Shown piece by piece: positions 1 through 64,000 of a stretch of 64,000 nt of DNA; position 1 is the first letter of the stretch, and each line of letters starts with the position of its first letter. The notes below the pieces were generated by a model. It did not search any database. It was not told the DNA's origin and worked only from the letters and a program-made list of their open reading frames with translations. A program made the translations under genes and the position numbers. Source of the DNA: Ramlibacter paludis (lineage in GTDB: Bacteria > Pseudomonadota > Gammaproteobacteria > Burkholderiales > Burkholderiaceae_C); the NCBI RefSeq assembly GCF_022012305.1, contig NZ_JAKLTM010000007.1:1-64000 (forward strand), in the 5' to 3' direction.

Positions 1-107
1 CAGTAGGCCGAGCAGGACGATCAGCAGTTGACAGAACGCCCGTCATAGAAGGCTGTGGTGAGCGGCGCAGCCCGAACCGCAGCGATGCGCGCAGCGCCGC
101 GTTGCCC

Positions 108-132
108 AAAAAAAAGCGGCCCGCAGGCCGCT
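108..132 (-). terminator. Intrinsic terminator downstream of acnB
   Basis: Read on the minus strand, a 7-base-pair GC-rich stem (115-121 paired with 126-132, 4-base loop) is followed by a run of eight T residues (complement of 108-115). It lies 22 bases past the acnB stop codon, as expected for a Rho-independent terminator ending the leftward mdh-acnB transcript. Confidence 0.85.
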
Positions 133-154
133 TCCTTCCTGGCGCGCTTGCGCC

Positions 155-2746
155 TCAGGCCGTCACTTCCGCCGCCGCCTGCGCGTACTCGTCGATGCGG
201 TCGAAGTTCAGGTACTGGTACACCTTGTCGCCGTCCTTGTTGATCACGCCCATGTCGGCGTGGTACTCGGCCACCGTCGGGATGCGTCCGAGCTTCGAGG
301 CGATCGCCGCGAGTTCGGCCGAGGCCAGGAACACGTTGGTGTTCTTGCCCAGGCGATTGGGGAAGTTGCGGGTCGAGGTCGACACGACCGTCGCGCCTTC
401 CTTCACCTGCGCCTGGTTGCCCATGCACAGCGAGCAGCCGGGCATCTCGGTGCGCGCGCCGGCGCCGCCGAAGTTGGCGTAGTGGCCTTCCTTGGTCAGC
501 TGCTCGGCGTCCATGCGCGTCGGCGGCGCCACCCACAGCTTCACCGGGATGTCGCGCTTGCCTTCCAGCAGCGTCGACGCCGCGCGGAAGTGGCCGATGT
601 TGGTCATGCACGAACCGATGAAGACCTCGTCGATCTTCGTATCCTGCACCTGCGACAGCGGCTTCACGTCGTCCGGGTCGTTGGGGCAGCACAGCAGCGG
701 CTCGGTGATCTCGGCCAGGTCGATCTCGATCACGTGCGCGTACTCGGCATCCTTGTCGGCTTCCAGCAGCTTGGGATCGGCCAGCCAGGCTTCGACGGCG
801 GCGATGCGGCGCTCCAGCGAACGCTTGTCGGCGTAGCCCTGGGCGATCATGTTCTTCATCAGCACGACGTTGCTGGTGAGGTATTCCTTGATCGGCTCGG
901 GGTTCAGCTTCACGGTGCAGCCGGCGGCGGAGCGCTCGGCGGACGCGTCGGACAGCTCGAAGGCCTGTTCCACCTTCAGGTTCGGCAGGCCCTCGATCTC
1001 GAGAATGCGGCCGGAGAACTCGTTGATCTTGCCGGCCTTGGCCACGGTCAGCAGGCCCTGCTTGATGCCGTAGTAGGGAATGGCATGCACCAGGTCGCGC
1101 AGCGTGATGCCGGGCTGCATCTCGCCCTTGAAGCGCACCAGCACCGACTCGGGCATGTCCAGCGGCATCACGCCGGTGGCGGCCGCAAAGGCCACCAGGC
1201 CGGAACCGGCCGGGAAGCTGATGCCGATGGGGAAGCGCGTGTGGCTGTCGCCGCCGGTACCGACGGTGTCGGGCAGCAGCAGGCGGTTCAGCCACGAGTG
1301 GATCACGCCGTCGCCCGGCTTCAGCGCCACGCCGCCGCGGTTGCTGATGAAGGCCGGCAGCTCACGGTGCGTCTTCACGTCGACCGGCTTCGGGTAGGCC
1401 GCGGTGTGGCAGAAGGACTGCATCACCATGTCGGCGCTGAAGCCCAGGCAGGCCAGGTCCTTCAGCTCGTCGCGGGTCATCGGGCCGGTGGTGTCCTGCG
1501 AACCCACGGTGGTCATCTTCGGCTCGCAGTAGGTGCCCGGGCGGATGCCCTTGCCTTCCGGCAGGCCGCAGGCGCGGCCGACCATCTTCTGCGCCAGCGT
1601 GTAGCCCTTGCCGGAATCGGCAGGCGCCTTGGGCAGGCGGAACACGGTGGAAGGCTGCAGGCCCAGGAACTGGCGCGCGTTGGCGGTCAGGGAGCGGCCG
1701 ATGATCAGGTTGATGCGGCCGCCGGCGCGCACTTCGTCCAGCAGCACGTCGTTCTTCAGCTGGAAGCGCTCGATGACGGCGCCGTCGCGCTCGATGGTGC
1801 CTTCGTAGGGATAGATGTCGAGCACGTCGCCCATCTCGATCTTCGCGACGTCGACTTCGATCGGCAGCGCGCCGGAGTCTTCCTGCGTGTTGAAGAAGAT
1901 CGGGGCGATCTTGCCGCCCAGCGTGACGCCGCCGAAGCGCTTGTTCGGCACGAAGGGGATGTCCTGGCCGGTGGCCCAGATCACGCTGTTGGTGGCGGAC
2001 TTGCGGGAAGAACCCGTGCCTACCACGTCGCCGACGTAGGCAACCTGGTGGCCCTTGGCCTTGAGTTCCTCGATGAACTTCATCGGGCCGCGCTTGCCGT
2101 CTTCTTCCGGCGTGAAGGCCGCGCCGGGACGCGTGTTCTTCAGCATCGCCAGCGTGTGCAGCGGGATGTCGGGACGCGACCAGGCGTCCGGCGCCGGCGA
2201 CAGGTCGTCGGTGTTGGTTTCGCCGGGCACCTTGAACACGGTGACCGTGATCTTCTGCGGCACTTCCTGGCGGCTGGTGAACCACTCGGCGTCGGCCCAG
2301 CTCTGGATCACTTCCTTGGCGAAGGCGTTGTTGGCCTTGGCCTTCTCGGCGACGTCGTGGAAGAAGTCGAACATCAGCAGCGTCTTCTTCAGGCCGTCGG
2401 CGGCAACCTGGGCCACTTCGACGTCGTCCAGCAAATCGATGAGCGGCTTCACGTTGTAGCCGCCGACCATGGTGCCGAGCAGCTCGGTCGCCTTGGCCTT
2501 GGAGATCGCGTTCACGGAGATGTCCCCATGCGCCACGGCGGCCAGGAAGCTGGCCTTCACCTTGGCGGCGTCGTCCACGCCCGGCGGCACGCGGTTCGTC
2601 AGCAGGTCGAGCAGGAAGCCTTCTTCCTTCTCGGGCGACGACTTGATCAGCTCGATCAGGTCGGCGGTCTGCTTGGCGGACAGCGGCAGCGGGGGGATGC
2701 CGAGCGCGGCGCGCTCGGCAACGTGGGCAACGTAGGCTTGCAACAT
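155..2746 (-). CDS. acnB: Bifunctional aconitate hydratase 2 / 2-methylisocitrate dehydratase
   Basis: This 863-residue enzyme interconverts citrate and isocitrate in the TCA cycle; in the AcnB family it can also hydrate 2-methylaconitate. The length matches E. coli AcnB. The order is B-type: an N-terminal HEAT-like domain (about 1-160), the swivel domain next (about 170-390), then the Fe-S core. The iron-sulfur cysteines are in GSCMTN (about residue 711) and GCSLCMGN (about 770 and 773), and GDSHTRFP lies near 500. The ATG at 2746 is chosen because it starts the conserved [16 protein letters not shown] segment and follows a GGAGAAG ribosome site; a longer open frame upstream overlaps the preceding gene and is not conserved. 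It is the last gene of the leftward mdh group, 17 bases after the preceding gene. Confidence 0.97.
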
Positions 2747-2763
2747 GGGGACTTCTCCGTGGG

Positions 2764-3324
2764 TCAGGACGCCGGCTTGGCCGGCGCGGGTTCTAGGATG
2801 TTGACGGCCGGCCGGGACTTCATTTCCTCGGCGAACTTGGCCTGCTCGGGGCTCTGGCATTCGTCGGCGAGACGCTTGCCTTCCTTCTGGTTCATCAGCA
2901 TCGACTTGTTGGCGATCTGCAGGAACAGCGCGCCGCGCTCCGGGTCTTCCAGGCGGATGGCGCCGGTGCGGCTTTCCACCGGGTGCATCACGAAGCGGTT
3001 GATGCCGTGCGTGACGAGGAAGTAGCCTTCGCGCTTGCGGGCCTTGATGACGACCTTGGCGCCCAGCTCGCAGGGGATGTCGCCGACGTAGACGCGCTTG
3101 GCGATCTCGAGTTCGGCCGGGGTCAGCTTGTCGGTGGGATCGGCATCCTCCAGCGGAATGCCGACCTCGATGGCCTCGCGGCGGCTGGTGTGCGCCGGCT
3201 TGGCGGCCGCGGGCTTCGTGGCCGCCGGCTTCTTGGCGGCCGGCTTGGCCGCCGGTGCCGCGGTCTGGGCCAGGCCGGCCGTGGACAGCGAAGCGAACAG
3301 GATCGTGGCAATCAGGAATCTCAT
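2764..3324 (-). CDS. Small secreted protein with Ala/Lys/Pro-rich linker, function unknown
   Basis: This 186-residue protein belongs to no family I can name. It begins with a clear Sec signal peptide ([20 protein letters not shown]), so it is probably periplasmic. Residues about 21-48 are a low-complexity linker of alanine, proline and lysine. A compact domain follows (about 50-175) with a single cysteine (GDIPCELG) and a basic stretch ([10 protein letters not shown]). It lies 18 bases after the CitE-like gene and 17 bases before acnB, so it is probably co-transcribed with TCA enzymes. Its role there is unknown; conservation of this position in relatives would suggest a functional link. Confidence 0.8.
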
Positions 3325-3342
3325 GACGTCTCTCCTTATGGA

Positions 3343-4332
3343 CTAGGGACGCGCGGCAACGAACCAGCCGCGCGCTTCTGCGGGGAGCTCCCTCCCGGTC
3401 CCATGTGCCCTCTCCAGCACCTGCCAGTAGTAGCGGTAGCTCGCCCTGTCCTCCAGTTTGCCGTCGAAACTGATGGGTGCCCAGCCGGCGGCCTGGGCGG
3501 CGTGAAGGAGTTGTGACGCCTTGTGTATTTCGTCCGCGGCCGGAGCGAACACTTCCAGGATCGGCCTGATCTGGTCAGGGTGGATCGACCACATGCGGGT
3601 GTAACCGAACTCGTTGGCTGCGCGCGACGCCGCGGCGCGGAAAGCCGCCTGGTCCTTGAATTCCGTCACCACGCCATGCGAAGGCACCTTGCCGTGCGCA
3701 TGGCAGGCCGACGAAATTTCCAGCTTGGCGCGCACCACCAGCGGGTGCGTGAACTGGCCCTGCACACCCATGCCGTGCGAGGGAATCGCGCCGCCGTGGG
3801 CGGAGACGAAATCCATCAGGCCGAAGCTGAGCGACTGCATGCGCGGGTGCGCGGCGATGTCGAAGGCACGATGCACCGCGGCCGGCGACTCGATCAGGCC
3901 CTGCAGCGACAGCTGCTTCGCGCCGGCGGCGTCCAGCGCCTTGGCCGCGCGTTCCACGTCGGCGGCCGACTCCACCTTGGGCACCATGATGTGCACCAGG
4001 CGGTGGCCCGCCTTGCCGGCAATCGTCGCGATGTCGTCGTCGAAGGCCGGATGGTCGACCGGGTGCACCCGCACCGCGACCCGCGCAGCCGGCGCGGCAT
4101 TCAGCGCGAGCTCCACCACCAGCGCCGCGTGTTCCTTCTCCCCGCCGACCGGCGCGCCGTCCTCGCAATCGAGCGTGACGTCGAACACGCAGGCACCGTA
4201 CTCCTGCGTCATCTCGGCCTGCAGCTGCAGGCTCTTGCGCATGCGCGCCTCGACGCCGCTGTAGTGGTCGCACACCGGCAGGGCGCCGGTGCGCGCCTGG
4301 GCGCCGAGGAGGATTTCGCGGGGGTGGGTCAT
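3343..4332 (-). CDS. HpcH/HpaI aldolase / citrate lyase beta (CitE-like) family protein
   Basis: This 329-residue TIM-barrel protein belongs to the CitE/HpcH superfamily, whose members cleave or form C-C bonds of CoA thioesters or 2-oxo acids using a divalent metal. The family pattern is visible: [12 protein letters not shown] supplies acidic residues, then [14 protein letters not shown], a [10 protein letters not shown] strand, the LIESPAAV strand with the metal-binding Glu, and a C-terminal MWSIHPDQI motif. No citrate lyase alpha or gamma subunits are nearby, so it is not part of classical citrate lyase. A malyl-CoA or citramalyl-CoA lyase-like role is possible but unproven. It lies 37 bases after mdh in the same orientation, suggesting coupling to C4/C5 acid metabolism. 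Confidence 0.85.
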
Positions 4333-4341
4333 CGGAGATGG

Positions 4342-4362
4342 ATCCCGGGCCGAGCCCGGGAT
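4342..4362. repeat. REP-like hairpin between mdh and the CitE-like gene
   Basis: A perfect 9-base inverted repeat (ATCCCGGGC, loop CGA, GCCCGGGAT) lies in the 37-base mdh-citE junction. It resembles one arm of the compound repeat at 25283-25367. In the transcript it would form a very stable hairpin just 3' of mdh, and might protect the mdh mRNA or reduce read-through. There is no T run, so it is not a terminator. Confidence 0.6.
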
Positions 4363-4369
4363 GGCGCCA

Positions 4370-5356
<987 letters not shown>

Positions 5357-5470
5357 GGGGAAATCTCCGAAGGAAGGTTGCTTGGAAGCAGTGTTGCGGG
5401 CCGGTCGGCAGGCTGCGCCGGCCCTGCTGGAAAGCCCGCGAGTTTACCCTTGGCCGCCGCCTCGGTCAAT

Positions 5471-5498
5471 TTGTCTTATGTCTTATATAAGATATGAT
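5471..5498 (+). promoter_or_regulatory. gntR/sdh promoter with embedded palindromic operator; shared divergent control region with mdh
   Basis: TTGTCT (5471-5476) and TATGAT (5493-5498) form a good sigma-70 promoter with a 16-base spacer. The perfect 12-base palindrome TCTTATATAAGA occupies 5481-5492, filling most of the spacer, and a further half-site TCTTAT lies at 5474-5479. A protein bound here would block RNA polymerase at this promoter and could also control the divergent mdh transcript. The obvious candidate ligand is the adjacent GntR-type regulator. Start points and binding are inferred, not shown. Confidence 0.6.
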
Positions 5499-5512
5499 TC
5501 GCCGGAAGTCCA

Positions 5513-6295
5513 ATGGCCGCCCAGCAGATGCCACCGCCCGCCGAAAGCGCGCCCCTCCCCGAGGCGGCGACGCCGGCATTCAGCCCGCTGTACCAGCAGA
5601 TCAAGGGGCTGATCCTGCAAAGCCTGGAGGCCGGCGAATGGAAGCCGGGCGAGGCGATCCCCAGCGAAATGGAGCTCGCCGCGCGCTTCCGCGTGAGCCA
5701 GGGCACGGTGCGCAAGGCGATCGACGAACTCGCGGCCGAGAACCTGGTGGTGCGCCGCCAGGGCAAGGGCACTTTCGTCGCCACGCACGCCGAGCACCAC
5801 GTGCGCTACCGCTTCCTGAAGCTGATGCCCGATAGCGGCGACCGCGACGCCGAAGGGCCCGCCTCCCGCACCATCCTCGAATGCAAGCGCGTGCGCGCCA
5901 GCGCCGAGATCGCGCGCGGCCTGCAGCTGCGCACCGGCGACGCGGTGATGCAGGTGCGGCGCATCCTCGCCTTCGGCGGCGTCGCCACCATCCTGGAAGA
6001 CTTCTGGCTGCCGGGCAACACTTTCAAGGGGCTGACGGCGGAGCAGATGGCGAACTTCCAGGGCCCGACCTACGCCCTGTTCGAACTCGAGTTCGGCGTG
6101 CGCATGGTGCGCGCTGAGGAGAAGATCCGCGCCGTCATGCCCGACGAGCAGCAGGCGCAGCTGCTGCAGCTGCCGCCGCACATGCCGCTGCTCTCGGTGG
6201 AACGCCTTTCCTACACCTACAACGACGTGCCGATGGAGCTGCGCCGCGGCCTCTATCGCACCGACACGCATCACTATCGCAACGACCTGAGTTGA
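5513..6295 (+). CDS. GntR family transcriptional regulator (HutC-type, UTRA domain)
   Basis: This 260-residue regulator has an N-terminal winged helix-turn-helix (about 25-95, with PSEMELAARFRVSQGTVRKA as recognition region and a RRQGKGTFV wing) and a C-terminal UTRA effector domain (about 110-255, ending RRGLYRTDTHHYRND). HutC-type regulators bind short palindromes and release them on binding a small carboxylate, sugar or amino acid. It is divergent from mdh and directly precedes sdhCDAB-gltA, so control of TCA genes is the natural inference. The start ATG follows GGAAG and lies only 15 bases after the candidate -10 box, giving a very short leader. The ligand is unknown. Confidence 0.9.
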   Translation: MAAQQMPPPAESAPLPEAATPAFSPLYQQIKGLILQSLEAGEWKPGEAIPSEMELAARFRVSQGTVRKAIDELAAENLVVRRQGKGTFVATHAEHHVRYRFLKLMPDSGDRDAEGPASRTILECKRVRASAEIARGLQLRTGDAVMQVRRILAFGGVATILEDFWLPGNTFKGLTAEQMANFQGPTYALFELEFGVRMVRAEEKIRAVMPDEQQAQLLQLPPHMPLLSVERLSYTYNDVPMELRRGLYRTDTHHYRNDLS

Positions 6296-6420
6296 ACGGG
6301 CCGCCGGGAGAAAACGCGGTCTCCGGTATCAATGTGTTGCGTTGCAATAGAATTTTGGGTTGTCCGCATCCCCCGACCTTCCTTTCTCCCCCGCATGCCT
6401 TCCCTGAAAGAAACCACGAC

Positions 6421-6849
6421 ATGACGACAGAGCTCGCCAAGAAGCGGCCGGAGTTCCGCAACATCAATGCCTTCACCGACCTGCCGACCTACCGCCTGCC
6501 GGCGGCCGGCTGGGTGTCGATCCTGCACCGCGTGAGCGGCGTGCTGATGTTCGTGCTGCTGCCCTTCATCATCTGGATCTTCGACAAGTCGGTGTCTTCG
6601 GAGGTCGGCTACAACAAGTTCCGCTTCGCCTTCGCCAACGGCGGCTGGGGCATCCTGCTCAAGCTGGTGGCGCTGGCCCTGATCTGGGCCTACCTGCACC
6701 ACTTCATCGCCGGCATCCGCCACCTGTGGATGGACGTGAGCCACAAGGCGGTGAGCAAGTCCTTCGGCGCCACCTCGGCGACCGTCACGCTGGTGCTCAG
6801 CCTGCTGCTGACGCTCGCGCTGGGCCTCAAGCTGTTCGGCGTCTACTGA
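6421..6849 (+). CDS. sdhC: Succinate dehydrogenase cytochrome b556 subunit
   Basis: This 142-residue inner-membrane subunit of complex II helps bind haem b and ubiquinone. Three hydrophobic helices are visible: GVLMFVLLPFIIWIF, ILLKLVALALIWAYLHHFIAG and VTLVLSLLLTLALGL. The family signature RPEFRNINAF..YRLPAAGWVSILHRVSGV is at the N terminus, and histidines in LHHFIAGIRH are candidate haem ligands. The ATG at 6421 begins MTTELAKKRP; a longer frame from 6292 would add a non-conserved 43-residue extension. A 125-base gap separates it from gntR; a TAGAAT -10-like box (6348-6353) there lacks a convincing -35. Confidence 0.95.
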   Translation: MTTELAKKRPEFRNINAFTDLPTYRLPAAGWVSILHRVSGVLMFVLLPFIIWIFDKSVSSEVGYNKFRFAFANGGWGILLKLVALALIWAYLHHFIAGIRHLWMDVSHKAVSKSFGATSATVTLVLSLLLTLALGLKLFGVY

Positions 6850-6868
6850 AGCAAACGGAGCACACAAC

Positions 6869-7234
6869 ATGGCAGTCAACTACGGCTCCAAGCGCATCGT
6901 CACCGGCGCGCACTACGGCACCCGCGACTGGCTCGCGCAGCGCGTCACCGCCGCCCTGATGGCGGTCTTCACCCTCGCCGTGCTGGTGCAGGTGATCTTC
7001 ACCCGCGGTCCCCTGGACTACGTCAAGTGGGCCGGCATCTACGCGAGCCAGCCGATGAAGATGCTGACCTTCGCCACCATCGTCGGCCTGCTGTACCACG
7101 TGTGGGTCGGCATGCGCGACGTGCTCATGGACTATGTCAAGCCCGTGGGCGTTCGCCTGGTGCTGCAGATCCTGGTCATCGTGTGGCTGGTCGGCTGCGC
7201 GGGCTGGGCGATCCAGGTCCTCTGGCGGGTTTGA
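6869..7234 (+). CDS. sdhD: Succinate dehydrogenase membrane anchor subunit
   Basis: This 121-residue hydrophobic subunit completes the membrane anchor with SdhC. Three transmembrane segments are visible: VTAALMAVFTLAVLVQVIF, MLTFATIVGLLYHVWVGM, and VLQILVIVWLVGCAGWAI. The histidine in LLYHVWVGMRDVLMDYVKP is the conserved candidate haem ligand. It lies 19 bases after sdhC and 11 bases before sdhA. Confidence 0.94.
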   Translation: MAVNYGSKRIVTGAHYGTRDWLAQRVTAALMAVFTLAVLVQVIFTRGPLDYVKWAGIYASQPMKMLTFATIVGLLYHVWVGMRDVLMDYVKPVGVRLVLQILVIVWLVGCAGWAIQVLWRV

Positions 7235-7245
7235 GAAGAAACAAC

Positions 7246-9054
7246 ATGAGCTACACCACCAGCAACATCACCACCCGCAAGTTCGACGTCGTCATCGTCG
7301 GCGCCGGCGGCTCCGGCATGCGCGCCTCGCTCCAGCTCTCGCTGGCCGGCCTGAACGTCGCCGTGCTCTCCAAGGTCTTCCCGACCCGCTCGCACACCGT
7401 GGCCGCCCAGGGCGGCATCGGCGCGTCGCTGGGCAACATGTCGGAAGACAACTGGCACTACCACTTCTACGATACCGTCAAGGGCTCCGACTGGCTCGGC
7501 GACCAGGACGCGATCGAGTTCATGTGCCGTGAAGCGCCGAAGGTCGTCTACGAGCTCGAGCACTTCGGCATGCCCTTCGACCGCAACCCGGACGGCACGA
7601 TCTACCAGCGCCCGTTCGGCGGCCACACCGCCAACTACGGCGAGAAGCCGGTGCAGCGCGCCTGCGCCGCGGCCGACCGCACCGGCCACGCCATGCTGCA
7701 CACGCTGTACCAGCAGAACGTCAAGGCCAAGACCAGCTTCTTCGTCGAGTGGATGGCGCTGGACCTGGTGCGTGACGCCGAAGGCGACGTGGTCGGCGTG
7801 ACCGCCCTCGAGATGGAAACCGGCGACCTGCACGTGCTGCACGCCAAGACCGTGCTGCTGGCCACCGGCGGCGCCGGCCGCATCTTCCAGGCTTCCACCA
7901 ACGCCTTCATCAACACCGGCGACGGCCTGGGCATGGCGGCGCGCGCCGGCATCCCGCTGGAAGACATGGAGTTCTGGCAGTTCCACCCGACCGGCGTGGC
8001 CGGCGCCGGCGTGCTGCTGACAGAAGGCTGCCGCGGCGAAGGCGCGATCCTGCTGAACAGCAACGGCGAGCGCTTCATGGAGCGCTATGCCCCCACGCTG
8101 AAGGACCTGGCGCCGCGCGACTTCGTCTCCCGCTCGATGGACCAGGAGATCAAGGAAGGGCGCGGCTGCGGCCCCAACAAGGACTACGTGCTGCTCAAGC
8201 TCGACCACCTGGGCGCCGACACCATCCACAAGCGCCTGCCCTCGGTGTACGAGATCGGCGTGAACTTCGCCAACGTCGACATCACCCGCGAGCCGATCCC
8301 GGTCGTGCCCACCATCCACTACCAGATGGGCGGCATCCCGACCAACATCCACGGCCAGGTGGTGGCGCAGCAGAACGGCAGCGACAACGACCCGGTCAAC
8401 GGGCTGTACGCGGTGGGCGAATGCTCCTGCGTCAGCGTGCACGGCGCCAACCGCCTGGGCACCAACTCGCTGCTGGACCTGCTGGTCTTCGGCAAGGCCG
8501 CCGGCAACCACATCGTCGAATTCGCCAGCAAGACCAAGTCGCACAAGCCGCTGCCGGCCAATCCCGCCGCGCAGACGCTGGAGCGCCTGAATCGCCTGGA
8601 CAACACCTCCTCCGGCGAGTACTCGCAGGACGTGGCCAACGACATCCGCTCGGCCATGCAGGCGCACGCGGGCGTGTTCCGCACCCAGGCCAGCATGGAC
8701 GAAGGCGTGCGCAAGATCGCCGCCATCCGCGGCCGCGTGAACGCCATCGAGCTGAAGGACAAGTCGCGCGTGTTCAACACGGCCCGCGTGGAAGCGCTGG
8801 AAGTCGAGAACCTGATCGAGGCCGCGCAGGCGACCATCGAGTCGGCCGCCGCCCGCAAGGAATGCCGCGGCGCCCACACGGTGAACGACTACGAGCGTCC
8901 CGCCGACGACCCGAAGACGCCGCTGGGCCGCAACGACGCCGAGTGGATGAAGCATTCGCTGTGGTACAGCGAAGGCAACCGCCTGGCCTACAAGCCGGTC
9001 AGGCTGAAGCCGCTGACGGTGGACTCGGTCCCGCCCAAGGTGCGGACGTTCTGA
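7246..9054 (+). CDS. sdhA: Succinate dehydrogenase flavoprotein subunit
   Basis: This 602-residue subunit carries covalently bound FAD and oxidises succinate to fumarate. The dinucleotide fold is VVIVGAGGSGMRASL; His50 in TRSHTVAAQGG is the expected FAD attachment site. The active-site regions HPTGVAGAGVLLTEGCRGEG and the late FAD-binding GANRLGTNSLLDLLVFG are intact. The ATG at 7246 follows GAGAAG; the open frame extends 5' into sdhD but that extension is not conserved. It passes electrons to SdhB. Confidence 0.97.
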   Translation: MSYTTSNITTRKFDVVIVGAGGSGMRASLQLSLAGLNVAVLSKVFPTRSHTVAAQGGIGASLGNMSEDNWHYHFYDTVKGSDWLGDQDAIEFMCREAPKVVYELEHFGMPFDRNPDGTIYQRPFGGHTANYGEKPVQRACAAADRTGHAMLHTLYQQNVKAKTSFFVEWMALDLVRDAEGDVVGVTALEMETGDLHVLHAKTVLLATGGAGRIFQASTNAFINTGDGLGMAARAGIPLEDMEFWQFHPTGVAGAGVLLTEGCRGEGAILLNSNGERFMERYAPTLKDLAPRDFVSRSMDQEIKEGRGCGPNKDYVLLKLDHLGADTIHKRLPSVYEIGVNFANVDITREPIPVVPTIHYQMGGIPTNIHGQVVAQQNGSDNDPVNGLYAVGECSCVSVHGANRLGTNSLLDLLVFGKAAGNHIVEFASKTKSHKPLPANPAAQTLERLNRLDNTSSGEYSQDVANDIRSAMQAHAGVFRTQASMDEGVRKIAAIRGRVNAIELKDKSRVFNTARVEALEVENLIEAAQATIESAAARKECRGAHTVNDYERPADDPKTPLGRNDAEWMKHSLWYSEGNRLAYKPVRLKPLTVDSVPPKVRTF

Positions 9055-9108
9055 TTACGTACTTCTGCTGACTTCGACTGCGCCTAGATTCATAGATACG
9101 GACACCAA

Positions 9109-9816
9109 ATGCAAAAACGCACCTTCCACATCTACCGCTACGACCCGGACAAGGACGCCAAGCCGTACATGCAGACGGTGGAGATCGAGCTGGAAGGCAA
9201 CGAGCGCATGCTGCTCGACGCCCTGATGAAGCTCAAGCAGCAGGACCCGACGATCTCCTTCCGGCGCTCCTGCCGCGAAGGCGTCTGCGGCTCCGACGCG
9301 ATGAACATCAACGGCAAGAACGGCCTGGCCTGCCTGACCAACCTGCGCGCGCTGGGCGACAAGCCGATCACGCTCAAGCCGCTGCCGGGCCTGCCGGTCG
9401 TGCGCGACCTGATCGTCGACATGACGCAGTTCTTCAAGCAGTACCACTCGATCAAGCCCTACCTGGTCAACGAGCAGATCCCGCCCGAGAAGGAGCGCCT
9501 GCAGTCGCCCGAGGAGCGCGAGGAGCTCAACGGCCTGTACGAGTGCATCCTGTGCGCGAGCTGCTCCACCAGCTGCCCCAGCTTCTGGTGGAACCCGGAC
9601 AAGTTCGTCGGCCCCGCCGGCCTGCTGCAGGCCTACCGCTTCATCGCCGACAGCCGCGACGAAGCCACCGCCGAACGCCTGGACAACCTGGAAGACCCGT
9701 ACCGCCTGTTCCGCTGCCACACCATCATGAACTGCGTGGACGTGTGCCCGAAGGGACTGAACCCGACGATGGCCATCGGCAAGATCAAGGAATTGATGGT
9801 CCGCCGGGCCGTCTGA
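9109..9816 (+). CDS. sdhB: Succinate dehydrogenase iron-sulfur subunit
   Basis: This 235-residue electron-transfer subunit carries three Fe-S centres. The 2Fe-2S ligands are Cys55, Cys60, Asp63 and Cys75, the same Asp-containing pattern as E. coli SdhB. The 4Fe-4S and 3Fe-4S motifs are CILCASCSTSCPSFWW and CHTIMNCVDVCPKGLNP. It lies 54 bases after sdhA and 11 bases before sdhE. Confidence 0.97.
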   Translation: MQKRTFHIYRYDPDKDAKPYMQTVEIELEGNERMLLDALMKLKQQDPTISFRRSCREGVCGSDAMNINGKNGLACLTNLRALGDKPITLKPLPGLPVVRDLIVDMTQFFKQYHSIKPYLVNEQIPPEKERLQSPEEREELNGLYECILCASCSTSCPSFWWNPDKFVGPAGLLQAYRFIADSRDEATAERLDNLEDPYRLFRCHTIMNCVDVCPKGLNPTMAIGKIKELMVRRAV

Positions 9817-9827
9817 AGAAGAAAGAA

Positions 9828-10121
9828 ATGGAAGCGCTGCTCGACGAACGGGGTCTCAGCAAGCTGCGCTGGCGCTGCCGGCGCGGCTTGCTGGAAAATG
9901 ACCTCTTCATCGAGCGGTTCTTCGACCGACACGCCGCGAGCCTGACCGTGAAGCAGGCCGAGGCGCTGGGCGCATTGATGGACCTGGCCGACAACGACCT
10001 GCTGGACCTGCTGCTGCGGCGCAAGGAACCGGCGGGCGAACTGGCCGGGGACGAGGTGAGGAAAGTGCTGGAGATGCTGCGCGTGCCCGCGGCCGCATCA
10101 TCGCCGGTTGTTGGGCATTGA
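9828..10121 (+). CDS. sdhE: FAD assembly factor SdhE
   Basis: This 97-residue protein belongs to the SdhE/YgfY family, which promotes covalent attachment of FAD to SdhA. The hallmark RGxxE motif is present in WRCRRGLLENDLFIERFF. The ATG at 9828 begins MEALLDERGLSKLRW; the frame is open further 5' inside sdhB but the family start is here. Placement between sdhB and gltA fits its job of maturing the complex encoded just upstream. Confidence 0.93.
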   Translation: MEALLDERGLSKLRWRCRRGLLENDLFIERFFDRHAASLTVKQAEALGALMDLADNDLLDLLLRRKEPAGELAGDEVRKVLEMLRVPAAASSPVVGH

Positions 10122-10139
10122 ATTTACAGGAACGAAACC

Positions 10140-11450
10140 ATGAAACTCGCTGACAACAAGGCCACGCTGTCCTTCAGCAACGGCAGCCCCAGCGTCGAAA
10201 TGCCGGTCTACCACGGCACCATCGGCCCCGACGTGATCGACATCCGCAAGCTGTACGCACAGACCGGCATGTTCACGTACGACCCCGGCTTCATGTCCAC
10301 GGCTTCCTGCCAGTCCGCCATCACCTACATCGACGGCGACAAGGGCGAGCTACTGTACCGCGGCTACCCCATCGAGCAGCTCGCCACCAACTGCGACTAC
10401 CTCGAAACCTGCTACCTGCTGCTGTACGGCGAGCTGCCGAACGAAACCCAGAAGACCGACTTCGTCTCGCGCGTGACCAACCACACCATGGTCAACGAGC
10501 AGATGCAGTTCTTCCTGCGCGGCTTCCGCCGCGACGCGCACCCGATGGCCGTGATGACGGGCCTGGTCGGCGCGCTGTCGGCCTTCTATCACGACAGCAC
10601 GGACATCAACAATCCCGAGCACCGCGAGATCTCCGCGATCCGCCTGATCGCGAAGATGCCGACGCTGGTGTCCATGGCGTACAAGTACACCATCGGCCAG
10701 CCCTACATCTACCCGAAGAACTCGCTGAACTACACGTCGAACTTCATGCGCATGATGTTCGCCACGCCCTGCGAGGACTACGAGCCCAACGACGTGCTGG
10801 TGCGCGCCATGGACCGCATCTTCATCCTGCACGCCGACCACGAGCAGAACGCCTCCACCTCCACGGTGCGCCTGTGCGGCTCGTCGGGCACCAACCCGTT
10901 CGCGGCGATCGCGGCCGGCGTGGCCTGCCTGTGGGGCCCGGCGCACGGCGGCGCCAACGAAGCGGCGCTGAACATGCTGGAAGACATCCAGAAGATGGGC
11001 GGCGCAGCCAAGATCGGCGAGTTCGTCTCCAAGGTCAAGGACAAGAACAGCGGCATCAAGCTGATGGGCTTCGGCCACCGCGTGTACAAGAACTACGACC
11101 CGCGCGCCAAGCTGATGCGCGAGACCTGCCACGAAGTGCTGAACGAACTGGGCCTGCACAACGACCCGCTGTTCAAGCTGGCCATGGCCCTGGAGAAGGT
11201 GGCGCTGGAAGACGAATACTTCGTGTCGCGCAAGCTGTACCCGAACGTCGACTTCTACTCCGGCATCGTGCAGCGCGCGATCGGCATCCCGGTCTCGCTG
11301 TTCACGGCCATCTTCGCGCTGGCCCGCACGGTCGGCTGGATCGCCCAGCTGAACGAGATGATCGGCGACCCCGAGTACAAGATCGGCCGCCCGCGCCAGC
11401 TGTTCACCGGCGCGACCAAGCGCGACGTGAAGCCGATCGCGCAGCGCTGA
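10140..11450 (+). CDS. gltA: Citrate synthase (type II, hexameric)
   Basis: This 436-residue enzyme condenses oxaloacetate and acetyl-CoA to citrate. The family motifs [36 protein letters not shown] and [14 protein letters not shown] contain the catalytic histidines; the catalytic Asp lies in the C-terminal NVDFYSG segment. The length and N-terminal beta-rich region fit NADH-sensitive type II enzymes. It closes the rightward gntR-sdh-gltA group and is followed by a hairpin repeat and a strong terminator. Confidence 0.97.
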
Positions 11451-11465
11451 TCGCCAACCTGGTCA

Positions 11466-11484
11466 TTGCGGACTTGATCCGCAA
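11466..11484. repeat. REP-like hairpin downstream of gltA
   Basis: TTGCGGA and TCCGCAA form a perfect 7-base stem around a CTTGA loop. The sequence around it, GTCATTGCGGACTTGATCC, is nearly the same as the left arm of the compound repeat at 25283-25367, so these are two copies of one dispersed family. It sits 15 bases after the gltA stop, just before the terminator. Confidence 0.65.
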
Positions 11485-11490
11485 TCCGGA

Positions 11491-11514
11491 AGGCCCGCCT
11501 CGGCGGGCCTTTTT
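11491..11514 (+). terminator. gltA: Intrinsic terminator after gltA
   Basis: AGGCCCGCC (11491-11499) pairs perfectly with GGCGGGCCT (11502-11510) around a 2-base loop, followed directly by a run of T residues. It ends the rightward sdh-gltA transcript. The convergent BON-domain gene ends inside the T tract, so there is essentially no spare sequence here. Confidence 0.9.
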
Positions 11515-11984
11515 CATTTCGCCTCGTACTTCGGCTTGCCCTGCGTGCCCACCTGCAGGTAATTCACCACGCCCATCACGTCGTCGACCAGCAGCACCGC
11601 CTTCTCCATCTGCTCGGCCTGCTCCTTCGTCCGCACGCATCCCATCAGGGTCACCAGGCGCCGCTCGCCCAACACCCACACGCTGGTGTCGTCGAAGCGT
11701 CCGTCCATGCGCAGGTACTGCTGCACGCGCGGGATGATTTCCTTGTCGTAGAGATACGAATTGGGCAGGCGGCAGCGGCCGACGCGGTAGCAGCTGGTGC
11801 CGTGCTGCGCGCGCACGTGCGCCTCCTTGCGGACCTCCTCCTCGGTGTAACCCGGCCCGCGCGGCACCGGGCAGGCCGGGATTGCCTGCGTCACCGGCAG
11901 GAAAGGATCGTCGAAGGCATTCCTGCGTTCCTCGGCCTGGGCGGCAAACACGAGGCCGAGCAACAGGACGGCGGCACGAAGCAT
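11514..11984 (-). CDS. BON domain-containing periplasmic protein
   Basis: This 156-residue protein starts with a signal peptide (MLRAAVLLLGLVFAAQAEE) and is probably periplasmic. The C-terminal half has the BON pattern: RVQQYLRMDGRFDDTSVWVLGERRLVTLMGCVRTKEQAEQMEKAVLLVDDVMGVVNYLQVG. BON domains bind phospholipid or other envelope surfaces. Cysteines in IPACPVPRGPGY and GTSCYRVGRCRLPN could form disulfides. It converges on gltA and is divergent from the lysR gene; the AT-rich patch at 12034-12058 may hold the promoters for both. Confidence 0.8.
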   Translation of the reverse strand: MLRAAVLLLGLVFAAQAEERRNAFDDPFLPVTQAIPACPVPRGPGYTEEEVRKEAHVRAQHGTSCYRVGRCRLPNSYLYDKEIIPRVQQYLRMDGRFDDTSVWVLGERRLVTLMGCVRTKEQAEQMEKAVLLVDDVMGVVNYLQVGTQGKPKYEAK

Positions 11985-12077
11985 GGAATCTCCCGGCTGG
12001 CAGGGCCGCCATCGCGGATGGCGATGGCCAAAGCCTTACTTTACTGAGAAAATTGCGACTTGGCATCTCCCACGGCG

Positions 12078-13052
12078 ATGCCGCAAGCCATGCAACCCTC
12101 CGAACGCTCCTTCGCCCGCCGGATCGACCTCACCTCGCTGCAGCTGTTCGTGGCCGTCTGCGAGCTGGGCTCCATCGGCCGCGCCGCGGAGCGCGAGTTC
12201 ATTGCCGCCTCCGCCGTCAGCAAGCGCCTCTCGGACCTGGAGGCGACGCTGCAGACGCCGCTGCTGTACCGCCACACGCGCGGCGTGAACCTCACGCCGG
12301 CCGGCGAAAGCCTCTTGCACCACGCGCGCTCGGTGCTCTTCTCGCTGGAGAAGATGCAGGCGGAGCTGTCCGAATACGCCGAAGGCGTGCGCGGCCACGT
12401 CCGGATCCACGCCAACATCTCCGCCATCGTGCAGTTCCTGCCGGAAGACCTGGGCGACTTCACCCGCGAGCATCCGCAGGTCAAGATCGACCTCGAGGAG
12501 CACCTCAGCACGGAGGTGGTGCGCGCGGTGCAGGAAGGCGCGGCCGACATCGGCATCTGCAATGCCGGCGTCGCCGCCGGCCACGCACTGCAGACGCTGC
12601 CCTACCGGCAAGACGAGCTGGTGCTGATCGTGCCGCGCGGCCACGCGCTGGCGCAGCGCGCCTCGGTCGCCTTCGAGGACACGCTGGACCTGGACCATGT
12701 CGGCCTGCATTCCAACAGCTCGATCTACCTGGCCATGCGCGAAGCGGCCGCCGCCGCGGGCCGCACGATCCGCCTGCGCATCCACGTCACCGGCCTCGAC
12801 GCCATGTGCCGCATGATCGACAACGGCCTCGGCGTGGGCGTGATGCCGCGCCGCGCCTTCCTGTTGATGCACGGCGTGGGCGCGCTCGAGTGCGTGCGCC
12901 TGACCAATCCGTGGGCGACGCGCAACATCGACCTGGTCGCCCGCGATTTCTCCACCCTCCCCCTCACCGCCCGGCTGCTGGTCGACCACCTGCGGGCGCG
13001 CGCCGCCGGGCCTGCCACGTCGCGTAACAAGGCCCTGGCGGCCGCTGCATAG
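12078..13052 (+). CDS. LysR family transcriptional regulator
   Basis: This regulator of about 324 residues has an N-terminal winged helix-turn-helix ([22 protein letters not shown], then [22 protein letters not shown]) and a periplasmic-binding-protein-like effector domain from about residue 90. It lies 20 bases upstream of leuC in the same direction, so it may be co-transcribed with, and control, the leucine genes; its inducer is unknown. The start is uncertain: ATG at 12078 and 12090 and TTG at 12060 are all in frame and none has a strong ribosome site. Confidence 0.88.
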
Positions 13053-13072
13053 AATCCATCCAAGGAAGAACC

Positions 13073-14494
13073 ATGGGACGCACCCTCTACGACAAGATCT
13101 GGGACGAGCACGTCATCCACACCGAGGACGACGGCACCTCCATCCTGTACATCGACCGCCACCTGGTGCACGAAGTCACCAGCCCGCAGGCCTTCGAGGG
13201 CCTGCGCGAAGCCGGTCGCAAGGTCTGGCGCATCAGCTCCGTGGTGGCCACCGCCGACCACAACACGCCCACCACCGGCTGGGAGCGCGGCTACGACGGC
13301 ATCGAGGACCCGATCTCCAAGGAGCAGGTCACCACGCTGGACAAGAACATCGCGGAGTTCGGCTCGGCCGCCTACTTCCCCTTCCTGTCGAAGCAGCAGG
13401 GCATCGTGCACGTGATCGGCCCGGAGTCCGGCGCCACCCTGCCCGGCATGACGGTGGTCTGCGGCGACTCGCACACCTCCACGCACGGCGCCTTCGGCGC
13501 GCTGGCGCACGGCATCGGCACCTCGGAAGTCGAGCACGTGCTGGCCACGCAGACGCTGCTGGCGAAGAAGGCGAAGAACCTGCTGGTGCAGGTGGACGGC
13601 AAGCTCGCCCCCGGCATCACGGCCAAGGACATCGTGCTGGCCATCATCGGCAAGATCGGCACGGCCGGCGGCACCGGCTACACGATCGAGTTCGCCGGCT
13701 CGGCCATCCGCTCCCTCAGCATGGAAGGCCGCATGACGGTGTGCAACATGGCGATCGAGGCCGGCGCGCGCGCGGGCCTGGTCGGCGTGGACGAGAAGAC
13801 CATCGCCTACGTGAAGGGCCGCCCGCTCGCGCCCACCGGCGTCGAATGGGACCAGGCTGTCGCCTACTGGCGTACCCTGCAGTCCGACCCGGACGCGAAG
13901 TTCGACACCGTGGTCAAGCTCGATGCGAGCGAGATCCAGCCGCAGGTCACCTGGGGCACCTCGCCCGAGATGGTGACCGGCATCGACGGCCGCGTGCCCG
14001 ACCCGGACAAGGAGAAGGACGCGAACAAGCGCGGCGCCATCGAGCGCGCGCTGACCTACATGGGCCTGCAGCCCGGCAAGCCGATGAACGACGTGTTCAT
14101 CGACAAGGTGTTCATCGGCTCCTGCACCAACAGCCGCATCGAGGACATGCGCGAGGCCGCCGCCGTGGTCAAGCGCCTGGGCCGCAAGGTGGCGCCCAAC
14201 GTCAAGCTGGCGATGGTGGTGCCGGGCTCGGGCGTGGTGAAGGAACAGGCCGAGCGCGAAGGCCTGGACAAGATCTTCGAGGCCGCCGGCTTCGAATGGC
14301 GCGAGCCGGGCTGCTCCATGTGCCTGGCGATGAACGCCGACCGGCTGGAGCCGGGCGAGCGCTGCGCCTCCACCAGCAACCGCAACTTCGAGGGCCGGCA
14401 GGGAGCCGGCGGCCGTACGCACCTCGTCAGCCCCGCGATGGCAGCCGCCGCCGCGGTGCACGGCCATTTCGTCGACATCCGTCAATTCTCCTAG
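13073..14494 (+). CDS. leuC: 3-isopropylmalate dehydratase large subunit
   Basis: This 473-residue Fe-S subunit isomerises 2- to 3-isopropylmalate in leucine synthesis, together with LeuD. Cluster ligands are in [15 protein letters not shown] and [13 protein letters not shown], and [19 protein letters not shown] is the aconitase-family active-site segment. It opens the leuC-ecn-leuD-leuB run, directly after the lysR gene. Confidence 0.97.
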
Positions 14495-14503
14495 GAGCTT
14501 TCC

Positions 14504-14626
14504 ATGAAAAAAGTCGTTGTGCTGCTCGCCGTTGCTTTCGTTCTCGCTGGCTGCAACACCGTCCGCGGTTTCGGCCAGGACGTGCAGAAGGTGGGAGAGA
14601 AGATGGAAGAGAAGGCGAAGAAGTGA
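14504..14626 (+). CDS. Entericidin-like small lipoprotein (40 residues)
   Basis: This 40-residue protein has a lipoprotein signal ([20 protein letters not shown]) with lipobox LAGC, so Cys17 should be lipidated. A short charged amphipathic tail follows ([18 protein letters not shown]). This is the pattern of the EcnA/EcnB family. It follows an AGGAG ribosome site, starts 9 bases after leuC, and its TGA overlaps the leuD ATG (TGATG), so translation may be coupled to leuD. A stable bacteriolytic peptide role is known for E. coli EcnB only; here the function is open. No partner antidote gene is visible. Confidence 0.82.
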
Positions 14627-15282
14627 TGGACAAGTTCGTCGTCCACAAAGGGCTGGTCGCGCCGATCGACCGTGAAAACGTCGACACCGACGCCATCATC
14701 CCCAAGCAGTTCCTGAAGTCGATCCGCAAGACCGGCTTCGGCATCAACCTGTTCGACGAGTGGCGCTATCTTGACCACGGCGAGCCCGGGCAGGACCCGG
14801 CCAGCCGCAAGCCGAACCCGGACTTCGTGCTGAACCAGCCGCGCTACAAGGGCGCGTCGGTGCTGATCGCCCGCAAGAACTTCGGCTGCGGCTCCTCGCG
14901 CGAGCATGCGCCCTGGGCGCTGCAGCAATACGGCTTCCGCGCGCTCATCGCGCCCAGCTTCGCCGACATCTTCTTCAACAACTGCTTCAAGAACGGCATC
15001 CTGCCGATCGTGCTGCCAGAGTCCGTGGTGGCCAAGCTGTTCGACGACGTCGCCGCCTTCCCGGGCTACGAGCTCACCGTGGACCTGCCGCGCCAGGTGG
15101 TCGTCAAGCCGCAGGGCGAGGAGATCCCGTTCGAGGTGCAGGCCTTCCGCAAGTACTGCCTGCTGAACGGCTTCGACGACATCGGCCTCACGCTGCGCCA
15201 GTCCGACAAGATCAAGGCCTACGAAGCCGAGCGCCTGGCCACCAAGCCCTGGCTCGCGCACACGCTGACCGCCCAACGCTGA
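14626..15282 (+). CDS. leuD: 3-isopropylmalate dehydratase small subunit
   Basis: This 218-residue swivel-domain partner of LeuC has the signature [20 protein letters not shown] and the N-terminal [14 protein letters not shown]. The ATG shares one base with the entericidin-like stop codon. It is followed after 13 bases by leuB. Confidence 0.96.
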
Positions 15283-15295
15283 ACCTGGAACGACC

Positions 15296-16387
<1,092 letters not shown>

Positions 16388-16467
16388 CAAGCTCCGGTTC
16401 GTCACGCGCCCTCCCCGGCCCAGACGAGCCGGGGAACCCAGATTCAAAACCTGAAAGGCGCGCACCG

Positions 16468-17616
16468 ATGAAACTCTCGAACGGACAACAACCGCTGGTC
16501 GGCCTCGTCGGCTGGCGCGGCATGGTCGGCTCGGTCCTGATGGACCGCATGCAGGCCGAAGGCGACTTCGGCCTGATCGAGCCGGTCTTCTTCTCCACTT
16601 CCAACGCCGGCGGCAAGGCCCCGGCCCAGGCGAAGAACGAGAAGGCCCTCAAGGACGCCTTCGACATCGAGGCACTGAAGAAGTGCGACATCGTCATCAC
16701 GGCCCAGGGCGGCGACTACACCACCGAAGTCTTCCCCAAGCTGCGCGCCGCCGGCTGGACCGGCCACTGGATCGATGCCGCGTCCACGCTGCGGATGAAG
16801 GACGACGCGGTCATCATCCTCGACCCGGTCAACCTGCCGGTCATCAAGAACGCCCTCTCCAAGGGCGGCAAGAACTGGATCGGCGGCAACTGCACCGTCA
16901 GCTGCATGCTGATGGGCATGGGCGCCCTCTACAAGGCCGGCCTGGTCGAGTGGATGACCAGCATGACCTACCAGGCGGCCTCCGGCGGCGGCGCCCAGCA
17001 CATGCGCGAGCTGCTCACGCAGTTCGGCACGCTGAACGCCGAAGTGCGTCCGCTGCTCGATGACCCGAAGTCGGCCATCCTGGAGATCGACCGCAAGATC
17101 CTGGGACGCCAGCAGTCCATGTCCGGCGACGAGACCGCCAACTTCGGCGTGCCGCTGGGCGGCTCGCTGATCCCCTGGATCGACAAGGACCTGGGCGACG
17201 GCATGTCCAAGGAAGAATGGAAGGCCGGCGCCGAGACCAACAAGATCCTGGGCCAGGGCGCGGGCTTCGGCACCGCCGCCGTGCCGGTCGACGGCTTCTG
17301 CGTGCGCATCGGCGCGATGCGCTGCCACTCGCAAGCGCTCACCTTCAAGCTGAAGAAGGACGTGCCCCTGGCGGACATCGAAGCCATGATCGCCGCCGAC
17401 AACCAGTGGGTGCAGGTCGTTCCGAACACGCGCGAGGCCACGCTGCAAGGCCTGACGCCCGTGGCCGTGACCGGCACGCTGGGCATTCCGGTGGGCCGCC
17501 TGCGCAAGCTGGCCATGGGACCGGAGTACCTGGGCGCCTTCACCATCGGCGACCAGCTGCTGTGGGGCGCCGCGGAGCCGCTGCGGCGCATGCTGCGCAT
17601 CCTGCTGGAGGCTTGA
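16468..17616 (+). CDS. asd: Aspartate-semialdehyde dehydrogenase
   Basis: This 382-residue NADPH-dependent enzyme reduces aspartyl phosphate to aspartate semialdehyde for lysine, threonine, methionine and diaminopimelate. The nucleotide loop is [15 protein letters not shown] and the catalytic cysteine is Cys142 in GGNCTVSC. The sequence is of the gamma/beta-proteobacterial Asd type. The 80-base leader after leuB holds a CCCCGGC/GCCGGGG hairpin (16413-16434) without a T run, so read-through from leuB is possible. Confidence 0.96.
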
Positions 17617-17717
17617 GGGTCTGTATCTCGACGTTACGGCGCGTTGTTGCCTGCCAACACGCCGTACGTCAGTACAGGGTGTCAAAGCGTCGCGCGGACG
17701 TTAAGAGGTGTCTCAGC

Positions 17718-17746
17718 TTGTCAGTCTAAGACATTGATGCTATGGT
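17718..17746 (+). promoter_or_regulatory. Candidate sigma-70 promoter of fimV
   Basis: TTGTCA (17718-17723) and TATGGT (17741-17746) are separated by exactly 17 bases, a good sigma-70 arrangement in the otherwise non-coding asd-fimV gap. The predicted start near 17753 lies about 80 bases before the chosen fimV start and about 20 bases before the earliest in-frame ATG. Confidence 0.6.
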
Positions 17747-17833
17747 CCTTTTTCGAATTTAAGCCTCGAGGCGATGGGCCGCATGAAGAGAAAAAGACTG
17801 CCTCCAGATCGAGCAGTGGGGACGCCAACAACG

Positions 17834-20767
17834 ATGAGCAAGCCGAAGGTTCGGCTTTCTGCGCTGGCGCTCGCGGCGGCAGTAACCCTGGGTTTCGCCA
17901 CGCCCGACGCCCTGGCCCTGGCCCTGGGCCGCGTCAGTGTGCAGTCCGCGCTGGGTGAACCGCTCCGCGCCGACATCGACGTTCCCGAGATCACCCCGGA
18001 GGAAGTGTCCTCCCTGCGCGCCAACATCGCGCCGCCCGCCGTCTTCCAGGCCGCGGGCATGGAAGTCAGCCCCGCCCTGCAAGGCGTGAACATCACGCTG
18101 CAGCGCCGTCCCAACGGCACCTATTTCCTGCGCCTGAGCAGCGACAAGCCGGTCAGCGATCCCTTCGTCGACGTGATCCTCGAGGCCAGCTGGGCGTCGG
18201 GCCGCCTGCAGCGCGATTTCACGCTGCTGTTCGATCCGCCGAACCTGCGTCCCGGCAACCAGGCGCCGCTGTCGGCGCAGGTCACGCCCGCGCCCGCCGC
18301 ACCGGCGCGCGCTCCCGCGCCTTCCGCCGGCACGCCGGCTCCCGCACCTGCCGCGCGTCCCGCACCTGCCCCCGCACCGGCACCTGCCGCCCGGGCCGCG
18401 GCGCCCACGCCGGCGCCCGCTCCGCGCGTGCCCAGCACCGCTTCCTCTTCGGAAGGCGGCGACGGCAAGAAGGTCACCGTGCAGCCGGGCGACACCGCCG
18501 GCAAGATCGCCGGCGCCAACAAGCCGGCCAGCATTTCGCTGGACCAGATGCTGGTGGCGCTGCTGCGCGCCAATCCGGATGCCTTCGTCGACGGCAACGT
18601 CAACCGCCTCAAGGCCGGCGCCGTGCTGGACGTGCCCAGCGCCGAGTCCGCGAGCCAGGTGGCGCCCGACGACGCGAAGCAGACGCTCGTGGCGCAAAGC
18701 CGCGACTTCAACGAGTTCCGCCGCCGCCTCGCCGAAGGCGTGCCCACGGCGCGTGCGCCGGGCGCCGAACGCCAGGTCAGCGGCCGCGTGAAGGCACAGG
18801 TCGAAGACAAGAAGGCCGGCGCCGCGACGCCCGACAAGCTGACCCTGTCCAAGGGCGCCGTCCAGGGCAAGAGCAATGCCGACGCGCTGGCGAAGGAACG
18901 CGCCGCCAAGGATGCGGCCAATCGCGTCGCCGAACTGAACAAGAACATCGCGGACCTGAACCGCCTGAGCGGCGCCACGCCCGGCGCTGCCGCGGGCACC
19001 GGCGCCAAGCCCGGCGCCGGCGTGAGCACGCCGCCCGGCATCACCGCCCCGCCTGGTGCGCGTCCTGCCTCGGCCACCGCTCCCGCACCGACGATGTCGC
19101 CGGCCGCGGCGACGAAACCGGCTTCGGCGGCCGCCGCGGCTGCAGTTGCCGCCGCCCCGCGCGCGTCCGCACCGGCCCCGACGCCTGCGCCCACCCCGGC
19201 GCCGACGCCCGCTCCGACCCCGGCACCCACGCCGGCGCCGACGCCCGCGCCTACCCCGGCACCGACGCCCGCGCCCACGCCGGCTCCGACGCCGGCCCCG
19301 ACGCCCGCGCCCACCCCGGCTCCGGCCCCGGTGGCTGCCGTGGCGCCCGTGACGCCCGCGTCCGCGACTCCCGCCGCCAGCGCGCGCGCTCCGGCCCGTC
19401 CGGCCAGCGCCCCCGTCGCCGCCAAGAAGCCCGCCGCCGAGCCCAGCGTGCTCGACGACCTGCTGGAGAACCCGCTGGTCCCCGCCCTCGGCGTCGGCCT
19501 GCTGGCCGTCCTGCTGGGCCTGGGCTTCTACAAGATGCGCCAGAAGCGCAAGACCGCCGCGGTGGACAGCTCGTTCCTCGAAAGCCGCCTGCAGCCCGAT
19601 TCCTTCTTCGGCGCCAGCGGCGGCCAGCGCATCGACACGGCCGAGACCAACAACCCGACCGGCTCCTCGATGGTCTATTCGCCCAGCCAGCTCGATGCGG
19701 CCGGCGACGTCGATCCGGTGGCCGAAGCGGACGTGTACCTGGCCTATGGCCGCGACCTGCAGGCCGAGGAAATCCTCAAGGAAGCGCTGCGCATCAACCC
19801 GCAACGCGTTGCCATCCACGCCAAGTTGCTGGAGATCTACGCCAAGCGGCGCGACGTGAAGGCCTTCGAGATGGTGGCCGCCGAGGCCTACAACCTCACG
19901 CACGGCTCCGGCCCGGAGTGGGAACACATCTGCGAACTGGGCCGCGAGCTGGACGCGTCCAATCCGATGTACCGCTCCGGCGGCCAGCCGGGCGACGACT
20001 CCGCCGCTGCAGCCGCCGCGGCTGCGGCCACCAGCCATGGCAGCACGGTCGCCTTTGCCGCGCCGGCCGGTGGGGCCGCTGCCGCAGCCGCCGCCCCCGA
20101 TCTCGACCTGGACCTGGACTTCTCGCTGGGCGACGAGCCGGACACGGCGCCGCCTGCACCGGCACCCGCGCGTGCCGCCAAGGCTGCGCCCGCTCCCGCG
20201 CCGACGGCCGCCCCGATCGCGCCGCTGGACATGGAGTTCTCGCTGCCGCCGGCTCCGGCCGCGGCCATGCCCGACCTCGACCTGCCGCCGGTGGCCGCCG
20301 CCGCGCCCGTGCGCCTCGACGCGCCGGACATGACGCTGGACTCCAACAGCATCAACTTCGACGTGTCGCCGTCCCCGGCACCCGCGCCCAAGGCCGCTCC
20401 GGCCCCGACGCCGGCGCCCAGCAACAGCGGCATGATGGAGTTCGACCTGGGCGGCCTGTCGCTCGACCTGCCCGGCAGCGCGCCCGCACCGGCGCCGGCT
20501 CCCGCTCCTGCGGCTGCCGCACCCAAGGCTGCACCGGCCCCGGCGCCCGCGCTCGACCCGGATGCGACCCTGGTCGGCGGCGGCCTGAGCCTGGCCGGTG
20601 GCGGCACCGCCGACGACGGTCCGCTGGCCACCAAGCTGGCGCTGGCCGAAGAGTTCAACGCCATCGGCGACGCCGACGGCGCCCGCAGCCTGGCGGAAGA
20701 AGTGCTTGCCGAGGCCTCGGGTGACCTGAAGTCGCGCGCGCAGCGGCTCCTGGCCGAGATCGGCTAA
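17834..20767 (+). CDS. fimV: FimV/HubP family polar landmark protein
   Basis: This protein of about 977 residues is a bitopic inner-membrane organiser, linked in its family to type IV pilus assembly, twitching motility and polar protein placement. In order: signal sequence, conserved N-terminal domain (LGRVSVQSALGEPLRADIDV), a LysM-like peptidoglycan-binding segment (about 211-270), a Pro/Ala-rich spacer with 12 PTPA repeats (449-496), a transmembrane helix (PALGVGLLAVLLGLGFYKM, about 550-570), a TPR-like cytoplasmic part (about 630-720), acidic low-complexity sequence and the conserved C-terminal FimV domain (ATKLALAEEFNAIGDADGAR). The start is uncertain: in-frame ATGs at 17774 and 17783 would lengthen the signal n-region; 17834 gives a standard Sec signal. 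Confidence 0.9.
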   Translation: MSKPKVRLSALALAAAVTLGFATPDALALALGRVSVQSALGEPLRADIDVPEITPEEVSSLRANIAPPAVFQAAGMEVSPALQGVNITLQRRPNGTYFLRLSSDKPVSDPFVDVILEASWASGRLQRDFTLLFDPPNLRPGNQAPLSAQVTPAPAAPARAPAPSAGTPAPAPAARPAPAPAPAPAARAAAPTPAPAPRVPSTASSSEGGDGKKVTVQPGDTAGKIAGANKPASISLDQMLVALLRANPDAFVDGNVNRLKAGAVLDVPSAESASQVAPDDAKQTLVAQSRDFNEFRRRLAEGVPTARAPGAERQVSGRVKAQVEDKKAGAATPDKLTLSKGAVQGKSNADALAKERAAKDAANRVAELNKNIADLNRLSGATPGAAAGTGAKPGAGVSTPPGITAPPGARPASATAPAPTMSPAAATKPASAAAAAAVAAAPRASAPAPTPAPTPAPTPAPTPAPTPAPTPAPTPAPTPAPTPAPTPAPTPAPTPAPAPVAAVAPVTPASATPAASARAPARPASAPVAAKKPAAEPSVLDDLLENPLVPALGVGLLAVLLGLGFYKMRQKRKTAAVDSSFLESRLQPDSFFGASGGQRIDTAETNNPTGSSMVYSPSQLDAAGDVDPVAEADVYLAYGRDLQAEEILKEALRINPQRVAIHAKLLEIYAKRRDVKAFEMVAAEAYNLTHGSGPEWEHICELGRELDASNPMYRSGGQPGDDSAAAAAAAAATSHGSTVAFAAPAGGAAAAAAAPDLDLDLDFSLGDEPDTAPPAPAPARAAKAAPAPAPTAAPIAPLDMEFSLPPAPAAAMPDLDLPPVAAAAPVRLDAPDMTLDSNSINFDVSPSPAPAPKAAPAPTPAPSNSGMMEFDLGGLSLDLPGSAPAPAPAPAPAAAAPKAAPAPAPALDPDATLVGGGLSLAGGGTADDGPLATKLALAEEFNAIGDADGARSLAEEVLAEASGDLKSRAQRLLAEIG
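19178..19321 (+). repeat. fimV: Tandem 12-base repeat in fimV encoding 12 copies of Pro-Thr-Pro-Ala
   Basis: Twelve consecutive 12-base units encode PTPA. The units differ mainly at third codon positions (for example cccaccccggcg versus ccgacgcccgct), so the peptide is better conserved than the DNA. The tract lies in the periplasmic spacer between the LysM-like segment and the membrane helix, and probably acts as a stiff stalk. Copy number could vary by slippage. Confidence 0.9.
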
Positions 20768-20788
20768 GGGCGCGTGGGAAAGGCGCCC

Positions 20789-21571
20789 ATGCGCTGGGCG
20801 CTCGGCGTCTCCTACAACGGACAAGCCTACGACGGCTGGCAGAGCCAGCCGTCGGGCCGCACCGTGCAGGACCACCTCGAAGCGGCGCTCGCCCGCTTCG
20901 CCGCCACTCCCATCAACACCTTGTGCGCCGGCCGCACCGATGCCGGCGTGCATGGCCTCAACCAGGTCGTGCATTTCGACACCGAGGTCGAGCGCGCCGA
21001 ATTCTCCTGGGTGCGCGGCACCAACACCTTCCTGCCGCCGGACATCGCCGTGCAGTGGGCGAAAACCGTGCCCGACGCCTTCCACGCACGCGCCAGCGCC
21101 CGCGCGCGGCGCTATGCGTACGTGCTGCTGGAGTCGCCGGTGCGCCCCAGCGTCGAGGCGGGCCGGGTCGGCTGGGTCTTCCGCCCGCTGGACCTCCAGG
21201 CGATGCAGCAGGCCGCCGCGCACCTGGTCGGCGAGCACGACTTCACTTCCTTCCGCGCCTCCGGCTGCCAGTCGCGCACACCGGTGAAGACGCTGCAGCC
21301 GGTGGCGATCACGCGCCGCGGCCCTTACTGGCGCTTCGAGTTCGAGGCCAACGCCTTCCTGCACCACATGATCCGCAACCTCATGGGCTGCCTGCTGGTG
21401 GTGGGCCAGGGCCTGCAGCCGCCCGGCTGGATGCGCGAGGTGCTGGAAGCGAAGAGCCGCGACGCCGCCGCCCCCACTTTCTCGCCCGACGGCCTCTATT
21501 TCCTGGGCCCGGTGTATGAAGACCACTGGGGCTTCCCCAGCGAAGTGCCTGCGTATCATTGGCTGCCATGA
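20789..21571 (+). CDS. truA: tRNA pseudouridine synthase A (positions 38-40)
   Basis: This 260-residue enzyme converts U38-U40 of the tRNA anticodon stem-loop to pseudouridine. The catalytic aspartate is Asp51 in [28 protein letters not shown] and [13 protein letters not shown] are family motifs. The ATG at 20789 follows GGGAAAGG; an in-frame GTG at 20774 would add five residues. It is 21 bases after fimV and 55 bases before trpF. Confidence 0.95.
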
Positions 21572-21626
21572 GCCCGCACGGCCGCCCGAAGGGCGAACTA
21601 CCACAGCCGCAAGGCGGAGGTTTCCT

Positions 21627-22334
21627 GTGACCGCCGAACCCCGCACGCGCATCAAGATCTGCGGCCTCACCCGTGAGCAGGACGTGGACGCCGCCGTCGA
21701 GGCCGGTGCCGACGCCGTCGGCTTCGTGCTCTATGCGAAGAGCCCGCGCCACGTGAGCGCGGACCGCGCCGCCGAACTGGCGCGCCGGCTGCCGCCCTTC
21801 GTCACGCCCGTGCTCCTGTCGGTCAACGCGCCCGCCGCGGAACTGCTGGCCGCCTGCGCGCGCATTCCCAACGCGCTGCTGCAGTTCCACGGCGACGAGA
21901 CCCCGCAGCAGTGCGACGCCCTGGGCCGGCCCTACCTGCGCGCCGCCCGGGTGCCGCTCGACGAGGCCACGCCCTTCGACTTGCTAAAATTCGCTTCCGA
22001 CTTCGCAAACGCCCAGGCCGTGCTGCTCGACGCCCACGTCGAAGGCTACGGCGGGGGCGGCAAGGCATTCCATTGGTCACGTCTTCCACCAAGCGTCAGC
22101 TGTCACGCCGTTTTGTCTGGTGGGCTCACACCTGCAAACGTGGGCGATGGCATCCTGCAAGTACGGCCGCGGTTCCGTTCGCTGGCCGTTGATGTGAGTT
22201 CCGGGGTCGAAGCGTCCACTACCGAAGGGGTTCCCCTGAAGGGCGTGAAGGACCCGGCAAAGATCCATCAGTTCGTCGCGGCCGTGCGTGCCGCCGACGT
22301 GCTTCTTGCAAGGCCTTCCGATGTCCTCCTATAG
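21627..22334 (+). CDS. trpF: Phosphoribosylanthranilate isomerase
   Basis: This 235-residue TIM-barrel enzyme catalyses the Amadori rearrangement in tryptophan synthesis. [11 protein letters not shown] carries the catalytic cysteine, LQFHGDETP and [18 protein letters not shown] follow, and [10 protein letters not shown] plus DVSSGVE bind phosphate. The start is GTG at 21627, chosen because GGAGG lies 6 bases upstream and homologues begin here; the frame stays open into truA. From about 21980 to 22230 the codons are less GC-rich at third positions than in neighbours, beginning with a promoter-like box. It overlaps trpB by 14 bases. Confidence 0.93.
21985..21990 (+). promoter_or_regulatory. Candidate internal promoter -10 box in trpF, for trpBA-accD
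   Basis: TAAAAT at 21985-21990 is made by codons ttg cta aaa ttc, which are rare in this gene. It is followed by about 230 bases of atypical codon use up to trpB. The -35 side shows no clear TTGACA. This is an inference from codon use and the box alone. Confidence 0.35.
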
Positions 22335-23571
22335 CCAACCCGACGCCACCGGCCACTTCGGCAATTACGGCGGCTCCTTCGTCAGCGAGACGCTGACCCA
22401 CGCGATCAGCGAGCTGCGCGACGCCTACGCGAAGTACCAGCACGACCCCGAGTTCAAGCGCGAATTCGAGTACGAGCTGAAGCACTTCGTCGGCCGGCCC
22501 TCGCCGGTCTACCACGCCGAGCGCATGAGCCGCGAACAGGGCGGCGCGCAGATCTACCTCAAGCGCGAAGACCTGAACCACACCGGCGCGCACAAGATCA
22601 ACAACGTGATCGGCCAGGCGATGCTGGCGCGCCGCATGGGCAAGCCGCGCGTGATCGCCGAGACCGGCGCGGGCCAGCACGGCGTGGCCACCGCCACCAT
22701 CTGCGCCCGCTACGGCCTGGAGTGCGTGGTGTACATGGGCAGCAACGACGTGCAGCGGCAAAGCCCCAACGTCTATCGCATGAACCTGCTGGGCGCCCGC
22801 GTGGTGCCGGTGGAGTCCGGCAGCAAGACGCTGAAGGACGCGCTGAACGAGGCAATGCGCGACTGGGTCACCAACGTCGAGAACACCTTCTACATCATCG
22901 GCACCGTGGCGGGCCCGCATCCCTACCCGATGATGGTGCGCGACTTCCAGAGCGTGATCGGCAACGAGTGCCTCGAACAGATGCCCGCCATGGCGGGCCG
23001 CCAGCCCGATGCCGTGATCGCCTGCGTCGGCGGCGGCAGCAATGCCATGGGCATCTTCCACCCTTACATCCCCTACGAGAAGACGCGCCTGATCGGCGTG
23101 GAAGCGGCGGGCGAAGGGCTGGAAAGCGGCAAGCATTCGGCTTCGCTGCAGCGCGGCAGCCCCGGCGTGCTGCACGGCAACCGCACCTACATCCTGCAGG
23201 ACGCCAACGGCCAGATCATCGAGACGCACAGCGTGAGCGCCGGCCTCGACTATCCGGGCGTCGGCCCCGAGCATGCGTGGCTCAAGGACATCGGCCGCGC
23301 CGAATACGTCGGCATCACGGACAAGGAGGCGCTGGACGCCTTCCACTACCTGTGCCGCACCGAGGGCATCATCCCGGCCCTGGAGTCCAGCCATGCGATT
23401 GCCTACGCGATGAAGCTGGCGAAGACCATGAAGCCCGAACAGTCGATCCTGGTCAACCTTTCGGGCCGCGGCGACAAGGACATCGGGACCGTCGCGGACC
23501 TGGCCGGCGTCGATTTCTACGACCGGCCTTCGATGCGCGGCCTCTCCCTGAAGGGCGGGCCCAAGTCATGA
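22321..23571 (+). CDS. trpB: Tryptophan synthase beta chain
   Basis: This 416-residue PLP enzyme condenses indole with serine. The PLP lysine is Lys92 in [26 protein letters not shown], the PLP-phosphate loop GGGSNAMG and ESSHAIAYA are present. The ATG at 22321 begins [18 protein letters not shown], inside the trpF end; the frame extends 33 bases further 5' but family members start here. The ATGA overlap with trpA (23568-23571) suggests coupled translation of the two subunits. Confidence 0.97.
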
Positions 23572-24380
23572 GCCGCATCGCCGCCACCTTCGCCAAGCTC
23601 GCGCAGCAGAAGCGCAAGGCCCTGATCCCGTACATCACGGCCGGCTTCCCCTATGCCGACATCACTCCGGAACTGATGCACGCGATGGTCGCGGCCGGCT
23701 CCGACGTGATCGAGCTGGGCGTGCCCTTCTCCGACCCCATGGCCGACGGCCCGGTGATCCAGAAGGCCGGTGAGAAGGCGCTGGCCTTCGGCGTCGGCCT
23801 GGCGCAGGTACTGGCCATGGTGAAGGAGTTCCGGGCCCGAGACAGCGCCACGCCGGTGGTGCTGATGGGCTACGCGAACCCGGTCGAGCGCTACGAGCTC
23901 ACGCACGGCAAGTCCTCCTTCGCCCGCGATGCGGCCGCCGCCGGCGTCGACGGCGTGCTGGTGGTCGACTATCCGCCGGAGGAATGCGAGACCTTCGCCG
24001 CCGAACTGAAGCAGAACGGCCTGGACCTGATCTTCCTGCTGGCGCCGACCAGCACCGACCAGCGCATCCAGCAGGTTGCGCGGGTGGCGAGCGGCTACGT
24101 CTACTACGTGTCGCTCAAGGGCGTGACCGGCGCCGGCAACCTCGACACGGACGCCGTGGAAAAGGCCCTGCCGCCGATCCGCAAGCACGTGAAGATTCCC
24201 GTGGGGGTCGGTTTCGGCATCCGCGACGCGGCCACCGCCAAGGCCATCGGCAAGGTCGCCGACGCGGTCGTGATCGGCACCAAGGTGATCCAGGTCGTGG
24301 AAGAGTTGCCGCGGGAAAAGGTGCTGCCCGCCCTGTCGGATTTCCTACGGGAGATCCGGCGGGCGCTAGACGATAATTAG
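23568..24380 (+). CDS. trpA: Tryptophan synthase alpha chain
   Basis: This 270-residue TIM-barrel subunit cleaves indole-3-glycerol phosphate to indole. The catalytic residues Glu49 (ELGVPFSDP) and Asp60 (MADGPVIQ) are at the same numbers as in E. coli Trp[24 protein letters not shown] and VGVGFGIRD follow. It starts within the trpB stop codon. Confidence 0.97.
24372..24377 (+). promoter_or_regulatory. Candidate -10 box at the end of trpA, for accD
   Basis: GATAAT overlaps the last codons of trpA (cta gac gat aat tag), where an AT-rich patch interrupts the GC-rich sequence. A start near 24384 would give an accD leader of about 18 bases. No good -35 hexamer is present, so support is limited. 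Confidence 0.35.
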
Positions 24381-24401
24381 GGCTAAAGCCCAGGAGCCCC
24401 G

Positions 24402-25274
24402 ATGAGCTGGTTAGAAAAACTGCTGCCGCCCAAGATCCAGCAAACCGACCCGAACGAACGCCGCAGCGTTCCGGAAGGCCTGTGGATCAAGTGCCCGAGC
24501 TGCGAGACGGTTCTCTACAAGACCGACCTGGAACAGAACCAGAACGTCTGCCCGACCTGCGGGCACCACCACCGCATCGGCGCCCGGGCGCGCCTGAACG
24601 CCTTCCTGGACCCGGAAGGCCGCTACGAGATCGGCCAGGAAGTGCTGCCGGTCGACGCCCTGAAGTTCCAGGACAGCCGCAAGTACCCGCAACGCCTGAA
24701 GGAAGCGCTGGAAAACACCGGCGAGACCGACGCGCTGATCGTCATGGGCGGCGCGGTGCACAGCATCAGCCTGGTGGCCGCGGCCTTCGAGTTCGACTTC
24801 ATGGGCGGCTCCATGGGCAGCGTGGTCGGCGAGCGCTTCGTGCGCGGCGTCGAGACCGCCATCGAGCAGAAAGTGCCTTTCCTGTGCTTCACCGCCACCG
24901 GCGGCGCGCGCATGCAGGAAGGCCTGCTGTCCCTGATGCAGATGGCCAAGACCAATGCCGCGCTCACGCGCCTGGCGAAGAAGGGCCTGCCTTACATCAG
25001 CGTGCTGACCGACCCGACCATGGGCGGCGTCAGCGCCGGCTTCGCCTTCGTCGGCGACGTCGTGATCGCCGAACCCAAGGCGCTGATCGGCTTTGCCGGC
25101 CCGCGCGTGATCGAGTCGACGGTGCGCGTGACGCTGCCGGAAGGCTTCCAGCGCGCCGAGTTCCTGCAGACCAAGGGAGCGGTCGATTTCATCTGCGACC
25201 GGCGGGAACTGCGCAAGACGGTGGCGAACGTCCTCGCCATGCTGACGCGCCAGGCGGCCGACGCGGTCGAGTAA
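24402..25274 (+). CDS. accD: Acetyl-CoA carboxylase carboxyltransferase subunit beta
   Basis: This 290-residue subunit transfers CO2 from carboxybiotin to acetyl-CoA with AccA, making malonyl-CoA. An N-terminal zinc ribbon (Cys31, Cys34, Cys50, Cys53) precedes the crotonase-fold carboxyltransferase domain, with [19 protein letters not shown] and [15 protein letters not shown]. It ends the rightward amino-acid group; the next 102 bases are almost entirely a compound inverted repeat. Confidence 0.96.
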
Positions 25275-25282
25275 ACAAAGCT

Positions 25283-25367
25283 TGTCATTGCGGGCTTGAC
25301 CCGCAATCCATCTCCCGCGCCTGGCCGTGCACCGGGAGATGGATCCCGGCTCGCGGCCGGGATGACA
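25283..25367. repeat. Compound REP-type inverted repeat between accD and the YggT gene
   Basis: The element begins with TGTCAT (25283-25288) and ends with its complement ATGACA (25362-25367). Inside are three nested or side-by-side stems: TTGCGGG with CCCGCAA, ATCTCCCG with CGGGAGAT, and ATCCCGGC with GCCGGGAT. It fills nearly all of the gap between two convergent genes. Single-arm relatives occur at 4342-4362 and 11466-11484. It probably acts as a shared 3' end for both transcripts; no T run marks it as a classical terminator. Confidence 0.75.
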
Positions 25368-25376
25368 GAGGGGGCG

Positions 25377-25922
25377 TTACCGCAACACCGCCTCCTGCAC
25401 CCCCGCCAGCACGAACGTCGCGATCTGCAGCACCACCAGCAACGCCAGCGGCGACAGGTCGAAGCCCCCCACCAGCGGAATCAGCCTGCGGAAAGGCCGC
25501 AGCAGCGGGGCGCACAGGCGGTCGATGACGTCCACGATCGGCGAATCGGCCTGCACCCAGGACAGGATCGCGTAGACGATCACCAGGCCGATCATCCCCG
25601 ACACCACCAGCCGCAGCAGCCCGAACAGCGCCAGCACCGGCACGATGCCCGGGTTCATGTGGCGCGCCAGCAGCCACAGCAGGCCGAACTGCGCCAGCTC
25701 GATCAGGTAGGCGGCCACCAGGCTGGACAGGTCGAACTTGCGCGTCTTGGGCAGCACCCGGCGCAGCGGCAGCACGATCCAGTCGGTCAGGGCGAAGACG
25801 AAACGCCCCACCGGGTTGCCGAAAGGGATGTGCTGGTACTGCATGTACAGGCGCAGCAGGCAGGCGCCGCCGAGCAGCCCGGCAATGACATCGAGCAGGA
25901 AGGATACGATTTGGAAGAGCAT
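25377..25922 (-). CDS. YggT family integral membrane protein
   Basis: This 181-residue protein holds two YggT repeats, each a hydrophobic pair followed by a PLRRVLP or PFRRLIP motif (WIVLPLRRVLPKTRKFDLS and LLRPFRRLIPLVGGFDLS). About four to five membrane segments are visible. YggT proteins are linked to osmotic tolerance and to division or envelope factors, but the molecular role is not settled. ATG at 25922 (MLFQIVSFLLDVIAG) is preferred over an in-frame start 14 codons earlier, which would overlap the divergent gene's control region. Confidence 0.88.
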   Translation of the reverse strand: MLFQIVSFLLDVIAGLLGGACLLRLYMQYQHIPFGNPVGRFVFALTDWIVLPLRRVLPKTRKFDLSSLVAAYLIELAQFGLLWLLARHMNPGIVPVLALFGLLRLVVSGMIGLVIVYAILSWVQADSPIVDVIDRLCAPLLRPFRRLIPLVGGFDLSPLALLVVLQIATFVLAGVQEAVLR

Positions 25923-25974
25923 CGCCACACGATCAAAAGGTCGTGGGATGATAGCGGCAGCCATTGGAACCGCT

Positions 25975-26607
25975 GTGCCTGCCCTCCTGACCCTGCAGTC
26001 CCTGCCCCTCTTTCCGCTGAGCGCCGTCCTGTACCCGGACGGACTGCTGTCGCTGCGGGTGTTCGAGGTCCGCTACCTGGACATGATCGCCAAGTGCCGC
26101 AAGGCCGGCGCGCCGTTCGGCGTGGTTTCGCTCACGCAAGGCAGCGAGGTGCGCCAGCCGGGCAGCCAGGAAGCCTTTGCGCAGGTCGGCACGCTGGCGA
26201 CCATCCACGACTTCGAGCAGCCCCAGCCCGGCCTGATGCTGGTGCGCGCCACGGGCGCCCAGCGCTTCCGCATCACGGGCAGCGAACAGCTCAAGCACGG
26301 CCTGTGGGTGGCCGACGTCGAACGCCTGGTGCCCGACATGGCGGTGCCGATTCCCGATGACCTGCAACCGACGGCCGACGCCCTGGAGCGCCTGATCCAG
26401 TCGCTGCAGCTGAAGGCCGACCAGCCGGGGCCCATGCCCTTGCTGCCGCCGTTCAAGCTGGGGGACTGCGGCTGGGTCGCCAACCGCTGGTGCGAGTTGC
26501 TGCCGCTGCCAGTGGCCCTGAAGCAGCGGCTGATGGAACTGGACAACCCGCTGGTGCGGCTGGAGCTGGTGAGCGACGTGCTCACGCGCACCGGCATCAC
26601 GACCTGA
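25975..26607 (+). CDS. LON peptidase substrate-binding domain protein
   Basis: This protein of about 210 residues consists of a Lon N-terminal-like substrate-binding domain (SLPLFPLSAVLYPDGLLSLRVFEVRYLDMI) without ATPase or protease domains. Such stand-alone proteins are common and poorly understood. The start is uncertain: GTG at 25975 matches the usual family start, while the in-frame ATG at 25948, preceded by AAAAGG, would add nine residues. It is divergent from the YggT gene and ends three bases from the glycan cluster that converges on it. Confidence 0.85.
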   Translation: MPALLTLQSLPLFPLSAVLYPDGLLSLRVFEVRYLDMIAKCRKAGAPFGVVSLTQGSEVRQPGSQEAFAQVGTLATIHDFEQPQPGLMLVRATGAQRFRITGSEQLKHGLWVADVERLVPDMAVPIPDDLQPTADALERLIQSLQLKADQPGPMPLLPPFKLGDCGWVANRWCELLPLPVALKQRLMELDNPLVRLELVSDVLTRTGITT

Positions 26608-26610
26608 GCT

Positions 26611-28425
26611 TCAGGGCGCTACCTGCGACTGGTACTCCGGCACATGTTGCCGCAACCACGCACGTAAGGCCTCCGCGCCCGGCTGCGCCCCGGCGTCGTC
26701 GATCCAGCGCACCACCTCCTCCACATCGGGCAAGGGCCCGCTCGTCTTGGCGATGCGCAGCTTGGCGTGCGGCGTCGGCTCGGTGGTCTCGTCGTCGGCC
26801 AGCAGTTCCTCGTAGAGCTTCTCGCCCGGCCGCAGGCCGCTGAAGGCGATCGGCACCTCCTGCTCGGTCTTGCCCGACAGGCGGATCAGCATGCGGGCCA
26901 GTTCGACGATCTTCACCGGTTCGCCCATGTCCAGCACGAAGATCTGGCCCGAGCGCCCCATCAGCCCCGCCTGCAGCACCAGCTGCGCCGCCTCGGGGAT
27001 GGTCATGAAGTAGCGCACGATGTCCGGGTGCGTGACGGTCACCGGCCCGCCGCGCGCGATCTGCGCGGAGAAAAGCGGCACCACCGACCCGCTCGAGCCC
27101 AGCACGTTGCCGAAGCGCACGGAGACGAACTGCGTGCGCGGCTCGCGCAGCGCCACCGCCTGCACCAGCAATTCCGCCAAGCGCTTGCTCGCGCCCATCA
27201 CGTTGGTCGGGTTCACCGCCTTGTCGGTGGAGATCATCACGAAGCGCCGCACGCCGCAGGCCGCCGCGGCGCGCGCCGCGTTCAGCGTGCCCAGCACGTT
27301 GGTGCGCAGCGCCTCGATCTCGTTGTGCTGCTCCATCAGCGGCACGTGCTTGTAGGCCGCGGCATGGAACACCACCGCCGGCTGGTGCCGCTGCAGGATC
27401 GCGCGCAGGCGCTCCGGCTCGCGCACGTTGGCCGTGTAGTAGGCCGCCTGCATCTGCGGATGCGCGCGGCGCAGTTCCTGTTCGAGCTGGTAGATGTTGT
27501 ATTCGGAGACGTCGACGCAGACCAGGCGCCCGACGCCGAAGCGCGCCACCTGGCGGCACAGCTCGGAACCGATCGAGCCGCCGGCGCCGGTCACGACCAC
27601 CACCTGTCCCGAGAAGAGTTCGGCGAGGCCCGCGACGTCCAGCGCCACCGGCGCGCGTCCGAGCAGGTCCTCGAGTTCGATCTTGCGCGGGCCGGAGCTT
27701 TCGGCCTGCAGCCACTGGTCGGGGCGCGGCAGCGTCAGCAGCGTGATGCGCGCATCGGCCGCAACCAGCAGCGCCTCGCGCCGCTCGCTGGCGCCCGGTG
27801 CGCTGGCCAACAGCGCGGTGTGGACGCCGGCCGCGGCGCACACGTCCTGCAGCTGCGCGATGGTGCCCAGCACGCGCACGTCCTGCAGCGAGCGCCCGCG
27901 TTCCTGCGCCAACGGCGACACGATGCCGACAGGCCGCCACTTCTGCGAGCCCTTGAGCGCGCGCAGCGCGCCCGCCGCGTCCTGCAGCGACCCGACGATC
28001 ACCACCGGTTCGGCGCCCAGGCCGTGCAGCCGGCGTTCGGCCAGCGTGCGCCAGGCCGCGCGCGCCGCGCCCAGCAGCACGAGCGCCAGCAGCGGCTGCA
28101 GCAGCAGCACCGACCGCGGGAAGTTGGGGATGCGCAGCATCAGCACCGCCACGGCGGTGAGCACCGCGCCCAGCACGACGCCGCTGCCCAGTTGGCGCAA
28201 TTCGGACAGGCCGATGAAGGTCCAGACCTGGCGGTCCACGCGCATCACCACCAGGCCGGCCGCCAGCCCCAGCACGCACCAGGGGCTGGCCTGCCAGGCC
28301 AGCAGCTCGAAGTCGTCCGGGATGTCGAGGTTGAAGCGCAGCCAGAACGCGCCCCACCAGGCCAGCAGGCCCAGTGCGAGGTCCAGCGCCAGGAGCGGCA
28401 GCGCCGTCCTAGGCCAGCGCATCAC
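26611..28425 (-). CDS. Membrane-anchored nucleotide-sugar 4,6-dehydratase (PglF/LegB/WbpM type)
   Basis: This 604-residue protein has an N-terminal membrane region (about four helices, residues 10-125), a CoA-binding-like middle domain (about 138-260) and a C-terminal extended short-chain dehydratase domain. The NAD loop is GAGGSIGSEL (280-289); the catalytic group is Thr400, Asp401, Lys402 with Met410 and Lys414 in place of the usual YxxxK, as in PglF and WbpM. It is expected to convert UDP-GlcNAc to the 4-keto-6-deoxy sugar, the first step towards legionaminic acid. PseB enzymes are short and soluble, which argues against pseudaminic acid. It overlaps the aminotransferase gene by 17 bases. 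Confidence 0.9.
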   Translation of the reverse strand: MMRWPRTALPLLALDLALGLLAWWGAFWLRFNLDIPDDFELLAWQASPWCVLGLAAGLVVMRVDRQVWTFIGLSELRQLGSGVVLGAVLTAVAVLMLRIPNFPRSVLLLQPLLALVLLGAARAAWRTLAERRLHGLGAEPVVIVGSLQDAAGALRALKGSQKWRPVGIVSPLAQERGRSLQDVRVLGTIAQLQDVCAAAGVHTALLASAPGASERREALLVAADARITLLTLPRPDQWLQAESSGPRKIELEDLLGRAPVALDVAGLAELFSGQVVVVTGAGGSIGSELCRQVARFGVGRLVCVDVSEYNIYQLEQELRRAHPQMQAAYYTANVREPERLRAILQRHQPAVVFHAAAYKHVPLMEQHNEIEALRTNVLGTLNAARAAAACGVRRFVMISTDKAVNPTNVMGASKRLAELLVQAVALREPRTQFVSVRFGNVLGSSGSVVPLFSAQIARGGPVTVTHPDIVRYFMTIPEAAQLVLQAGLMGRSGQIFVLDMGEPVKIVELARMLIRLSGKTEQEVPIAFSGLRPGEKLYEELLADDETTEPTPHAKLRIAKTSGPLPDVEEVVRWIDDAGAQPGAEALRAWLRQHVPEYQSQVAP

Positions 28426-29911
28426 CCGGCGTCTCCGAACGGGCGAGCACGCGCCGCAGCTGGTCGATCACGCGCTCCTGCTGCGCCTCGCTCATGTTGG
28501 ATCCCGAAGGCAGGCAGATGCCGGCTTCGAACAGGTGCGCGGAGACATCGTTGCCTTCCGCGTGGGCGAAATACGGCGCGCCGGCAAAGAGCGGCTGCAG
28601 GTGCATGGGCTTCCACACCGGCCGCCCCTCGATCGAATGGCGCTCGAGGCTGCGCAGCACGCGGTCGCGCCGCGCTTCGCCACCCGGCAAGGTGAAGCAC
28701 GTGAGCCAGCGGGTCGAATGCATGCCGGCGGGCTCGGGCATCCACTGGATCTCGTCCAGGTCGGCCAGCGCTTCGCGGTAGGTCTCGAACACGGCACGGC
28801 GGCGCGCCACGCGCTGGTCGAGGACGCGCAGCTGGCCGCGGCCGATGCCGGCCAGCACGTTGCTCATGCGGTAGTTGAAGCCGACCTCGGTGTGTTCGTA
28901 GTGCGCTGCGGGTTCGCGCGCCTGTGTCGACAGCTTGCGCGCGCGGGCCACCAGGTCGGCGTCGTCGGCCACCAGCATGCCACCGCCGGAGGTCGTGATG
29001 ATCTTGTTGCCGTTGAAGGAATAGATCGCCACTCGGCCGAAGCTGCCGCTCGCCCGGCCCTTGTAGCGCGCGCCCAGCGATTCGGCCGCGTCCTCCAGCA
29101 TGGGCACGCCGTAGCGATCGCAGATCGGCTGCAGCGCGTCGATGTCGGCGCTCTGGCCGTACAGGTTGACCACGACCACGCAGCGCGGCAGGCGGTTCTC
29201 GCGCCTGGCCCAGGCGAAGGCGCGCTCCAGCGCCTGCGGCGACATGTTCCACGAGCCCGGCTCGGAGTCGATGAAGACCGGCTTGGCGCCGCAATAGAGG
29301 ATGGGATTGCTGCTGCCCACGAAGGTGAGCGAGGAGCAGAACACCGTGTCGCCCGGCTGCACGCCCAGCAGCAGCAGGGCGAGGTGGATGGCCGCGGTGC
29401 CCGAACTGAGCGCCGCCGCGTGGCCGACGCCGGCATAGGTGGCCAGTTCGCGCTCGAAGCCGTCGACGTGCGGGCCCAGCGGCGCGATCCAGTTGGTGCG
29501 GAAAGCTTCCTCGACGAAGGCCGTCTCTTCCTCGCCCAGGTGCGGCGAGGACAGCCAGATGCGGTTGGACAGCTCGCGCCGCAGTACGACGTCCACCGGG
29601 CGACCTTGCGCGTCGACCACGGGGACGTGGTCGATCTCGTGCTTGTCCATCAATGCGACCGCGGCCGGCAGGCCCTGGTCTTCGCCGACCGTGAGCGGCT
29701 TGCCATGCGGGAGCACCGAGACGCGCTCGGTGGCCGCAACGTTGTTCAGCGCGGCGCGGCGCATGTCGCCATCGGTCAACATGCGCAGCAACCTGCCATC
29801 GGCGTCCACCACCAGCAGCGCACCGCGCGCGGTCTGGTTGAGGCGCTCGAGCGCGTCGTGCAGCGTGCAATCGGGCGCGATGCAGAGCGCACGGAATTCC
29901 TGCTCCTTCAT
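28409..29911 (-). CDS. CBS-domain-fused DegT/DnrJ/EryC1/StrS aminotransferase (LegC/PglE-like)
   Basis: This 500-residue protein is a fusion. Residues 1-118 form a CBS pair (LHDALERLNQTARGALLVVD.., then AAVALMDKHEIDHVPVVDAQG). Residues about 122-500 form a PLP aminotransferase with SSGTAAIHLALLLLG, LEDAAESLGARYKG and the PLP lysine near residue 300 in SFNGNKIITTSGGG. It should add the 4-amino group to the keto sugar made by the neighbouring dehydratase. CBS pairs usually sense adenine nucleotides, so allosteric control is possible. ATG at 29911 overlaps the acetyltransferase stop by four bases; the longer frame 5' is rejected. Confidence 0.9.
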   Translation of the reverse strand: MKEQEFRALCIAPDCTLHDALERLNQTARGALLVVDADGRLLRMLTDGDMRRAALNNVAATERVSVLPHGKPLTVGEDQGLPAAVALMDKHEIDHVPVVDAQGRPVDVVLRRELSNRIWLSSPHLGEEETAFVEEAFRTNWIAPLGPHVDGFERELATYAGVGHAAALSSGTAAIHLALLLLGVQPGDTVFCSSLTFVGSSNPILYCGAKPVFIDSEPGSWNMSPQALERAFAWARRENRLPRCVVVVNLYGQSADIDALQPICDRYGVPMLEDAAESLGARYKGRASGSFGRVAIYSFNGNKIITTSGGGMLVADDADLVARARKLSTQAREPAAHYEHTEVGFNYRMSNVLAGIGRGQLRVLDQRVARRRAVFETYREALADLDEIQWMPEPAGMHSTRWLTCFTLPGGEARRDRVLRSLERHSIEGRPVWKPMHLQPLFAGAPYFAHAEGNDVSAHLFEAGICLPSGSNMSEAQQERVIDQLRRVLARSETPGDALA

Positions 29912-30531
29912 CGCACCCTCCGTGCCGGCACGCCGGCATAGACGCCGGGTTCGAGGATGGGAGCGCGGACGACGGCCCCCGCGCCGAGCGTCACGCCGTC
30001 GCACACGCGCAGGCCCGGCAGCACGCTGGCGCCGGCGCCCACCAGGACGCCGCGTCCGACCTGCACGCCGCCCCCGAGGGCCGCTTGCGGGGCGACATGG
30101 GTAAAGGCGCCGACCTGCGCATCGTGGTCGACGACCGCGCCGTGGTTGACGATGACGCCGCGGCCCAGGACGGCCGACGGTGCCAGCACCGCCCGGGCGG
30201 CAACGAAGCAGCCCGCTTCGACCACGGCATGCGGCGACACGGTCGCGGCCGGATGGACGATGGTGGCCAGCGCACGTCCGGCCACCAAGTCGCTTTCGCG
30301 TTCGCGCGCCTCGGCGGCGCCGATCGCCACGTGGAAGTCGGCATCGTCCAGCGCGAGCGCTGCATCCAGTGGCAGCAGGATCACGCCGGGCAGCAGCTCG
30401 CCGCGGCAGCGCGCCGGGTTGCGGTCGGTGGCGACCACGCGGCTCCAGTGGCCGCGCGCGAGCGCCGCGTCGGCGACCACCTTGCCGTGGCCGCCCGCGC
30501 CCAGGATCACGAGGGTGGAAGCTTGCTTCAC
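29908..30531 (-). CDS. NeuD/PglD-type sugar O/N-acyltransferase
   Basis: This 207-residue protein has a nucleotide-sugar-binding N-terminal fold (LVILGAGGHGKVVADAAL) and a left-handed beta helix of hexapeptide repeats (about 95-195: VIVNHGAVVDHDAQVG, VQVGRGVLVGAGASVLPG). The catalytic-base histidine is in NHGAVVDHD. It belongs to the NeuD/PglD family; in this cluster N-acetylation of the 4-amino sugar to a UDP-2,4-diacetamido sugar is most likely. Acyl-chain specificity cannot be read from sequence. Confidence 0.88.
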   Translation of the reverse strand: MKQASTLVILGAGGHGKVVADAALARGHWSRVVATDRNPARCRGELLPGVILLPLDAALALDDADFHVAIGAAEARERESDLVAGRALATIVHPAATVSPHAVVEAGCFVAARAVLAPSAVLGRGVIVNHGAVVDHDAQVGAFTHVAPQAALGGGVQVGRGVLVGAGASVLPGLRVCDGVTLGAGAVVRAPILEPGVYAGVPARRVR

Positions 30532-30538
30532 GCGTTGT

Positions 30539-31678
30539 CTAGTAGGAGTTGATCTTTTCCAGGAGGCCGGCGGCTAGCGGCAGGGTGGCGAGCAGCTGCG
30601 CGATGCGTTCGCCGGCATGGCCGTCACCCCATCCATTGTCGCATCCGTAGCGCCCGTGGCCGAGCTGCTGCGCGAGGCCGCGCGCGATGGCGCCCTCTTC
30701 CGCCGGTACGTCCAGCACATTGGGACCGTGCTCGCGCATCCGCTGGCGGTCGCCGATGTTCAGCACAGGCGTGCCGAAGCTAGCGGCTTCGATCACGCCC
30801 GAGGAGGAATTACCGGCCAGCGCTTCGCAATGACGCAGTGCAGCGGCATACAAGGGGCGCGGCAAGTGGGTGACGCGCCGGGAACCGGGTGGCAGCGTGG
30901 CGGCGTCCAGCGCGCGCAGCACCTCGCGCGAGCCGGCATCGGCATTCGGTTCCAGCCAGACCACCGGCAGCTTCGCCTGCTGCAGGGCGCGCACCAGGGC
31001 CTGCGTCTGCGCGGCAGCCTCGCCGGCCTGTTGGACCACGGGGTGGAACAGCACCAGCACGAAACGGCTGCCCGCGGGCAATTGCAGCGCGGCGAGGCAA
31101 TCCTCGCGCTCCATGGCGGCCAGTGCCTGCAGGCCATCGAGGCCGGGCGCGCCGGTGACGTGGATACGCCCTGGTTCCTCGCCCATGCGCGCGAGGCGCT
31201 CCCGCGCCTGCGCGGTGGCGACGAAGTGATAGCTGGCCAGCTTGCTGATCGCGTGCCGCACCGGTTCGTCGACGGTGCCCGAGCGCTCGCCGCCGTGGAT
31301 GTGCACGCAGGGCACGCCCACGTGCAAGGCCGCGATGGTGCCGGCCAGCATCTCGCCGCGGTCGCCCAGCACCAGCAAGGCATCCGGGCGATCGCGTGCC
31401 AGCAGTTCGGTCATGCCTTGCAGGCAGGCGGCGATGCCTTCGGCCATGCTGGCGCCGCTGCGCGTGGCCATGTCGTACGGGATGCGGGCGCAGATGTCGA
31501 GGCCGCTGGCTGCCACTTCATCGACGGTGTGGCCATGCGCGGCGGACAGGTGCTGGCCGGCCACCGCCAGCTGCAGGCGCAAGCCCGGCGTCGCGGCGAT
31601 GCGCTGCAAGGTCGATTGCATCAGGCCGAAATCGGCGCGCGTTCCGGTGAGGTAGACGATGCGCCGCGCTTCAGCCAT
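30539..31678 (-). CDS. neuC: UDP-sugar 2-epimerase, hydrolysing (NeuC/LegG-like)
   Basis: This 379-residue GT-B-fold enzyme opens TGTRADFGLM and contains DALLVLGDRGEMLAG, HIHGGERSGTVDEPVRHAISKLA and GNSSSGVIEAASFGTPVLNIGDRQ, the family's UDP-binding and catalytic segments. NeuC acts on UDP-GlcNAc; with PglF-, LegC- and PglD-like genes alongside, the substrate here is more likely UDP-diacetamido-bacillosamine, giving the free 2,4-diacetamido-6-deoxymannose. It overlaps the synthase gene by eight bases. Confidence 0.92.
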   Translation of the reverse strand: MAEARRIVYLTGTRADFGLMQSTLQRIAATPGLRLQLAVAGQHLSAAHGHTVDEVAASGLDICARIPYDMATRSGASMAEGIAACLQGMTELLARDRPDALLVLGDRGEMLAGTIAALHVGVPCVHIHGGERSGTVDEPVRHAISKLASYHFVATAQARERLARMGEEPGRIHVTGAPGLDGLQALAAMEREDCLAALQLPAGSRFVLVLFHPVVQQAGEAAAQTQALVRALQQAKLPVVWLEPNADAGSREVLRALDAATLPPGSRRVTHLPRPLYAAALRHCEALAGNSSSGVIEAASFGTPVLNIGDRQRMREHGPNVLDVPAEEGAIARGLAQQLGHGRYGCDNGWGDGHAGERIAQLLATLPLAAGLLEKINSY

Positions 31679-32702
31679 CCAGCTGGTCCCATTGCAGCAC
31701 GCTGCCGGCGGAGATGGCGGAGCGCGCCGTCCGTCCCAGCACCTGGTCCCACTCGCGCGGGGCGATGCCGGTGGCCGGGCGGCGGCAGGCCAGCATGGCG
31801 GCCGTGAGTTGCGCGCCGGCCGGGATGTCCTGCAGGGCGACGATGCTGCGGCGGGCGACGCGCGCGGCGTCCTCCTCCTCGGGCCGCCGCGCCTTCACGC
31901 CGTCGCCGCGCATTCCGGCGATGCGGCGGATGCCGCGCACCATGGCCGCGAATTCCTCGGGCTCCAGCGAGGCCGCATGGTCGGGGCCGGGCAGCGTGCG
32001 GTCCAGCGTGATGTGCTTCTCGATCACGGTCGCGCCGAGCGCCACCGCGGCCAGCGATGCTTCGATGCCGGTGCTGTGGTCGGAGTAGCCGACGGCCAGG
32101 CCGGTCGCCTGCGCCAGCGTCTCGATCGCGCGCAGGTTCAGCGCTTCGTCGGCGGCGGGATAAGCGGAGGTGCAATGCAGAACCGCGACGTCGTCGGTGT
32201 TGCCGCGTGCAGCGCGCACCCAGGCCAGCGCCTCCTGCACTTCGGCCAGGGTGGCCATGCCGGTGGACATGAGCAGCGGCAAGCCGCTGGCCGCAGCCTT
32301 CGCCACCAGCGCGCGATGCGTGAGTTCACCCGAAGGCATCTTCAAGCGCTTGACGCCCAGGCGAACCAGCATGTCCACCGCGTCCTCGGAAAAGGGCGTG
32401 GAGAAGAACTCGATGCCGATGCCGGCGCAATGCTCCTGCAACTGCCGGTGCTGGTCCTCGCTCAATTCGAGCTTGCGCAGCATCGCGAACTGGTCGCTCT
32501 CGCCGGTCTGGCGCGACTGGTAGGCCGCGGTCGGCGCGCCCGGCACCACCAGGTCCTCGGCGCGAAAGGTCTGGAACTTCACGGCGTCCGCGCCCGCGGA
32601 CTTGGCGACGTCGCACAGGCGGCGCGCCAGCGCCAGTTCGCCGTTGTGGTTCACGCCGGCTTCGGCGATGACGAAGACTTCAGCCGCCACGGCCCGCCCC
32701 AT
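31671..32702 (-). CDS. neuB: N-acetylneuraminate synthase family enzyme (NeuB/LegI-like)
   Basis: This 343-residue enzyme condenses phosphoenolpyruvate with an N-acetyl-mannose-type sugar to a nine-carbon 2-keto acid. The TIM barrel shows EAGVNHNGELALA, AVKFQTF, STPFSEDAVD, KMPSGELTH and YSDHSTGI with EKHITLDRTLPGPDH; a C-terminal SAF (antifreeze-like) domain spans about 280-343 (RSIVALQDIPAGAQLT). All metal- and PEP-binding motifs are intact. The gene set suggests a 2,4-diacetamido-6-deoxymannose substrate, that is legionaminic acid synthesis. Confidence 0.93.
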   Translation of the reverse strand: MGRAVAAEVFVIAEAGVNHNGELALARRLCDVAKSAGADAVKFQTFRAEDLVVPGAPTAAYQSRQTGESDQFAMLRKLELSEDQHRQLQEHCAGIGIEFFSTPFSEDAVDMLVRLGVKRLKMPSGELTHRALVAKAAASGLPLLMSTGMATLAEVQEALAWVRAARGNTDDVAVLHCTSAYPAADEALNLRAIETLAQATGLAVGYSDHSTGIEASLAAVALGATVIEKHITLDRTLPGPDHAASLEPEEFAAMVRGIRRIAGMRGDGVKARRPEEEDAARVARRSIVALQDIPAGAQLTAAMLACRRPATGIAPREWDQVLGRTARSAISAGSVLQWDQLDG

Positions 32703-33387
32703 GCCTGGCCAGCAGCCACTCGGCGTATTCGAAGTCCTCGAGGCCGTCGATGTCGACGGACTTCCAGCGCGGCATCTCGTAAGGCACGCACTGCACGCTC
32801 CACAGGCCGTGCTCGGCGGCCTTGGCCAGCGCCGCGCGCTGCCACACGTAGATCGAGCCGTTCAAGGCGTAAACCGCGGGCACGTCCTGGCGCCGGCCGC
32901 TGCCGTCGCCCTTGGACAGGCGCACCGTTCCATCGGGCTGCGCTTCCACGAGATTGAAATACGGGTTGTCATGCGCCGCGGTGACGCTCACCACCAGCTC
33001 CGCCTCAGGCTGCAGGGCGAGCGCCGCTTCGATGTCGGCGCTGCGGCGCAGCGGCGACGTGGGCTGCAGGTCGACGATGCGGGCGATGGCTGCGCCTTCC
33101 GCTTCGAGGTAGCGCACCAGGTGCTCGATCACCGGCAGCTTGGGCGCGGCATCGGTCGCCAGTTCGGCCGGGCGCAGGTAAGGCACCTGGGCGCCGGCGC
33201 CGCGGGCGATGTCGGCGATGGCGGGATCGTCCGTGGACACGTACACGCCCGCGATGTGTTCGCAGCGCAGCGCCTGCAGGATCGTGTGCACGATCAGCGG
33301 CCGGCCGGCGAAGGCGCGGATGTTCTTGCCCGGCAAGCCTTTGCTGCCGCCGCGCGCGCAGATCGTGGCGATGGTCTTGGCTTTCAT
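32680..33387 (-). CDS. Acylneuraminate cytidylyltransferase family enzyme (NeuA/LegF-like)
   Basis: This 235-residue enzyme activates a nonulosonic acid with CTP to the CMP-sugar. ICARGGSKGLPGKNIR is the CTP-binding loop; YVSTDDPAIADIA, DLQPTSPLRRSADIE and a C-terminal VDIDGLEDFEYAEWLL metal-binding motif follow. It overlaps the NeuB-like gene by 23 bases and the HisH-like gene by four. It completes the minimal nonulosonate route. Confidence 0.93.
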   Translation of the reverse strand: MKAKTIATICARGGSKGLPGKNIRAFAGRPLIVHTILQALRCEHIAGVYVSTDDPAIADIARGAGAQVPYLRPAELATDAAPKLPVIEHLVRYLEAEGAAIARIVDLQPTSPLRRSADIEAALALQPEAELVVSVTAAHDNPYFNLVEAQPDGTVRLSKGDGSGRRQDVPAVYALNGSIYVWQRAALAKAAEHGLWSVQCVPYEMPRWKSVDIDGLEDFEYAEWLLARHGAGRGG

Positions 33388-34022
33388 AGCGCGAGGAACC
33401 TGTGCAGCATGCCGAGGCCCGCGTGCGCGCTGCGCTCGGGGTGGAACTGGCAGCCGGTCAGGTTGCCGCTCTGGACCGCCGCGCAGATGCTGCGGCCGTC
33501 GTAGTCCACGTCGGCCAGGCGCACCTGCGCATCCGCGGGGTCCGCGCTGAAGGAGTGCACGAAGTAGGCGCGCTCGCCGGGCGCCACCTCGGCCAGGATG
33601 CTGCGGCTCCAGTCGCGCGCGGCTTGCAGCGGCCGCCAGCCGATGTGGGGGACGCGATGCGGCTGGCCGTCGCCGCCGGTGGCGGGAATGGCCCGCACGC
33701 GGCCGCCCAGCAGGCCGAGGCCGGCATGCTCGCCCATCTCCTCGCTGGCCTCGAACATCATCTGCATGCCGACGCAGATGCCCAGGAAAGGCCGGCCGGT
33801 GGCGGCGAAGCGGCGCACTAGGTCGTCGAAGCCGCGCGCGCGCAGTTCCGCCATGCCGTCGCCGAAGGCGCCAACACCGGGCAGCACCAGCCGCGGCGCG
33901 TTCAGCGCCTCGGGGCTCGCCTTGTCGATCACGGTGGGCGTTGCACCGCAATGCTCCAGCGCGCGCAGCACGTTCAGCAGGTTGCCGATGCCGTAGTCGA
34001 GGACGGTCACTGGGATGCTCAT
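33384..34022 (-). CDS. hisH: HisH-type glutamine amidotransferase, acetamidino-modification paralogue
   Basis: This 212-residue class I glutaminase releases ammonia from glutamine. The nucleophile is Cys83 in LGICVGMQMMFE, and the His/Glu pair is in TGCQFHPERS. It pairs with the adjacent HisF-type gene (four-base overlap). Histidine synthesis genes are absent from the whole neighbourhood and a sugar amidotransferase lies next door, so this pair should supply ammonia for acetamidino formation rather than for imidazole ring closure. Confidence 0.88.
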   Translation of the reverse strand: MSIPVTVLDYGIGNLLNVLRALEHCGATPTVIDKASPEALNAPRLVLPGVGAFGDGMAELRARGFDDLVRRFAATGRPFLGICVGMQMMFEASEEMGEHAGLGLLGGRVRAIPATGGDGQPHRVPHIGWRPLQAARDWSRSILAEVAPGERAYFVHSFSADPADAQVRLADVDYDGRSICAAVQSGNLTGCQFHPERSAHAGLGMLHRFLAL

Positions 34023-34789
34023 GCCGGCCTCTCCTCGCGGACATCGAAGCCGGCGGCGCGTGCATGCGCCTTGATGTCGGCCAGCGACATGCGCTTCCAG
34101 TGCAGGGCATCGGCCACGGCGACCGCAGACAGGTCGATGCCCGCCAGGGCCTGCAGGTGTTCCGCGGCGCCGAAGCCGCCGCTCAGGGTGACCGGAACGC
34201 TCACTGCGTCGCAGACCTGCTGCGCCAGCGGCACGTCGAAGCCCTTGCGCGTGCCTTCCTGGTCGACGGAAGTGAGCAGCACTTCGCCGGCGCCGCGGTC
34301 CACGGCTTCCTTGACCCACTGCACCACGTCCTTGCCGGTGCGCTCACGGCCGTTGTCGGTGTAAGCCTCCCATTTGCCGGGGGCGACGCGCTTGGCCTCC
34401 ACGCTCAGCACCATGCACTGCGAGCCATAGCGTTTGGCCACTTCGCCGATCAGGTCCGGCCGCGCGATGGCGGCCGTGTTGATCGCGACCTTGTCGGCGC
34501 CCGACAGCATCATGGTCGCCACGTCGGCGAGGCTGCGGATGCCGCCGCCCACCGTGATCGGCACGTAGACCTGGTCGGCCGCGCGCTTGATGATGTCCGA
34601 CAGGTTGTTCCGCTGGTAGAGGCTGGCGACGATGTCGATGAACAGCAGTTCGTCGGCGCCTTCGTCGTAGTAGCGGATCGCGTGCTCGTTGGGGTCGCCG
34701 ACGACGCGCAGGCCCTCCAGGTGGATGCCCTTGATGAGGTTGGGCCCCTTGATGTCCAGGCGGGCGATGACGCGGAGATGGCGCGTCAA
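34019..34789 (-). CDS. HisF2/AglZ-type acetamidino modification protein
   Basis: This 256-residue TIM barrel resembles imidazole-glycerol-phosphate synthase subunit HisF, but its N terminus reads RLDIKGPNLIKGIHLEGLRVVGDPNE, the version found in polysaccharide clusters, rather than the housekeeping CLDVKDGRVVKG. The Asp12 equivalent, ITVGGGIRS and LLTSVDQEGTRKGFD are retained. With the HisH-type gene and the PP-loop amidotransferase on either side it forms the trio that converts an N-acetyl to an acetamidino (N-acetimidoyl) group in P. aeruginosa and Legionella glycans. Confidence 0.88.
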   Translation of the reverse strand: MTRHLRVIARLDIKGPNLIKGIHLEGLRVVGDPNEHAIRYYDEGADELLFIDIVASLYQRNNLSDIIKRAADQVYVPITVGGGIRSLADVATMMLSGADKVAINTAAIARPDLIGEVAKRYGSQCMVLSVEAKRVAPGKWEAYTDNGRERTGKDVVQWVKEAVDRGAGEVLLTSVDQEGTRKGFDVPLAQQVCDAVSVPVTLSGGFGAAEHLQALAGIDLSAVAVADALHWKRMSLADIKAHARAAGFDVREERPA

Positions 34790-34790
34790 C

Positions 34791-36107
34791 TCATGCTCCG
34801 TCGAACACGGTGTGCCGCAGCTTCCACTGCCCGCCTTCGTGCTTCCACAGGTGCGGCGAGCGGAAGGTGTCGGCCAGCTTCATGAAGTAGGCGCGGTCCA
34901 TCGTCGGCGACTCGAACATCTTCGAGGCCTGCGGGAACTCCTTGGCCGGGATGCTGAGGTAGCGGAAGATTTCCTCGGCGAAGCGCTCCGGGAATTCGCC
35001 GTCGTAGCGCCGCACCAGGGCCACGCCTTCCTCGCGCGTGATGTCGCCCGAACGGATCTCCTGCGCGGCGTCGTAGGTCGCGCGGCCGATGCCGAACTTG
35101 GTGAAGGTCGTGTAGTAGTGGAAGTCGTCGATGCGGTCGTCGATGCTGTTGTACTTGCTGTAGGTGCCGGGCGTGCGCTCGGGCGAAGCCTCGAAGCCGC
35201 CGTGCTCCACCGCGTAGTAGTAGCAGCTTTGCGGGTGCCACTTGAGGTAGTAGCCCAGGTAGTGCACCTCGATGTTCTTCTGCTGGATCTGCTGCGGGTC
35301 GGCCGGCAGGTAGGGCAGCAGGTCCTGGGGCTCCAGGCCGTAGTCGTCGTACAGGCTCTGGATCGACACGCCGCCCAGGTAGATCTGCGACTTGTCCTGC
35401 GCGGTGAAGTACGACCAGTCGCGCTTGGCGCTGGTGGTGTCGCCGATCGGGTTGCCGTATTCCGCCTCGTTCTCGCCGTAGATCACGAAGGGGATGTCGT
35501 GCAGGATCGCCATCTTGGGCGCCAGCGACTTCTGGCCGAACATGAAGGCCTGGAAAGGGTGGAACAGGTTTTCCACCGCCAGCCGCGTGAGCAGGCGGTG
35601 CACCCGGCCGTTCGGCGTGGTCAGTTCGTTGTCGAAGCCCGCGTGCAGCCACGACTGGAAGTTCTTCCAGCCCCACTCGGTGTAGACGTGCGGCGCCCAG
35701 GTCACCGTGAGCGGGTGCATGCCGAAGCGCGTCTTCAGGATGTGCGAGGCGTAGAAGCTGTCCTTGCCGCCGGAGCCCGGCACCAGGCAGTCGTAGCCGC
35801 TCTTGCTGCGGAACTTGTCGCACAGCGCGGCCAGCTGGTCCTCGCGCTGCTTCCAGTCTATGGTGGCGTTCTTCTGTTCGGCGAAGCGGCAGGCGTCGCA
35901 GATGCCTTCCTCGTCGAAGTTGATCGTGGCCTTCTTGCTGGCCTTGGTGTGCTGGTACTCGACCGCGGAATTGGGCCGCTGGTTGGAGATGACGCAGCGC
36001 CTGCAAAAGTGCACGTAGCGCGGCAGGCCGTACTTCACCTCGGCCTGGTCGTCGGGCAGGGCAAAGGCGGCGAGGTCGGTGGTCTGCGGGGCGGGAATCA
36101 GGGACAT
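34791..36107 (-). CDS. N-acetyl sugar amidotransferase (WbpG/PseA family)
   Basis: This 438-residue PP-loop ATPase has zinc-binding cysteines Cys35, Cys38, Cys70 and Cys73 and the ATP pyrophosphatase loop PGSGGKDS (110-117). The long C-terminal part (YLGYYLKWHPQSCYYYAVEHGG, TYSKYNSIDDRIDDFHYY) is typical of the family. It is expected to activate the acetamido oxygen of the sugar with ATP and replace it with ammonia delivered by HisH/HisF2. It lies one base upstream of the HisF2 gene and six bases after the GT-B gene. Confidence 0.92.
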   Translation of the reverse strand: MSLIPAPQTTDLAAFALPDDQAEVKYGLPRYVHFCRRCVISNQRPNSAVEYQHTKASKKATINFDEEGICDACRFAEQKNATIDWKQREDQLAALCDKFRSKSGYDCLVPGSGGKDSFYASHILKTRFGMHPLTVTWAPHVYTEWGWKNFQSWLHAGFDNELTTPNGRVHRLLTRLAVENLFHPFQAFMFGQKSLAPKMAILHDIPFVIYGENEAEYGNPIGDTTSAKRDWSYFTAQDKSQIYLGGVSIQSLYDDYGLEPQDLLPYLPADPQQIQQKNIEVHYLGYYLKWHPQSCYYYAVEHGGFEASPERTPGTYSKYNSIDDRIDDFHYYTTFTKFGIGRATYDAAQEIRSGDITREEGVALVRRYDGEFPERFAEEIFRYLSIPAKEFPQASKMFESPTMDRAYFMKLADTFRSPHLWKHEGGQWKLRHTVFDGA

Positions 36108-36113
36108 AGGCGA

Positions 36114-37304
36114 TTATAAAAAACCGTCCAGCACAGCCAGCACCCGCTCGGTCGCCCCGCCCCCGCCTTGCGTCGCGCGGCGGCCGGCGCGGCTGGCGCG
36201 GTCCAGGGCGGCGCGCAGGTCCGGCAGGGGGACGGCGGCGTCGGCGATGCCGAAGCGGGCCAGCGGCATGGCCGCATCGAAAACCGAGCCGAGCACCTGC
36301 ACCAGACGCGCACCGGCGAGGTGGCCTTCGAGGCCCACGGTGGAGGTCAGGGTAACGACCAGGTCGACGGCGTGCAGCAGCGGTGGCAGCGGCCAGTCCT
36401 GGCCGGTGAGGACGATGCGTTCGTGGCTGGGAAGCGCCGGCAGGGCTTGGCCGGAGCGGGCGCGCACGCACAGCACCGCGTCGGGCTGGGCCAGGGTCCA
36501 GTCCACCAGGCACTGCAGGGCGCGATCCGGCAGCGTGGGGTCGCCGGGCGTGCCGTCGAAGGGATGCAACGCGGGTTCGACCTGTGCCGGCCACAGCAGC
36601 ACGCGCTTGCCCTGCCAGCCGTGGCTGGCGCGCAGGGCTGCGCCTTGCTGGGCGAGGCCGGGCGCCTGCAAGGCATCGAAGGCCGGATTGCCGGTGGCGA
36701 CGATTTCATGGGGCTGTCGTCCGGCCGCGACGAGGAACTCGCGCACGGACTCGTTCAGCACGCAGACGCGGTCGGCATAGCCCGGCTGCGCGATCCAGCG
36801 CACTTCGTCGACGGCGAACAGGTCGACCACGCAGACGGCGGGAATGCCCAGCGCGCGCGCCGCCTCGATCGCGGCACGTTCGGCGCGCGGCGAGTTGGTC
36901 GCCACCAGCAGGTCGGGCTGCACGCGGCGCAGGATGCGCTCCAGCGTGCGGCGCGGCAGGAAGGCCTGGCGGCCGTCGAGCGCGTAGCGGGCCGCGGCTT
37001 CCTGCGCGCCGACTTCCGCTCCGAGATCGGCGTACGAGAGGCCCAGGTAGGCGGCCGTCTCCTCGGGATCGACCACGTTGGCCAGCGTCGCGGTGAGCTC
37101 GCGTCCGCGCGCCAGCGCCGCTTCGTCCCCGGGCTGCACGAAATCCTTGACTTGCAGCAAGGGCAAGCCGGCCTGGCGCACATCGCCGGCGGCCGTCGTG
37201 AGGCCCAGCACCTGCACCTGGACTTTTCCCCGGAGCGCTTGCGCCAGCGGCAGCACCATGCGCACGTGCCCGCTGCCGTAGCAAACGAACAGGACTTTCT
37301 TCAT
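36114..37304 (-). CDS. GT-B-fold glycosyltransferase-like protein, specificity unknown
   Basis: This 396-residue protein opens with a Rossmann strand and glycine-rich loop (KKVLFVCYGSGHVRMVLPLAQAL) and has a second half with VLLWPAQVEPALHPF and a nucleotide-sugar-type loop TSTVGLEGHLAGARLVQVLG. The two-domain architecture resembles UDP-GlcNAc 2-epimerases and GT-B transferases. It lacks the hydrolysing epimerase motifs of its neighbour. As the only glycosyltransferase-like gene in the cluster besides the phosphoglycosyl transferase, it is a candidate for transferring the finished nonulosonic acid, but this is inference. ATG at 37304 overlaps the asnB stop by four bases. Confidence 0.7.
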   Translation of the reverse strand: MKKVLFVCYGSGHVRMVLPLAQALRGKVQVQVLGLTTAAGDVRQAGLPLLQVKDFVQPGDEAALARGRELTATLANVVDPEETAAYLGLSYADLGAEVGAQEAAARYALDGRQAFLPRRTLERILRRVQPDLLVATNSPRAERAAIEAARALGIPAVCVVDLFAVDEVRWIAQPGYADRVCVLNESVREFLVAAGRQPHEIVATGNPAFDALQAPGLAQQGAALRASHGWQGKRVLLWPAQVEPALHPFDGTPGDPTLPDRALQCLVDWTLAQPDAVLCVRARSGQALPALPSHERIVLTGQDWPLPPLLHAVDLVVTLTSTVGLEGHLAGARLVQVLGSVFDAAMPLARFGIADAAVPLPDLRAALDRASRAGRRATQGGGGATERVLAVLDGFL

Positions 37305-39085
37305 GCCACCTGCGCCTGGCGCGCCCACAGGGCCAGCGCCGCCAGCGCGCGCAGTTCACGCGTGTGGTTGGCGCTGCCGTCGCGGTGCTGCTCCAGCAAG
37401 GCCGTCACGGCCTCGGGCCGTAACAGGCGCTGCAGCAGCGGGCTGCCTTGCAGCAGGCCGGACAGCCACGGATAGCTCTCCTTGCGGAACCACTCGCCCA
37501 CCGGCACGGTGAACATCTGCTTCTTGCGGTAGGCCAGGTCGTGGCCGATCAGGGGCTCGACCGCCTTCTTGTACCAGTGCTTCTTGTCGCCGCTCGCGCC
37601 CAGCTTGGTCACGCCGCGCGAGCGGAAGGCGAACTCCATCATCCGCCAGTCGAGGAAAGGCGTGCGCGCCTCGATCGACACCGCCATGCCCATGCGGTCC
37701 GGCTTGACCAGGTTGTTGCCCGAGAGCAGCAGCTGCATGTCGAGGTACAGCGCCTGGTTGACGCGGTCGAAGTGCGCGGCTTCCTCGAACCAGGGCTGCG
37801 CGGCCGCGGCAAAGCTGTCGATGCCTTGCAGTCGTGCCGCGACTGCGGGCTGGTAGAGCGCTTGCTTGGCCTGTGGCGTGAACAGCGAGATCGCATCGAA
37901 ATAGCCGCGCTGGAATTCGCCGTCGGGCAGGTCCGCGACGCCGGGCCGCGCGAAGTACTGCTCGTACTTCTCGTAGCCGGCGAACAGCTCGTCGCCGCCG
38001 TCGCCGGTGAGCACCACCTTGACGTGCTTCGCCGCGAGTTCGCTCACGCGCAGCGTCGGCAGGAAGGACGCGTCGCCGTGCGGCTGGTCCAGGTGGTAGA
38101 GCACGTGCTCCCAGCGATCCAGCATGTTGAGTTCGGCGACTTCCATCGTGTGGTCGCAGCCGAAGCGCTTGGCCGCCTCGGCCGCGAAGGGCGACTCGTC
38201 GAAGCGCGGGTCCGCAAAGCCGATGCAGAAGGTCTTGACCGGCCGGTTCACGTGACGCGCCATCAGCGCGACGATGGTGCTGGAGTCGACGCCGCCGGAG
38301 AGGAAGGCGCCCCAGGGCACGTCGGCGCGCAGGCGGATGCGGGTGGCGTCGTCGAGGATGGCGAGGAACTCGCGCGACCAGTCCGCGAATTCGAAGTCCT
38401 GTTCACGCTGGTCGGCCAGGTTCCACCAGCGGTGCGTCTCGCTGCCGCTGCGCGTGAACTTCATCCAGGTGCCCGGCATCACGTGGCGCACGCCTTGCCA
38501 GATGGTCCAGGGCGCCGGGATGTAGTTGAAGCTCAGGTAGTGGTGCACCGCTTCCAGGTCCACCTCGCGCGGGCCGGAGGCGGCAAGCATGGACTTGAGT
38601 TCGGAGGCGAACAGAACGCGGCCACCTTCGTCCTGGAAGTACAGCGGCTTCACGCCGATGCGGTCGCGCGCCAGGTACAGCGCGTCCTGGTTCGCGTCGT
38701 CGATGGCGATGGCGAACATGCCGTTCAGGCGTGGCAGGCAGGCGATGCCTTCGCGCTCGTACAGCCGCAGGATCACCTCGGTGTCCGAATGCGTCTGCAG
38801 CTGCACGCCTTGCGCGCGCAGTTCCTCGGCGAGCTCGACGTAGTTGAAGATCTCGCCGTTCTGCACCACCGCGATGCGGCCGTCGTCGGACACGAAAGGC
38901 TGGTGGCCGCCCGCGATGTCGATGATGGACAGGCGGCGGTTGCCGATGGCGACGCCGCGCGCCGGCTGCGACCAGACACCGGCATCGTCGGGGCCGCGAT
39001 GCCGCAGCTTGTCGCCCATGGCGGCCAGCGCCGCCACGTCGAGGGGACGCCGGCCGCGATCCCAGTAGCCGAAGATGCCGCACAT
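37301..39085 (-). CDS. asnB: Asparagine synthase (glutamine-hydrolysing) family amidotransferase
   Basis: This 594-residue protein has an Ntn glutaminase domain beginning MCGIFGYWDRG (Cys2 nucleophile), with RHRGPDDAGVW and VQNGEIFNY, and a synthetase domain with the ATP loop FLSGGVDSSTIV and LTGDGGDELFAGYEKYEQYF. AsnB-type paralogues in glycan operons are thought to amidate sugar carboxylates or other acids; plain asparagine synthesis remains possible. It lies two bases after the sugar transferase gene, with conserved order in the 14-gene run. Confidence 0.9.
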   Translation of the reverse strand: MCGIFGYWDRGRRPLDVAALAAMGDKLRHRGPDDAGVWSQPARGVAIGNRRLSIIDIAGGHQPFVSDDGRIAVVQNGEIFNYVELAEELRAQGVQLQTHSDTEVILRLYEREGIACLPRLNGMFAIAIDDANQDALYLARDRIGVKPLYFQDEGGRVLFASELKSMLAASGPREVDLEAVHHYLSFNYIPAPWTIWQGVRHVMPGTWMKFTRSGSETHRWWNLADQREQDFEFADWSREFLAILDDATRIRLRADVPWGAFLSGGVDSSTIVALMARHVNRPVKTFCIGFADPRFDESPFAAEAAKRFGCDHTMEVAELNMLDRWEHVLYHLDQPHGDASFLPTLRVSELAAKHVKVVLTGDGGDELFAGYEKYEQYFARPGVADLPDGEFQRGYFDAISLFTPQAKQALYQPAVAARLQGIDSFAAAAQPWFEEAAHFDRVNQALYLDMQLLLSGNNLVKPDRMGMAVSIEARTPFLDWRMMEFAFRSRGVTKLGASGDKKHWYKKAVEPLIGHDLAYRKKQMFTVPVGEWFRKESYPWLSGLLQGSPLLQRLLRPEAVTALLEQHRDGSANHTRELRALAALALWARQAQVA

Positions 39086-39087
39086 GG

Positions 39088-39642
39088 CTAGTTGGCTCCC
39101 TTGCCGGTGAGGCGGCCCAGGGTCCAGAAAAGGATTTGCAGGTCGAGTGCCAGGCTCTGCTCGCGCACGTAGCGCAGGTCCAGGTCCAGGCGCTGCTCTG
39201 GCGTGGCCTCGGAGCGCAGCCTGGCCTGCGCGAGGCCGGTGATGCCGGGCCGCACGCTGCAGCGCGCCTGCCAGTCCTGCGACGTGTAGAGCGAACGCTG
39301 CGCCGGCACGTCGGGCCGCGGGCCCACCAGGCTCATCTCGCCCTTCAGCACGTTCAGCAGCTGCGGCAACTCGTCGAGGCTGGTGCGGCGGAGGAAGCGG
39401 CCGCTGCGCGTGATGCGCGGGTCGTCGCTGGCCGTGTGGTACGGGCCGATGGCGGCGGCGTTCTTCACCATGCTGCGGAACTTGTAGAGCCCGAACTCGC
39501 GGTCGCCGCGGCCCACGCGCTGCTGCTTGAACAGCACCGGCCGCCCGCTCTCCAGGGCGATCGCGACGGCGACGGCCAGCAGCACCGGCGACAACAGCAG
39601 CAGGGCCAGGGCGGACACGAGGACGTCCAGCAGGCGCTTCAT
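39088..39642 (-). CDS. Small phosphoglycosyl transferase (PglC-like sugar transferase)
   Basis: This 184-residue protein is the bare catalytic domain of the bacterial sugar transferase family. One N-terminal re-entrant or membrane helix ([21 protein letters not shown]) is followed by [47 protein letters not shown] and RPGITGLAQ. The Asp-Glu pair in SLDELPQ matches the catalytic dyad. It should move a phosphosugar from a UDP-sugar (probably UDP-diacetamido-bacillosamine, as PglC does) to undecaprenyl phosphate, starting a lipid-linked glycan. Confidence 0.92.
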
Positions 39643-40445
39643 GCGCGCGCGGCCAGGCCGGCGGAGATGCCGGTGATGGCGTCGGCGATGCGCCGCGCAT
39701 CGGCCTGCACCTGCGGCGGCGTACGACTGGCCAGGCCGGCCTCGACTTCGCGCAAAGCCTGCACCTCGTGTTCGAACACCACGTCCGGGTCGTCGCGGTG
39801 GAAGGTGCGCGAGAGGATCACCGCGCCCGAACCCAGGCGCAGGTGTTCGGCCAGCACGTCGCGCCCCGGCAGCAGGCCCTCTTCCAGGCGCGCGATGCCG
39901 CCGAAGCCGAAGCGCAGGCCGCGCGCCTTGGCCGCTCGTGCAACGCGTTCGACGGTACCGTCGGCCAGCGGCTGGAACATGAAGCGATGGCCCAGCGACA
40001 GGTGCAGGTCGTTCAGGCCGACATAGATCTCCTGCAGTCCCGGCGTGTCCGCCCACTCGTCCAGCGACTGCAAGGCGCCGGCGGTTTCCAGCAGCGGCAC
40101 GATGGGCGCGCGGCCCGCAACCAGCGCCGAAAACTCCCGCAAGGTGCGCGCCGTGGTGAACATCGGCAGCATCAGCAGGTCCGCGCCCTGCGCCAGCACG
40201 GCGTCGACTTCGCCGGCCGTCCCCGCATGCAGCGGGTTCACGCGCACCATCAGGCGCGAGTTGCGCAGCGCGCGCTTCACGCGGCCCACGTCATCGACCT
40301 GGTGCGTGCTGATGAAGGTGTTGCGCCCGGCCTGGCGTTCCGCCTTGCCGTTCCTTTCCAGGTCCACGAACAGGCGAAAGCCGCCCAGGGCGTCGCAGCG
40401 CTGCGCGAACGCCGGGTCGTTCGTGATCTGGATCAACTCGAGCAT
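39639..40445 (-). CDS. HpcH/HpaI aldolase / citrate lyase family protein in glycan cluster
   Basis: This 268-residue TIM barrel has the family strands VDLERNGKAERQ, LMVRVNPLHAGTAGEVDAVLAQGADLLMLPM, the metal-binding Glu in VPLLETAGAL, and GLNDLHLSLGHRFMFQ. It is distinct from the CitE-like gene near mdh. A role in a polysaccharide operon is not established: it may make or break a small acyl or keto-acid precursor for glycan decoration. It overlaps the sugar transferase start by four bases and follows the flippase gene by seven. Confidence 0.82.
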   Translation of the reverse strand: MLELIQITNDPAFAQRCDALGGFRLFVDLERNGKAERQAGRNTFISTHQVDDVGRVKRALRNSRLMVRVNPLHAGTAGEVDAVLAQGADLLMLPMFTTARTLREFSALVAGRAPIVPLLETAGALQSLDEWADTPGLQEIYVGLNDLHLSLGHRFMFQPLADGTVERVARAAKARGLRFGFGGIARLEEGLLPGRDVLAEHLRLGSGAVILSRTFHRDDPDVVFEHEVQALREVEAGLASRTPPQVQADARRIADAITGISAGLAARA

Positions 40446-40452
40446 GGCGAAA

Positions 40453-41910
40453 TTATCGCCGCAGGGCCGCACGCAGGTCCGCGCTGGCCCACCAGGTGGC
40501 GCCCAGCACCGCCACGCCGGCCGCAACGCCTGCAACCAGTTGCAAACCAAGCTGCGCGGGTGCGCCCGCCACGGCGAGCAAGGCGCGCACCGCGAGCAGC
40601 ATGGCCAGCGCCACGCCGAGCGCGCGCCAGGGCAGCCAGGACCGCAAACCCTCGCCCACGGCCGCCAGCGTGACCAGGGCGATGCCGGCAAAGCACAGGT
40701 TGAGCCACAGCATGAGGCCGGCGCCGTCGTGGGGCCCATAGGCCAGCAGCGCCACCAGGGCCACGGCATAGGCAGCAACCGCAGGTCGCATGCGCGCCTG
40801 CGAGGCGAGAATCGCCAAGGCGATGGCGGTCAGCGCCTGCGGCAGCAGCCCCCAGGCCGCGATCCGGCCCCAGTCGGCGACTTGCACGAGGGCGCCCGCC
40901 TGCATGCGGCCCCAGCCGAAAAGAAGCTGCGCCAGCGCCGGAGCGGCCACCAGGAGTCCGGCGGCGCTCGCGCAGGCCAGCGCCCAGGCCAGGGCGAAGC
41001 CGCGGCGAATCGTTCCGGCTGCCTCGTCGCGCGTCGCCGCGCGCCCCAGCGCCTGCGCGATCGGTCCCAGCGCCAGCGTGGCCACCAGTTGCACGGCCAG
41101 CAGCAGCGGGAGTTCCGCCAGTTTCCAGCCGTAGTTGAAGGTCGCGAGCGCGCCCGGCCCCTGCTGCGAAGCGAGCGAGCGCGCGGCGAACGGCAGCGCC
41201 AGCGGCAGCCCCGCCGAGGCGACCGCCCAGAACCAGACGGGAGCCCGCGGCAGCTCCGAACCTTCGGGCTGCAAGGGCACGCTGGCAAAGGGACGCTGGC
41301 GCAGCGCCAACCACAGCAGCCGCGCGACCATCGCGGCCAGCAGCCCGGCGCCCAGGACGTGGACCGCTGCCCCGGCATGAGCGGCCGTGACCCAGGCAAC
41401 GGCGGCCAGCGAGGCAATCACCAGGCCGTTGACGACCACGTTGGCGCCATAGAGGCCGACGAAATCGCGCTCGAACTGCAGGCGCGTCGCCCACAAGGCC
41501 GCCAACAGGGCCAGCGGCAGCGCCACCGCGCTCCACAGCAGGGCCATCTCCGCTGCCGGGATCAGCTCGTTCGGCAAGCCGCCCGCCAGCGCCCGCACCC
41601 CCCAGGCATTCAGCGCACCCAACAGCGCGGCCGCCAGGCAGCCTGCCAGCAGCAGCCCATGGGCCGCGCGGCGCTGGCTGGCCGCGACCTGGCCGGCGCC
41701 CTGCCGGGACCAGGCCGGCAACAGCACGTAAGCGAGCCCGCCGCTGGCCAGCACGCCGGCCAGCCAGTCCGGCAGGGACAGCATCAGCACCGCCACGTCG
41801 CCCAGGCCGGTGGCGCCGAAGGCCGCGGCCTGGACGGACTCCCGCGCCAGTCCCAGCAAGCGGCTGGCCAGCAAGAGGGAGAGCGAAAGAAGGCCGGCCC
41901 GGAGAAACAT
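40453..41910 (-). CDS. MurJ/MviN-type lipid-linked oligosaccharide flippase
   Basis: This 485-residue, highly hydrophobic protein has about 12-13 membrane segments and belongs to the MurJ branch of the MOP superfamily ([42 protein letters not shown]). It is the first gene of the glycan run and shares its divergent control region with lysS. Location suggests it flips the undecaprenyl-linked product of this cluster in place of a Wzx protein; it could instead be the housekeeping lipid II flippase, which the window cannot decide. It has no Shine-Dalgarno sequence before the ATG. Confidence 0.82.
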
Positions 41911-41918
41911 GGGAGGGC

Positions 41919-41929
41919 ATTATTACAAT
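41919..41929. promoter_or_regulatory. Overlapping divergent -10 boxes for lysS and the glycan cluster
   Basis: ATTATTACAAT sits between two divergent genes. TACAAT (41924-41929) reads rightward and would start lysS about 37 bases before its ATG. On the other strand AATAAT (41919-41924) reads leftward and would start transcription about two bases from the murJ-type ATG. The two boxes share a base, so both promoters are unlikely to be occupied at once. Neither has a strong -35. Confidence 0.5.
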
Positions 41930-41972
41930 CGAGGGTTTCGCCCCCTCACCGGCGCTGCCCGCCCGGCCCCCG

Positions 41973-43496
41973 ATGTCCGATACGCCCACCACTCCGCCCA
42001 CCGATGAAAACCAGCTGATCGCCGAACGGCGCGAGAAGCTGAAGGCCCTGCGCGACGCGCACAAGCAGGGAAAGGGCCCGGCGTTTCCGAACGACTTCAA
42101 GCCGGAACACCATGCTGCCACGCTGCATGCGAGCCACGGCGAGAAGGCCGCCGAGCAGTTGGAGTCCGAAGGCCACACCACCCGCGTCGCCGGCCGCATG
42201 ATGCTCAAGCGCGTCATGGGCAAGGCCAGCTTCGCCACACTGCAGGACCAGAGCGGCCGCATCCAGATCTACGTGACGCGTGACGCCGTGGGCGAGGACG
42301 ACTACGCCGCCTTCAAGCACTGGGACCTGGGCGACATCGTCGGCGCCGAGGGGAAGCTGTTCAAGACGCGCACCGGCGAGCTGTCGCTGCACGCGACCTC
42401 CATCCGCCTGCTGACCAAGAGCCTGCGGCCCATGCCGGACAAGTTCCACGGCGTCGCCGACCAGGAAGTGAAGTACCGCCAGCGCTACGTCGACCTGATG
42501 ACCGACGAGGAGGCGCGTAAGCGCTTCGTCGCGCGCAGCAAGGCCCTGTCGGGCATCCGCGAGTACATGGTGCAGGCCGGCTTCCTGGAGGTCGAGACGC
42601 CCATGCTGCATCCGATCCCCGGCGGCGCCAATGCCAAGCCCTTCGTGACGCACCACAACGCCCTGGACCAGGCGATGTACCTGCGGATCGCGCCGGAGCT
42701 GTACCTCAAGCGCCTGCTGGTGGGCGGCTTCGAACGCGTGTTCGAGATCAACCGCAGCTACCGCAACGAAGGCATCTCGGTGCGCCACAACCCCGAGTTC
42801 ACCATGATGGAGTTCTACGCGGCCTACTGGAACTACCGCGACCTGATGGACTTCACCGAGGCCCTGCTGCGCGACGCCGCCCAGAAGGCCGTCGGCACGC
42901 TGCAGCTCACTTACGGCGGCAAGCCGGTGGACCTGAGCCAGCCCTTCGAGCGCCTCACCATCCGCGAGGCGATCGTGCTGCACACCGACGCCGGCGAGAA
43001 CGTGGACAGCCGCGACTGGCTGATCCCGCAGCTGAAGAAGCTGGGGATGTCGGAGGAGAAGGAGCGCCTGTCGGGCCGTTCGCTCGCTTCGCTGCAGGTG
43101 CTGTACTTCGAGGAGAAGGTCGAGGAGAAGCTCTGGCAGCCGACCTTCATCATGGAGCACCCGACCGAGATCTCGCCGCTGGCGCGCGCCAACGACGACC
43201 GGCCGGAAGTCACCGAGCGCTTCGAGCTGTACATCACCGGGCGCGAGATGGCCAATGGCTTCTCGGAGCTGAACGACGCCGAAGACCAGGCCGCGCGCTT
43301 CCACGCGCAAGTGAATGCCAAGGATGCGGGCGACGACGAGGCGATGTTCTTCGACCACGACTTCGTGCGCGCGCTGGAATACGGCATGCCGCCCGCGGGC
43401 GGCTGCGGCATCGGCATCGACCGGCTGATGATGCTGCTGACGGACAGCCCGAGCATCCGGGACGTGATCCTGTTTCCGGCGTTGCGGCGGGAATAA
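41973..43496 (+). CDS. lysS: Lysine--tRNA ligase (class II)
   Basis: This 507-residue class II synthetase charges tRNA-Lys. An N-terminal OB-fold anticodon domain (about 60-165: [30 protein letters not shown]) precedes the catalytic core with motif 2 ([28 protein letters not shown]) and motif 3 ([26 protein letters not shown]). It is monocistronic, divergent from the glycan cluster and convergent with nagZ. Confidence 0.97.
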
Positions 43497-43510
43497 GCGC
43501 GCGCGGGGAG

Positions 43511-43645
43511 CCGCGGTTCGGCTTCGCGCTCACCACGGCCTACGACAGCGTGCACGGAGCCGGGGTTTCCACCCCGGTCAGTCCGTAGGCCGTGGTGAGG
43601 AACGAACCGCGGCGGCCTCCCGTAGGCCGGGGTGGCAACCCCGGC
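43511..43645. repeat. Nested inverted-repeat element between lysS and nagZ
   Basis: Outer arms CCGCGGTTCG (43511-43520) and CGAACCGCGG (43603-43612) enclose perfect 16-base arms (43529-43544 and 43584-43599; core CCACGGCCTACG). Inside these is CCGGGGT...ACCCCGG (43560-43577). A further hairpin GCCGGGGT...ACCCCGGC (43626-43645) follows. The element fills the gap between convergent genes and could fold as a cruciform. A degraded relative (GTGGTGAG...GAACCGC) appears at about 56-80. No coding capacity or T run is seen. Confidence 0.75.
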
Positions 43646-43652
43646 TTTCCCC

Positions 43653-44717
43653 TTACGGCAGCAGCTGCAGCGCCCGCATGTACTTCGGCTCCGTCATCAG
43701 GGCATCCCACGACGCCGGCGGCGTGAGCGGCAGCAGCGCCAGGCGCCGGTGCTCGCTGACCTCGTTGGGCGTCCACTCCCCGCGGACCTGCGCTTCCGTG
43801 AGCCCATCGAGCATCTCGTCGATCGCCGTGCCACCCTCGCTGTTCACGGACTCGTTGCACAGCAGCACCATGTCGCAGCCTGCCTGCAGCGCCACGACGG
43901 CCGCTTCGGTGTAACTCACCTCCCGGCCTTCGATCTTGCGCGCCCCGGCCATGCTCAGGTCGTCGCTGAAGATCGCGCCCTGGAAGTGCAGCTGCGCGCG
44001 CAGGATGTCGTTCAGCCACTTCGGCGAAAAACCCGCCGGGCGCTTGTCCACCTTGGGATAGATCACGTGCGCCGGCATCACGCTGGTGAGCGACGTCGTC
44101 AGCCAGCCATAGGGCGCGGCGTCCTCGGCGAGGATGGCCTTCAGGCTGCGGTCGTCGACCGGGATCTCCAGATGCGAATCGGCCTTGACGAAGCCATGCC
44201 CGGGGAAATGCTTGCCGCAGTTGGCCACGCCTGCCTGCAGCAAGCCGTGCATGAGGCTCTTGGCCAGCATGGTGGCGACGCGCGCATCGCGGTGGAATGA
44301 GCGGTCGCCGATCACGCCGCTCTCGCCCCAGTCGAGGTCCAGCACCGGGGTGAAACTGAAATCGACGCCGCAGGCGCGCAGCTCCGCGCCCAGCACGTAA
44401 CCCGCGGCGGTGGCGGCATCCGTGGCTTGCAAGGCATCCTTCATCCACAGTTCGCCGAACGCGCGCATGGGCGGCAGGTGGGTGAAGCCGTCGGTGCGGA
44501 AGCGCTGCACGCGCCCGCCCTCGTGGTCCACGCAGATCAGCAGGTCGTCGCGCACGGCCTTGATCTCCGCGCACAGTGAGGCCAACTGCTCGCGGCTTTG
44601 CCAGTTGCGGCCGAAGAGGATCATGCCGCCCACCAGCGGGTGCGCGAGGCGGCGGCGGTCGGCGTCGTCCAGCGCCAGGCCGGCAACGTCGAGGATGACG
44701 GGTGCGTGTTCGCTCAT
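43653..44717 (-). CDS. nagZ: Beta-N-acetylhexosaminidase (peptidoglycan recycling)
   Basis: This 354-residue glycoside hydrolase family 3 enzyme removes N-acetylglucosamine from recycled muropeptides in the cytoplasm. The family signature [21 protein letters not shown] carries the catalytic-loop histidine, with the catalytic Asp in [14 protein letters not shown] at 44717 ([16 protein letters not shown]) overlaps the acpS stop by four bases; the longer 5' frame lies in acpS and is not used. Confidence 0.95.
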
Positions 44718-45115
44718 GGTTTCTCTTTCTGTTCGACGACCACGAAGCTGGCCGCGTAGTCGGTTTCGTCGGTGACGCTCACCATGGCGGTGAGGCCGCG
44801 GGCCTCGCACCATTCCTTGAGCACGCCATGCAGCACGATCACCGGTTTTCCGCTGGAGAGCTTGCCCACCTCGCACAGCTTCCAGGTCATGGGCATGCGC
44901 ATGCCCAGGCCGACGGCCTTGCTGAAGGCCTCCTTGGCGGAAAAGCGGGTGGCGAGGTAGCGCACGCCGCGCGCCGGCCAGCGCGCGCTGCGGGCGCGCC
45001 AGGTCTTCATCTCGGCCTCGCTCAGGATCTTGCCGGCGAAGCGTTCGCCGTGCCGCTCCAGCGAAGCCTCGATGCGACGGATGTCGCAGATGTCGGTGCC
45101 GATGCCGTAGATCAC
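44714..45115 (-). CDS. acpS: Holo-[acyl-carrier-protein] synthase
   Basis: This 133-residue enzyme transfers phosphopantetheine from CoA to acyl carrier protein; a target, acpP, lies in this window at 57460-57699. [21 protein letters not shown] and the [13 protein letters not shown] motif are present, with the Mg-binding Asp and Glu residues. The start is a GTG at 45115 that shares bases with the pdxJ TGA (GTGA), so translation is probably coupled. Confidence 0.94.
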
Positions 45116-45855
45116 GACTTCAGGCAGGCCAGGTAGCGGCGCGTCGTTTCGGCGTAGCCCAGCTCCAGCGCATCGGCGATGAAGGCGTGGCCGATCGAAA
45201 CTTCGAGCAGGTTGGGCACCGTGCGCGCGAAGGCGCCGAGGTTGTCCAGGTTCAGGTCGTGGCCGGCGTTGACGCCCAGGCCCGCGGCCTGCGCTGCCCG
45301 CGCCGCCGCGGCGAAGCGGTCCAGCTGCTGCTGGCGCTGCGGCGTTGACCAAGCCGCCGCGTAGGGCTCGGTGTAGAGCTCCACGCGATCGGCCCCCACG
45401 GCCTTGGCAAGCGGCATCTGCTCGGGATCGGCATCCATGAACAGGCTGACGCGCACGCCCAGGGCTTTCGCTTCAGTGATCAGCGGCCGCACGCGTTCCG
45501 AATCCTTGCGCAGGTCCCAGCCATGGTCGCTGGTGAACTGGCCCTCGCTGTCCGGCACGAAGGTGGCTTGCTGGGGCCTGAGCCCGCGCACGAACTCCAT
45601 CAGGTTGTGGAAGGGATTGCCTTCGATGTTGAACTCGGCCCGCGGCCATTCCTGGCGCAGCAGCGCATGCAGCTCGTGGACGTCTTCCGGCCGGATGTGG
45701 CGCGCATCCGGCCGCGGGTGCACCGTGATGCCGTGCGCGCCGGCCTGCAGGCAAAGCTGCGCCGCGCGGGCGACGCTGGGGATGCCGAGGTGGCGCGTGT
45801 TGCGCACCAGGGCGACCTTGTTCACGTTGACGGAAAGCGCGGTGGCGGAACTCAT
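45112..45855 (-). CDS. pdxJ: Pyridoxine 5'-phosphate synthase
   Basis: This 247-residue TIM-barrel enzyme forms pyridoxine 5'-phosphate from 1-deoxyxylulose 5-phosphate and 3-amino-2-oxopropyl phosphate. [38 protein letters not shown] and [13 protein letters not shown] are family motifs. The recO-pdxJ-acpS order is standard in proteobacteria. ATG at 45855 overlaps the recO stop. Confidence 0.96.
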
Positions 45856-46598
45856 AGGGCCTGCAGGTCGATCATCAGTTGCCGGGTGCGCAGCGTGTGC
45901 ACGCCGCAATGGTAGTGCAGCAGGGCGCGCAGCTGCGGCTTGAGCTCGGGCGCGGCGGCGGCTTCGCGCAGCGTCGCGGCGAAAGGCGCCGGATCGTCCA
46001 ACGCGGCCTGCAGCGCCAGCCATTGCGCGCCGCTGAGGCTGACGCGGGCGTCTTCGGGCGGCGCTTCGCCCAGCCCGCCTTCGGCCTTCAGGCTGTAGCG
46101 CTCCTGCGGATCCAGCGGCGCCAGCGTGGCGGTCTGCAGGTCGAGCGAAGGCAGCAGGCCGATCTCGCGCAGCAGCAGCAGCTCGAAGGCGCGCAGGCCG
46201 GGCTGCAGCGTGTGCTCGACGTCCTCGCTGCCCAGCACCCGCACCGTGGCGGCATAGGCGTCGAAGAGCGCCGGGTGCGGGTCGTCGCGCGCCAGCAGGC
46301 GCAGCAGCAGCTCGTTGAGGTAGTAGCCGGACAGCAGGTTGTCGCCGGTGGGCATGACCTGCCCGCCCAGCCACTCTGCCTGCTTCAGCGTGCGGATCTC
46401 GGCGTCGCCGCCGAACGCCACGTGCAAGGGCTGCAAGGGGAGCAGCACGGGCCGGAAATTGGAGCTGGGCTTCTTCGCACCCTTGGCGACCACGGCAATG
46501 CGGCCGAAGTGGCGCGTCAGCAGTTCCAGGATCAGGCTGGATTCGCTCCAGTCGTAGCGGTGCAGGACGAACGCCGGTTCGTCGGCGACGCGTTTCAT
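45852..46598 (-). CDS. recO: DNA repair protein RecO
   Basis: This 248-residue protein loads RecA with RecFR in gap repair. The N-terminal OB fold is seen in [37 protein letters not shown], followed by a helical domain ([24 protein letters not shown]). It sits between era and pdxJ with four-base overlaps on both sides. Confidence 0.94.
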
Positions 46599-47500
46599 TC
46601 GTAGCCGAAGGACCGGACTCGCGATTCGTCGTCGGCCCAGCCGGAGCGCACTTTCACGAAGGTCTGCAGGAAGACCTTCGCCGCCAGCAACTTCTCCAGC
46701 TCCTGGCGCGCCTCGGTGCCTATGCGCTTGAGTTTCTCGCCGCCGTCGCCGATGACCATCGCCTTGTGGCTGTCGCGTTCCACCACGATGGTGGCGGCGA
46801 TGCGCACCATGCGGCCGAACTTGGGGCTGGGCTCTTCCTTGAACTCGTCGATGACGACGGTGGAGGTGTAAGGCAGTTCGTCGCCGGTCAGGCGGAACAG
46901 CTTCTCGCGGATCATCTCGCCGGCCAGGAACGTCTCGCTGCGGTCGGTGAGTTCGTCGGCGCCATAGAACCAGGGCTGCTCGGGCAGGTAGCGCGTGCAG
47001 ACCTCGAGCAGCCGCTCGATGTCCTTGGGCGCCTTGGCCGAGATCGGCATGAATTCCTTGAACGGATGCCGCTCCTGCATGTCGCGCAGCCAGGGCGCGA
47101 TCTCGGCGCGCCGGTGCACCTGGTCCAGCTTGTTGGCGACCAGGATCGCCGGGATCTCCGGCCGCAGCAGCGCCAGCACCTTGGCGTCGCCCAGCGTGAA
47201 GTTGCCCGCCTCCACCACGAACAGCACCAGGTCGACGTCGTTGATGACGCCGGTGACGGCCTTGTTCAGCGAGCGGTTGAGCGCGGAGCTGTGGCGGGTC
47301 TGGAAGCCGGGCGTGTCGACGAACACGACCTGCGCGTTGCCTTCGGTGCGCACGCCCGTGATGCGGTGGCGCGTGGTCTGCGCCTTGGCCGAGGTGATGC
47401 TGATCTTCTGCCCCACCAGGGCGTTGAGCAGCGTCGACTTGCCCACGTTGGGGCGGCCGACGATGGCCACGAGGCCACAGCGCTGCGCTTCATCCGTCAT
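46595..47500 (-). CDS. era: GTPase Era
   Basis: This 301-residue GTPase acts in 30S ribosome maturation. The G motifs are [14 protein letters not shown] (G1), DTPGFQTR (G3) and NKLDQ (G4); a KH RNA-binding domain occupies about 200-290 ([27 protein letters not shown]). ATG at 47500 begins [15 protein letters not shown] and overlaps the rnc stop by four bases; the longer frame inside rnc is rejected. Confidence 0.96.
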
Positions 47501-48183
47501 TTGAACCTGGCTTTCAACACCAACAACATCGCCGCGGCGGCGGCCTGTTCGCCGGCCCGGCGCGAGGCGCCTATGCCGCGCTCCACCAGACCGAGCTCGC
47601 TCACTTCGCACTCTACGTCGAAAGTCTGTTTGTGGGCGGCCCCGAGGGTGCCGACCACGCGATAGACGGGCAGGCCCATCTTGCGGCCCTGCAGCATCTC
47701 CTGCAGTTCCGTCTTGGCGTCCTTGGCCGCGACGGCCAGGGCGGGATTGAGCTCGACATCCTGGAACAGGCGCCGCACCAGCGCTTCCGCGGCGCCGAAG
47801 CCGGCGTCGAGGTAGACGGCGCCGATCAGCGCCTCGACCGCATCGGCCAGGATGGAGGGCCGCTGGCGGCCGTTGGTGCGGACCTCGCCCTCGCCCAGCT
47901 TCAGCAGGTCGGGCAGGCCCAGGCGCAGCGCGAGCTGGTGCAAGGGCTCCTGCCGAACCAGCGAGGCGCGCACCTTGGTCAGGTCGCCTTCGGGCAGGGA
48001 TTGCAGGCGCTCGTAGAGCAGCGCCGAAACGGCCAGGTTGAGGACCGAGTCGCCGAGGAATTCGAGGCGTTCGTTGTGCTCGGCCGAGAAGCTGCGGTGC
48101 GTGAGGGCGCGGGAGAGCAGCTTCGGCTCGGCGAACTGGTGCTGCAGGCGGGCTTGCAGCGCGGCAAGCGCGTCAGGTGGCAA
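47497..48183 (-). CDS. rnc: Ribonuclease III
   Basis: This 228-residue double-strand RNA endonuclease processes rRNA and some mRNAs. The catalytic signature [22 protein letters not shown] and the acidic [15 protein letters not shown] segment are intact; a dsRNA-binding domain follows (about 155-225: [20 protein letters not shown]). It lies between a DUF4845 gene and era, the usual arrangement. Confidence 0.96.
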
Positions 48184-48191
48184 GGTCTGGA

Positions 48192-48548
48192 CTACCGGCT
48201 GGGGCGCGAAGTGCCCCGGTACTTGAGCAGCAGGTAGGCCGGCCCGAACATGTGGTACTCCTTGTCGTAGGCGAAGGAGATCACGACCGCGTCGCCTTCC
48301 TTGGCGACCTCGAGGTCCCGGCCCTTGATGGAGGTGATGCCGTCGATGTCGGCCGCCTTGTCGAAGATGGCGCGCACCTCGGCCACCGTGGCGCCCTGCT
48401 GCGCCTTGTTGATCGCCTTCAGCGCCGCCTGGTATTCGATGACCGACGGGAAGGCCTGCGCGCCCATCAGGCCCACCGCGGCGAGCACGCCGACGATGAA
48501 CAGGATCGTGATGAACGAAATGCCCCTCTGCCTTCTTCTTCCTGCCAT
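48192..48548 (-). CDS. DUF4845 domain-containing protein
   Basis: This 118-residue protein has one N-terminal membrane helix after a basic start (MAGRRRQRGISFITILFIVG) that resembles a prepilin-type leader. A small soluble domain follows (KAADIDGITSIKGRDLEVAKEGDAVVISFAYDKEYHMFGPAYLLLKY). This family is regularly found between lepB and rnc in beta- and gammaproteobacteria; its function is not known. Confidence 0.88.
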   Translation of the reverse strand: MAGRRRQRGISFITILFIVGVLAAVGLMGAQAFPSVIEYQAALKAINKAQQGATVAEVRAIFDKAADIDGITSIKGRDLEVAKEGDAVVISFAYDKEYHMFGPAYLLLKYRGTSRPSR

Positions 48549-48571
48549 TGCGCCCTCTCCAACTAGTTGTC

Positions 48572-49537
48572 TTATTCGAACGTGCCGATGCGCTTCAGGC
48601 TGCCGAAATTCATCCAGATCAGGAAGGCCTTGCCGACGATGTTCTTGTCCGGCACGAAGCCCCAGTAGCGCGAATCGAGCGAATTATCGCGGTTGTCGCC
48701 CATCATGAAGTAGTGCCCCTCCGGCACCTTGCAGACGACGCCCTCGACACTGTAGCGGCAATTCTGCCGGAAGGGAAAGTCCTCCGCCCCGGGCACGAAG
48801 GCGGGACGCTCGTCGTCGTTCAGGATGTTGTGCTTCTTGTCGCCAAGCTGTTCCTCGAACTGCTTGAAGTAGCGCATCGCGTCCTGGTCGAAGTAGTCGC
48901 CCAGCTTGTTCTCGCTCACCGGCTGGCCGTTGATGGTCAGCCGCTTGTTCAGGTAGGCCACCTCGTCGCCCGGCACGCCGACCACGCGCTTGATGTAGTC
49001 GAGGCTCGGCTTGGGCGGGTAGCGGAACACCATGACGTCGCCGCGCTTGGGCGGCGTGCCCGAGGTGAGCTTGGTGTTGATCACCGGCAGCCGCAGGCCG
49101 TAGGTGAACTTGTTCACGAGGATCAGGTCGCCCACCAGCAGCGTCGGGATCATCGAGCCGGACGGGATCTTGAATGGCTCGAACAGGAAGGAGCGCAGCA
49201 CGAACACGGCGATGATCACGGGGAACAGGCCCGCCGTCCAATCCAGCCACCAGGGCTGCGCCAGGATCTTCTGCTTCGACTCTTCCAGGTTGGCGTCCAC
49301 CGGCGCGATGCCCTGCGAGGCCAGCCGGGCCTGGCGCGCGCTGGCGTTCGCCTCGAGCTCCGCGGCCGCGGCGCGGCGCCGGGGCAGGTACCAGAACAGC
49401 TCGGCCAGCCAGTACAGGCCGGTGACCACGGTAGCCAGGAACAGGAGCAGCGCGAAATTGCCTTCGACCAGCTCGAAGTACCACGCGCCGGCATAACCGA
49501 CGAAGGCCGCGAGGATCGCGGCGGTGAGAAAAGGCAT
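48572..49537 (-). CDS. lepB: Signal peptidase I
   Basis: This 321-residue inner-membrane serine protease removes Sec and Tat signal peptides. Two N-terminal membrane helices (about 1-22 and 28-50) and a third at about 103-120 precede the periplasmic domain. The catalytic Ser128 is in KIPSGSMIPTL and Lys183 in YIKRVVGVPGD; the box E motif is MMGDNRDNSLDSRYWG. The insert after about residue 205 is typical of betaproteobacteria. It starts two bases after lepA ends. Confidence 0.96.
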   Translation of the reverse strand: MPFLTAAILAAFVGYAGAWYFELVEGNFALLLFLATVVTGLYWLAELFWYLPRRRAAAAELEANASARQARLASQGIAPVDANLEESKQKILAQPWWLDWTAGLFPVIIAVFVLRSFLFEPFKIPSGSMIPTLLVGDLILVNKFTYGLRLPVINTKLTSGTPPKRGDVMVFRYPPKPSLDYIKRVVGVPGDEVAYLNKRLTINGQPVSENKLGDYFDQDAMRYFKQFEEQLGDKKHNILNDDERPAFVPGAEDFPFRQNCRYSVEGVVCKVPEGHYFMMGDNRDNSLDSRYWGFVPDKNIVGKAFLIWMNFGSLKRIGTFE

Positions 49538-49539
49538 TT

Positions 49540-51351
49540 TTATTCTTCGACTTGAAGGATGGCCAGGAAGGCTTCCTGGGGGACCTCGACCGACCCGATC
49601 TGCTTCATGCGTTTCTTGCCGGCCTTCTGTTTTTCGAGCAGCTTGCGCTTGCGGGTGATGTCTCCGCCGTAGCATTTTGCCAGCACGTTCTTGCGCAGCG
49701 CCTTGATGTTCTCCCGGGCGATGATGTTGGCGCCGATGGCGGCCTGGATCGCCACGTCGAACATCTGGCGGCTGATGATCTCGCGCATCTTGGCGGCCAC
49801 CGCGCGGCCGCGGTACTGCGACTGGCTGCGGTGCACGATGATGGACAGCGCGTCGACCTTCTCGCCGTTGAGCAGGATGTCGACCTTCACCACGTCGGAG
49901 GCGCGGTACTCCTTGAACTCGTAGTCCATGGACGCGTAGCCGCGGCTCACCGACTTCAGCTTGTCGAAGAAGTCCAGCACGATCTCGCCCAGGGGCAGCT
50001 CGTACGTGAGCATCACCTGGCGGCCGTGGTAGGCCATGTTGATCTGCACGCCGCGCTTCTGGTTGGCCAGCGTCATCACCGCGCCCACGTATTCCTGCGG
50101 CATGTAGAGGTGCACGGTCACGATCGGCTCGCGGATCTCCTGGATCTGGGCCGCGTCCGGCATCTTCGCCGGGTTCTCCACCATCAGCAGCTCGCCGTCG
50201 CCGCGCAGCACCTGGTAGACCACGCTGGGCGCGGTCGTGATCAGGTCCTGGTCGAACTCGCGCTCCAGGCGCTCCTGCACGATCTCCATGTGCAGCAGGC
50301 CAAGGAAGCCGCAGCGGAAACCGAAGCCGAGCGCCTGGCTCACTTCCGGCTCGTAGTGCAGCGAGGCGTCGTTGAGCTTCAACTTCTCCAGGCTGTCGCG
50401 CAGCGAGTCGTACTGGTTGGACTCGACCGGGTAGAGGCCGGCAAACACCTGCGGCTGGATTTCCTTGAAGCCGGGCAGCGGCTCGGTGGCGGTGAAGGCG
50501 GCGCCGCCGGTGCCGGCCTTGATCAGCGTGACCGTGTCGCCGACCTTGGCGGCCTGCAGTTCCTTGATGCCGGCGATGATGTAGCCAACCTCGCCCGCCT
50601 CCAGCGACTCGCGCTGGACGTTGTGCGGCGTGAACACGCCGAGCTGGTTGGCTTCGTAGGTGGCCTCGGTCGCCATCAGCTTGATGCGGTCGCCCTTGGC
50701 CAGCCGGCCGTCGACGACGCGCACGAGCATCACGACGCCGACGTAGCTGTCGAACCAGCTGTCGATGATCATGGCGCGCAGCGCGCCTTCCGGGTTGCCC
50801 TTGGGCGCGGGGATGCGCGCGACGATTGCTTCCAGGATCTCGTCGATGCCCATGCCGGTTTTCGCGGAGCACGGGATCGCGTTGGTGGCATCGATGCCGA
50901 TGACGTCCTCGATCTCCGCCTTCGCGTTGTCGGGGTCGGCCTGCGGCAGGTCCATCTTGTTCAGGACCGGCACGACTTCCACGCCGAGGTCGAGCGCGGT
51001 GTAGCAATTCGCGACCGTCTGCGCTTCGACGCCCTGGCTCGCATCGACGACGAGCAGCGCGCCTTCGCAAGCGGACAGCGAGCGCGAAACTTCGTACGAG
51101 AAGTCGACGTGGCCCGGCGTGTCGATCAGATTCAGGTTGTAGACCTGTCCGTCGCGTGCCTTATAGGACAGCGATGCGGTCTGCGCCTTGATGGTTATCC
51201 CACGCTCCTTTTCGAGATCCATCGAGTCGAGGACCTGCTCTTCCATCTCTCGATCGGAGAGTCCGCCGCAACGCTGAATGAGGCGGTCGGCGAGCGTCGA
51301 TTTGCCGTGGTCGATGTGCGCGATGATCGAAAAGTTTCTGATGTGATTCAT
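49540..51351 (-). CDS. lepA: Elongation factor 4
   Basis: This 603-residue ribosomal GTPase back-translocates or assists biogenesis of ribosomes. The G1 motif is [27 protein letters not shown] (G3) and [11 protein letters not shown] (G4) follow, and the LepA-specific C-terminal domain is complete. ATG at 51351 (MNHIRNFSI) is used rather than the adjacent in-frame TTG. It lacks an obvious Shine-Dalgarno sequence, and a terminator-like hairpin lies in its leader. It opens the lepA-to-nagZ group. Confidence 0.96.
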
Positions 51352-51395
51352 CAACGGGAACGTTCAAGTGATTGATTCAAAAGGCGCGCACAAAG

Positions 51396-51427
51396 AAAAA
51401 AGGGCGCGCCCTGAAGGTGACGCGCCC
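51396..51427 (-). terminator. Intrinsic terminator in the lepA leader
   Basis: On the minus strand GGGCGCG (complement of 51421-51427) pairs with CGCGCCC (complement of 51402-51408) and is followed by six T residues (complement of 51396-51401). It lies about 45 bases upstream of the lepA ATG, in the direction of lepA transcription. It therefore either ends a short RNA started near 51461 or acts as an attenuator for lepA. Confidence 0.7.
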
Positions 51428-51467
51428 TAAACCAACAATCTATGGCAACTGCGATAGTTGGAACTTC

Positions 51468-51473
51468 ATTGTA
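51468..51473 (-). promoter_or_regulatory. Candidate -10 box for a short RNA or lepA
   Basis: On the minus strand TACAAT (complement of 51468-51473) sits in the context GCCTACAATG, common in Burkholderiales promoters. The -35 side has no good hexamer. Transcription from about 51461 would meet the terminator at 51396-51427 after roughly 65 bases. Confidence 0.5.
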
Positions 51474-51810
51474 GGCAAAACGGGCCGGGCGTACAGCCGG
51501 AAGGGCACTCCAACTGGGCCGTTGCGGGCGGGCCACGCGCAGGTTATTCACAACTTTTCAACAATTTCGGTGGAGGGTCGGGGGGACAAGTTGTGGGCCG
51601 CCTGTGGATGCGCCGGGAAGACCCCGGAACCATCCCGCATCGTGGTGGGACGGGCTGCCGATATGCCGCAATGCTTGCGTCTCGACCGTGGATTCTATCG
51701 AAAAACGTCGTTAAGACCGGTCTCAAGTTAGCGTGGGCCAACTTCAAACCGGAACAATGCCCTGACAATTTTTTTTCCGGCCCTGTCTTTTTTTGACCAG
51801 CGGTCGGTTC
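51474..51810. other. Non-coding gap between lepA and degQ, mostly unassigned
   Basis: This stretch has no open frame with a credible ribosome site or protein-like sequence. A second minus-strand -10-like box, TAGAAT, occurs at 51692-51697, and an isolated DnaA-box match, TTATTCACA, at 51544-51552. Base composition is noticeably less GC-rich than flanking genes. I could not match it to tmRNA, RNase P RNA, SRP RNA or 6S RNA by eye. Confidence 0.5.
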
Positions 51811-51844
51811 AAAGCCCCAGTCCCCCATGGGGGCTTGGGGCTTT
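51811..51844 (-). terminator. Probable terminator hairpin after degQ
   Basis: AAAGCCCC (51811-51818) pairs with GGGGCTTT (51837-51844), with an inner CCCCC/GGGGG stem (51822-51826 and 51829-51833). It starts 16 bases past the degQ stop on the minus strand. The flanking T tracts are short (three on the minus side, four on the plus side), so efficiency is uncertain and it may act in both directions. Confidence 0.55.
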
Positions 51845-51860
51845 TCCTCACAGGACCCGG

Positions 51861-53357
51861 CTAGCCGCGGGCCGGGCGGATCAGCAGGTAGGTGGCCAGT
51901 TCGCCGCGGCGCAGCAGCACCGGGATCGCCTTGCTCTTGTCGACCCGCGCCACCACCGCGTCGAATTCCTTCACGTTGGCGATCTCGGTGTTGCCGATCG
52001 CCACGATGATGTCGCCCTCGCGGATGCCGGCGCGCTGCGCGGCCTCCGTCACGGCGTCGACGCGCACGCCGCCCTTCACCTTGGCTTCGCGCTTCTGCGC
52101 TTCGGTGAGCTCGCCCACCTGCAGGCCCAGCGAGGCCGCGGCGGGCGAAGCCTTGGGCCGGTCTTCCGGCGCGGAGCTCGGGCGCGTGGCCCGCGTCGCC
52201 ACCTTTTCCGGCTCGAGTTCGGCGATGGTCACCGGCAGCTCCCGGGACGCGCCGCGGCGGAACACCGTGACGGTCGCCTTGGAGCCGGGCTTGGTGTTGC
52301 CGACGAAACGCTGCAGGTCCGTGGCGCGCTCGATCGTGGTGCCGTTGAACTTGGTGATGATGTCGCCCGCTTCCACGCCCGCCTTGTCGGCCGGCGAGCC
52401 GGCTTCCACGCTGCGCACCATCGCGCCTTGCGGGCGGCCCAGCCCGATCGACTCGGCCACGTCCTTGGTGACCTGGTCGATCTGCACGCCGATGCGGCCG
52501 CGCGTGACGCGCCCGCTGGTGCGCAACGCTTCGGAGACGCGGATCGCCTCGTCCATCGGGATCGCGAAGGAGATGCCCATGAAGCCGCCGGAGCGCGAGT
52601 AGATCTGGCTGTTGATGCCCACCACCTCGCCGCGCAGGTTGATCAGCGGGCCGCCCGAGTTGCCGGGGTTGATCGCGACGTCGGTCTGGATGAAGGGCAG
52701 GTAGTCGCCGGTGTCGCGGCCCTTGGCGCTGACGATGCCGGCGGTGACGGTGTTCTCCAGCCCGAAGGGCGAGCCGATGGCCATCACCCACTCGCCCACC
52801 TTCAGCTTGGTGACGTCGCCCACGCGCACGGCGGGCAGGCCGGTGGCTTCGATCTTCACCACGGCGACGTCGGTGCGCTTGTCGGCGCCGATGATCTTCG
52901 CCTTGAACTCGCGCTTGTCGGTCAGCGTCACCAGCACTTCGTCGGCGCCTTCGACCACGTGCGCATTGGTCATCACGTAGCCGTCGGGCGTCAGGATGAA
53001 GCCGGAGCCCACGCCGCGCGGCTGTTCCTCGTCGGGATCGGCGCCGCCGCCGCCGCCGCGCGGGTTCGGAGCGGGCCGGCGCGGCTGGTTCGGCTGGTTG
53101 GGGCTGGGCATGGGCACGCCGAAGAAGCGCCGGAAGAACTCCTGCATCTCCTCGTCCATCTGGCCCTGCGCGCCGCCGGCACTGGCACGGACCTTCTCCA
53201 TCGTTCGGATGTTGACCACCGCGGGGCTCACCTGCTCCACCAGCTCGGTGAAATCAGGCAGCGAGCGCGGCTGCGGCGCCGATTGCGCGAACGCCGCGGC
53301 GCCGCTCAGCGCCAGCGACGCGGCAAAGGCGTACTTCTTCCAGTCCATGCGGAACAT
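51861..53357 (-). CDS. Do-family periplasmic serine endopeptidase (DegP/DegQ/MucD)
   Basis: This 498-residue periplasmic protease and chaperone degrades misfolded envelope proteins. After a signal peptide (about 1-25) comes the trypsin-like domain with catalytic His133 (TNAHVVEG), Asp163 (RTDVAVV) and Ser234 (GNSGGPL). A Gly/Pro-rich LA-loop insert lies at about 85-112. Two PDZ domains follow (about 280-370 and 400-495). ATG at 53357 is chosen because GGAGAG lies six bases upstream; the frame extends 11 codons further 5'. It sits after rpoE-rseA-rseB, as mucD does in Pseudomonas, so sigma-E control is likely. Confidence 0.95.
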   Translation of the reverse strand: MFRMDWKKYAFAASLALSGAAAFAQSAPQPRSLPDFTELVEQVSPAVVNIRTMEKVRASAGGAQGQMDEEMQEFFRRFFGVPMPSPNQPNQPRRPAPNPRGGGGGADPDEEQPRGVGSGFILTPDGYVMTNAHVVEGADEVLVTLTDKREFKAKIIGADKRTDVAVVKIEATGLPAVRVGDVTKLKVGEWVMAIGSPFGLENTVTAGIVSAKGRDTGDYLPFIQTDVAINPGNSGGPLINLRGEVVGINSQIYSRSGGFMGISFAIPMDEAIRVSEALRTSGRVTRGRIGVQIDQVTKDVAESIGLGRPQGAMVRSVEAGSPADKAGVEAGDIITKFNGTTIERATDLQRFVGNTKPGSKATVTVFRRGASRELPVTIAELEPEKVATRATRPSSAPEDRPKASPAAASLGLQVGELTEAQKREAKVKGGVRVDAVTEAAQRAGIREGDIIVAIGNTEIANVKEFDAVVARVDKSKAIPVLLRRGELATYLLIRPARG

Positions 53358-53469
53358 ACGAGGCTCTCCAGGCAGGTTTCGAATCACCAATAGCAGAGAT
53401 TAAAGCGCAGCGCCCTGGTTCAGCGTCAGCCAAAGACGCTACACGCGAATCCCGCCCCAGGTGGGGGCT

Positions 53470-54486
53470 TTACCGGCGGCGCTCAAGGCTGAGCGCGAAA
53501 GCCTTCAGCGTCTGCGCGGGGACTTCGCCCACGGCGGTGATCCACCAGTCCTGCATCCGCCGGGTGAGCGTGTTGGTGGCGCCGCTGGTGAACACGCCTT
53601 CCTGCTGGTGGCGGCGGCCGTCGTAGCTCTCGACGAACAGCGACACGGAGGCAAGGCCGTCCGAGAAGATCCACTGGAGCACGCCTTCCGCGGGGCGCTT
53701 GTAGCAGCTCATCGGCCGGAAGCCGGGAACCTGGGCCTTCAGCGACCAGCCTTCGGCGGCGGCGGTGGTCTTCAGGGCATCGGGCTTCTCGACCCGCCAG
53801 CCCTCGGGCACGGCCATCATCTGCGACAGCTTGGCGATGCGCACGGGCGCGTCGAGCTGGAGCTCGGAGAAGGCGGCCTGTTCCAGCACGTTGCCCTGGT
53901 CGTCCAGCGTCTGCAGCTTCACGACCAGCCCGCTCTTCTTCTCGCTCCAGATCCGGTAGCCGAAGCGCATCGGGTCCTTGGGGGCGACGGAGATGACGTC
54001 GGCGTCGTAGCCGGCCACGCGGTCGCTGCCCAGGCGGCGGGCGGCGTAGAACTCGGGAATGGCGGTCTCGCCCGGGTTCAGCGGCTCGGGGAAGATGCCG
54101 AAGGACTCGCGCCGTTCGCTCTTGACCGTGCGCGACTCGGGCACGAAAGTCAGCACCTCGTCGTCGCGGCGGAAGGTCTGGCGCGCCGGGCCGGTCAGCG
54201 TCTCGACCCGGTCCACCTGGCGCTGGCCGTCACAGGCGTGCCAGATGCGCGCGCTGGACATCCCGCCGTTGCTGGAGGAGACCACGAAGGTGCCGATGTA
54301 GCTGCGCTGGCGCGAGGCCTCGTGCATGCGCGAGAGCCATTCGCTGATGGTGCGCTCGCCCTTCTCGTCGCCGCGGCCCGCCGGGCCGGCCTGGGCCGCG
54401 CCCAGGCCCAGCGTGCCGGCGGCCCACAGGACCAGCAGGCCGTGGGCCAGGCGCTGGCGTGCGATGCGGAAGGGGACGGGCTTCAT
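53470..54486 (-). CDS. rseB: Sigma-E factor regulatory protein RseB (MucB)
   Basis: This 338-residue periplasmic protein binds the anti-sigma factor RseA and lipoprotein or LPS signals. A signal peptide (about 1-33) is followed by the large lipid-binding-type domain (SYIGTFVVSSSNGGMSSARIWHACDG; DPMRFGYRIWSEKKSGLVVKLQTLD) and a small C-terminal domain (GWRVEKPDALK onward). ATG at 54486 is preferred over a start 13 codons upstream that runs into rseA. Confidence 0.93.
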   Translation of the reverse strand: MKPVPFRIARQRLAHGLLVLWAAGTLGLGAAQAGPAGRGDEKGERTISEWLSRMHEASRQRSYIGTFVVSSSNGGMSSARIWHACDGQRQVDRVETLTGPARQTFRRDDEVLTFVPESRTVKSERRESFGIFPEPLNPGETAIPEFYAARRLGSDRVAGYDADVISVAPKDPMRFGYRIWSEKKSGLVVKLQTLDDQGNVLEQAAFSELQLDAPVRIAKLSQMMAVPEGWRVEKPDALKTTAAAEGWSLKAQVPGFRPMSCYKRPAEGVLQWIFSDGLASVSLFVESYDGRRHQQEGVFTSGATNTLTRRMQDWWITAVGEVPAQTLKAFALSLERRR

Positions 54487-54496
54487 CCTCGGGCCC

Positions 54497-55090
54497 TCAG
54501 CGGGCCGGTCCCTCGAAGGTGGCATTGCGCAGGAAGCCCGAAGGGGCCTGCAGCGCGGTGGCGCCGCCGAACTGGCGGTGCGCCTGCAGCAGCTGGTCGA
54601 GGCGCGGGTCGCGGATCATGGCCGCGGCGCGCGGATCGGAGGCGGCAGCCACCGGCAGCACGCCGGCCGGCGCGGCGGCCAGCTGCGGGCCGGCGGCCGG
54701 GCCGACGCCCGCGGTGCCCCAGACGTTCCAGCCGACGGCGGCAACCGCCGCCACCGAGGCCACGCCGGCCACCAGCTTCCAGCGCCAGTCGTTGGCGGCC
54801 GCGTGGCCGGAGGGCCGCACGGCGGCCACGGCCATCACAGGAGCAGCCACGTGGGCGGGCTCCTGCTGCAGGCGCGCCTGCAGCTTGGCCAGGAATTCAC
54901 CCTGCGCGCTGCCGCCGCAGGCCTGGCCGGAGCGCAGCACCTCGCCGATCACGCAGTAGGCCTGCCAGGTGGCGCGTCCGTCCTCGCTGGCGGCCGCATC
55001 CACGCCACGCGCGAGTCCGTCGCCGCGCAGCTGTCCGTCGGCCAGGGCCGAAATCAATTCCCGCTTGTCCATCTTTTGCAATGTATCCAT
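54497..55090 (-). CDS. rseA: Sigma-E anti-sigma factor RseA (MucA)
   Basis: This 197-residue single-pass inner-membrane protein holds RpoE inactive. The cytoplasmic N-terminal domain has the family pattern KRELISALADGQL..RATWQAYCVIGEVLRSG. A membrane helix follows at about 99-120 (WKLVAGVASVAAVAAVGWNVWG). The periplasmic tail is rich in alanine and would contact RseB and be cut by DegS. ATG at 55090 follows AAGGCGG and lies eight bases after rpoE. Confidence 0.93.
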   Translation of the reverse strand: MDTLQKMDKRELISALADGQLRGDGLARGVDAAASEDGRATWQAYCVIGEVLRSGQACGGSAQGEFLAKLQARLQQEPAHVAAPVMAVAAVRPSGHAAANDWRWKLVAGVASVAAVAAVGWNVWGTAGVGPAAGPQLAAAPAGVLPVAAASDPRAAAMIRDPRLDQLLQAHRQFGGATALQAPSGFLRNATFEGPAR

Positions 55091-55098
55091 ATGCCGCC

Positions 55099-55734
55099 TT
55101 ACCACCGCTTGCCCGACTGGTTTTCGAGCATGGGTTTCACCTTGGCCGAAATCGCCTCGCGCGCCCGGAAGATCCGGGACCGGACGGTGCCTATCGGGCA
55201 ATTCATCACTTCCGCGATCTCTTCATAGCTCAAACCCTCGATCTCGCGCAGCGTCACCGCCTGGCGCAGTTCCTCGGGCAAGGCCTCCATGGCAGAGTTC
55301 ACCGTGGCAGCAATTTCCTTCGCGGCCAACACCGTTTCGGGCGTTTCCGCGGAGGTTAGTTCGTTCTCCACGCCGGAAGTTTCTTCATCATCATCGCCGC
55401 CGCGCAGGGAACTCTCGGACACCACCGGATCTCGCTTGAGGTCGACCAAAGCTTTTTTCGCGGTATTGACGGCGATCCGGTACAGCCAGGTGTAGAACTG
55501 GGCCTCGCCGCGGAACTGGGCGAGGGCCCGGTAGGCCCGGATGAAGGTTTCCTGCGCGATGTCCTGGACCAGGTCGGTGTCGCGGACCATCCGGCCTATG
55601 AGGCGTTCGATGCGGCGCTGGTACTTGATGACCAGCAGTTCGTAGGCCTTCTGGTCGCCGGCCACCGTGCGTTCCACCAGCACCAGGTCGGTGTCGGAAG
55701 GCGAAGGTGCGGGAGCGGCGGGAGTCTTGGTCAT
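55099..55734 (-). CDS. rpoE: RNA polymerase sigma factor RpoE (AlgU)
   Basis: This 211-residue group 4 sigma factor directs the envelope stress regulon. Region 2 is visible as LLVIKYQRRIERLIGRMV..VQDIAQETFIRAYRAL..FYTWLYRIAVNTAKK, and region 4 as LPEELRQAVTLREIEGLSYEEIAEVMNCPIGTVRSRIFRARE. An acidic insert (DDDEETSGVENE) links them. ATG at 55734 begins MTKTPAAPAP. It heads the rpoE-rseA-rseB-degQ group; a TATATT box at 55784-55789 lies upstream but I see no clear sigma-E-type promoter. Confidence 0.96.
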   Translation of the reverse strand: MTKTPAAPAPSPSDTDLVLVERTVAGDQKAYELLVIKYQRRIERLIGRMVRDTDLVQDIAQETFIRAYRALAQFRGEAQFYTWLYRIAVNTAKKALVDLKRDPVVSESSLRGGDDDEETSGVENELTSAETPETVLAAKEIAATVNSAMEALPEELRQAVTLREIEGLSYEEIAEVMNCPIGTVRSRIFRAREAISAKVKPMLENQSGKRW

Positions 55735-55736
55735 CG

Positions 55737-56189
55737 TTATGCCACCGGCGGCCCGCCGTGGGACGCTGCGGTGGTGGTGCGCGAATATAGCGCACGGCGC
55801 AGCGCATCCCAGTGGGACACGGCCGCGTCCCGCTCGGCCCATAGCCAAAGCGGGCGGCCCTGTTCAGGCGTCCATCGCAGCAGCATGCGGGCCTGCAGGT
55901 CGAGGGCCAGGTGCGGTTGCCCGGCCACGCTGTCATCGCCTTGTTGCCAGCGCCAGGCGCCGCCGTCCCAGGCGAGGTTTCCGGCGGGGGAACGCAGCCA
56001 GCCGGCCAGCGCGGCGAAGCCGGCGGCGGCCAGCACGCCGGCGGCCAGCAAGTGGCGCCAGCCCGGGATGGGCGTCGTGAGGGTCCAGGCCAGGAGGGCG
56101 GCAGCGCCCAGCAGCCACACCGTCCCCAGCAAGGCGCCGGCAAAGCGGCTGCGCCCCACCGGATAGGTCACCGATGGGGCCGCATGCAT
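55737..56189 (-). CDS. Small membrane protein, possibly YgfX-like, between fabF and rpoE
   Basis: This 150-residue protein has two adjacent membrane helices (FAGALLGTVWLLGAAALLAWTL and HLLAAGVLAAAGFAALAGWL), then a soluble beta-rich tail with tryptophans (LAWDGGAWRWQQGDD, PLWLWAERDAAVSHWDALRRALYSR). The helical hairpin and tail resemble YgfX proteins, which partner SdhE or cell-division targets in E. coli, but the match is by pattern only. It ends two bases before rpoE and starts 16 bases after fabF. Confidence 0.7.
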   Translation of the reverse strand: MHAAPSVTYPVGRSRFAGALLGTVWLLGAAALLAWTLTTPIPGWRHLLAAGVLAAAGFAALAGWLRSPAGNLAWDGGAWRWQQGDDSVAGQPHLALDLQARMLLRWTPEQGRPLWLWAERDAAVSHWDALRRALYSRTTTAASHGGPPVA

Positions 56190-56205
56190 TGCTCTGGAAC
56201 CGGCT

Positions 56206-57453
56206 TCAGATCTTCTTGAAGACCAGCGTGCCGTTGGTGCCGCCGAAGCCGAAGTTGTTCTTCAGCGCGTAATCGATCTTCAGGTCCCGCGCCGTGTTGG
56301 CGCAGTAGTCCAGGTCGCACTCCGGGTCCTGGTTGAAGATGTTGATCGTGGGCGGGCTTTTCTGGTGGTGGATGGCCAGCACCGTGAAGACCGACTCGAT
56401 GCCGCCGGCGCCGCCCAGCAGGTGGCCGGTCATCGACTTCGTGGAATTCACCACGGTCTTCTTCGCGTGGTCGCCCAGCGCCAGCTTGAGGGCGTTGGTC
56501 TCGTTGATGTCGCCCAGCGGCGTGGACGTGCCGTGCGCGTTGACGTAGTCGATCTGGTCCGGGTTGATCCCGGCATTCTTCACAGCGGCCACCATCGAGC
56601 GGCGCGGGCCGTCGACGTTGGGCGCGGTCATGTGGAAGGCGTCGGCGCTCATGCCGAAGCCGGCCAGTTCCGCGTAGATCTTCGCGCCGCGGGCCTTGGC
56701 GTGCTCGTACTCCTCGAGCACCAGGACGCCGCCGCCTTCGCCCAGCACGAAGCCGTCGCGGTCCTTGTCCCAGGGACGGGACGCGGTCTCGGGCGAATCG
56801 TTGCGGGTGGACAGCGCGCGGGCCGCGGCAAAGCCGCCGATGCCCAGCGGGGAGACGCAGGACTCGGCCCCGCCGGCCACCATGACGTCGGCGTCGCCGC
56901 TCTCGATCATGCGGGCCGACACGCCGATGGCGTGCAGGCCGGTGGTGCAGGCCGTGACGATCGCGATGTTGGGGCCCTTGAAGCCGTACTTGATGGAGAC
57001 GTGGCCCGAGATCATGTTGATGATCGACGCCGGCACGAAGAAGGGCGAGATGCGGCGCGGGCCGCGGTTCACCATTTCGCTGTGGGTCTCCTCGATCATC
57101 GGCAGGCCCCCGATGCCCGAGCCGATGTTGACGCCGATGCGCGTGGCCAGCTCGTCACCGAGCGCCTCGCCTTGCGGCAGGCCGGCATCCTCCACCGCCT
57201 GGCACGCTGCGGCCAGACCCAGGTGGATGAAGCGATCCATGTGCCGGGCTTCCTTCTCCGGCATGTAGTCCGTGACCTGGAAGTTCTTGACCTCGCCGGC
57301 GAACTTGCACGCCAGTGCGCTCGTGTCGAAGGACTTCACCAGGGCGATGCCCGTCCGGCCTGCGACGAGGTTCTCCCAGGACTCGGCAACGGTGTTCCCG
57401 ACCGGGCTCACGCAGCCCAGGCCCGTCACGACGACGCGGCGGCGCATGCTCAT
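56206..57453 (-). CDS. fabF: Beta-ketoacyl-ACP synthase II
   Basis: This 415-residue elongating condensing enzyme joins malonyl-ACP to acyl-ACP. The nucleophile is Cys169 in [12 protein letters not shown]; the two catalytic histidines are in [13 protein letters not shown] and [11 protein letters not shown]. It lies six bases after acpP. The first ATG is used; a second in-frame ATG two codons later is equally possible. Confidence 0.96.
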
Positions 57454-57459
57454 GCTGGC

Positions 57460-57780
<321 letters not shown>

Positions 57781-58530
57781 TCAGGCCATGAACATTCCGC
57801 CGTTGACGTGGATCTCTTGCCCGGTGACGTATCCGGCCTGGGGGGAAGCCAGGAAAGCGACCGCGTGGGCGATGTCCGCCGGCTTGCCCAGGTGGCCCAG
57901 CGGGATCTGGCCCAGCAGCGCTTTCTGCTGGTCTTCCGGCAGCGCGGCCGTCATGTCGGTCTCGATGAAGCCGGGCGCCACGCAGTTGACCGTGATGCCG
58001 CGGCTGCCGAGTTCGCGCGCCAGGGCGCGGGTCATGCCGGCCACGCCCGCCTTGGCAGCGGCGTAGTTGGCCTGGCCGGGATTGCCCGAGGCACCCACCA
58101 CGCTGGTGATGCTGACGATGCGGCCATAGCGCTGCTTCATCATGGTCCGCATCACGGCGCGGCTCATCCGGAAGACGGCCTTCAGGTTGGTGTCCAGCAC
58201 CGCATCCCAGTCCTCGTCCTTCATGCGCATCGCCAGCGTGTCGCGGGTGATGCCGGCGTTGTTCACCAGCACGTGCAGCGCGCCATGCTCCTTGGCGATG
58301 CCGTCGATCAGGGCCTCGGCCGCCTTGGCGTCGTTGACGTTCAGGTTGGCGCCCTTGCAGCCGGCGTACTGGGACAGCGCCTCGGTGATCTTGGCGGCCC
58401 CGTCGTCGGTGGTGGCGGTGCCGATCACCTTCATGCCGCGCGCCGCCAGTTCGTGCGCGATGGCCGCGCCGATGCCGCGCGAGGCGCCGGTGACCAGGGC
58501 GACCTGGCCGTGCAGGGTGGTGTTGCTCAC
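57781..58530 (-). CDS. fabG: 3-oxoacyl-ACP reductase
   Basis: This 249-residue NADPH-dependent short-chain dehydrogenase reduces the beta-keto group in fatty-acid elongation. VTGASRGIGAAIA binds the cofactor, VNNAGITRD follows, and the catalytic residues are Ser143, Tyr156 and Lys160 (NYAAAKAG). The start is GTG at 58530, within the fabD stop (GTGA), since the conserved TTLHGQVALVTG follows directly; the longer frame lies in fabD. Confidence 0.95.
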   Translation of the reverse strand: MSNTTLHGQVALVTGASRGIGAAIAHELAARGMKVIGTATTDDGAAKITEALSQYAGCKGANLNVNDAKAAEALIDGIAKEHGALHVLVNNAGITRDTLAMRMKDEDWDAVLDTNLKAVFRMSRAVMRTMMKQRYGRIVSITSVVGASGNPGQANYAAAKAGVAGMTRALARELGSRGITVNCVAPGFIETDMTAALPEDQQKALLGQIPLGHLGKPADIAHAVAFLASPQAGYVTGQEIHVNGGMFMA

Positions 58531-59471
58531 GCCAGCAGCCCTTTCACTTCGGCCAGCGTGGCCGGGTCGTACAGCGCCGCGGCCTCCAGCTCGGGAACGA
58601 TGCGCTTGGCCATGCCGGCCAGCACCTTGCCGGGGCCGCATTCGACCAGCGTCGTCACGCCGCGCTCGCGGATGGCGCGCACGCACTCGACCCAGCGCAC
58701 CGGGCCGAAGGCCTGCTCATAGAGCGCCGCGCGGATGCGATCCGGGTCGCTCTCGGCCTGGACCTCGATGTTGTTGATCACGGGGATCTTCGGCGCCTGC
58801 AGCGCCGTGGCGGCCAGGCGCTCCTTGAGCTTCTCGGCCGCCGGCTTCATCAGGCTGGAGTGGAAAGGCGCGCTCACCGGCAGCAGCAGCGCGCGCTTGG
58901 CGCCCATGCCCTTGAGGATCTCGCAGGCCTTGTCGACGCCGGCCCTGGAGCCGGCGATCACGGTCTGCATCGGGTCGTTGAAGTTGACCGCTTCGACCAC
59001 TTCGCTGTTGTCCAGGGCGCGCTGCGCCTCGGCGCAGCCTTCGATGACGCGCTGGGCATCCATGCCCAGGATCGCCGCCATCGCGCCGGTGCCCACGGGC
59101 ACGGCTTCCTGCATGGCCTGGGCGCGGAAGCGCACCAGCGGCGCGGCATCCTTCAGCGCCAGGGCGCCGGCGCAGACCAGCGCGGAATACTCGCCCAGCG
59201 AGTGGCCCGCCATCACGGACGGCTCGGCGCCGCCTTCGGCGCGCCAGGCGCGGTAGGCCGCCACGCCCGCCACCAGCATCACGGGCTGGGTGTTGGTCGT
59301 CAGGGCCAGGGCTTCCTTGGGGCCTTGCTGGATCAGCGTGGCCAGGTCTTCGCCCAGGGCATCGGAGGCTTCCTGGAGCGTTTCCGTGACGGCGGGATGG
59401 CCGGCCCAGGCATCGAGCATGCCGACCGATTGCGAACCCTGGCCGGGAAAGACGAAAGCGAACGTTTTCAT
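58527..59471 (-). CDS. fabD: Malonyl-CoA:ACP transacylase
   Basis: This 314-residue enzyme loads malonyl groups on ACP. FVFPGQGSQSVGML is the N-terminal oxyanion motif, the nucleophile is Ser91 in AGHSLGEYSAL, and the partner histidine is in VSAPFHSSLM. It lies between fabH and fabG. Confidence 0.96.
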   Translation of the reverse strand: MKTFAFVFPGQGSQSVGMLDAWAGHPAVTETLQEASDALGEDLATLIQQGPKEALALTTNTQPVMLVAGVAAYRAWRAEGGAEPSVMAGHSLGEYSALVCAGALALKDAAPLVRFRAQAMQEAVPVGTGAMAAILGMDAQRVIEGCAEAQRALDNSEVVEAVNFNDPMQTVIAGSRAGVDKACEILKGMGAKRALLLPVSAPFHSSLMKPAAEKLKERLAATALQAPKIPVINNIEVQAESDPDRIRAALYEQAFGPVRWVECVRAIRERGVTTLVECGPGKVLAGMAKRIVPELEAAALYDPATLAEVKGLLA

Positions 59472-59520
59472 GGAATGAGTCGTCCTTGTTGTCGGGAGGA
59501 GGCGCGCGCCGCGGCCTGGA

Positions 59521-60498
59521 TCAGAAGTCCAGGAGCACCGCGCCCCAGGTGAAGCCGCCGCCCACGCCTTCGAGCATCAGCGTGTCGCCCTTCTTCACCT
59601 TGCCGCTGCGCACCGCGTCGTCCAGCGCCAGCGGGATCGAGGCGGCGGACGTGTTGCCATGCTCGTGCACGGTCACCACCAGCTTCTCGAGCGGCATCTT
59701 CAGCTTCTTGGCCGTGCCCTGCATGATGCGGATGTTGGCCTGGTGCGGGATCAGCCAGTCGATGTCGGCCTCGGTCTTGCCCGCCTTCTTCAGCGTGGCC
59801 CGCGCCGCGTCTTCCAGCACGCCGACGGCGAGCTTGAACACGGCCTGGCCGTCCATCTTGAGCAGCGGGTCGCCCAGCACCTTGCCGCCCGCGACCGTGC
59901 CAGGGACGCACAGGATGCCGACGTGCTTGCCGTCGGCATGGAGGTCACTGGCCAGGATGCCGGGGGTGTCGGAAGCTTCCAGCACCACGGCGCCGGCGCC
60001 GTCGCCGAACAGCACGCAGGTGGTGCGGTCGTTGAAATCGAGGATGCGCGAGAAGACCTCGGCGCCGATCACCAGCGCCTTGCTCGCGCTGCCGGTGCGG
60101 ATCATCGCGTCGGCCACCGTCAGCGCATAGACGAAGCCGCTGCACACGGCCTGCACGTCGAAGGCGGGACAGCCGGCGATGCCCAGCTTGTTCTGCAGGA
60201 TCGCGGCGGAGGACGGGAACACCATGTCCGGCGTGGACGTGGCGACGATGATCAGGTCGATGTCACCCGCCTGGCGCCCGGCCGCCTCGAGCGCGCGCCT
60301 GGCCGCCTCGACGCCCAGGTCGCTGCTGGTGACCTCGGGCGCGGCGAAGTGGCGCGCCCGGATGCCGGTGCGCTCCACGATCCACTGGTCGGAGGTCTCC
60401 ACGCCCTTGGCGGCAAGCTGCGCCGCCAGGTCCGCGTTGGTCACGCGCTGGGGCGGCAGGAAGCTGCCGGTGCCCGTGATCCGGGAATATCTGCTCAT
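59521..60498 (-). CDS. fabH: Beta-ketoacyl-ACP synthase III
   Basis: This 325-residue enzyme condenses acetyl-CoA with malonyl-ACP to start fatty-acid synthesis. The catalytic triad is Cys119 ([11 protein letters not shown]), His in [10 protein letters not shown] and Asn in [12 protein letters not shown]. It is five bases after plsX. Confidence 0.96.
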
Positions 60499-60503
60499 TG
60501 TGC

Positions 60504-61547
60504 TCAGGTGGTCGCTTCGACCGGTTCGCCTTCGGCGCCGACCAGGAGGGGTCGGGCATGGGCAATCCGGGCCTGGACGCGGTCCAGCAAGTTGTTTCGG
60601 GCCGCATCATAAGCGCGGTTGAGGGCCTGCTCGAAAGCCAGTTCGTCCGCGGACCCGTGGCTCTTGAACACCAGCCCGCGCAGGCCCAGCAGGGCCGCGC
60701 CGTTGTAGCGGCGGTAGTCAACGCGCTTTTTGAACGCAGATAGCACCGGCAAGGCGACAATTGCCGCAAGTTTGGTGACGGCGTTGCGCGAAAACTCTTC
60801 TTTCAGGAAGCCGCCGATCATCGACGCCAGGCCTTCGCTGGTCTTCAGCGCCACGTTGCCAACGAAGCCGTCGCAGACGACGATCTCGGTCGTGCCCTTG
60901 AAGATGTCGTTGCCTTCGACGTTGCCGTAGAAATTGAGATCGCCGGTGTTGGCTGCAGAACGCAGCAATTCGCCGGCTTTCTTGATCACTTCATTGCCCT
61001 TGATGACCTCTTCGCCGATGTTCAGCAGGCCGACCGAAGGGCTGTTGTTGTCCGAAAGCGCCGCCACCAGGGCCGAGCCCATCACGGCGAACTGCAGCAG
61101 GTGCTGCTCGGTGCAGTCCACATTGGCGCCCAGGTCCAGGACGGTGGTGGCGCCGCCCTTGGCATTGGGCAGGTGGGAGGCGATCGCCGGTCGGTCGATG
61201 CCGTCCAGCGTCTTCAGCAGGTAGCGGGCCACGGCCATCAGCGCGCCGGTGTTGCCGGCGGAAACCGCGGCCTGGGCGTCCCCGGACTTCACCTGCTGGA
61301 TGGCCACCCGCATCGAAGAGTCCTTCTTCTTGCGCAGGGCCACTTCGACGGCGTCGTCCATGGTCACCACCTCGGAGGCAGGAACCACGCGGGCACGGGG
61401 ATGCTGAAAGGATTCGAGGGCGGCAGGGGCGCCGACGAGGAGCAACTGCGCTTCGGGGTGCGTCTCCAGGAACTGCCGGCAGGCAGGGAGCGTCACCCGG
61501 GGGCCATGGTCGCCCCCCATGCAGTCGACGGCGAGGGTCGTTGTCAT
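60504..61547 (-). CDS. plsX: Phosphate acyltransferase PlsX
   Basis: This 347-residue peripheral-membrane enzyme makes acyl phosphate from acyl-ACP for phospholipid synthesis. [18 protein letters not shown] opens the protein and [36 protein letters not shown] and [15 protein letters not shown] follow. ATG at 61547 is used rather than an in-frame TTG three codons upstream. It lies between rpmF and fabH. Confidence 0.96.
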
Positions 61548-61659
61548 GGCCTGCAATGTAGAGCCAAAACGGGCGATTTCCGGGCCAGAGAAAACAAAGG
61601 CCCGAACTGCGCGTTCACGCAGCCGGGCCCGGCCCCCTGGGGGACTCCCGCAGCGACGC

Positions 61660-61842
61660 TCAGGCGTCTTGCTTGGTCTTCACGACCTTGCGGCCGCGAT
61701 AGAAGCCCGTCGGGCTGATGTGGTGGCGCAGGTGGGTTTCGCCGGTGGTCGGCTCGACCGCGATGCCCGGCGTGACCAAGGCATTGTGCGAACGGTGCAT
61801 GCCGCGCTTGGAAGGCGACTTCTTGTTTTGCTGGACAGCCAT
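61660..61842 (-). CDS. rpmF: 50S ribosomal protein L32
   Basis: This 60-residue basic protein begins [20 protein letters not shown], the L32 signature, and ends [15 protein letters not shown]. It has no cysteines, so it is the zinc-free form. An AGGAG ribosome site precedes the ATG. It starts the rpmF-plsX-fab run. Confidence 0.97.
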
Positions 61843-61963
61843 GATGGGCTCCTGGAATCGGCCGGCTACCCGGGGGCAGCTGGGGGTTGATCGGTTGGTT
61901 GAAGCGCAGGACGGTCGGCGGGCGCAGGACTGGCCTGCATGCCGGTTCGGCGCGAAGCCCACG

Positions 61964-61969
61964 ATTATA
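61964..61969 (-). promoter_or_regulatory. Candidate promoter -10 box for rpmF-plsX-fab
   Basis: On the minus strand a consensus TATAAT (complement of 61964-61969) lies just beyond the yceD stop, giving a leader of about 115 bases before rpmF. The -35 region is weak (within the last yceD codons). It is the best -10 match in this part of the window. Confidence 0.55.
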
Positions 61970-61985
61970 GCCCAAAGCGTTCTTC

Positions 61986-62534
61986 CTAGCTCTTGCCGGT
62001 CTTGAGCCGGCCCAGGAGGGCGAAGGGATGCTCTTTTTCCGGCTGCGCCGCCTCGAAGTCGGGGTCGACGGCGGACATCTTCACGGGCTCGGGGCAGACG
62101 TCGTGCCGCGGGGCCACCGGCACTTCCATCAGCAGTTCGTCCTCCACCAGTTCCAGCAGGTCGAAGGCCCGCGACAGCGCCAGGATGTCCTCCTCCGCCT
62201 CGTCGTCCTCCTTGGCCGCCGTGGCTTCGTCGGCCACGAAACGGAAGGAGCGGCTCACCTCCAGCGGCACGTCCACCGGGTTCAGGCAGCGCTGGCAGAC
62301 CATGGGCAGGCTGGCTTCGGCCTCCAGGTGCACCCAGATGTCCGGGTGGACGTGGCGGGCGTTGTGCATCTCGCCGCGCGCGCCCCAGTGCACGACGCGT
62401 TCCGCGGCCTCCGTGCCTTCGGTCTCGGCCAGCAGGCGGCGAAAGCGGGGCAGCTTGTCGTCCACCGAGAGTTCTGCGCCCTCCTCGGCGAAACGGCGCA
62501 CGTCCAGGCGGTGCGGGTCGAAGTCCTTGGCCAT
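61986..62534 (-). CDS. DUF177 (YceD) family protein
   Basis: This 182-residue protein belongs to the YceD/DUF177 family that precedes rpmF in most bacteria; plant and bacterial members are linked to 23S rRNA metabolism. Cysteines in [16 protein letters not shown] and [10 protein letters not shown] are typical, as is the acidic stretch ([14 protein letters not shown]). ATG at 62534 begins [19 protein letters not shown]. The candidate -10 box is so close that the mRNA may lack a leader. Confidence 0.92.
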
Positions 62535-62540
62535 GAATCC

Positions 62541-62546
62541 AGTGTA
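62541..62546 (-). promoter_or_regulatory. Candidate -10 box giving a leaderless yceD mRNA
   Basis: On the minus strand TACACT (complement of 62541-62546) ends seven bases before the A of the yceD ATG. With normal spacing, transcription would begin at the start codon itself. No Shine-Dalgarno sequence is present, which agrees with a leaderless message. The -35 region is poor. Confidence 0.4.
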
Positions 62547-62559
62547 AGAGAATCGGCGG

Positions 62560-63165
62560 ATGCCGCAGTTCCATGCTGACTCAGCCGCACGCACGCTGGT
62601 GCTGGGCTCGACCTCCGTCTACCGCCGCGAACTGCTTTCGCGCTTGCAGGTCCCTTTCACGGTCGAGGCACCGCACGTCGACGAGACACCGCAAGCCGGT
62701 GAACTCCCCGATCCCCTGGCGCGGCGCCTGGCGGAGGCCAAGGCGCGCTCCGTGGCCGAACGCCATCCCGCGGCGATCGTGATCGGCTCCGACCAGGTGG
62801 CGGACCTCGACGGCGAACCGCTCGGCAAGCCGGGCAACCATGCGAATGCCGTGGAGCAACTGACCCGCATGAGCGGCAAGGTGGTGGTCTTCCAGACGGC
62901 GCTGAGCGTCGTGTGCCTGGAAAGCGGTTTCGCGCAGCACGACCTGGCCGCCGTGCGCGTGCGCTTCCGCGAGCTGTCGCGCGAGGAGATCGAAGCCTAC
63001 CTGCACAAGGAGCAGCCTTACGACTGCGCCGGCAGCGCCAAGAGCGAAGGCCTGGGCATCGCACTGCTCGATGCCATCGACAGCGACGATCCCACCGCCC
63101 TCGTGGGACTGCCCTTGATCCGCACCTGCCGCATGCTGCGCGCTGCCGGCCTGCGCGTGTTCTGA
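62560..63165 (+). CDS. Maf-like nucleotide pyrophosphatase (YceF type)
   Basis: This 201-residue enzyme of the Maf/HAM1 superfamily hydrolyses modified nucleoside triphosphates; the YceF subgroup prefers m7[38 protein letters not shown] and the C-terminal [17 protein letters not shown] are the family motifs. It is divergent from yceD with only 25 bases between, and its TGA shares a base with the next gene's ATG. Confidence 0.92.
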
Positions 63166-63923
63166 TGGCCGGGCGCCTCTTCCTCGTTCCCACGCCGCTG
63201 GACTTCGGCTGCGCGCAAATCGTGCCGATCCGGGAGACGCTGCCGGACGGAACCATCGCGGCGGCCGCCGGCATCACGCACTGGATCTGCGAGAACGCGA
63301 AGTCGGCCCGCGCCTTCCTCAAGCGGGTGGGCGAAGTGCAGCCGCTCGCCCTGCCCCTGCAGCAGCAGCAGATCGCGGAGTTGCCGCGCGAGGTGCACAA
63401 GAAGGGCGACCACGGACCGGCGGCTTTCGACGCCAGGCCCTTGCTCCAGGCGGCGCTGGAGGGGCACGACGTCGGCTTGGTGAGCGAAGCGGGCATGCCG
63501 GCGATCGCCGACCCCGGATCGTCGGTAGTCCGGGCGGCGCACGAACTCGGGCTGCAGGTGGTGCCGCTGGCGGGTCCGGTGTCGCTGCTGCTGGCGCTGG
63601 CGGCCAGCGGCCTCAACGGGCAGAACTTCGCCTTCGTCGGCTACCTGCCGCAGGACGCCACGGCGCGCGCATTGCGCCTGAAGGAGTTGGAATCCCTGGC
63701 GCTGCGCACCGGCCAGGCGCAGCTGTTCATCGAGACGCCTTATCGCAACCAGGCCTTGTGGCAGGCGCTGGTGCAGCAGCTCAAGCCCACCACGCGCATC
63801 GCGGTGGCCAGCGGCCTGACCTTGCCCTCGGCGATGTGCCGCAGCGCGAGCGCCGCGTCCTGGAAGAAGGAAACCGTCCCGGTGACGAACGACGTCCCGG
63901 CCGTGTTCGCCGTCGGGATGTGA
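63165..63923 (+). CDS. RsmI-like SAM-dependent methyltransferase (tetrapyrrole methylase fold)
   Basis: This 252-residue protein has the tetrapyrrole methylase fold: LFLVPTPLDFG at the N terminus, GLVSEAGMPAIADPGSSVVRAAHELG as the SAM-binding segment and VVPLAGPVSLLLALAASGLNGQNFAFVGYLP. It resembles the 16S rRNA methyltransferase RsmI but is divergent, so the substrate is uncertain. ATG at 63165 overlaps the Maf-like stop (TGATG), indicating coupled expression. Confidence 0.88.
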   Translation: MAGRLFLVPTPLDFGCAQIVPIRETLPDGTIAAAAGITHWICENAKSARAFLKRVGEVQPLALPLQQQQIAELPREVHKKGDHGPAAFDARPLLQAALEGHDVGLVSEAGMPAIADPGSSVVRAAHELGLQVVPLAGPVSLLLALAASGLNGQNFAFVGYLPQDATARALRLKELESLALRTGQAQLFIETPYRNQALWQALVQQLKPTTRIAVASGLTLPSAMCRSASAASWKKETVPVTNDVPAVFAVGM

Positions 63924-63924
63924 A

Positions 63925-64000
63925 CTAGCGCAGCGGCTGGACCGCCTTCAGCGCCTTCACCGCCCCGTCGCCGACCGCGGCGCCGAACTTCTTGGCGAGG
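63925..64000 (-). CDS. C-terminal end of a protein cut by the window edge, possibly an S49 peptidase
   Basis: On the minus strand the last 24 codons before a TAG are visible, encoding LAKKFGAAVGDGAVKALKAVQPLR. Codon use fits a real gene converging on the methyltransferase gene one base away. In related genomes a signal-peptide-peptidase-type S49 gene lies here, and the tail is compatible with that, but too little is present to assign it. Confidence 0.4.
   Translation of the reverse strand, partial: LAKKFGAAVGDGAVKALKAVQPLR

Follow-up and report, generated by a model that had tools for sequence, protein, structure and literature searches.

A predicted acetamidino-legionaminic acid operon of Ramlibacter paludis, with a genus-conserved assembly frame around an exchangeable sugar cassette

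The minus strand of a 64,000-nucleotide stretch of Ramlibacter paludis DNA (the window) carries, at positions 26611-41910, a run of 14 genes, each an open frame, which is predicted to make CMP-5-acetamidino-7-acetamido-legionaminic acid (Leg5Am7Ac) from UDP-GlcNAc and to feed a lipid-linked surface glycan. We give this reading, in which we infer the enzyme activities and the C5 position from sequence, a probability of roughly 0.78. The run is made of two layers, an arrangement that is new here: an assembly frame conserved in the genus, and within it a cassette that is exchangeable as a block. Gene families, collinearity, trees and the block exchange with its boundaries in sister genomes were established by computation.

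An earlier note on this DNA had described 14 genes on one strand at this location, and all 14 frames were confirmed to be open; the run is there as described, but it is not a single evolutionary unit, being divided into frame and cassette. The family assignments made then agree with the profile matches of the genes. Junctions extend from the 23-base overlap of NeuA and NeuB, as previously given, to a largest gap of 7 bases with the starts chosen here (formerly 8). Opposite-strand genes lie at both borders, lysS starting at 41973 and a LON-domain gene ending at 26607 (both names read off the translations), and the gene order recurs in relatives, so that it is not due to chance. The genes are:

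40453..41910, minus strand: MurJ-superfamily flippase, second paralog; frame gene (PF03023, 52.7 bits; TIGR01695, 63.8 bits; many hydrophobic stretches)
39639..40445, minus strand: predicted HpcH/HpaI-type aldolase or lyase; frame gene (PF03328)
39088..39642, minus strand: short phosphoglycosyltransferase (PGT), PglC/WbaP catalytic unit; frame gene (PF02397, 225.8 bits; PDB relatives WbaP and N,N'-diacetylbacillosaminyl-1-phosphate transferase)
37301..39085, minus strand: AsnB-type glutamine-dependent amidotransferase; frame gene (TIGR01536, 433 bits, above cut-off; Cys2 and SGGVDS motif)
36114..37304, minus strand: GT-B fold glycosyltransferase; cassette gene (GT-B-type fold matches of the predicted structure)
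34791..36107, minus strand: WbpG/PseA/WbuX N-acetyl-sugar amidotransferase; cassette gene (TIGR03573, 394.7 bits, cut-off 203.2; SGGKDS and two CxxC)
34019..34789, minus strand: HisF2/WbuZ, predicted ammonia-channel partner of the amidotransferase; cassette gene (PF00977; TTG start)
33384..34022, minus strand: HisH-type glutaminase, predicted ammonia supply; cassette gene (TIGR01855, 194.8 bits; GICVGMQ and QFHPE motifs)
32680..33387, minus strand: NeuA/LegF-type CMP-nonulosonate cytidylyltransferase; cassette gene (PF02348; PDB CMP-NeuAc synthetases)
31671..32702, minus strand: NeuB, nonulosonate synthase, legionaminic class; cassette gene (PF03102 and SAF; tree; Gly/Ser/Tyr signature)
30539..31678, minus strand: NeuC/LegG hydrolysing UDP-sugar 2-epimerase; cassette gene (PF02350; tree; top PDB match GDP/UDP-N,N'-diacetylbacillosamine 2-epimerase)
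29908..30531, minus strand: PglD/NeuD hexapeptide N-acetyltransferase; cassette gene (TIGR03570, 185.6 bits, above cut-off; PDB relatives PglD and pilin glycosylation proteins)
28409..29911, minus strand: CBS pair (about residues 1-112) fused to a PglE/LegC aminotransferase (about 117-489) (CBS and DegT domains; PDB PglE relatives)
26611..28422, minus strand: PglF/WbpM-type membrane UDP-GlcNAc 4,6-dehydratase; frame gene (PF02719, 386 bits; top PDB match WlaL/PglF; hydrophobic N-terminal stretches)

In the proposed pathway the CBS-aminotransferase and NeuD would yield UDP-diNAc-bacillosamine, from which NeuC would release diacetamido-trideoxy-mannose; NeuB would add pyruvate and NeuA then CMP, and WbpG would convert the C5 acetamido group to acetamidino with ammonia passed from HisH via HisF2. 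The PGT would begin the lipid-linked glycan by loading the carrier lipid with its first sugar-phosphate, the GT-B enzyme would attach the nonulosonic acid, and flipping would fall to the MurJ-like protein.

The cassette of Legionella worsleiensis (locus L150) has the order WbpG-HisF2-HisH-NeuA-NeuB-NeuC-NeuD-CBS-aminotransferase, identical to that of the window, and the two WbpG proteins are 77% identical. Its full-length PglF-type dehydratase (41% identical) is encoded outside the cassette locus, elsewhere in the genome, whereas the window's PglF lies within the operon, and the window's HpcH, PGT, AsnB and MurJ-like proteins had no match in the 21 kb of the L150 locus. The nearest solved relatives were PglF for the dehydratase, PglE for the aminotransferase, a diNAc-bacillosamine 2-epimerase for NeuC, PglD for NeuD and WbaP/PglC for the PGT. 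WbpG, accompanied by its HisH and HisF2 partners, is above the TIGR03573 cut-off with its motifs intact; HisF2 is under the cut-off of both HisF2-type NCBIfam models (259.1 of 299.7 and 182.8 of 310 bits), as is the aminotransferase in its own (363.8 of 420 bits). The best-known sources of acetamidino-legionaminic acid are Legionella and Campylobacter. In L. pneumophila, the excerpted text of PMC3766260 reports ORFs 21-25 and 28 for Leg5Ac7Ac and Leg5Am7Ac synthesis (21 aminotransferase, 22 NeuD, 23 NeuC, 24 NeuB, 25 NeuA, 28 PtmG homolog), with the dehydratase lpg0966 outside the O-antigen locus. Content and order of these named ORFs are those of the window, ORFs 26-27 going unnamed in that excerpt, and the UDP-diNAc-bacillosamine precursor (predicted here) and a product including Leg5Am7Ac would be common to both (PMC3766260). 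A difference from Legionella is the exchange of the cassette among relatives here, at a boundary that lies within the aminotransferase gene. Collinearity with Legionella, the NeuB and NeuC trees and the nearest solved relatives thus support, at the level of sequence, the earlier proposal of a CMP-legionaminic acid bearing an N-acetimidoyl group.

The Campylobacter CMP-legionaminic pathway (Ptm/Leg genes) is a GDP route. NeuB, NeuC, aminotransferase and amidotransferase homologs are common to it and to the window and, by analogy with the PtmE-like loci seen here, it would include a CBS pair as well. Unlike it, the window has no PtmE-like protein (CBS plus nucleotidyltransferase) among the 14 genes of the run, its CBS pair sits on the aminotransferase rather than the nucleotidyltransferase, and the LegB short-dehydratase model TIGR04180 gave 39.2 bits against a cut-off of 475. 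Because the run is without PtmE and its dehydratase is PglF-like, the UDP route is favoured, as had been argued before from the missing nucleotidyltransferase. In Pseudomonas aeruginosa, WbpG/HisH2/HisF2 form a three-gene acetamidino module; the same module acts there on a ManNAcA derivative and is predicted to act here on a nonulosonic acid. UDP-linked precursors (predicted here) and a PglF-type first reaction are shared with the Bacillus subtilis sps legionaminic pathway, which uses UDP-linked precursors and in which pglF restored Leg in an spsM mutant; that pathway serves the spore crust rather than an assembly frame, and the excerpted account describes no acetamidino module (PMC7439481).

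Trees of NeuB (95 of 111 collected rows, 6 being left out by length and 10 as near-copies) and NeuC (56 of 65 rows, 9 near-copies being left out) were built by a quick method with SH-aLRT support only, and their context labels were assigned by hand from tblastn maps. The window NeuB fell within a starred set of 21 rows, all CBS-type legionaminic, and shared with L. worsleiensis a 37-row group of support 82 that is not starred; NmNeuB and PseI were placed away from the window's group. In the NeuC tree, the window and L. worsleiensis lay within a starred CBS-type set of 36 rows. The phylogeny that the earlier note had called for therefore places both proteins with legionaminic clusters, NeuB at support 82 only, and with exceptions: the three loci L101-L103, labelled Neu from their gene content, fell inside a legionaminic clade in both trees and the PtmE-type row L100 grouped with sialic rows for NeuB, from which it follows that the context labels are imperfect, while L024 and L025, loci with a fused aminotransferase, bordered the CBS group for NeuB and stood with PtmE-type rows for NeuC. 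A Gly/Ser/Tyr signature was found in NeuB of 48 of 48 CBS-type rows (near-copies counted), and Phe/Ser/Tyr in 20 of 22 pseudaminic rows. According to the excerpted text of PMC7371886, legionaminic synthases carry Tyr at the position aligned here to N184; in this alignment most PtmE-type rows show Thr there and CBS-type rows Ser.

A stereo- or regio-variant made by the same enzymes (8-epi- or 4-epi-legionaminic acid, or the acetamidino group at C7 rather than C5) is improbable, though less so than the other alternative sugars. The position of amidination is not fixed by sequence, 8eLeg5Am7Ac is reported in Aliivibrio salmonicida (PMC7371886, in the part available), and additional oxidoreductase genes near NeuA/NeuB in the relatives L019, L028 and L037 suggest that variants may exist in the genus; the window, however, has no additional epimerase or oxidoreductase gene among its nonulosonate genes, and the gene order of its cassette follows that of the Legionella locus. 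It is very unlikely that the run encodes a Neu5Ac (sialic acid) pathway accompanied by accessory genes: NCBIfam names NeuB a sialic-acid synthase and NeuC a UDP-GlcNAc 2-epimerase, both above cut-off, but Legionella NeuB and NeuC receive identical names, so these models do not separate the two pathways, and the operon also encodes a dehydratase, an aminotransferase and an acetyltransferase, with its NeuB apart from NmNeuB in the tree. Least credible of all is a pseudaminic acid pathway, for which the best NCBIfam match of NeuA (PseF) and the same-genus locus L042, with a pseudaminic gene set in the same frame, could be cited, but the window is under cut-off for PseB (169.9 of 407.75 bits), PseC (256.4 of 423.5), PseF (145 of 205.7) and PseI (276 of 340.25), PseG and PseH are absent among the matches listed for it, and its NeuB has Gly, not Phe, at the diagnostic position. 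In L042, used as a control, PseB, PseC, PseF, PseG and PseI were above cut-off, with the PseH part under it (52.5 of 93.1). The long dehydratase, previously held to argue against pseudaminic acid, was rejected as a marker, since L042 combines a long PglF with the pseudaminic genes and dehydratase length alone does not exclude that sugar; it is the Pse models under cut-off and the unlisted PseG and PseH that speak against it in the window.

The frame, kept in the genus, comprises the MurJ-like, HpcH, PGT, AsnB and PglF genes and the catalytic domain of the aminotransferase, and the cassette, from the GT-B glycosyltransferase through NeuD, stands between its parts; in sister strains other blocks are found there. 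Frame loci were compared among same-genus genomes with HpcH, leaving out G006, G010, G019 and G027, and were given type labels (A-E and P) assigned in this analysis. On the frame tree these labels underwent 14 changes (mean of shuffles 15.3), on the NeuB tree 7 (15.4 when shuffled) and on the lysS tree 9 (mean of shuffles 12.5, with 2 of 200 shuffles giving so low a count); their distribution on the lysS tree is non-random, so exchange is not independent of descent. Between the sister loci L017 and L035, lysS, MurJ-like, HpcH, PGT and AsnB are 88-98% identical, the aminotransferase domain 95% and PglF 93%, against 41% for the CBS pair, 44% for GT-B and 61% for NeuB. In one sister pair the left crossover fell within the AsnB 3' end. 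Recombination replaces the cassette as one block, which would change the displayed nonulosonic acid.

Elsewhere in the genome, MurJ scored 401.7 bits (52.9 for the run's paralog) and two adjacent His_biosynth genes, presumably HisF and HisA, were found, so that the MurJ-like protein and HisF2, a third paralog with VEAK in place of the IDAK of the chromosomal HisF-like protein, are extra copies. The MurJ-like protein, at 63.8 bits against the 235.55 required of lipid II flippase MurJ (TIGR01695), probably exports the lipid-linked glycan. Transfer of the nonulosonic acid is proposed for the GT-B enzyme: its model (pLDDT 91) best matched 2-epimerases and GT1-type enzymes (TM about 0.5-0.6), with no sialyltransferase among the best 50 of 245 fold matches, a search by which CMP-sugar transferases are not distinguished from GT-B enzymes of other kinds, and its identity among relatives tracks the presence of the WbpG module. 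For HpcH (model pLDDT 89) the top folds were class II pyruvate aldolases HpaI/HpcH/YfaU (TM about 0.6), the listing also including pyruvate kinases and acyl-CoA lyases; H48, R68, E120 and D146 are invariant across 16 relatives, and a literature search on its substrate returned nothing on the subject. AsnB was considered as the acetamidino enzyme and rejected as unlikely, being also found in loci without the WbpG module.

No polymerase gene lies within the run, which has one PGT, one glycosyltransferase and a flippase, and its gene set is PglF/PglE/PglD-like. These features would suit a protein-linked oligosaccharide rather than a polysaccharide, which we regard as unlikely, if less so than any of the alternative sugars. 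Against it, surface-antigen loci typically exchange their sugar genes in blocks, and five Wzy_C matches lie elsewhere in the genome, though such domains occur in protein ligases too.

The CBS pair at the N-terminus of the aminotransferase did not appear in the earlier note. Across same-genus loci its inheritance is mosaic, the CBS half travelling with the cassette and the catalytic half with the frame, and the identity jump is located at the boundary of the two domains. The pair is present in all 25 same-genus fused genes aligned, and a TDGD-RR stretch in it does not vary among 8 diverse members. Clusters of the PtmE type have their CBS pair on the PtmE-like protein, not on the aminotransferase; in the NeuB-drawn set of 60 loci (L078-L137), 7 had the fusion and 10 a PtmE-like CBS protein, 9 of these 10 being covered by the PtmE-like ORF scan (L093 unscanned). 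A further 17 loci (L138-L153 and L178), used from 24 mapped of the 80 in a search with a CBS-aminotransferase query, have the fusion by selection.

The moving CBS pair is likely to be a regulatory part. At about even odds, it hitchhikes with the cassette and has no cassette-specific role, crossovers falling in the aminotransferase domain as the first stretch similar enough to recombine; the jump at the domain boundary and the roughly 80% identity of the catalytic domain, both within and between types, are consistent with this, while the 25 of 25 fused genes, the invariant TDGD-RR and the CBS pair on PtmE-like proteins of the other route count against it. More tentatively, and with the odds somewhat against it, the exchanged pair may be a sensor specific to the product and needing to match the cassette, which would make the fused aminotransferase an allosteric valve on legionaminic flux, re-set at each swap, with its GDP-route counterpart on PtmE and one control principle acting on two committed steps. 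A limited literature search found no paper on a CBS-aminotransferase in legionaminic synthesis.

Jointly with this sensor reading, it is conceivable, again at somewhat less than even odds, that Ramlibacter swaps its displayed nonulosonic acid through a cassette while the lipid-linked assembly line around it stays fixed and a single gene contains the recombination boundary. That clusters of one kind have the CBS pair on a PtmE-like protein, and those of the other kind on the aminotransferase, suggests that both share a control of legionaminic synthesis, of which our limited search found no description. Two members of the frame, the rare HpcH-type lyase and AsnB, offer leads towards a glycan decoration, and the frame and cassette layout provides natural pairs, sister genomes with different cassettes, through which the role of each gene is testable. 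A collinear, exchangeable cassette in Ramlibacter and other environmental bacteria suggests that this pathway is a mobile module of surface chemistry and not a speciality of pathogens.

The run at 26611-41910 comprises 14 genes on one strand, as the earlier note had read it, with the same families and with junctions ranging from the 23-base overlap it claimed to a largest gap that we measured as 7 bases rather than 8. Opposite-strand genes bound the run at both ends: lysS starts at 41973, and the gene of a LON-domain protein ends at 26607. Its genes are, in order:

26611-41910, minus strand, first part: MurJ-like flippase, HpcH/HpaI aldolase, short phosphoglycosyltransferase (PGT), AsnB-type amidotransferase, GT-B protein of no firm family
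26611-41910, minus strand, continued: WbpG/WbuX, HisF2, HisH, NeuA, NeuB, NeuC, NeuD, aminotransferase, PglF-type dehydratase

The aminotransferase bears an N-terminal CBS pair that was missing from the earlier account. The run's MurJ-like and HisF-like genes are additional paralogs: elsewhere the genome encodes a stronger MurJ (401.7 bits, versus 52.9 for the gene of the run) and two adjoining His_biosynth genes, presumably HisF and HisA. HisF2 reads VEAK (IEAK in three relatives) where the chromosomal HisF-like protein has IDAK, whose Asp is catalytic in HisF. Outside the run, two adjoining Wzy_C matches on contig C15 of the same genome (228454-230225) are candidate ligase or polymerase genes for the run's glycan. 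At 17774-20767 of the window, adjoining truA and trp genes, lies a gene whose product is very rich in Ala and Pro and contains an extended TPAP repeat, FimV-like by eye from its translation.

The best reading of the chemistry is still a CMP-linked legionaminic acid with an N-acetimidoyl group, all functions being predicted from sequence. The closest solved relatives of the run's proteins are PglF (WlaL), PglE-type aminotransferases, a GDP/UDP-N,N'-diacetylbacillosamine 2-epimerase, PglD-type acetyltransferases and WbaP/PglC. Named genomes were scanned with a CBS-aminotransferase alignment; of 582 confirmed stretches the top 80 were kept, and 24 of these were mapped. Legionella worsleiensis has the window's gene order from WbpG (77% identity) through HisF2 (61%), HisH (48%), NeuA (39%), NeuB (46%), NeuC (44%) and NeuD (42%) to the CBS-aminotransferase (54%), whereas its PglF-type gene (41%) lies elsewhere in the genome and the window's lies inside the run. 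In L. pneumophila, passages of PMC3766260 on this locus assign ORF 21 to the aminotransferase, 22 to NeuD, 23 to NeuC, 24 to NeuB, 25 to NeuA and 28 to a PtmG homolog, place a dehydratase outside the ORF 21-28 locus, and link these genes (ORFs 26-27 being unnamed there) to CMP-Leg5Ac7Ac and CMP-Leg5Am7Ac, the diacetamido and 5-acetamidino-7-acetamido forms. WbpG (window 34791-36107) is 73-77% identical to its relatives in six loci (L020, L078, L082, L138, L139 and L. worsleiensis L150) where neighbouring genes are mostly at 37-68%, and only 42-52% identical in five others (L080, L087, L142, L143, L146); the two levels may reflect either a slow rate of change or one WbpG type having been transferred later.

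Phylogeny of NeuB and NeuC, which the earlier note had proposed as a check, grouped the window with L. worsleiensis and with CBS-type legionaminic loci, those in which the CBS pair is fused to the aminotransferase. In a NeuB tree built by a quick method (95 rows, labelled from gene content), the window fell within a starred set of 21 rows, exclusively CBS-type, and a wider group of 37 rows (support 82) united it with L. worsleiensis. Over the whole tree the 38 CBS-type rows required 3 label changes versus a shuffled mean of 30.1. PseI grouped with 19 of 22 pseudaminic-context rows, and NmNeuB fell in a starred group with three others of the seven sialic rows. Counting against this pattern, L101-L103 (sialic by gene content) fell within a PtmE-type clade, L100 (PtmE-type) grouped with sialic rows, and L024/L025 stood at the margin of the CBS group. 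A NeuC tree by the same quick method (56 rows) gave a starred 36-row CBS-type set common to the window and L. worsleiensis, with L024/L025 among PtmE-type rows and L101-L103 also inside that group. At three NeuB positions (the Gly/Phe switch, and N184 and Y186 of NmNeuB), GSY was read in 48/48 CBS-type rows, near-copies counted, GTY in 7/10 PtmE-type rows, GNY in 4/7 and GTY in 3/7 sialic rows, and FSY in 20/22 pseudaminic rows. NCBIfam names the window's NeuB and NeuC as sialic acid enzymes, over cut-off, and this is evidence neither way because the Legionella proteins receive the same names.

Among the findings added by this analysis are the placement of the CBS pair, the layout of a conserved frame around a variable cassette, and an exchange boundary inside the aminotransferase gene. 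Family scans confirmed that none of the 14 genes is a PtmE-like nucleotidyltransferase, a point noted earlier in favour of a UDP route. The CBS pair is fused to the aminotransferase in 47 of 107 loci, a count biased by the 17 that came from the CBS-aminotransferase query; in the set drawn with NeuB, 7 of 60 scored as fused, among which L084 and L108 matched only weakly, at 30-35%. Within the stretch compared per locus, none of the 47 had a separate CBS match (E 1e-8) and 33 had a long PglF; in eleven other loci the CBS protein was a separate one and a long PglF was absent. Nine of the ten separate CBS proteins scanned were fused to a PtmE-like nucleotidyltransferase and one to a GHMP kinase. 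A third carrier for the domain is seen at L113 (6697-8106), where a CBS match is fused to a GHMP sugar kinase close to a NeuB/NeuC cluster.

Within the genus, loci between lysS and the LON-domain gene retain PglF at one end and the MurJ-like gene, HpcH, PGT and AsnB at the opposite end, as judged where the compared stretch spans both ends, and the content between varies. Of 37 same-genus genomes, 31 have a strong HpcH match (E below 1e-100) and 10 a WbpG of at least 84% identity. At L042 (6032-17783) the same frame encloses an amidotransferase gene and a pseudaminic acid set, in which PseB, PseC, PseF, PseG and PseI pass their cut-offs and a PseH domain falls short of its own, so the earlier argument that a long dehydratase speaks against pseudaminic acid was wrong; the same genome (listed contamination 6%) has a second frame locus, L041. 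Frame locus L038 (7423-15483) has NeuB and a flavin amine oxidase domain in one shared 888-aa open frame, accompanied by genes for a class III aminotransferase, an SDR, a cytidylyltransferase and a methyltransferase, and possibly makes an undescribed nonulosonic acid; neither it nor L116, both with NeuB, gave a match to NeuC or to the CBS-aminotransferase. In Ramlibacter montanisoli (L029/L151), the matches to NeuB and to the aminotransferase gene are both split into two separate pieces, through either pseudogenes or sequencing errors.

The HpcH model (pLDDT 89) has a fold like that of HpaI/HpcH aldolases, and H48, R68, E120 and D146, which we take to be catalytic, are kept in 16/16 aligned relatives. 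The protein is rare: of 397 genomes sampled across the phylum, 6 had it at E 1e-15, the window's included; in the others it adjoins AsnB, the GT-B gene and a legionaminic set (G178), lies near PGT only (G404, G159), lies in the frame with NeuB (G366, locus L116), or, at 31% identity, is near none of the query genes (G271). Four Proteobacteria MAG contigs (L149, L152, L153, L178) carry HpcH-PGT-AsnB-GT-B-NeuA-NeuB-NeuC-NeuD-CBS-aminotransferase-PglF and gave no match to WbpG. AsnB is unlikely as the acetamidino enzyme, because it occurs in loci that lack WbpG.

Locus types (our labels) were near chance on a tree of HpcH, PGT and AsnB from 27 loci (14 changes versus a shuffled mean of 15.3; as low in 46/200 shuffles). 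On the lysS tree (22 loci) there were 9 changes versus 12.5 (as low in 2/200), so descent is still visible, with types B and D forming one group each and A and C scattered; the NeuB tree gave 7 versus 15.4 (0/200). The fused aminotransferase gene is a mosaic: over 25 rows its CBS half gave 5 label changes (as low in 0/200 shuffles; few well-supported branches) and its catalytic half 11 (13/200). The sister pair L017/L035 shares high identity in lysS (98%), AsnB (92%), PGT (88%), HpcH (93%), the aminotransferase domain (95%) and PglF (93%), and low identity in the CBS pair (41%), GT-B (44%) and NeuB (61%), with WbpG, HisF2, HisH and NeuD in just one member. The pattern recurs in two more distant pairs, L016/L033 (CBS 50%, catalytic domain 85%) and L018/L039 (43 and 83%), and L015/L028, of types A and B, shows a smaller contrast (68 and 85%). 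Rapid evolution of the CBS half does not by itself account for this, because same-type pairs keep its identity near that of the domain (L033/L036, 86 and 88%; L028/L031, 87 and 90%). Between L017 and L035, DNA identity drops from about 92% to 57-73% inside the final 180 bases of AsnB and, around codon 113 of the aminotransferase gene, climbs back to 87% from about 50%. Each of the two is a draft genome (completeness listed as 79 and 94%, contamination as 1 and 9%) but has the locus and its flanks on one contig.

Where the WbpG module is present at 80% or more (8 loci), GT-B is 62-84% identical to the window's, and in 19 other loci it is 33-53% identical (p 3e-05, rows not independent). HpcH, PGT, the MurJ-like gene and PglF showed no such difference (p 0.35-0.97; PglF with 3 versus 18 rows only), AsnB differed slightly (median 80 versus 78, p 0.011, rows not independent), and NeuA, NeuB and NeuC differed more than AsnB. 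At L026, WbpG (43%) and GT-B (49%) are both of another kind in a cassette that is otherwise window-like, and one event could explain both because the two genes adjoin there. Since GT-B identity follows the WbpG module and that of PGT, HpcH, the MurJ-like gene and PglF does not, the GT-B gene tracks the sugar, as one would expect of that sugar's putative transferase.
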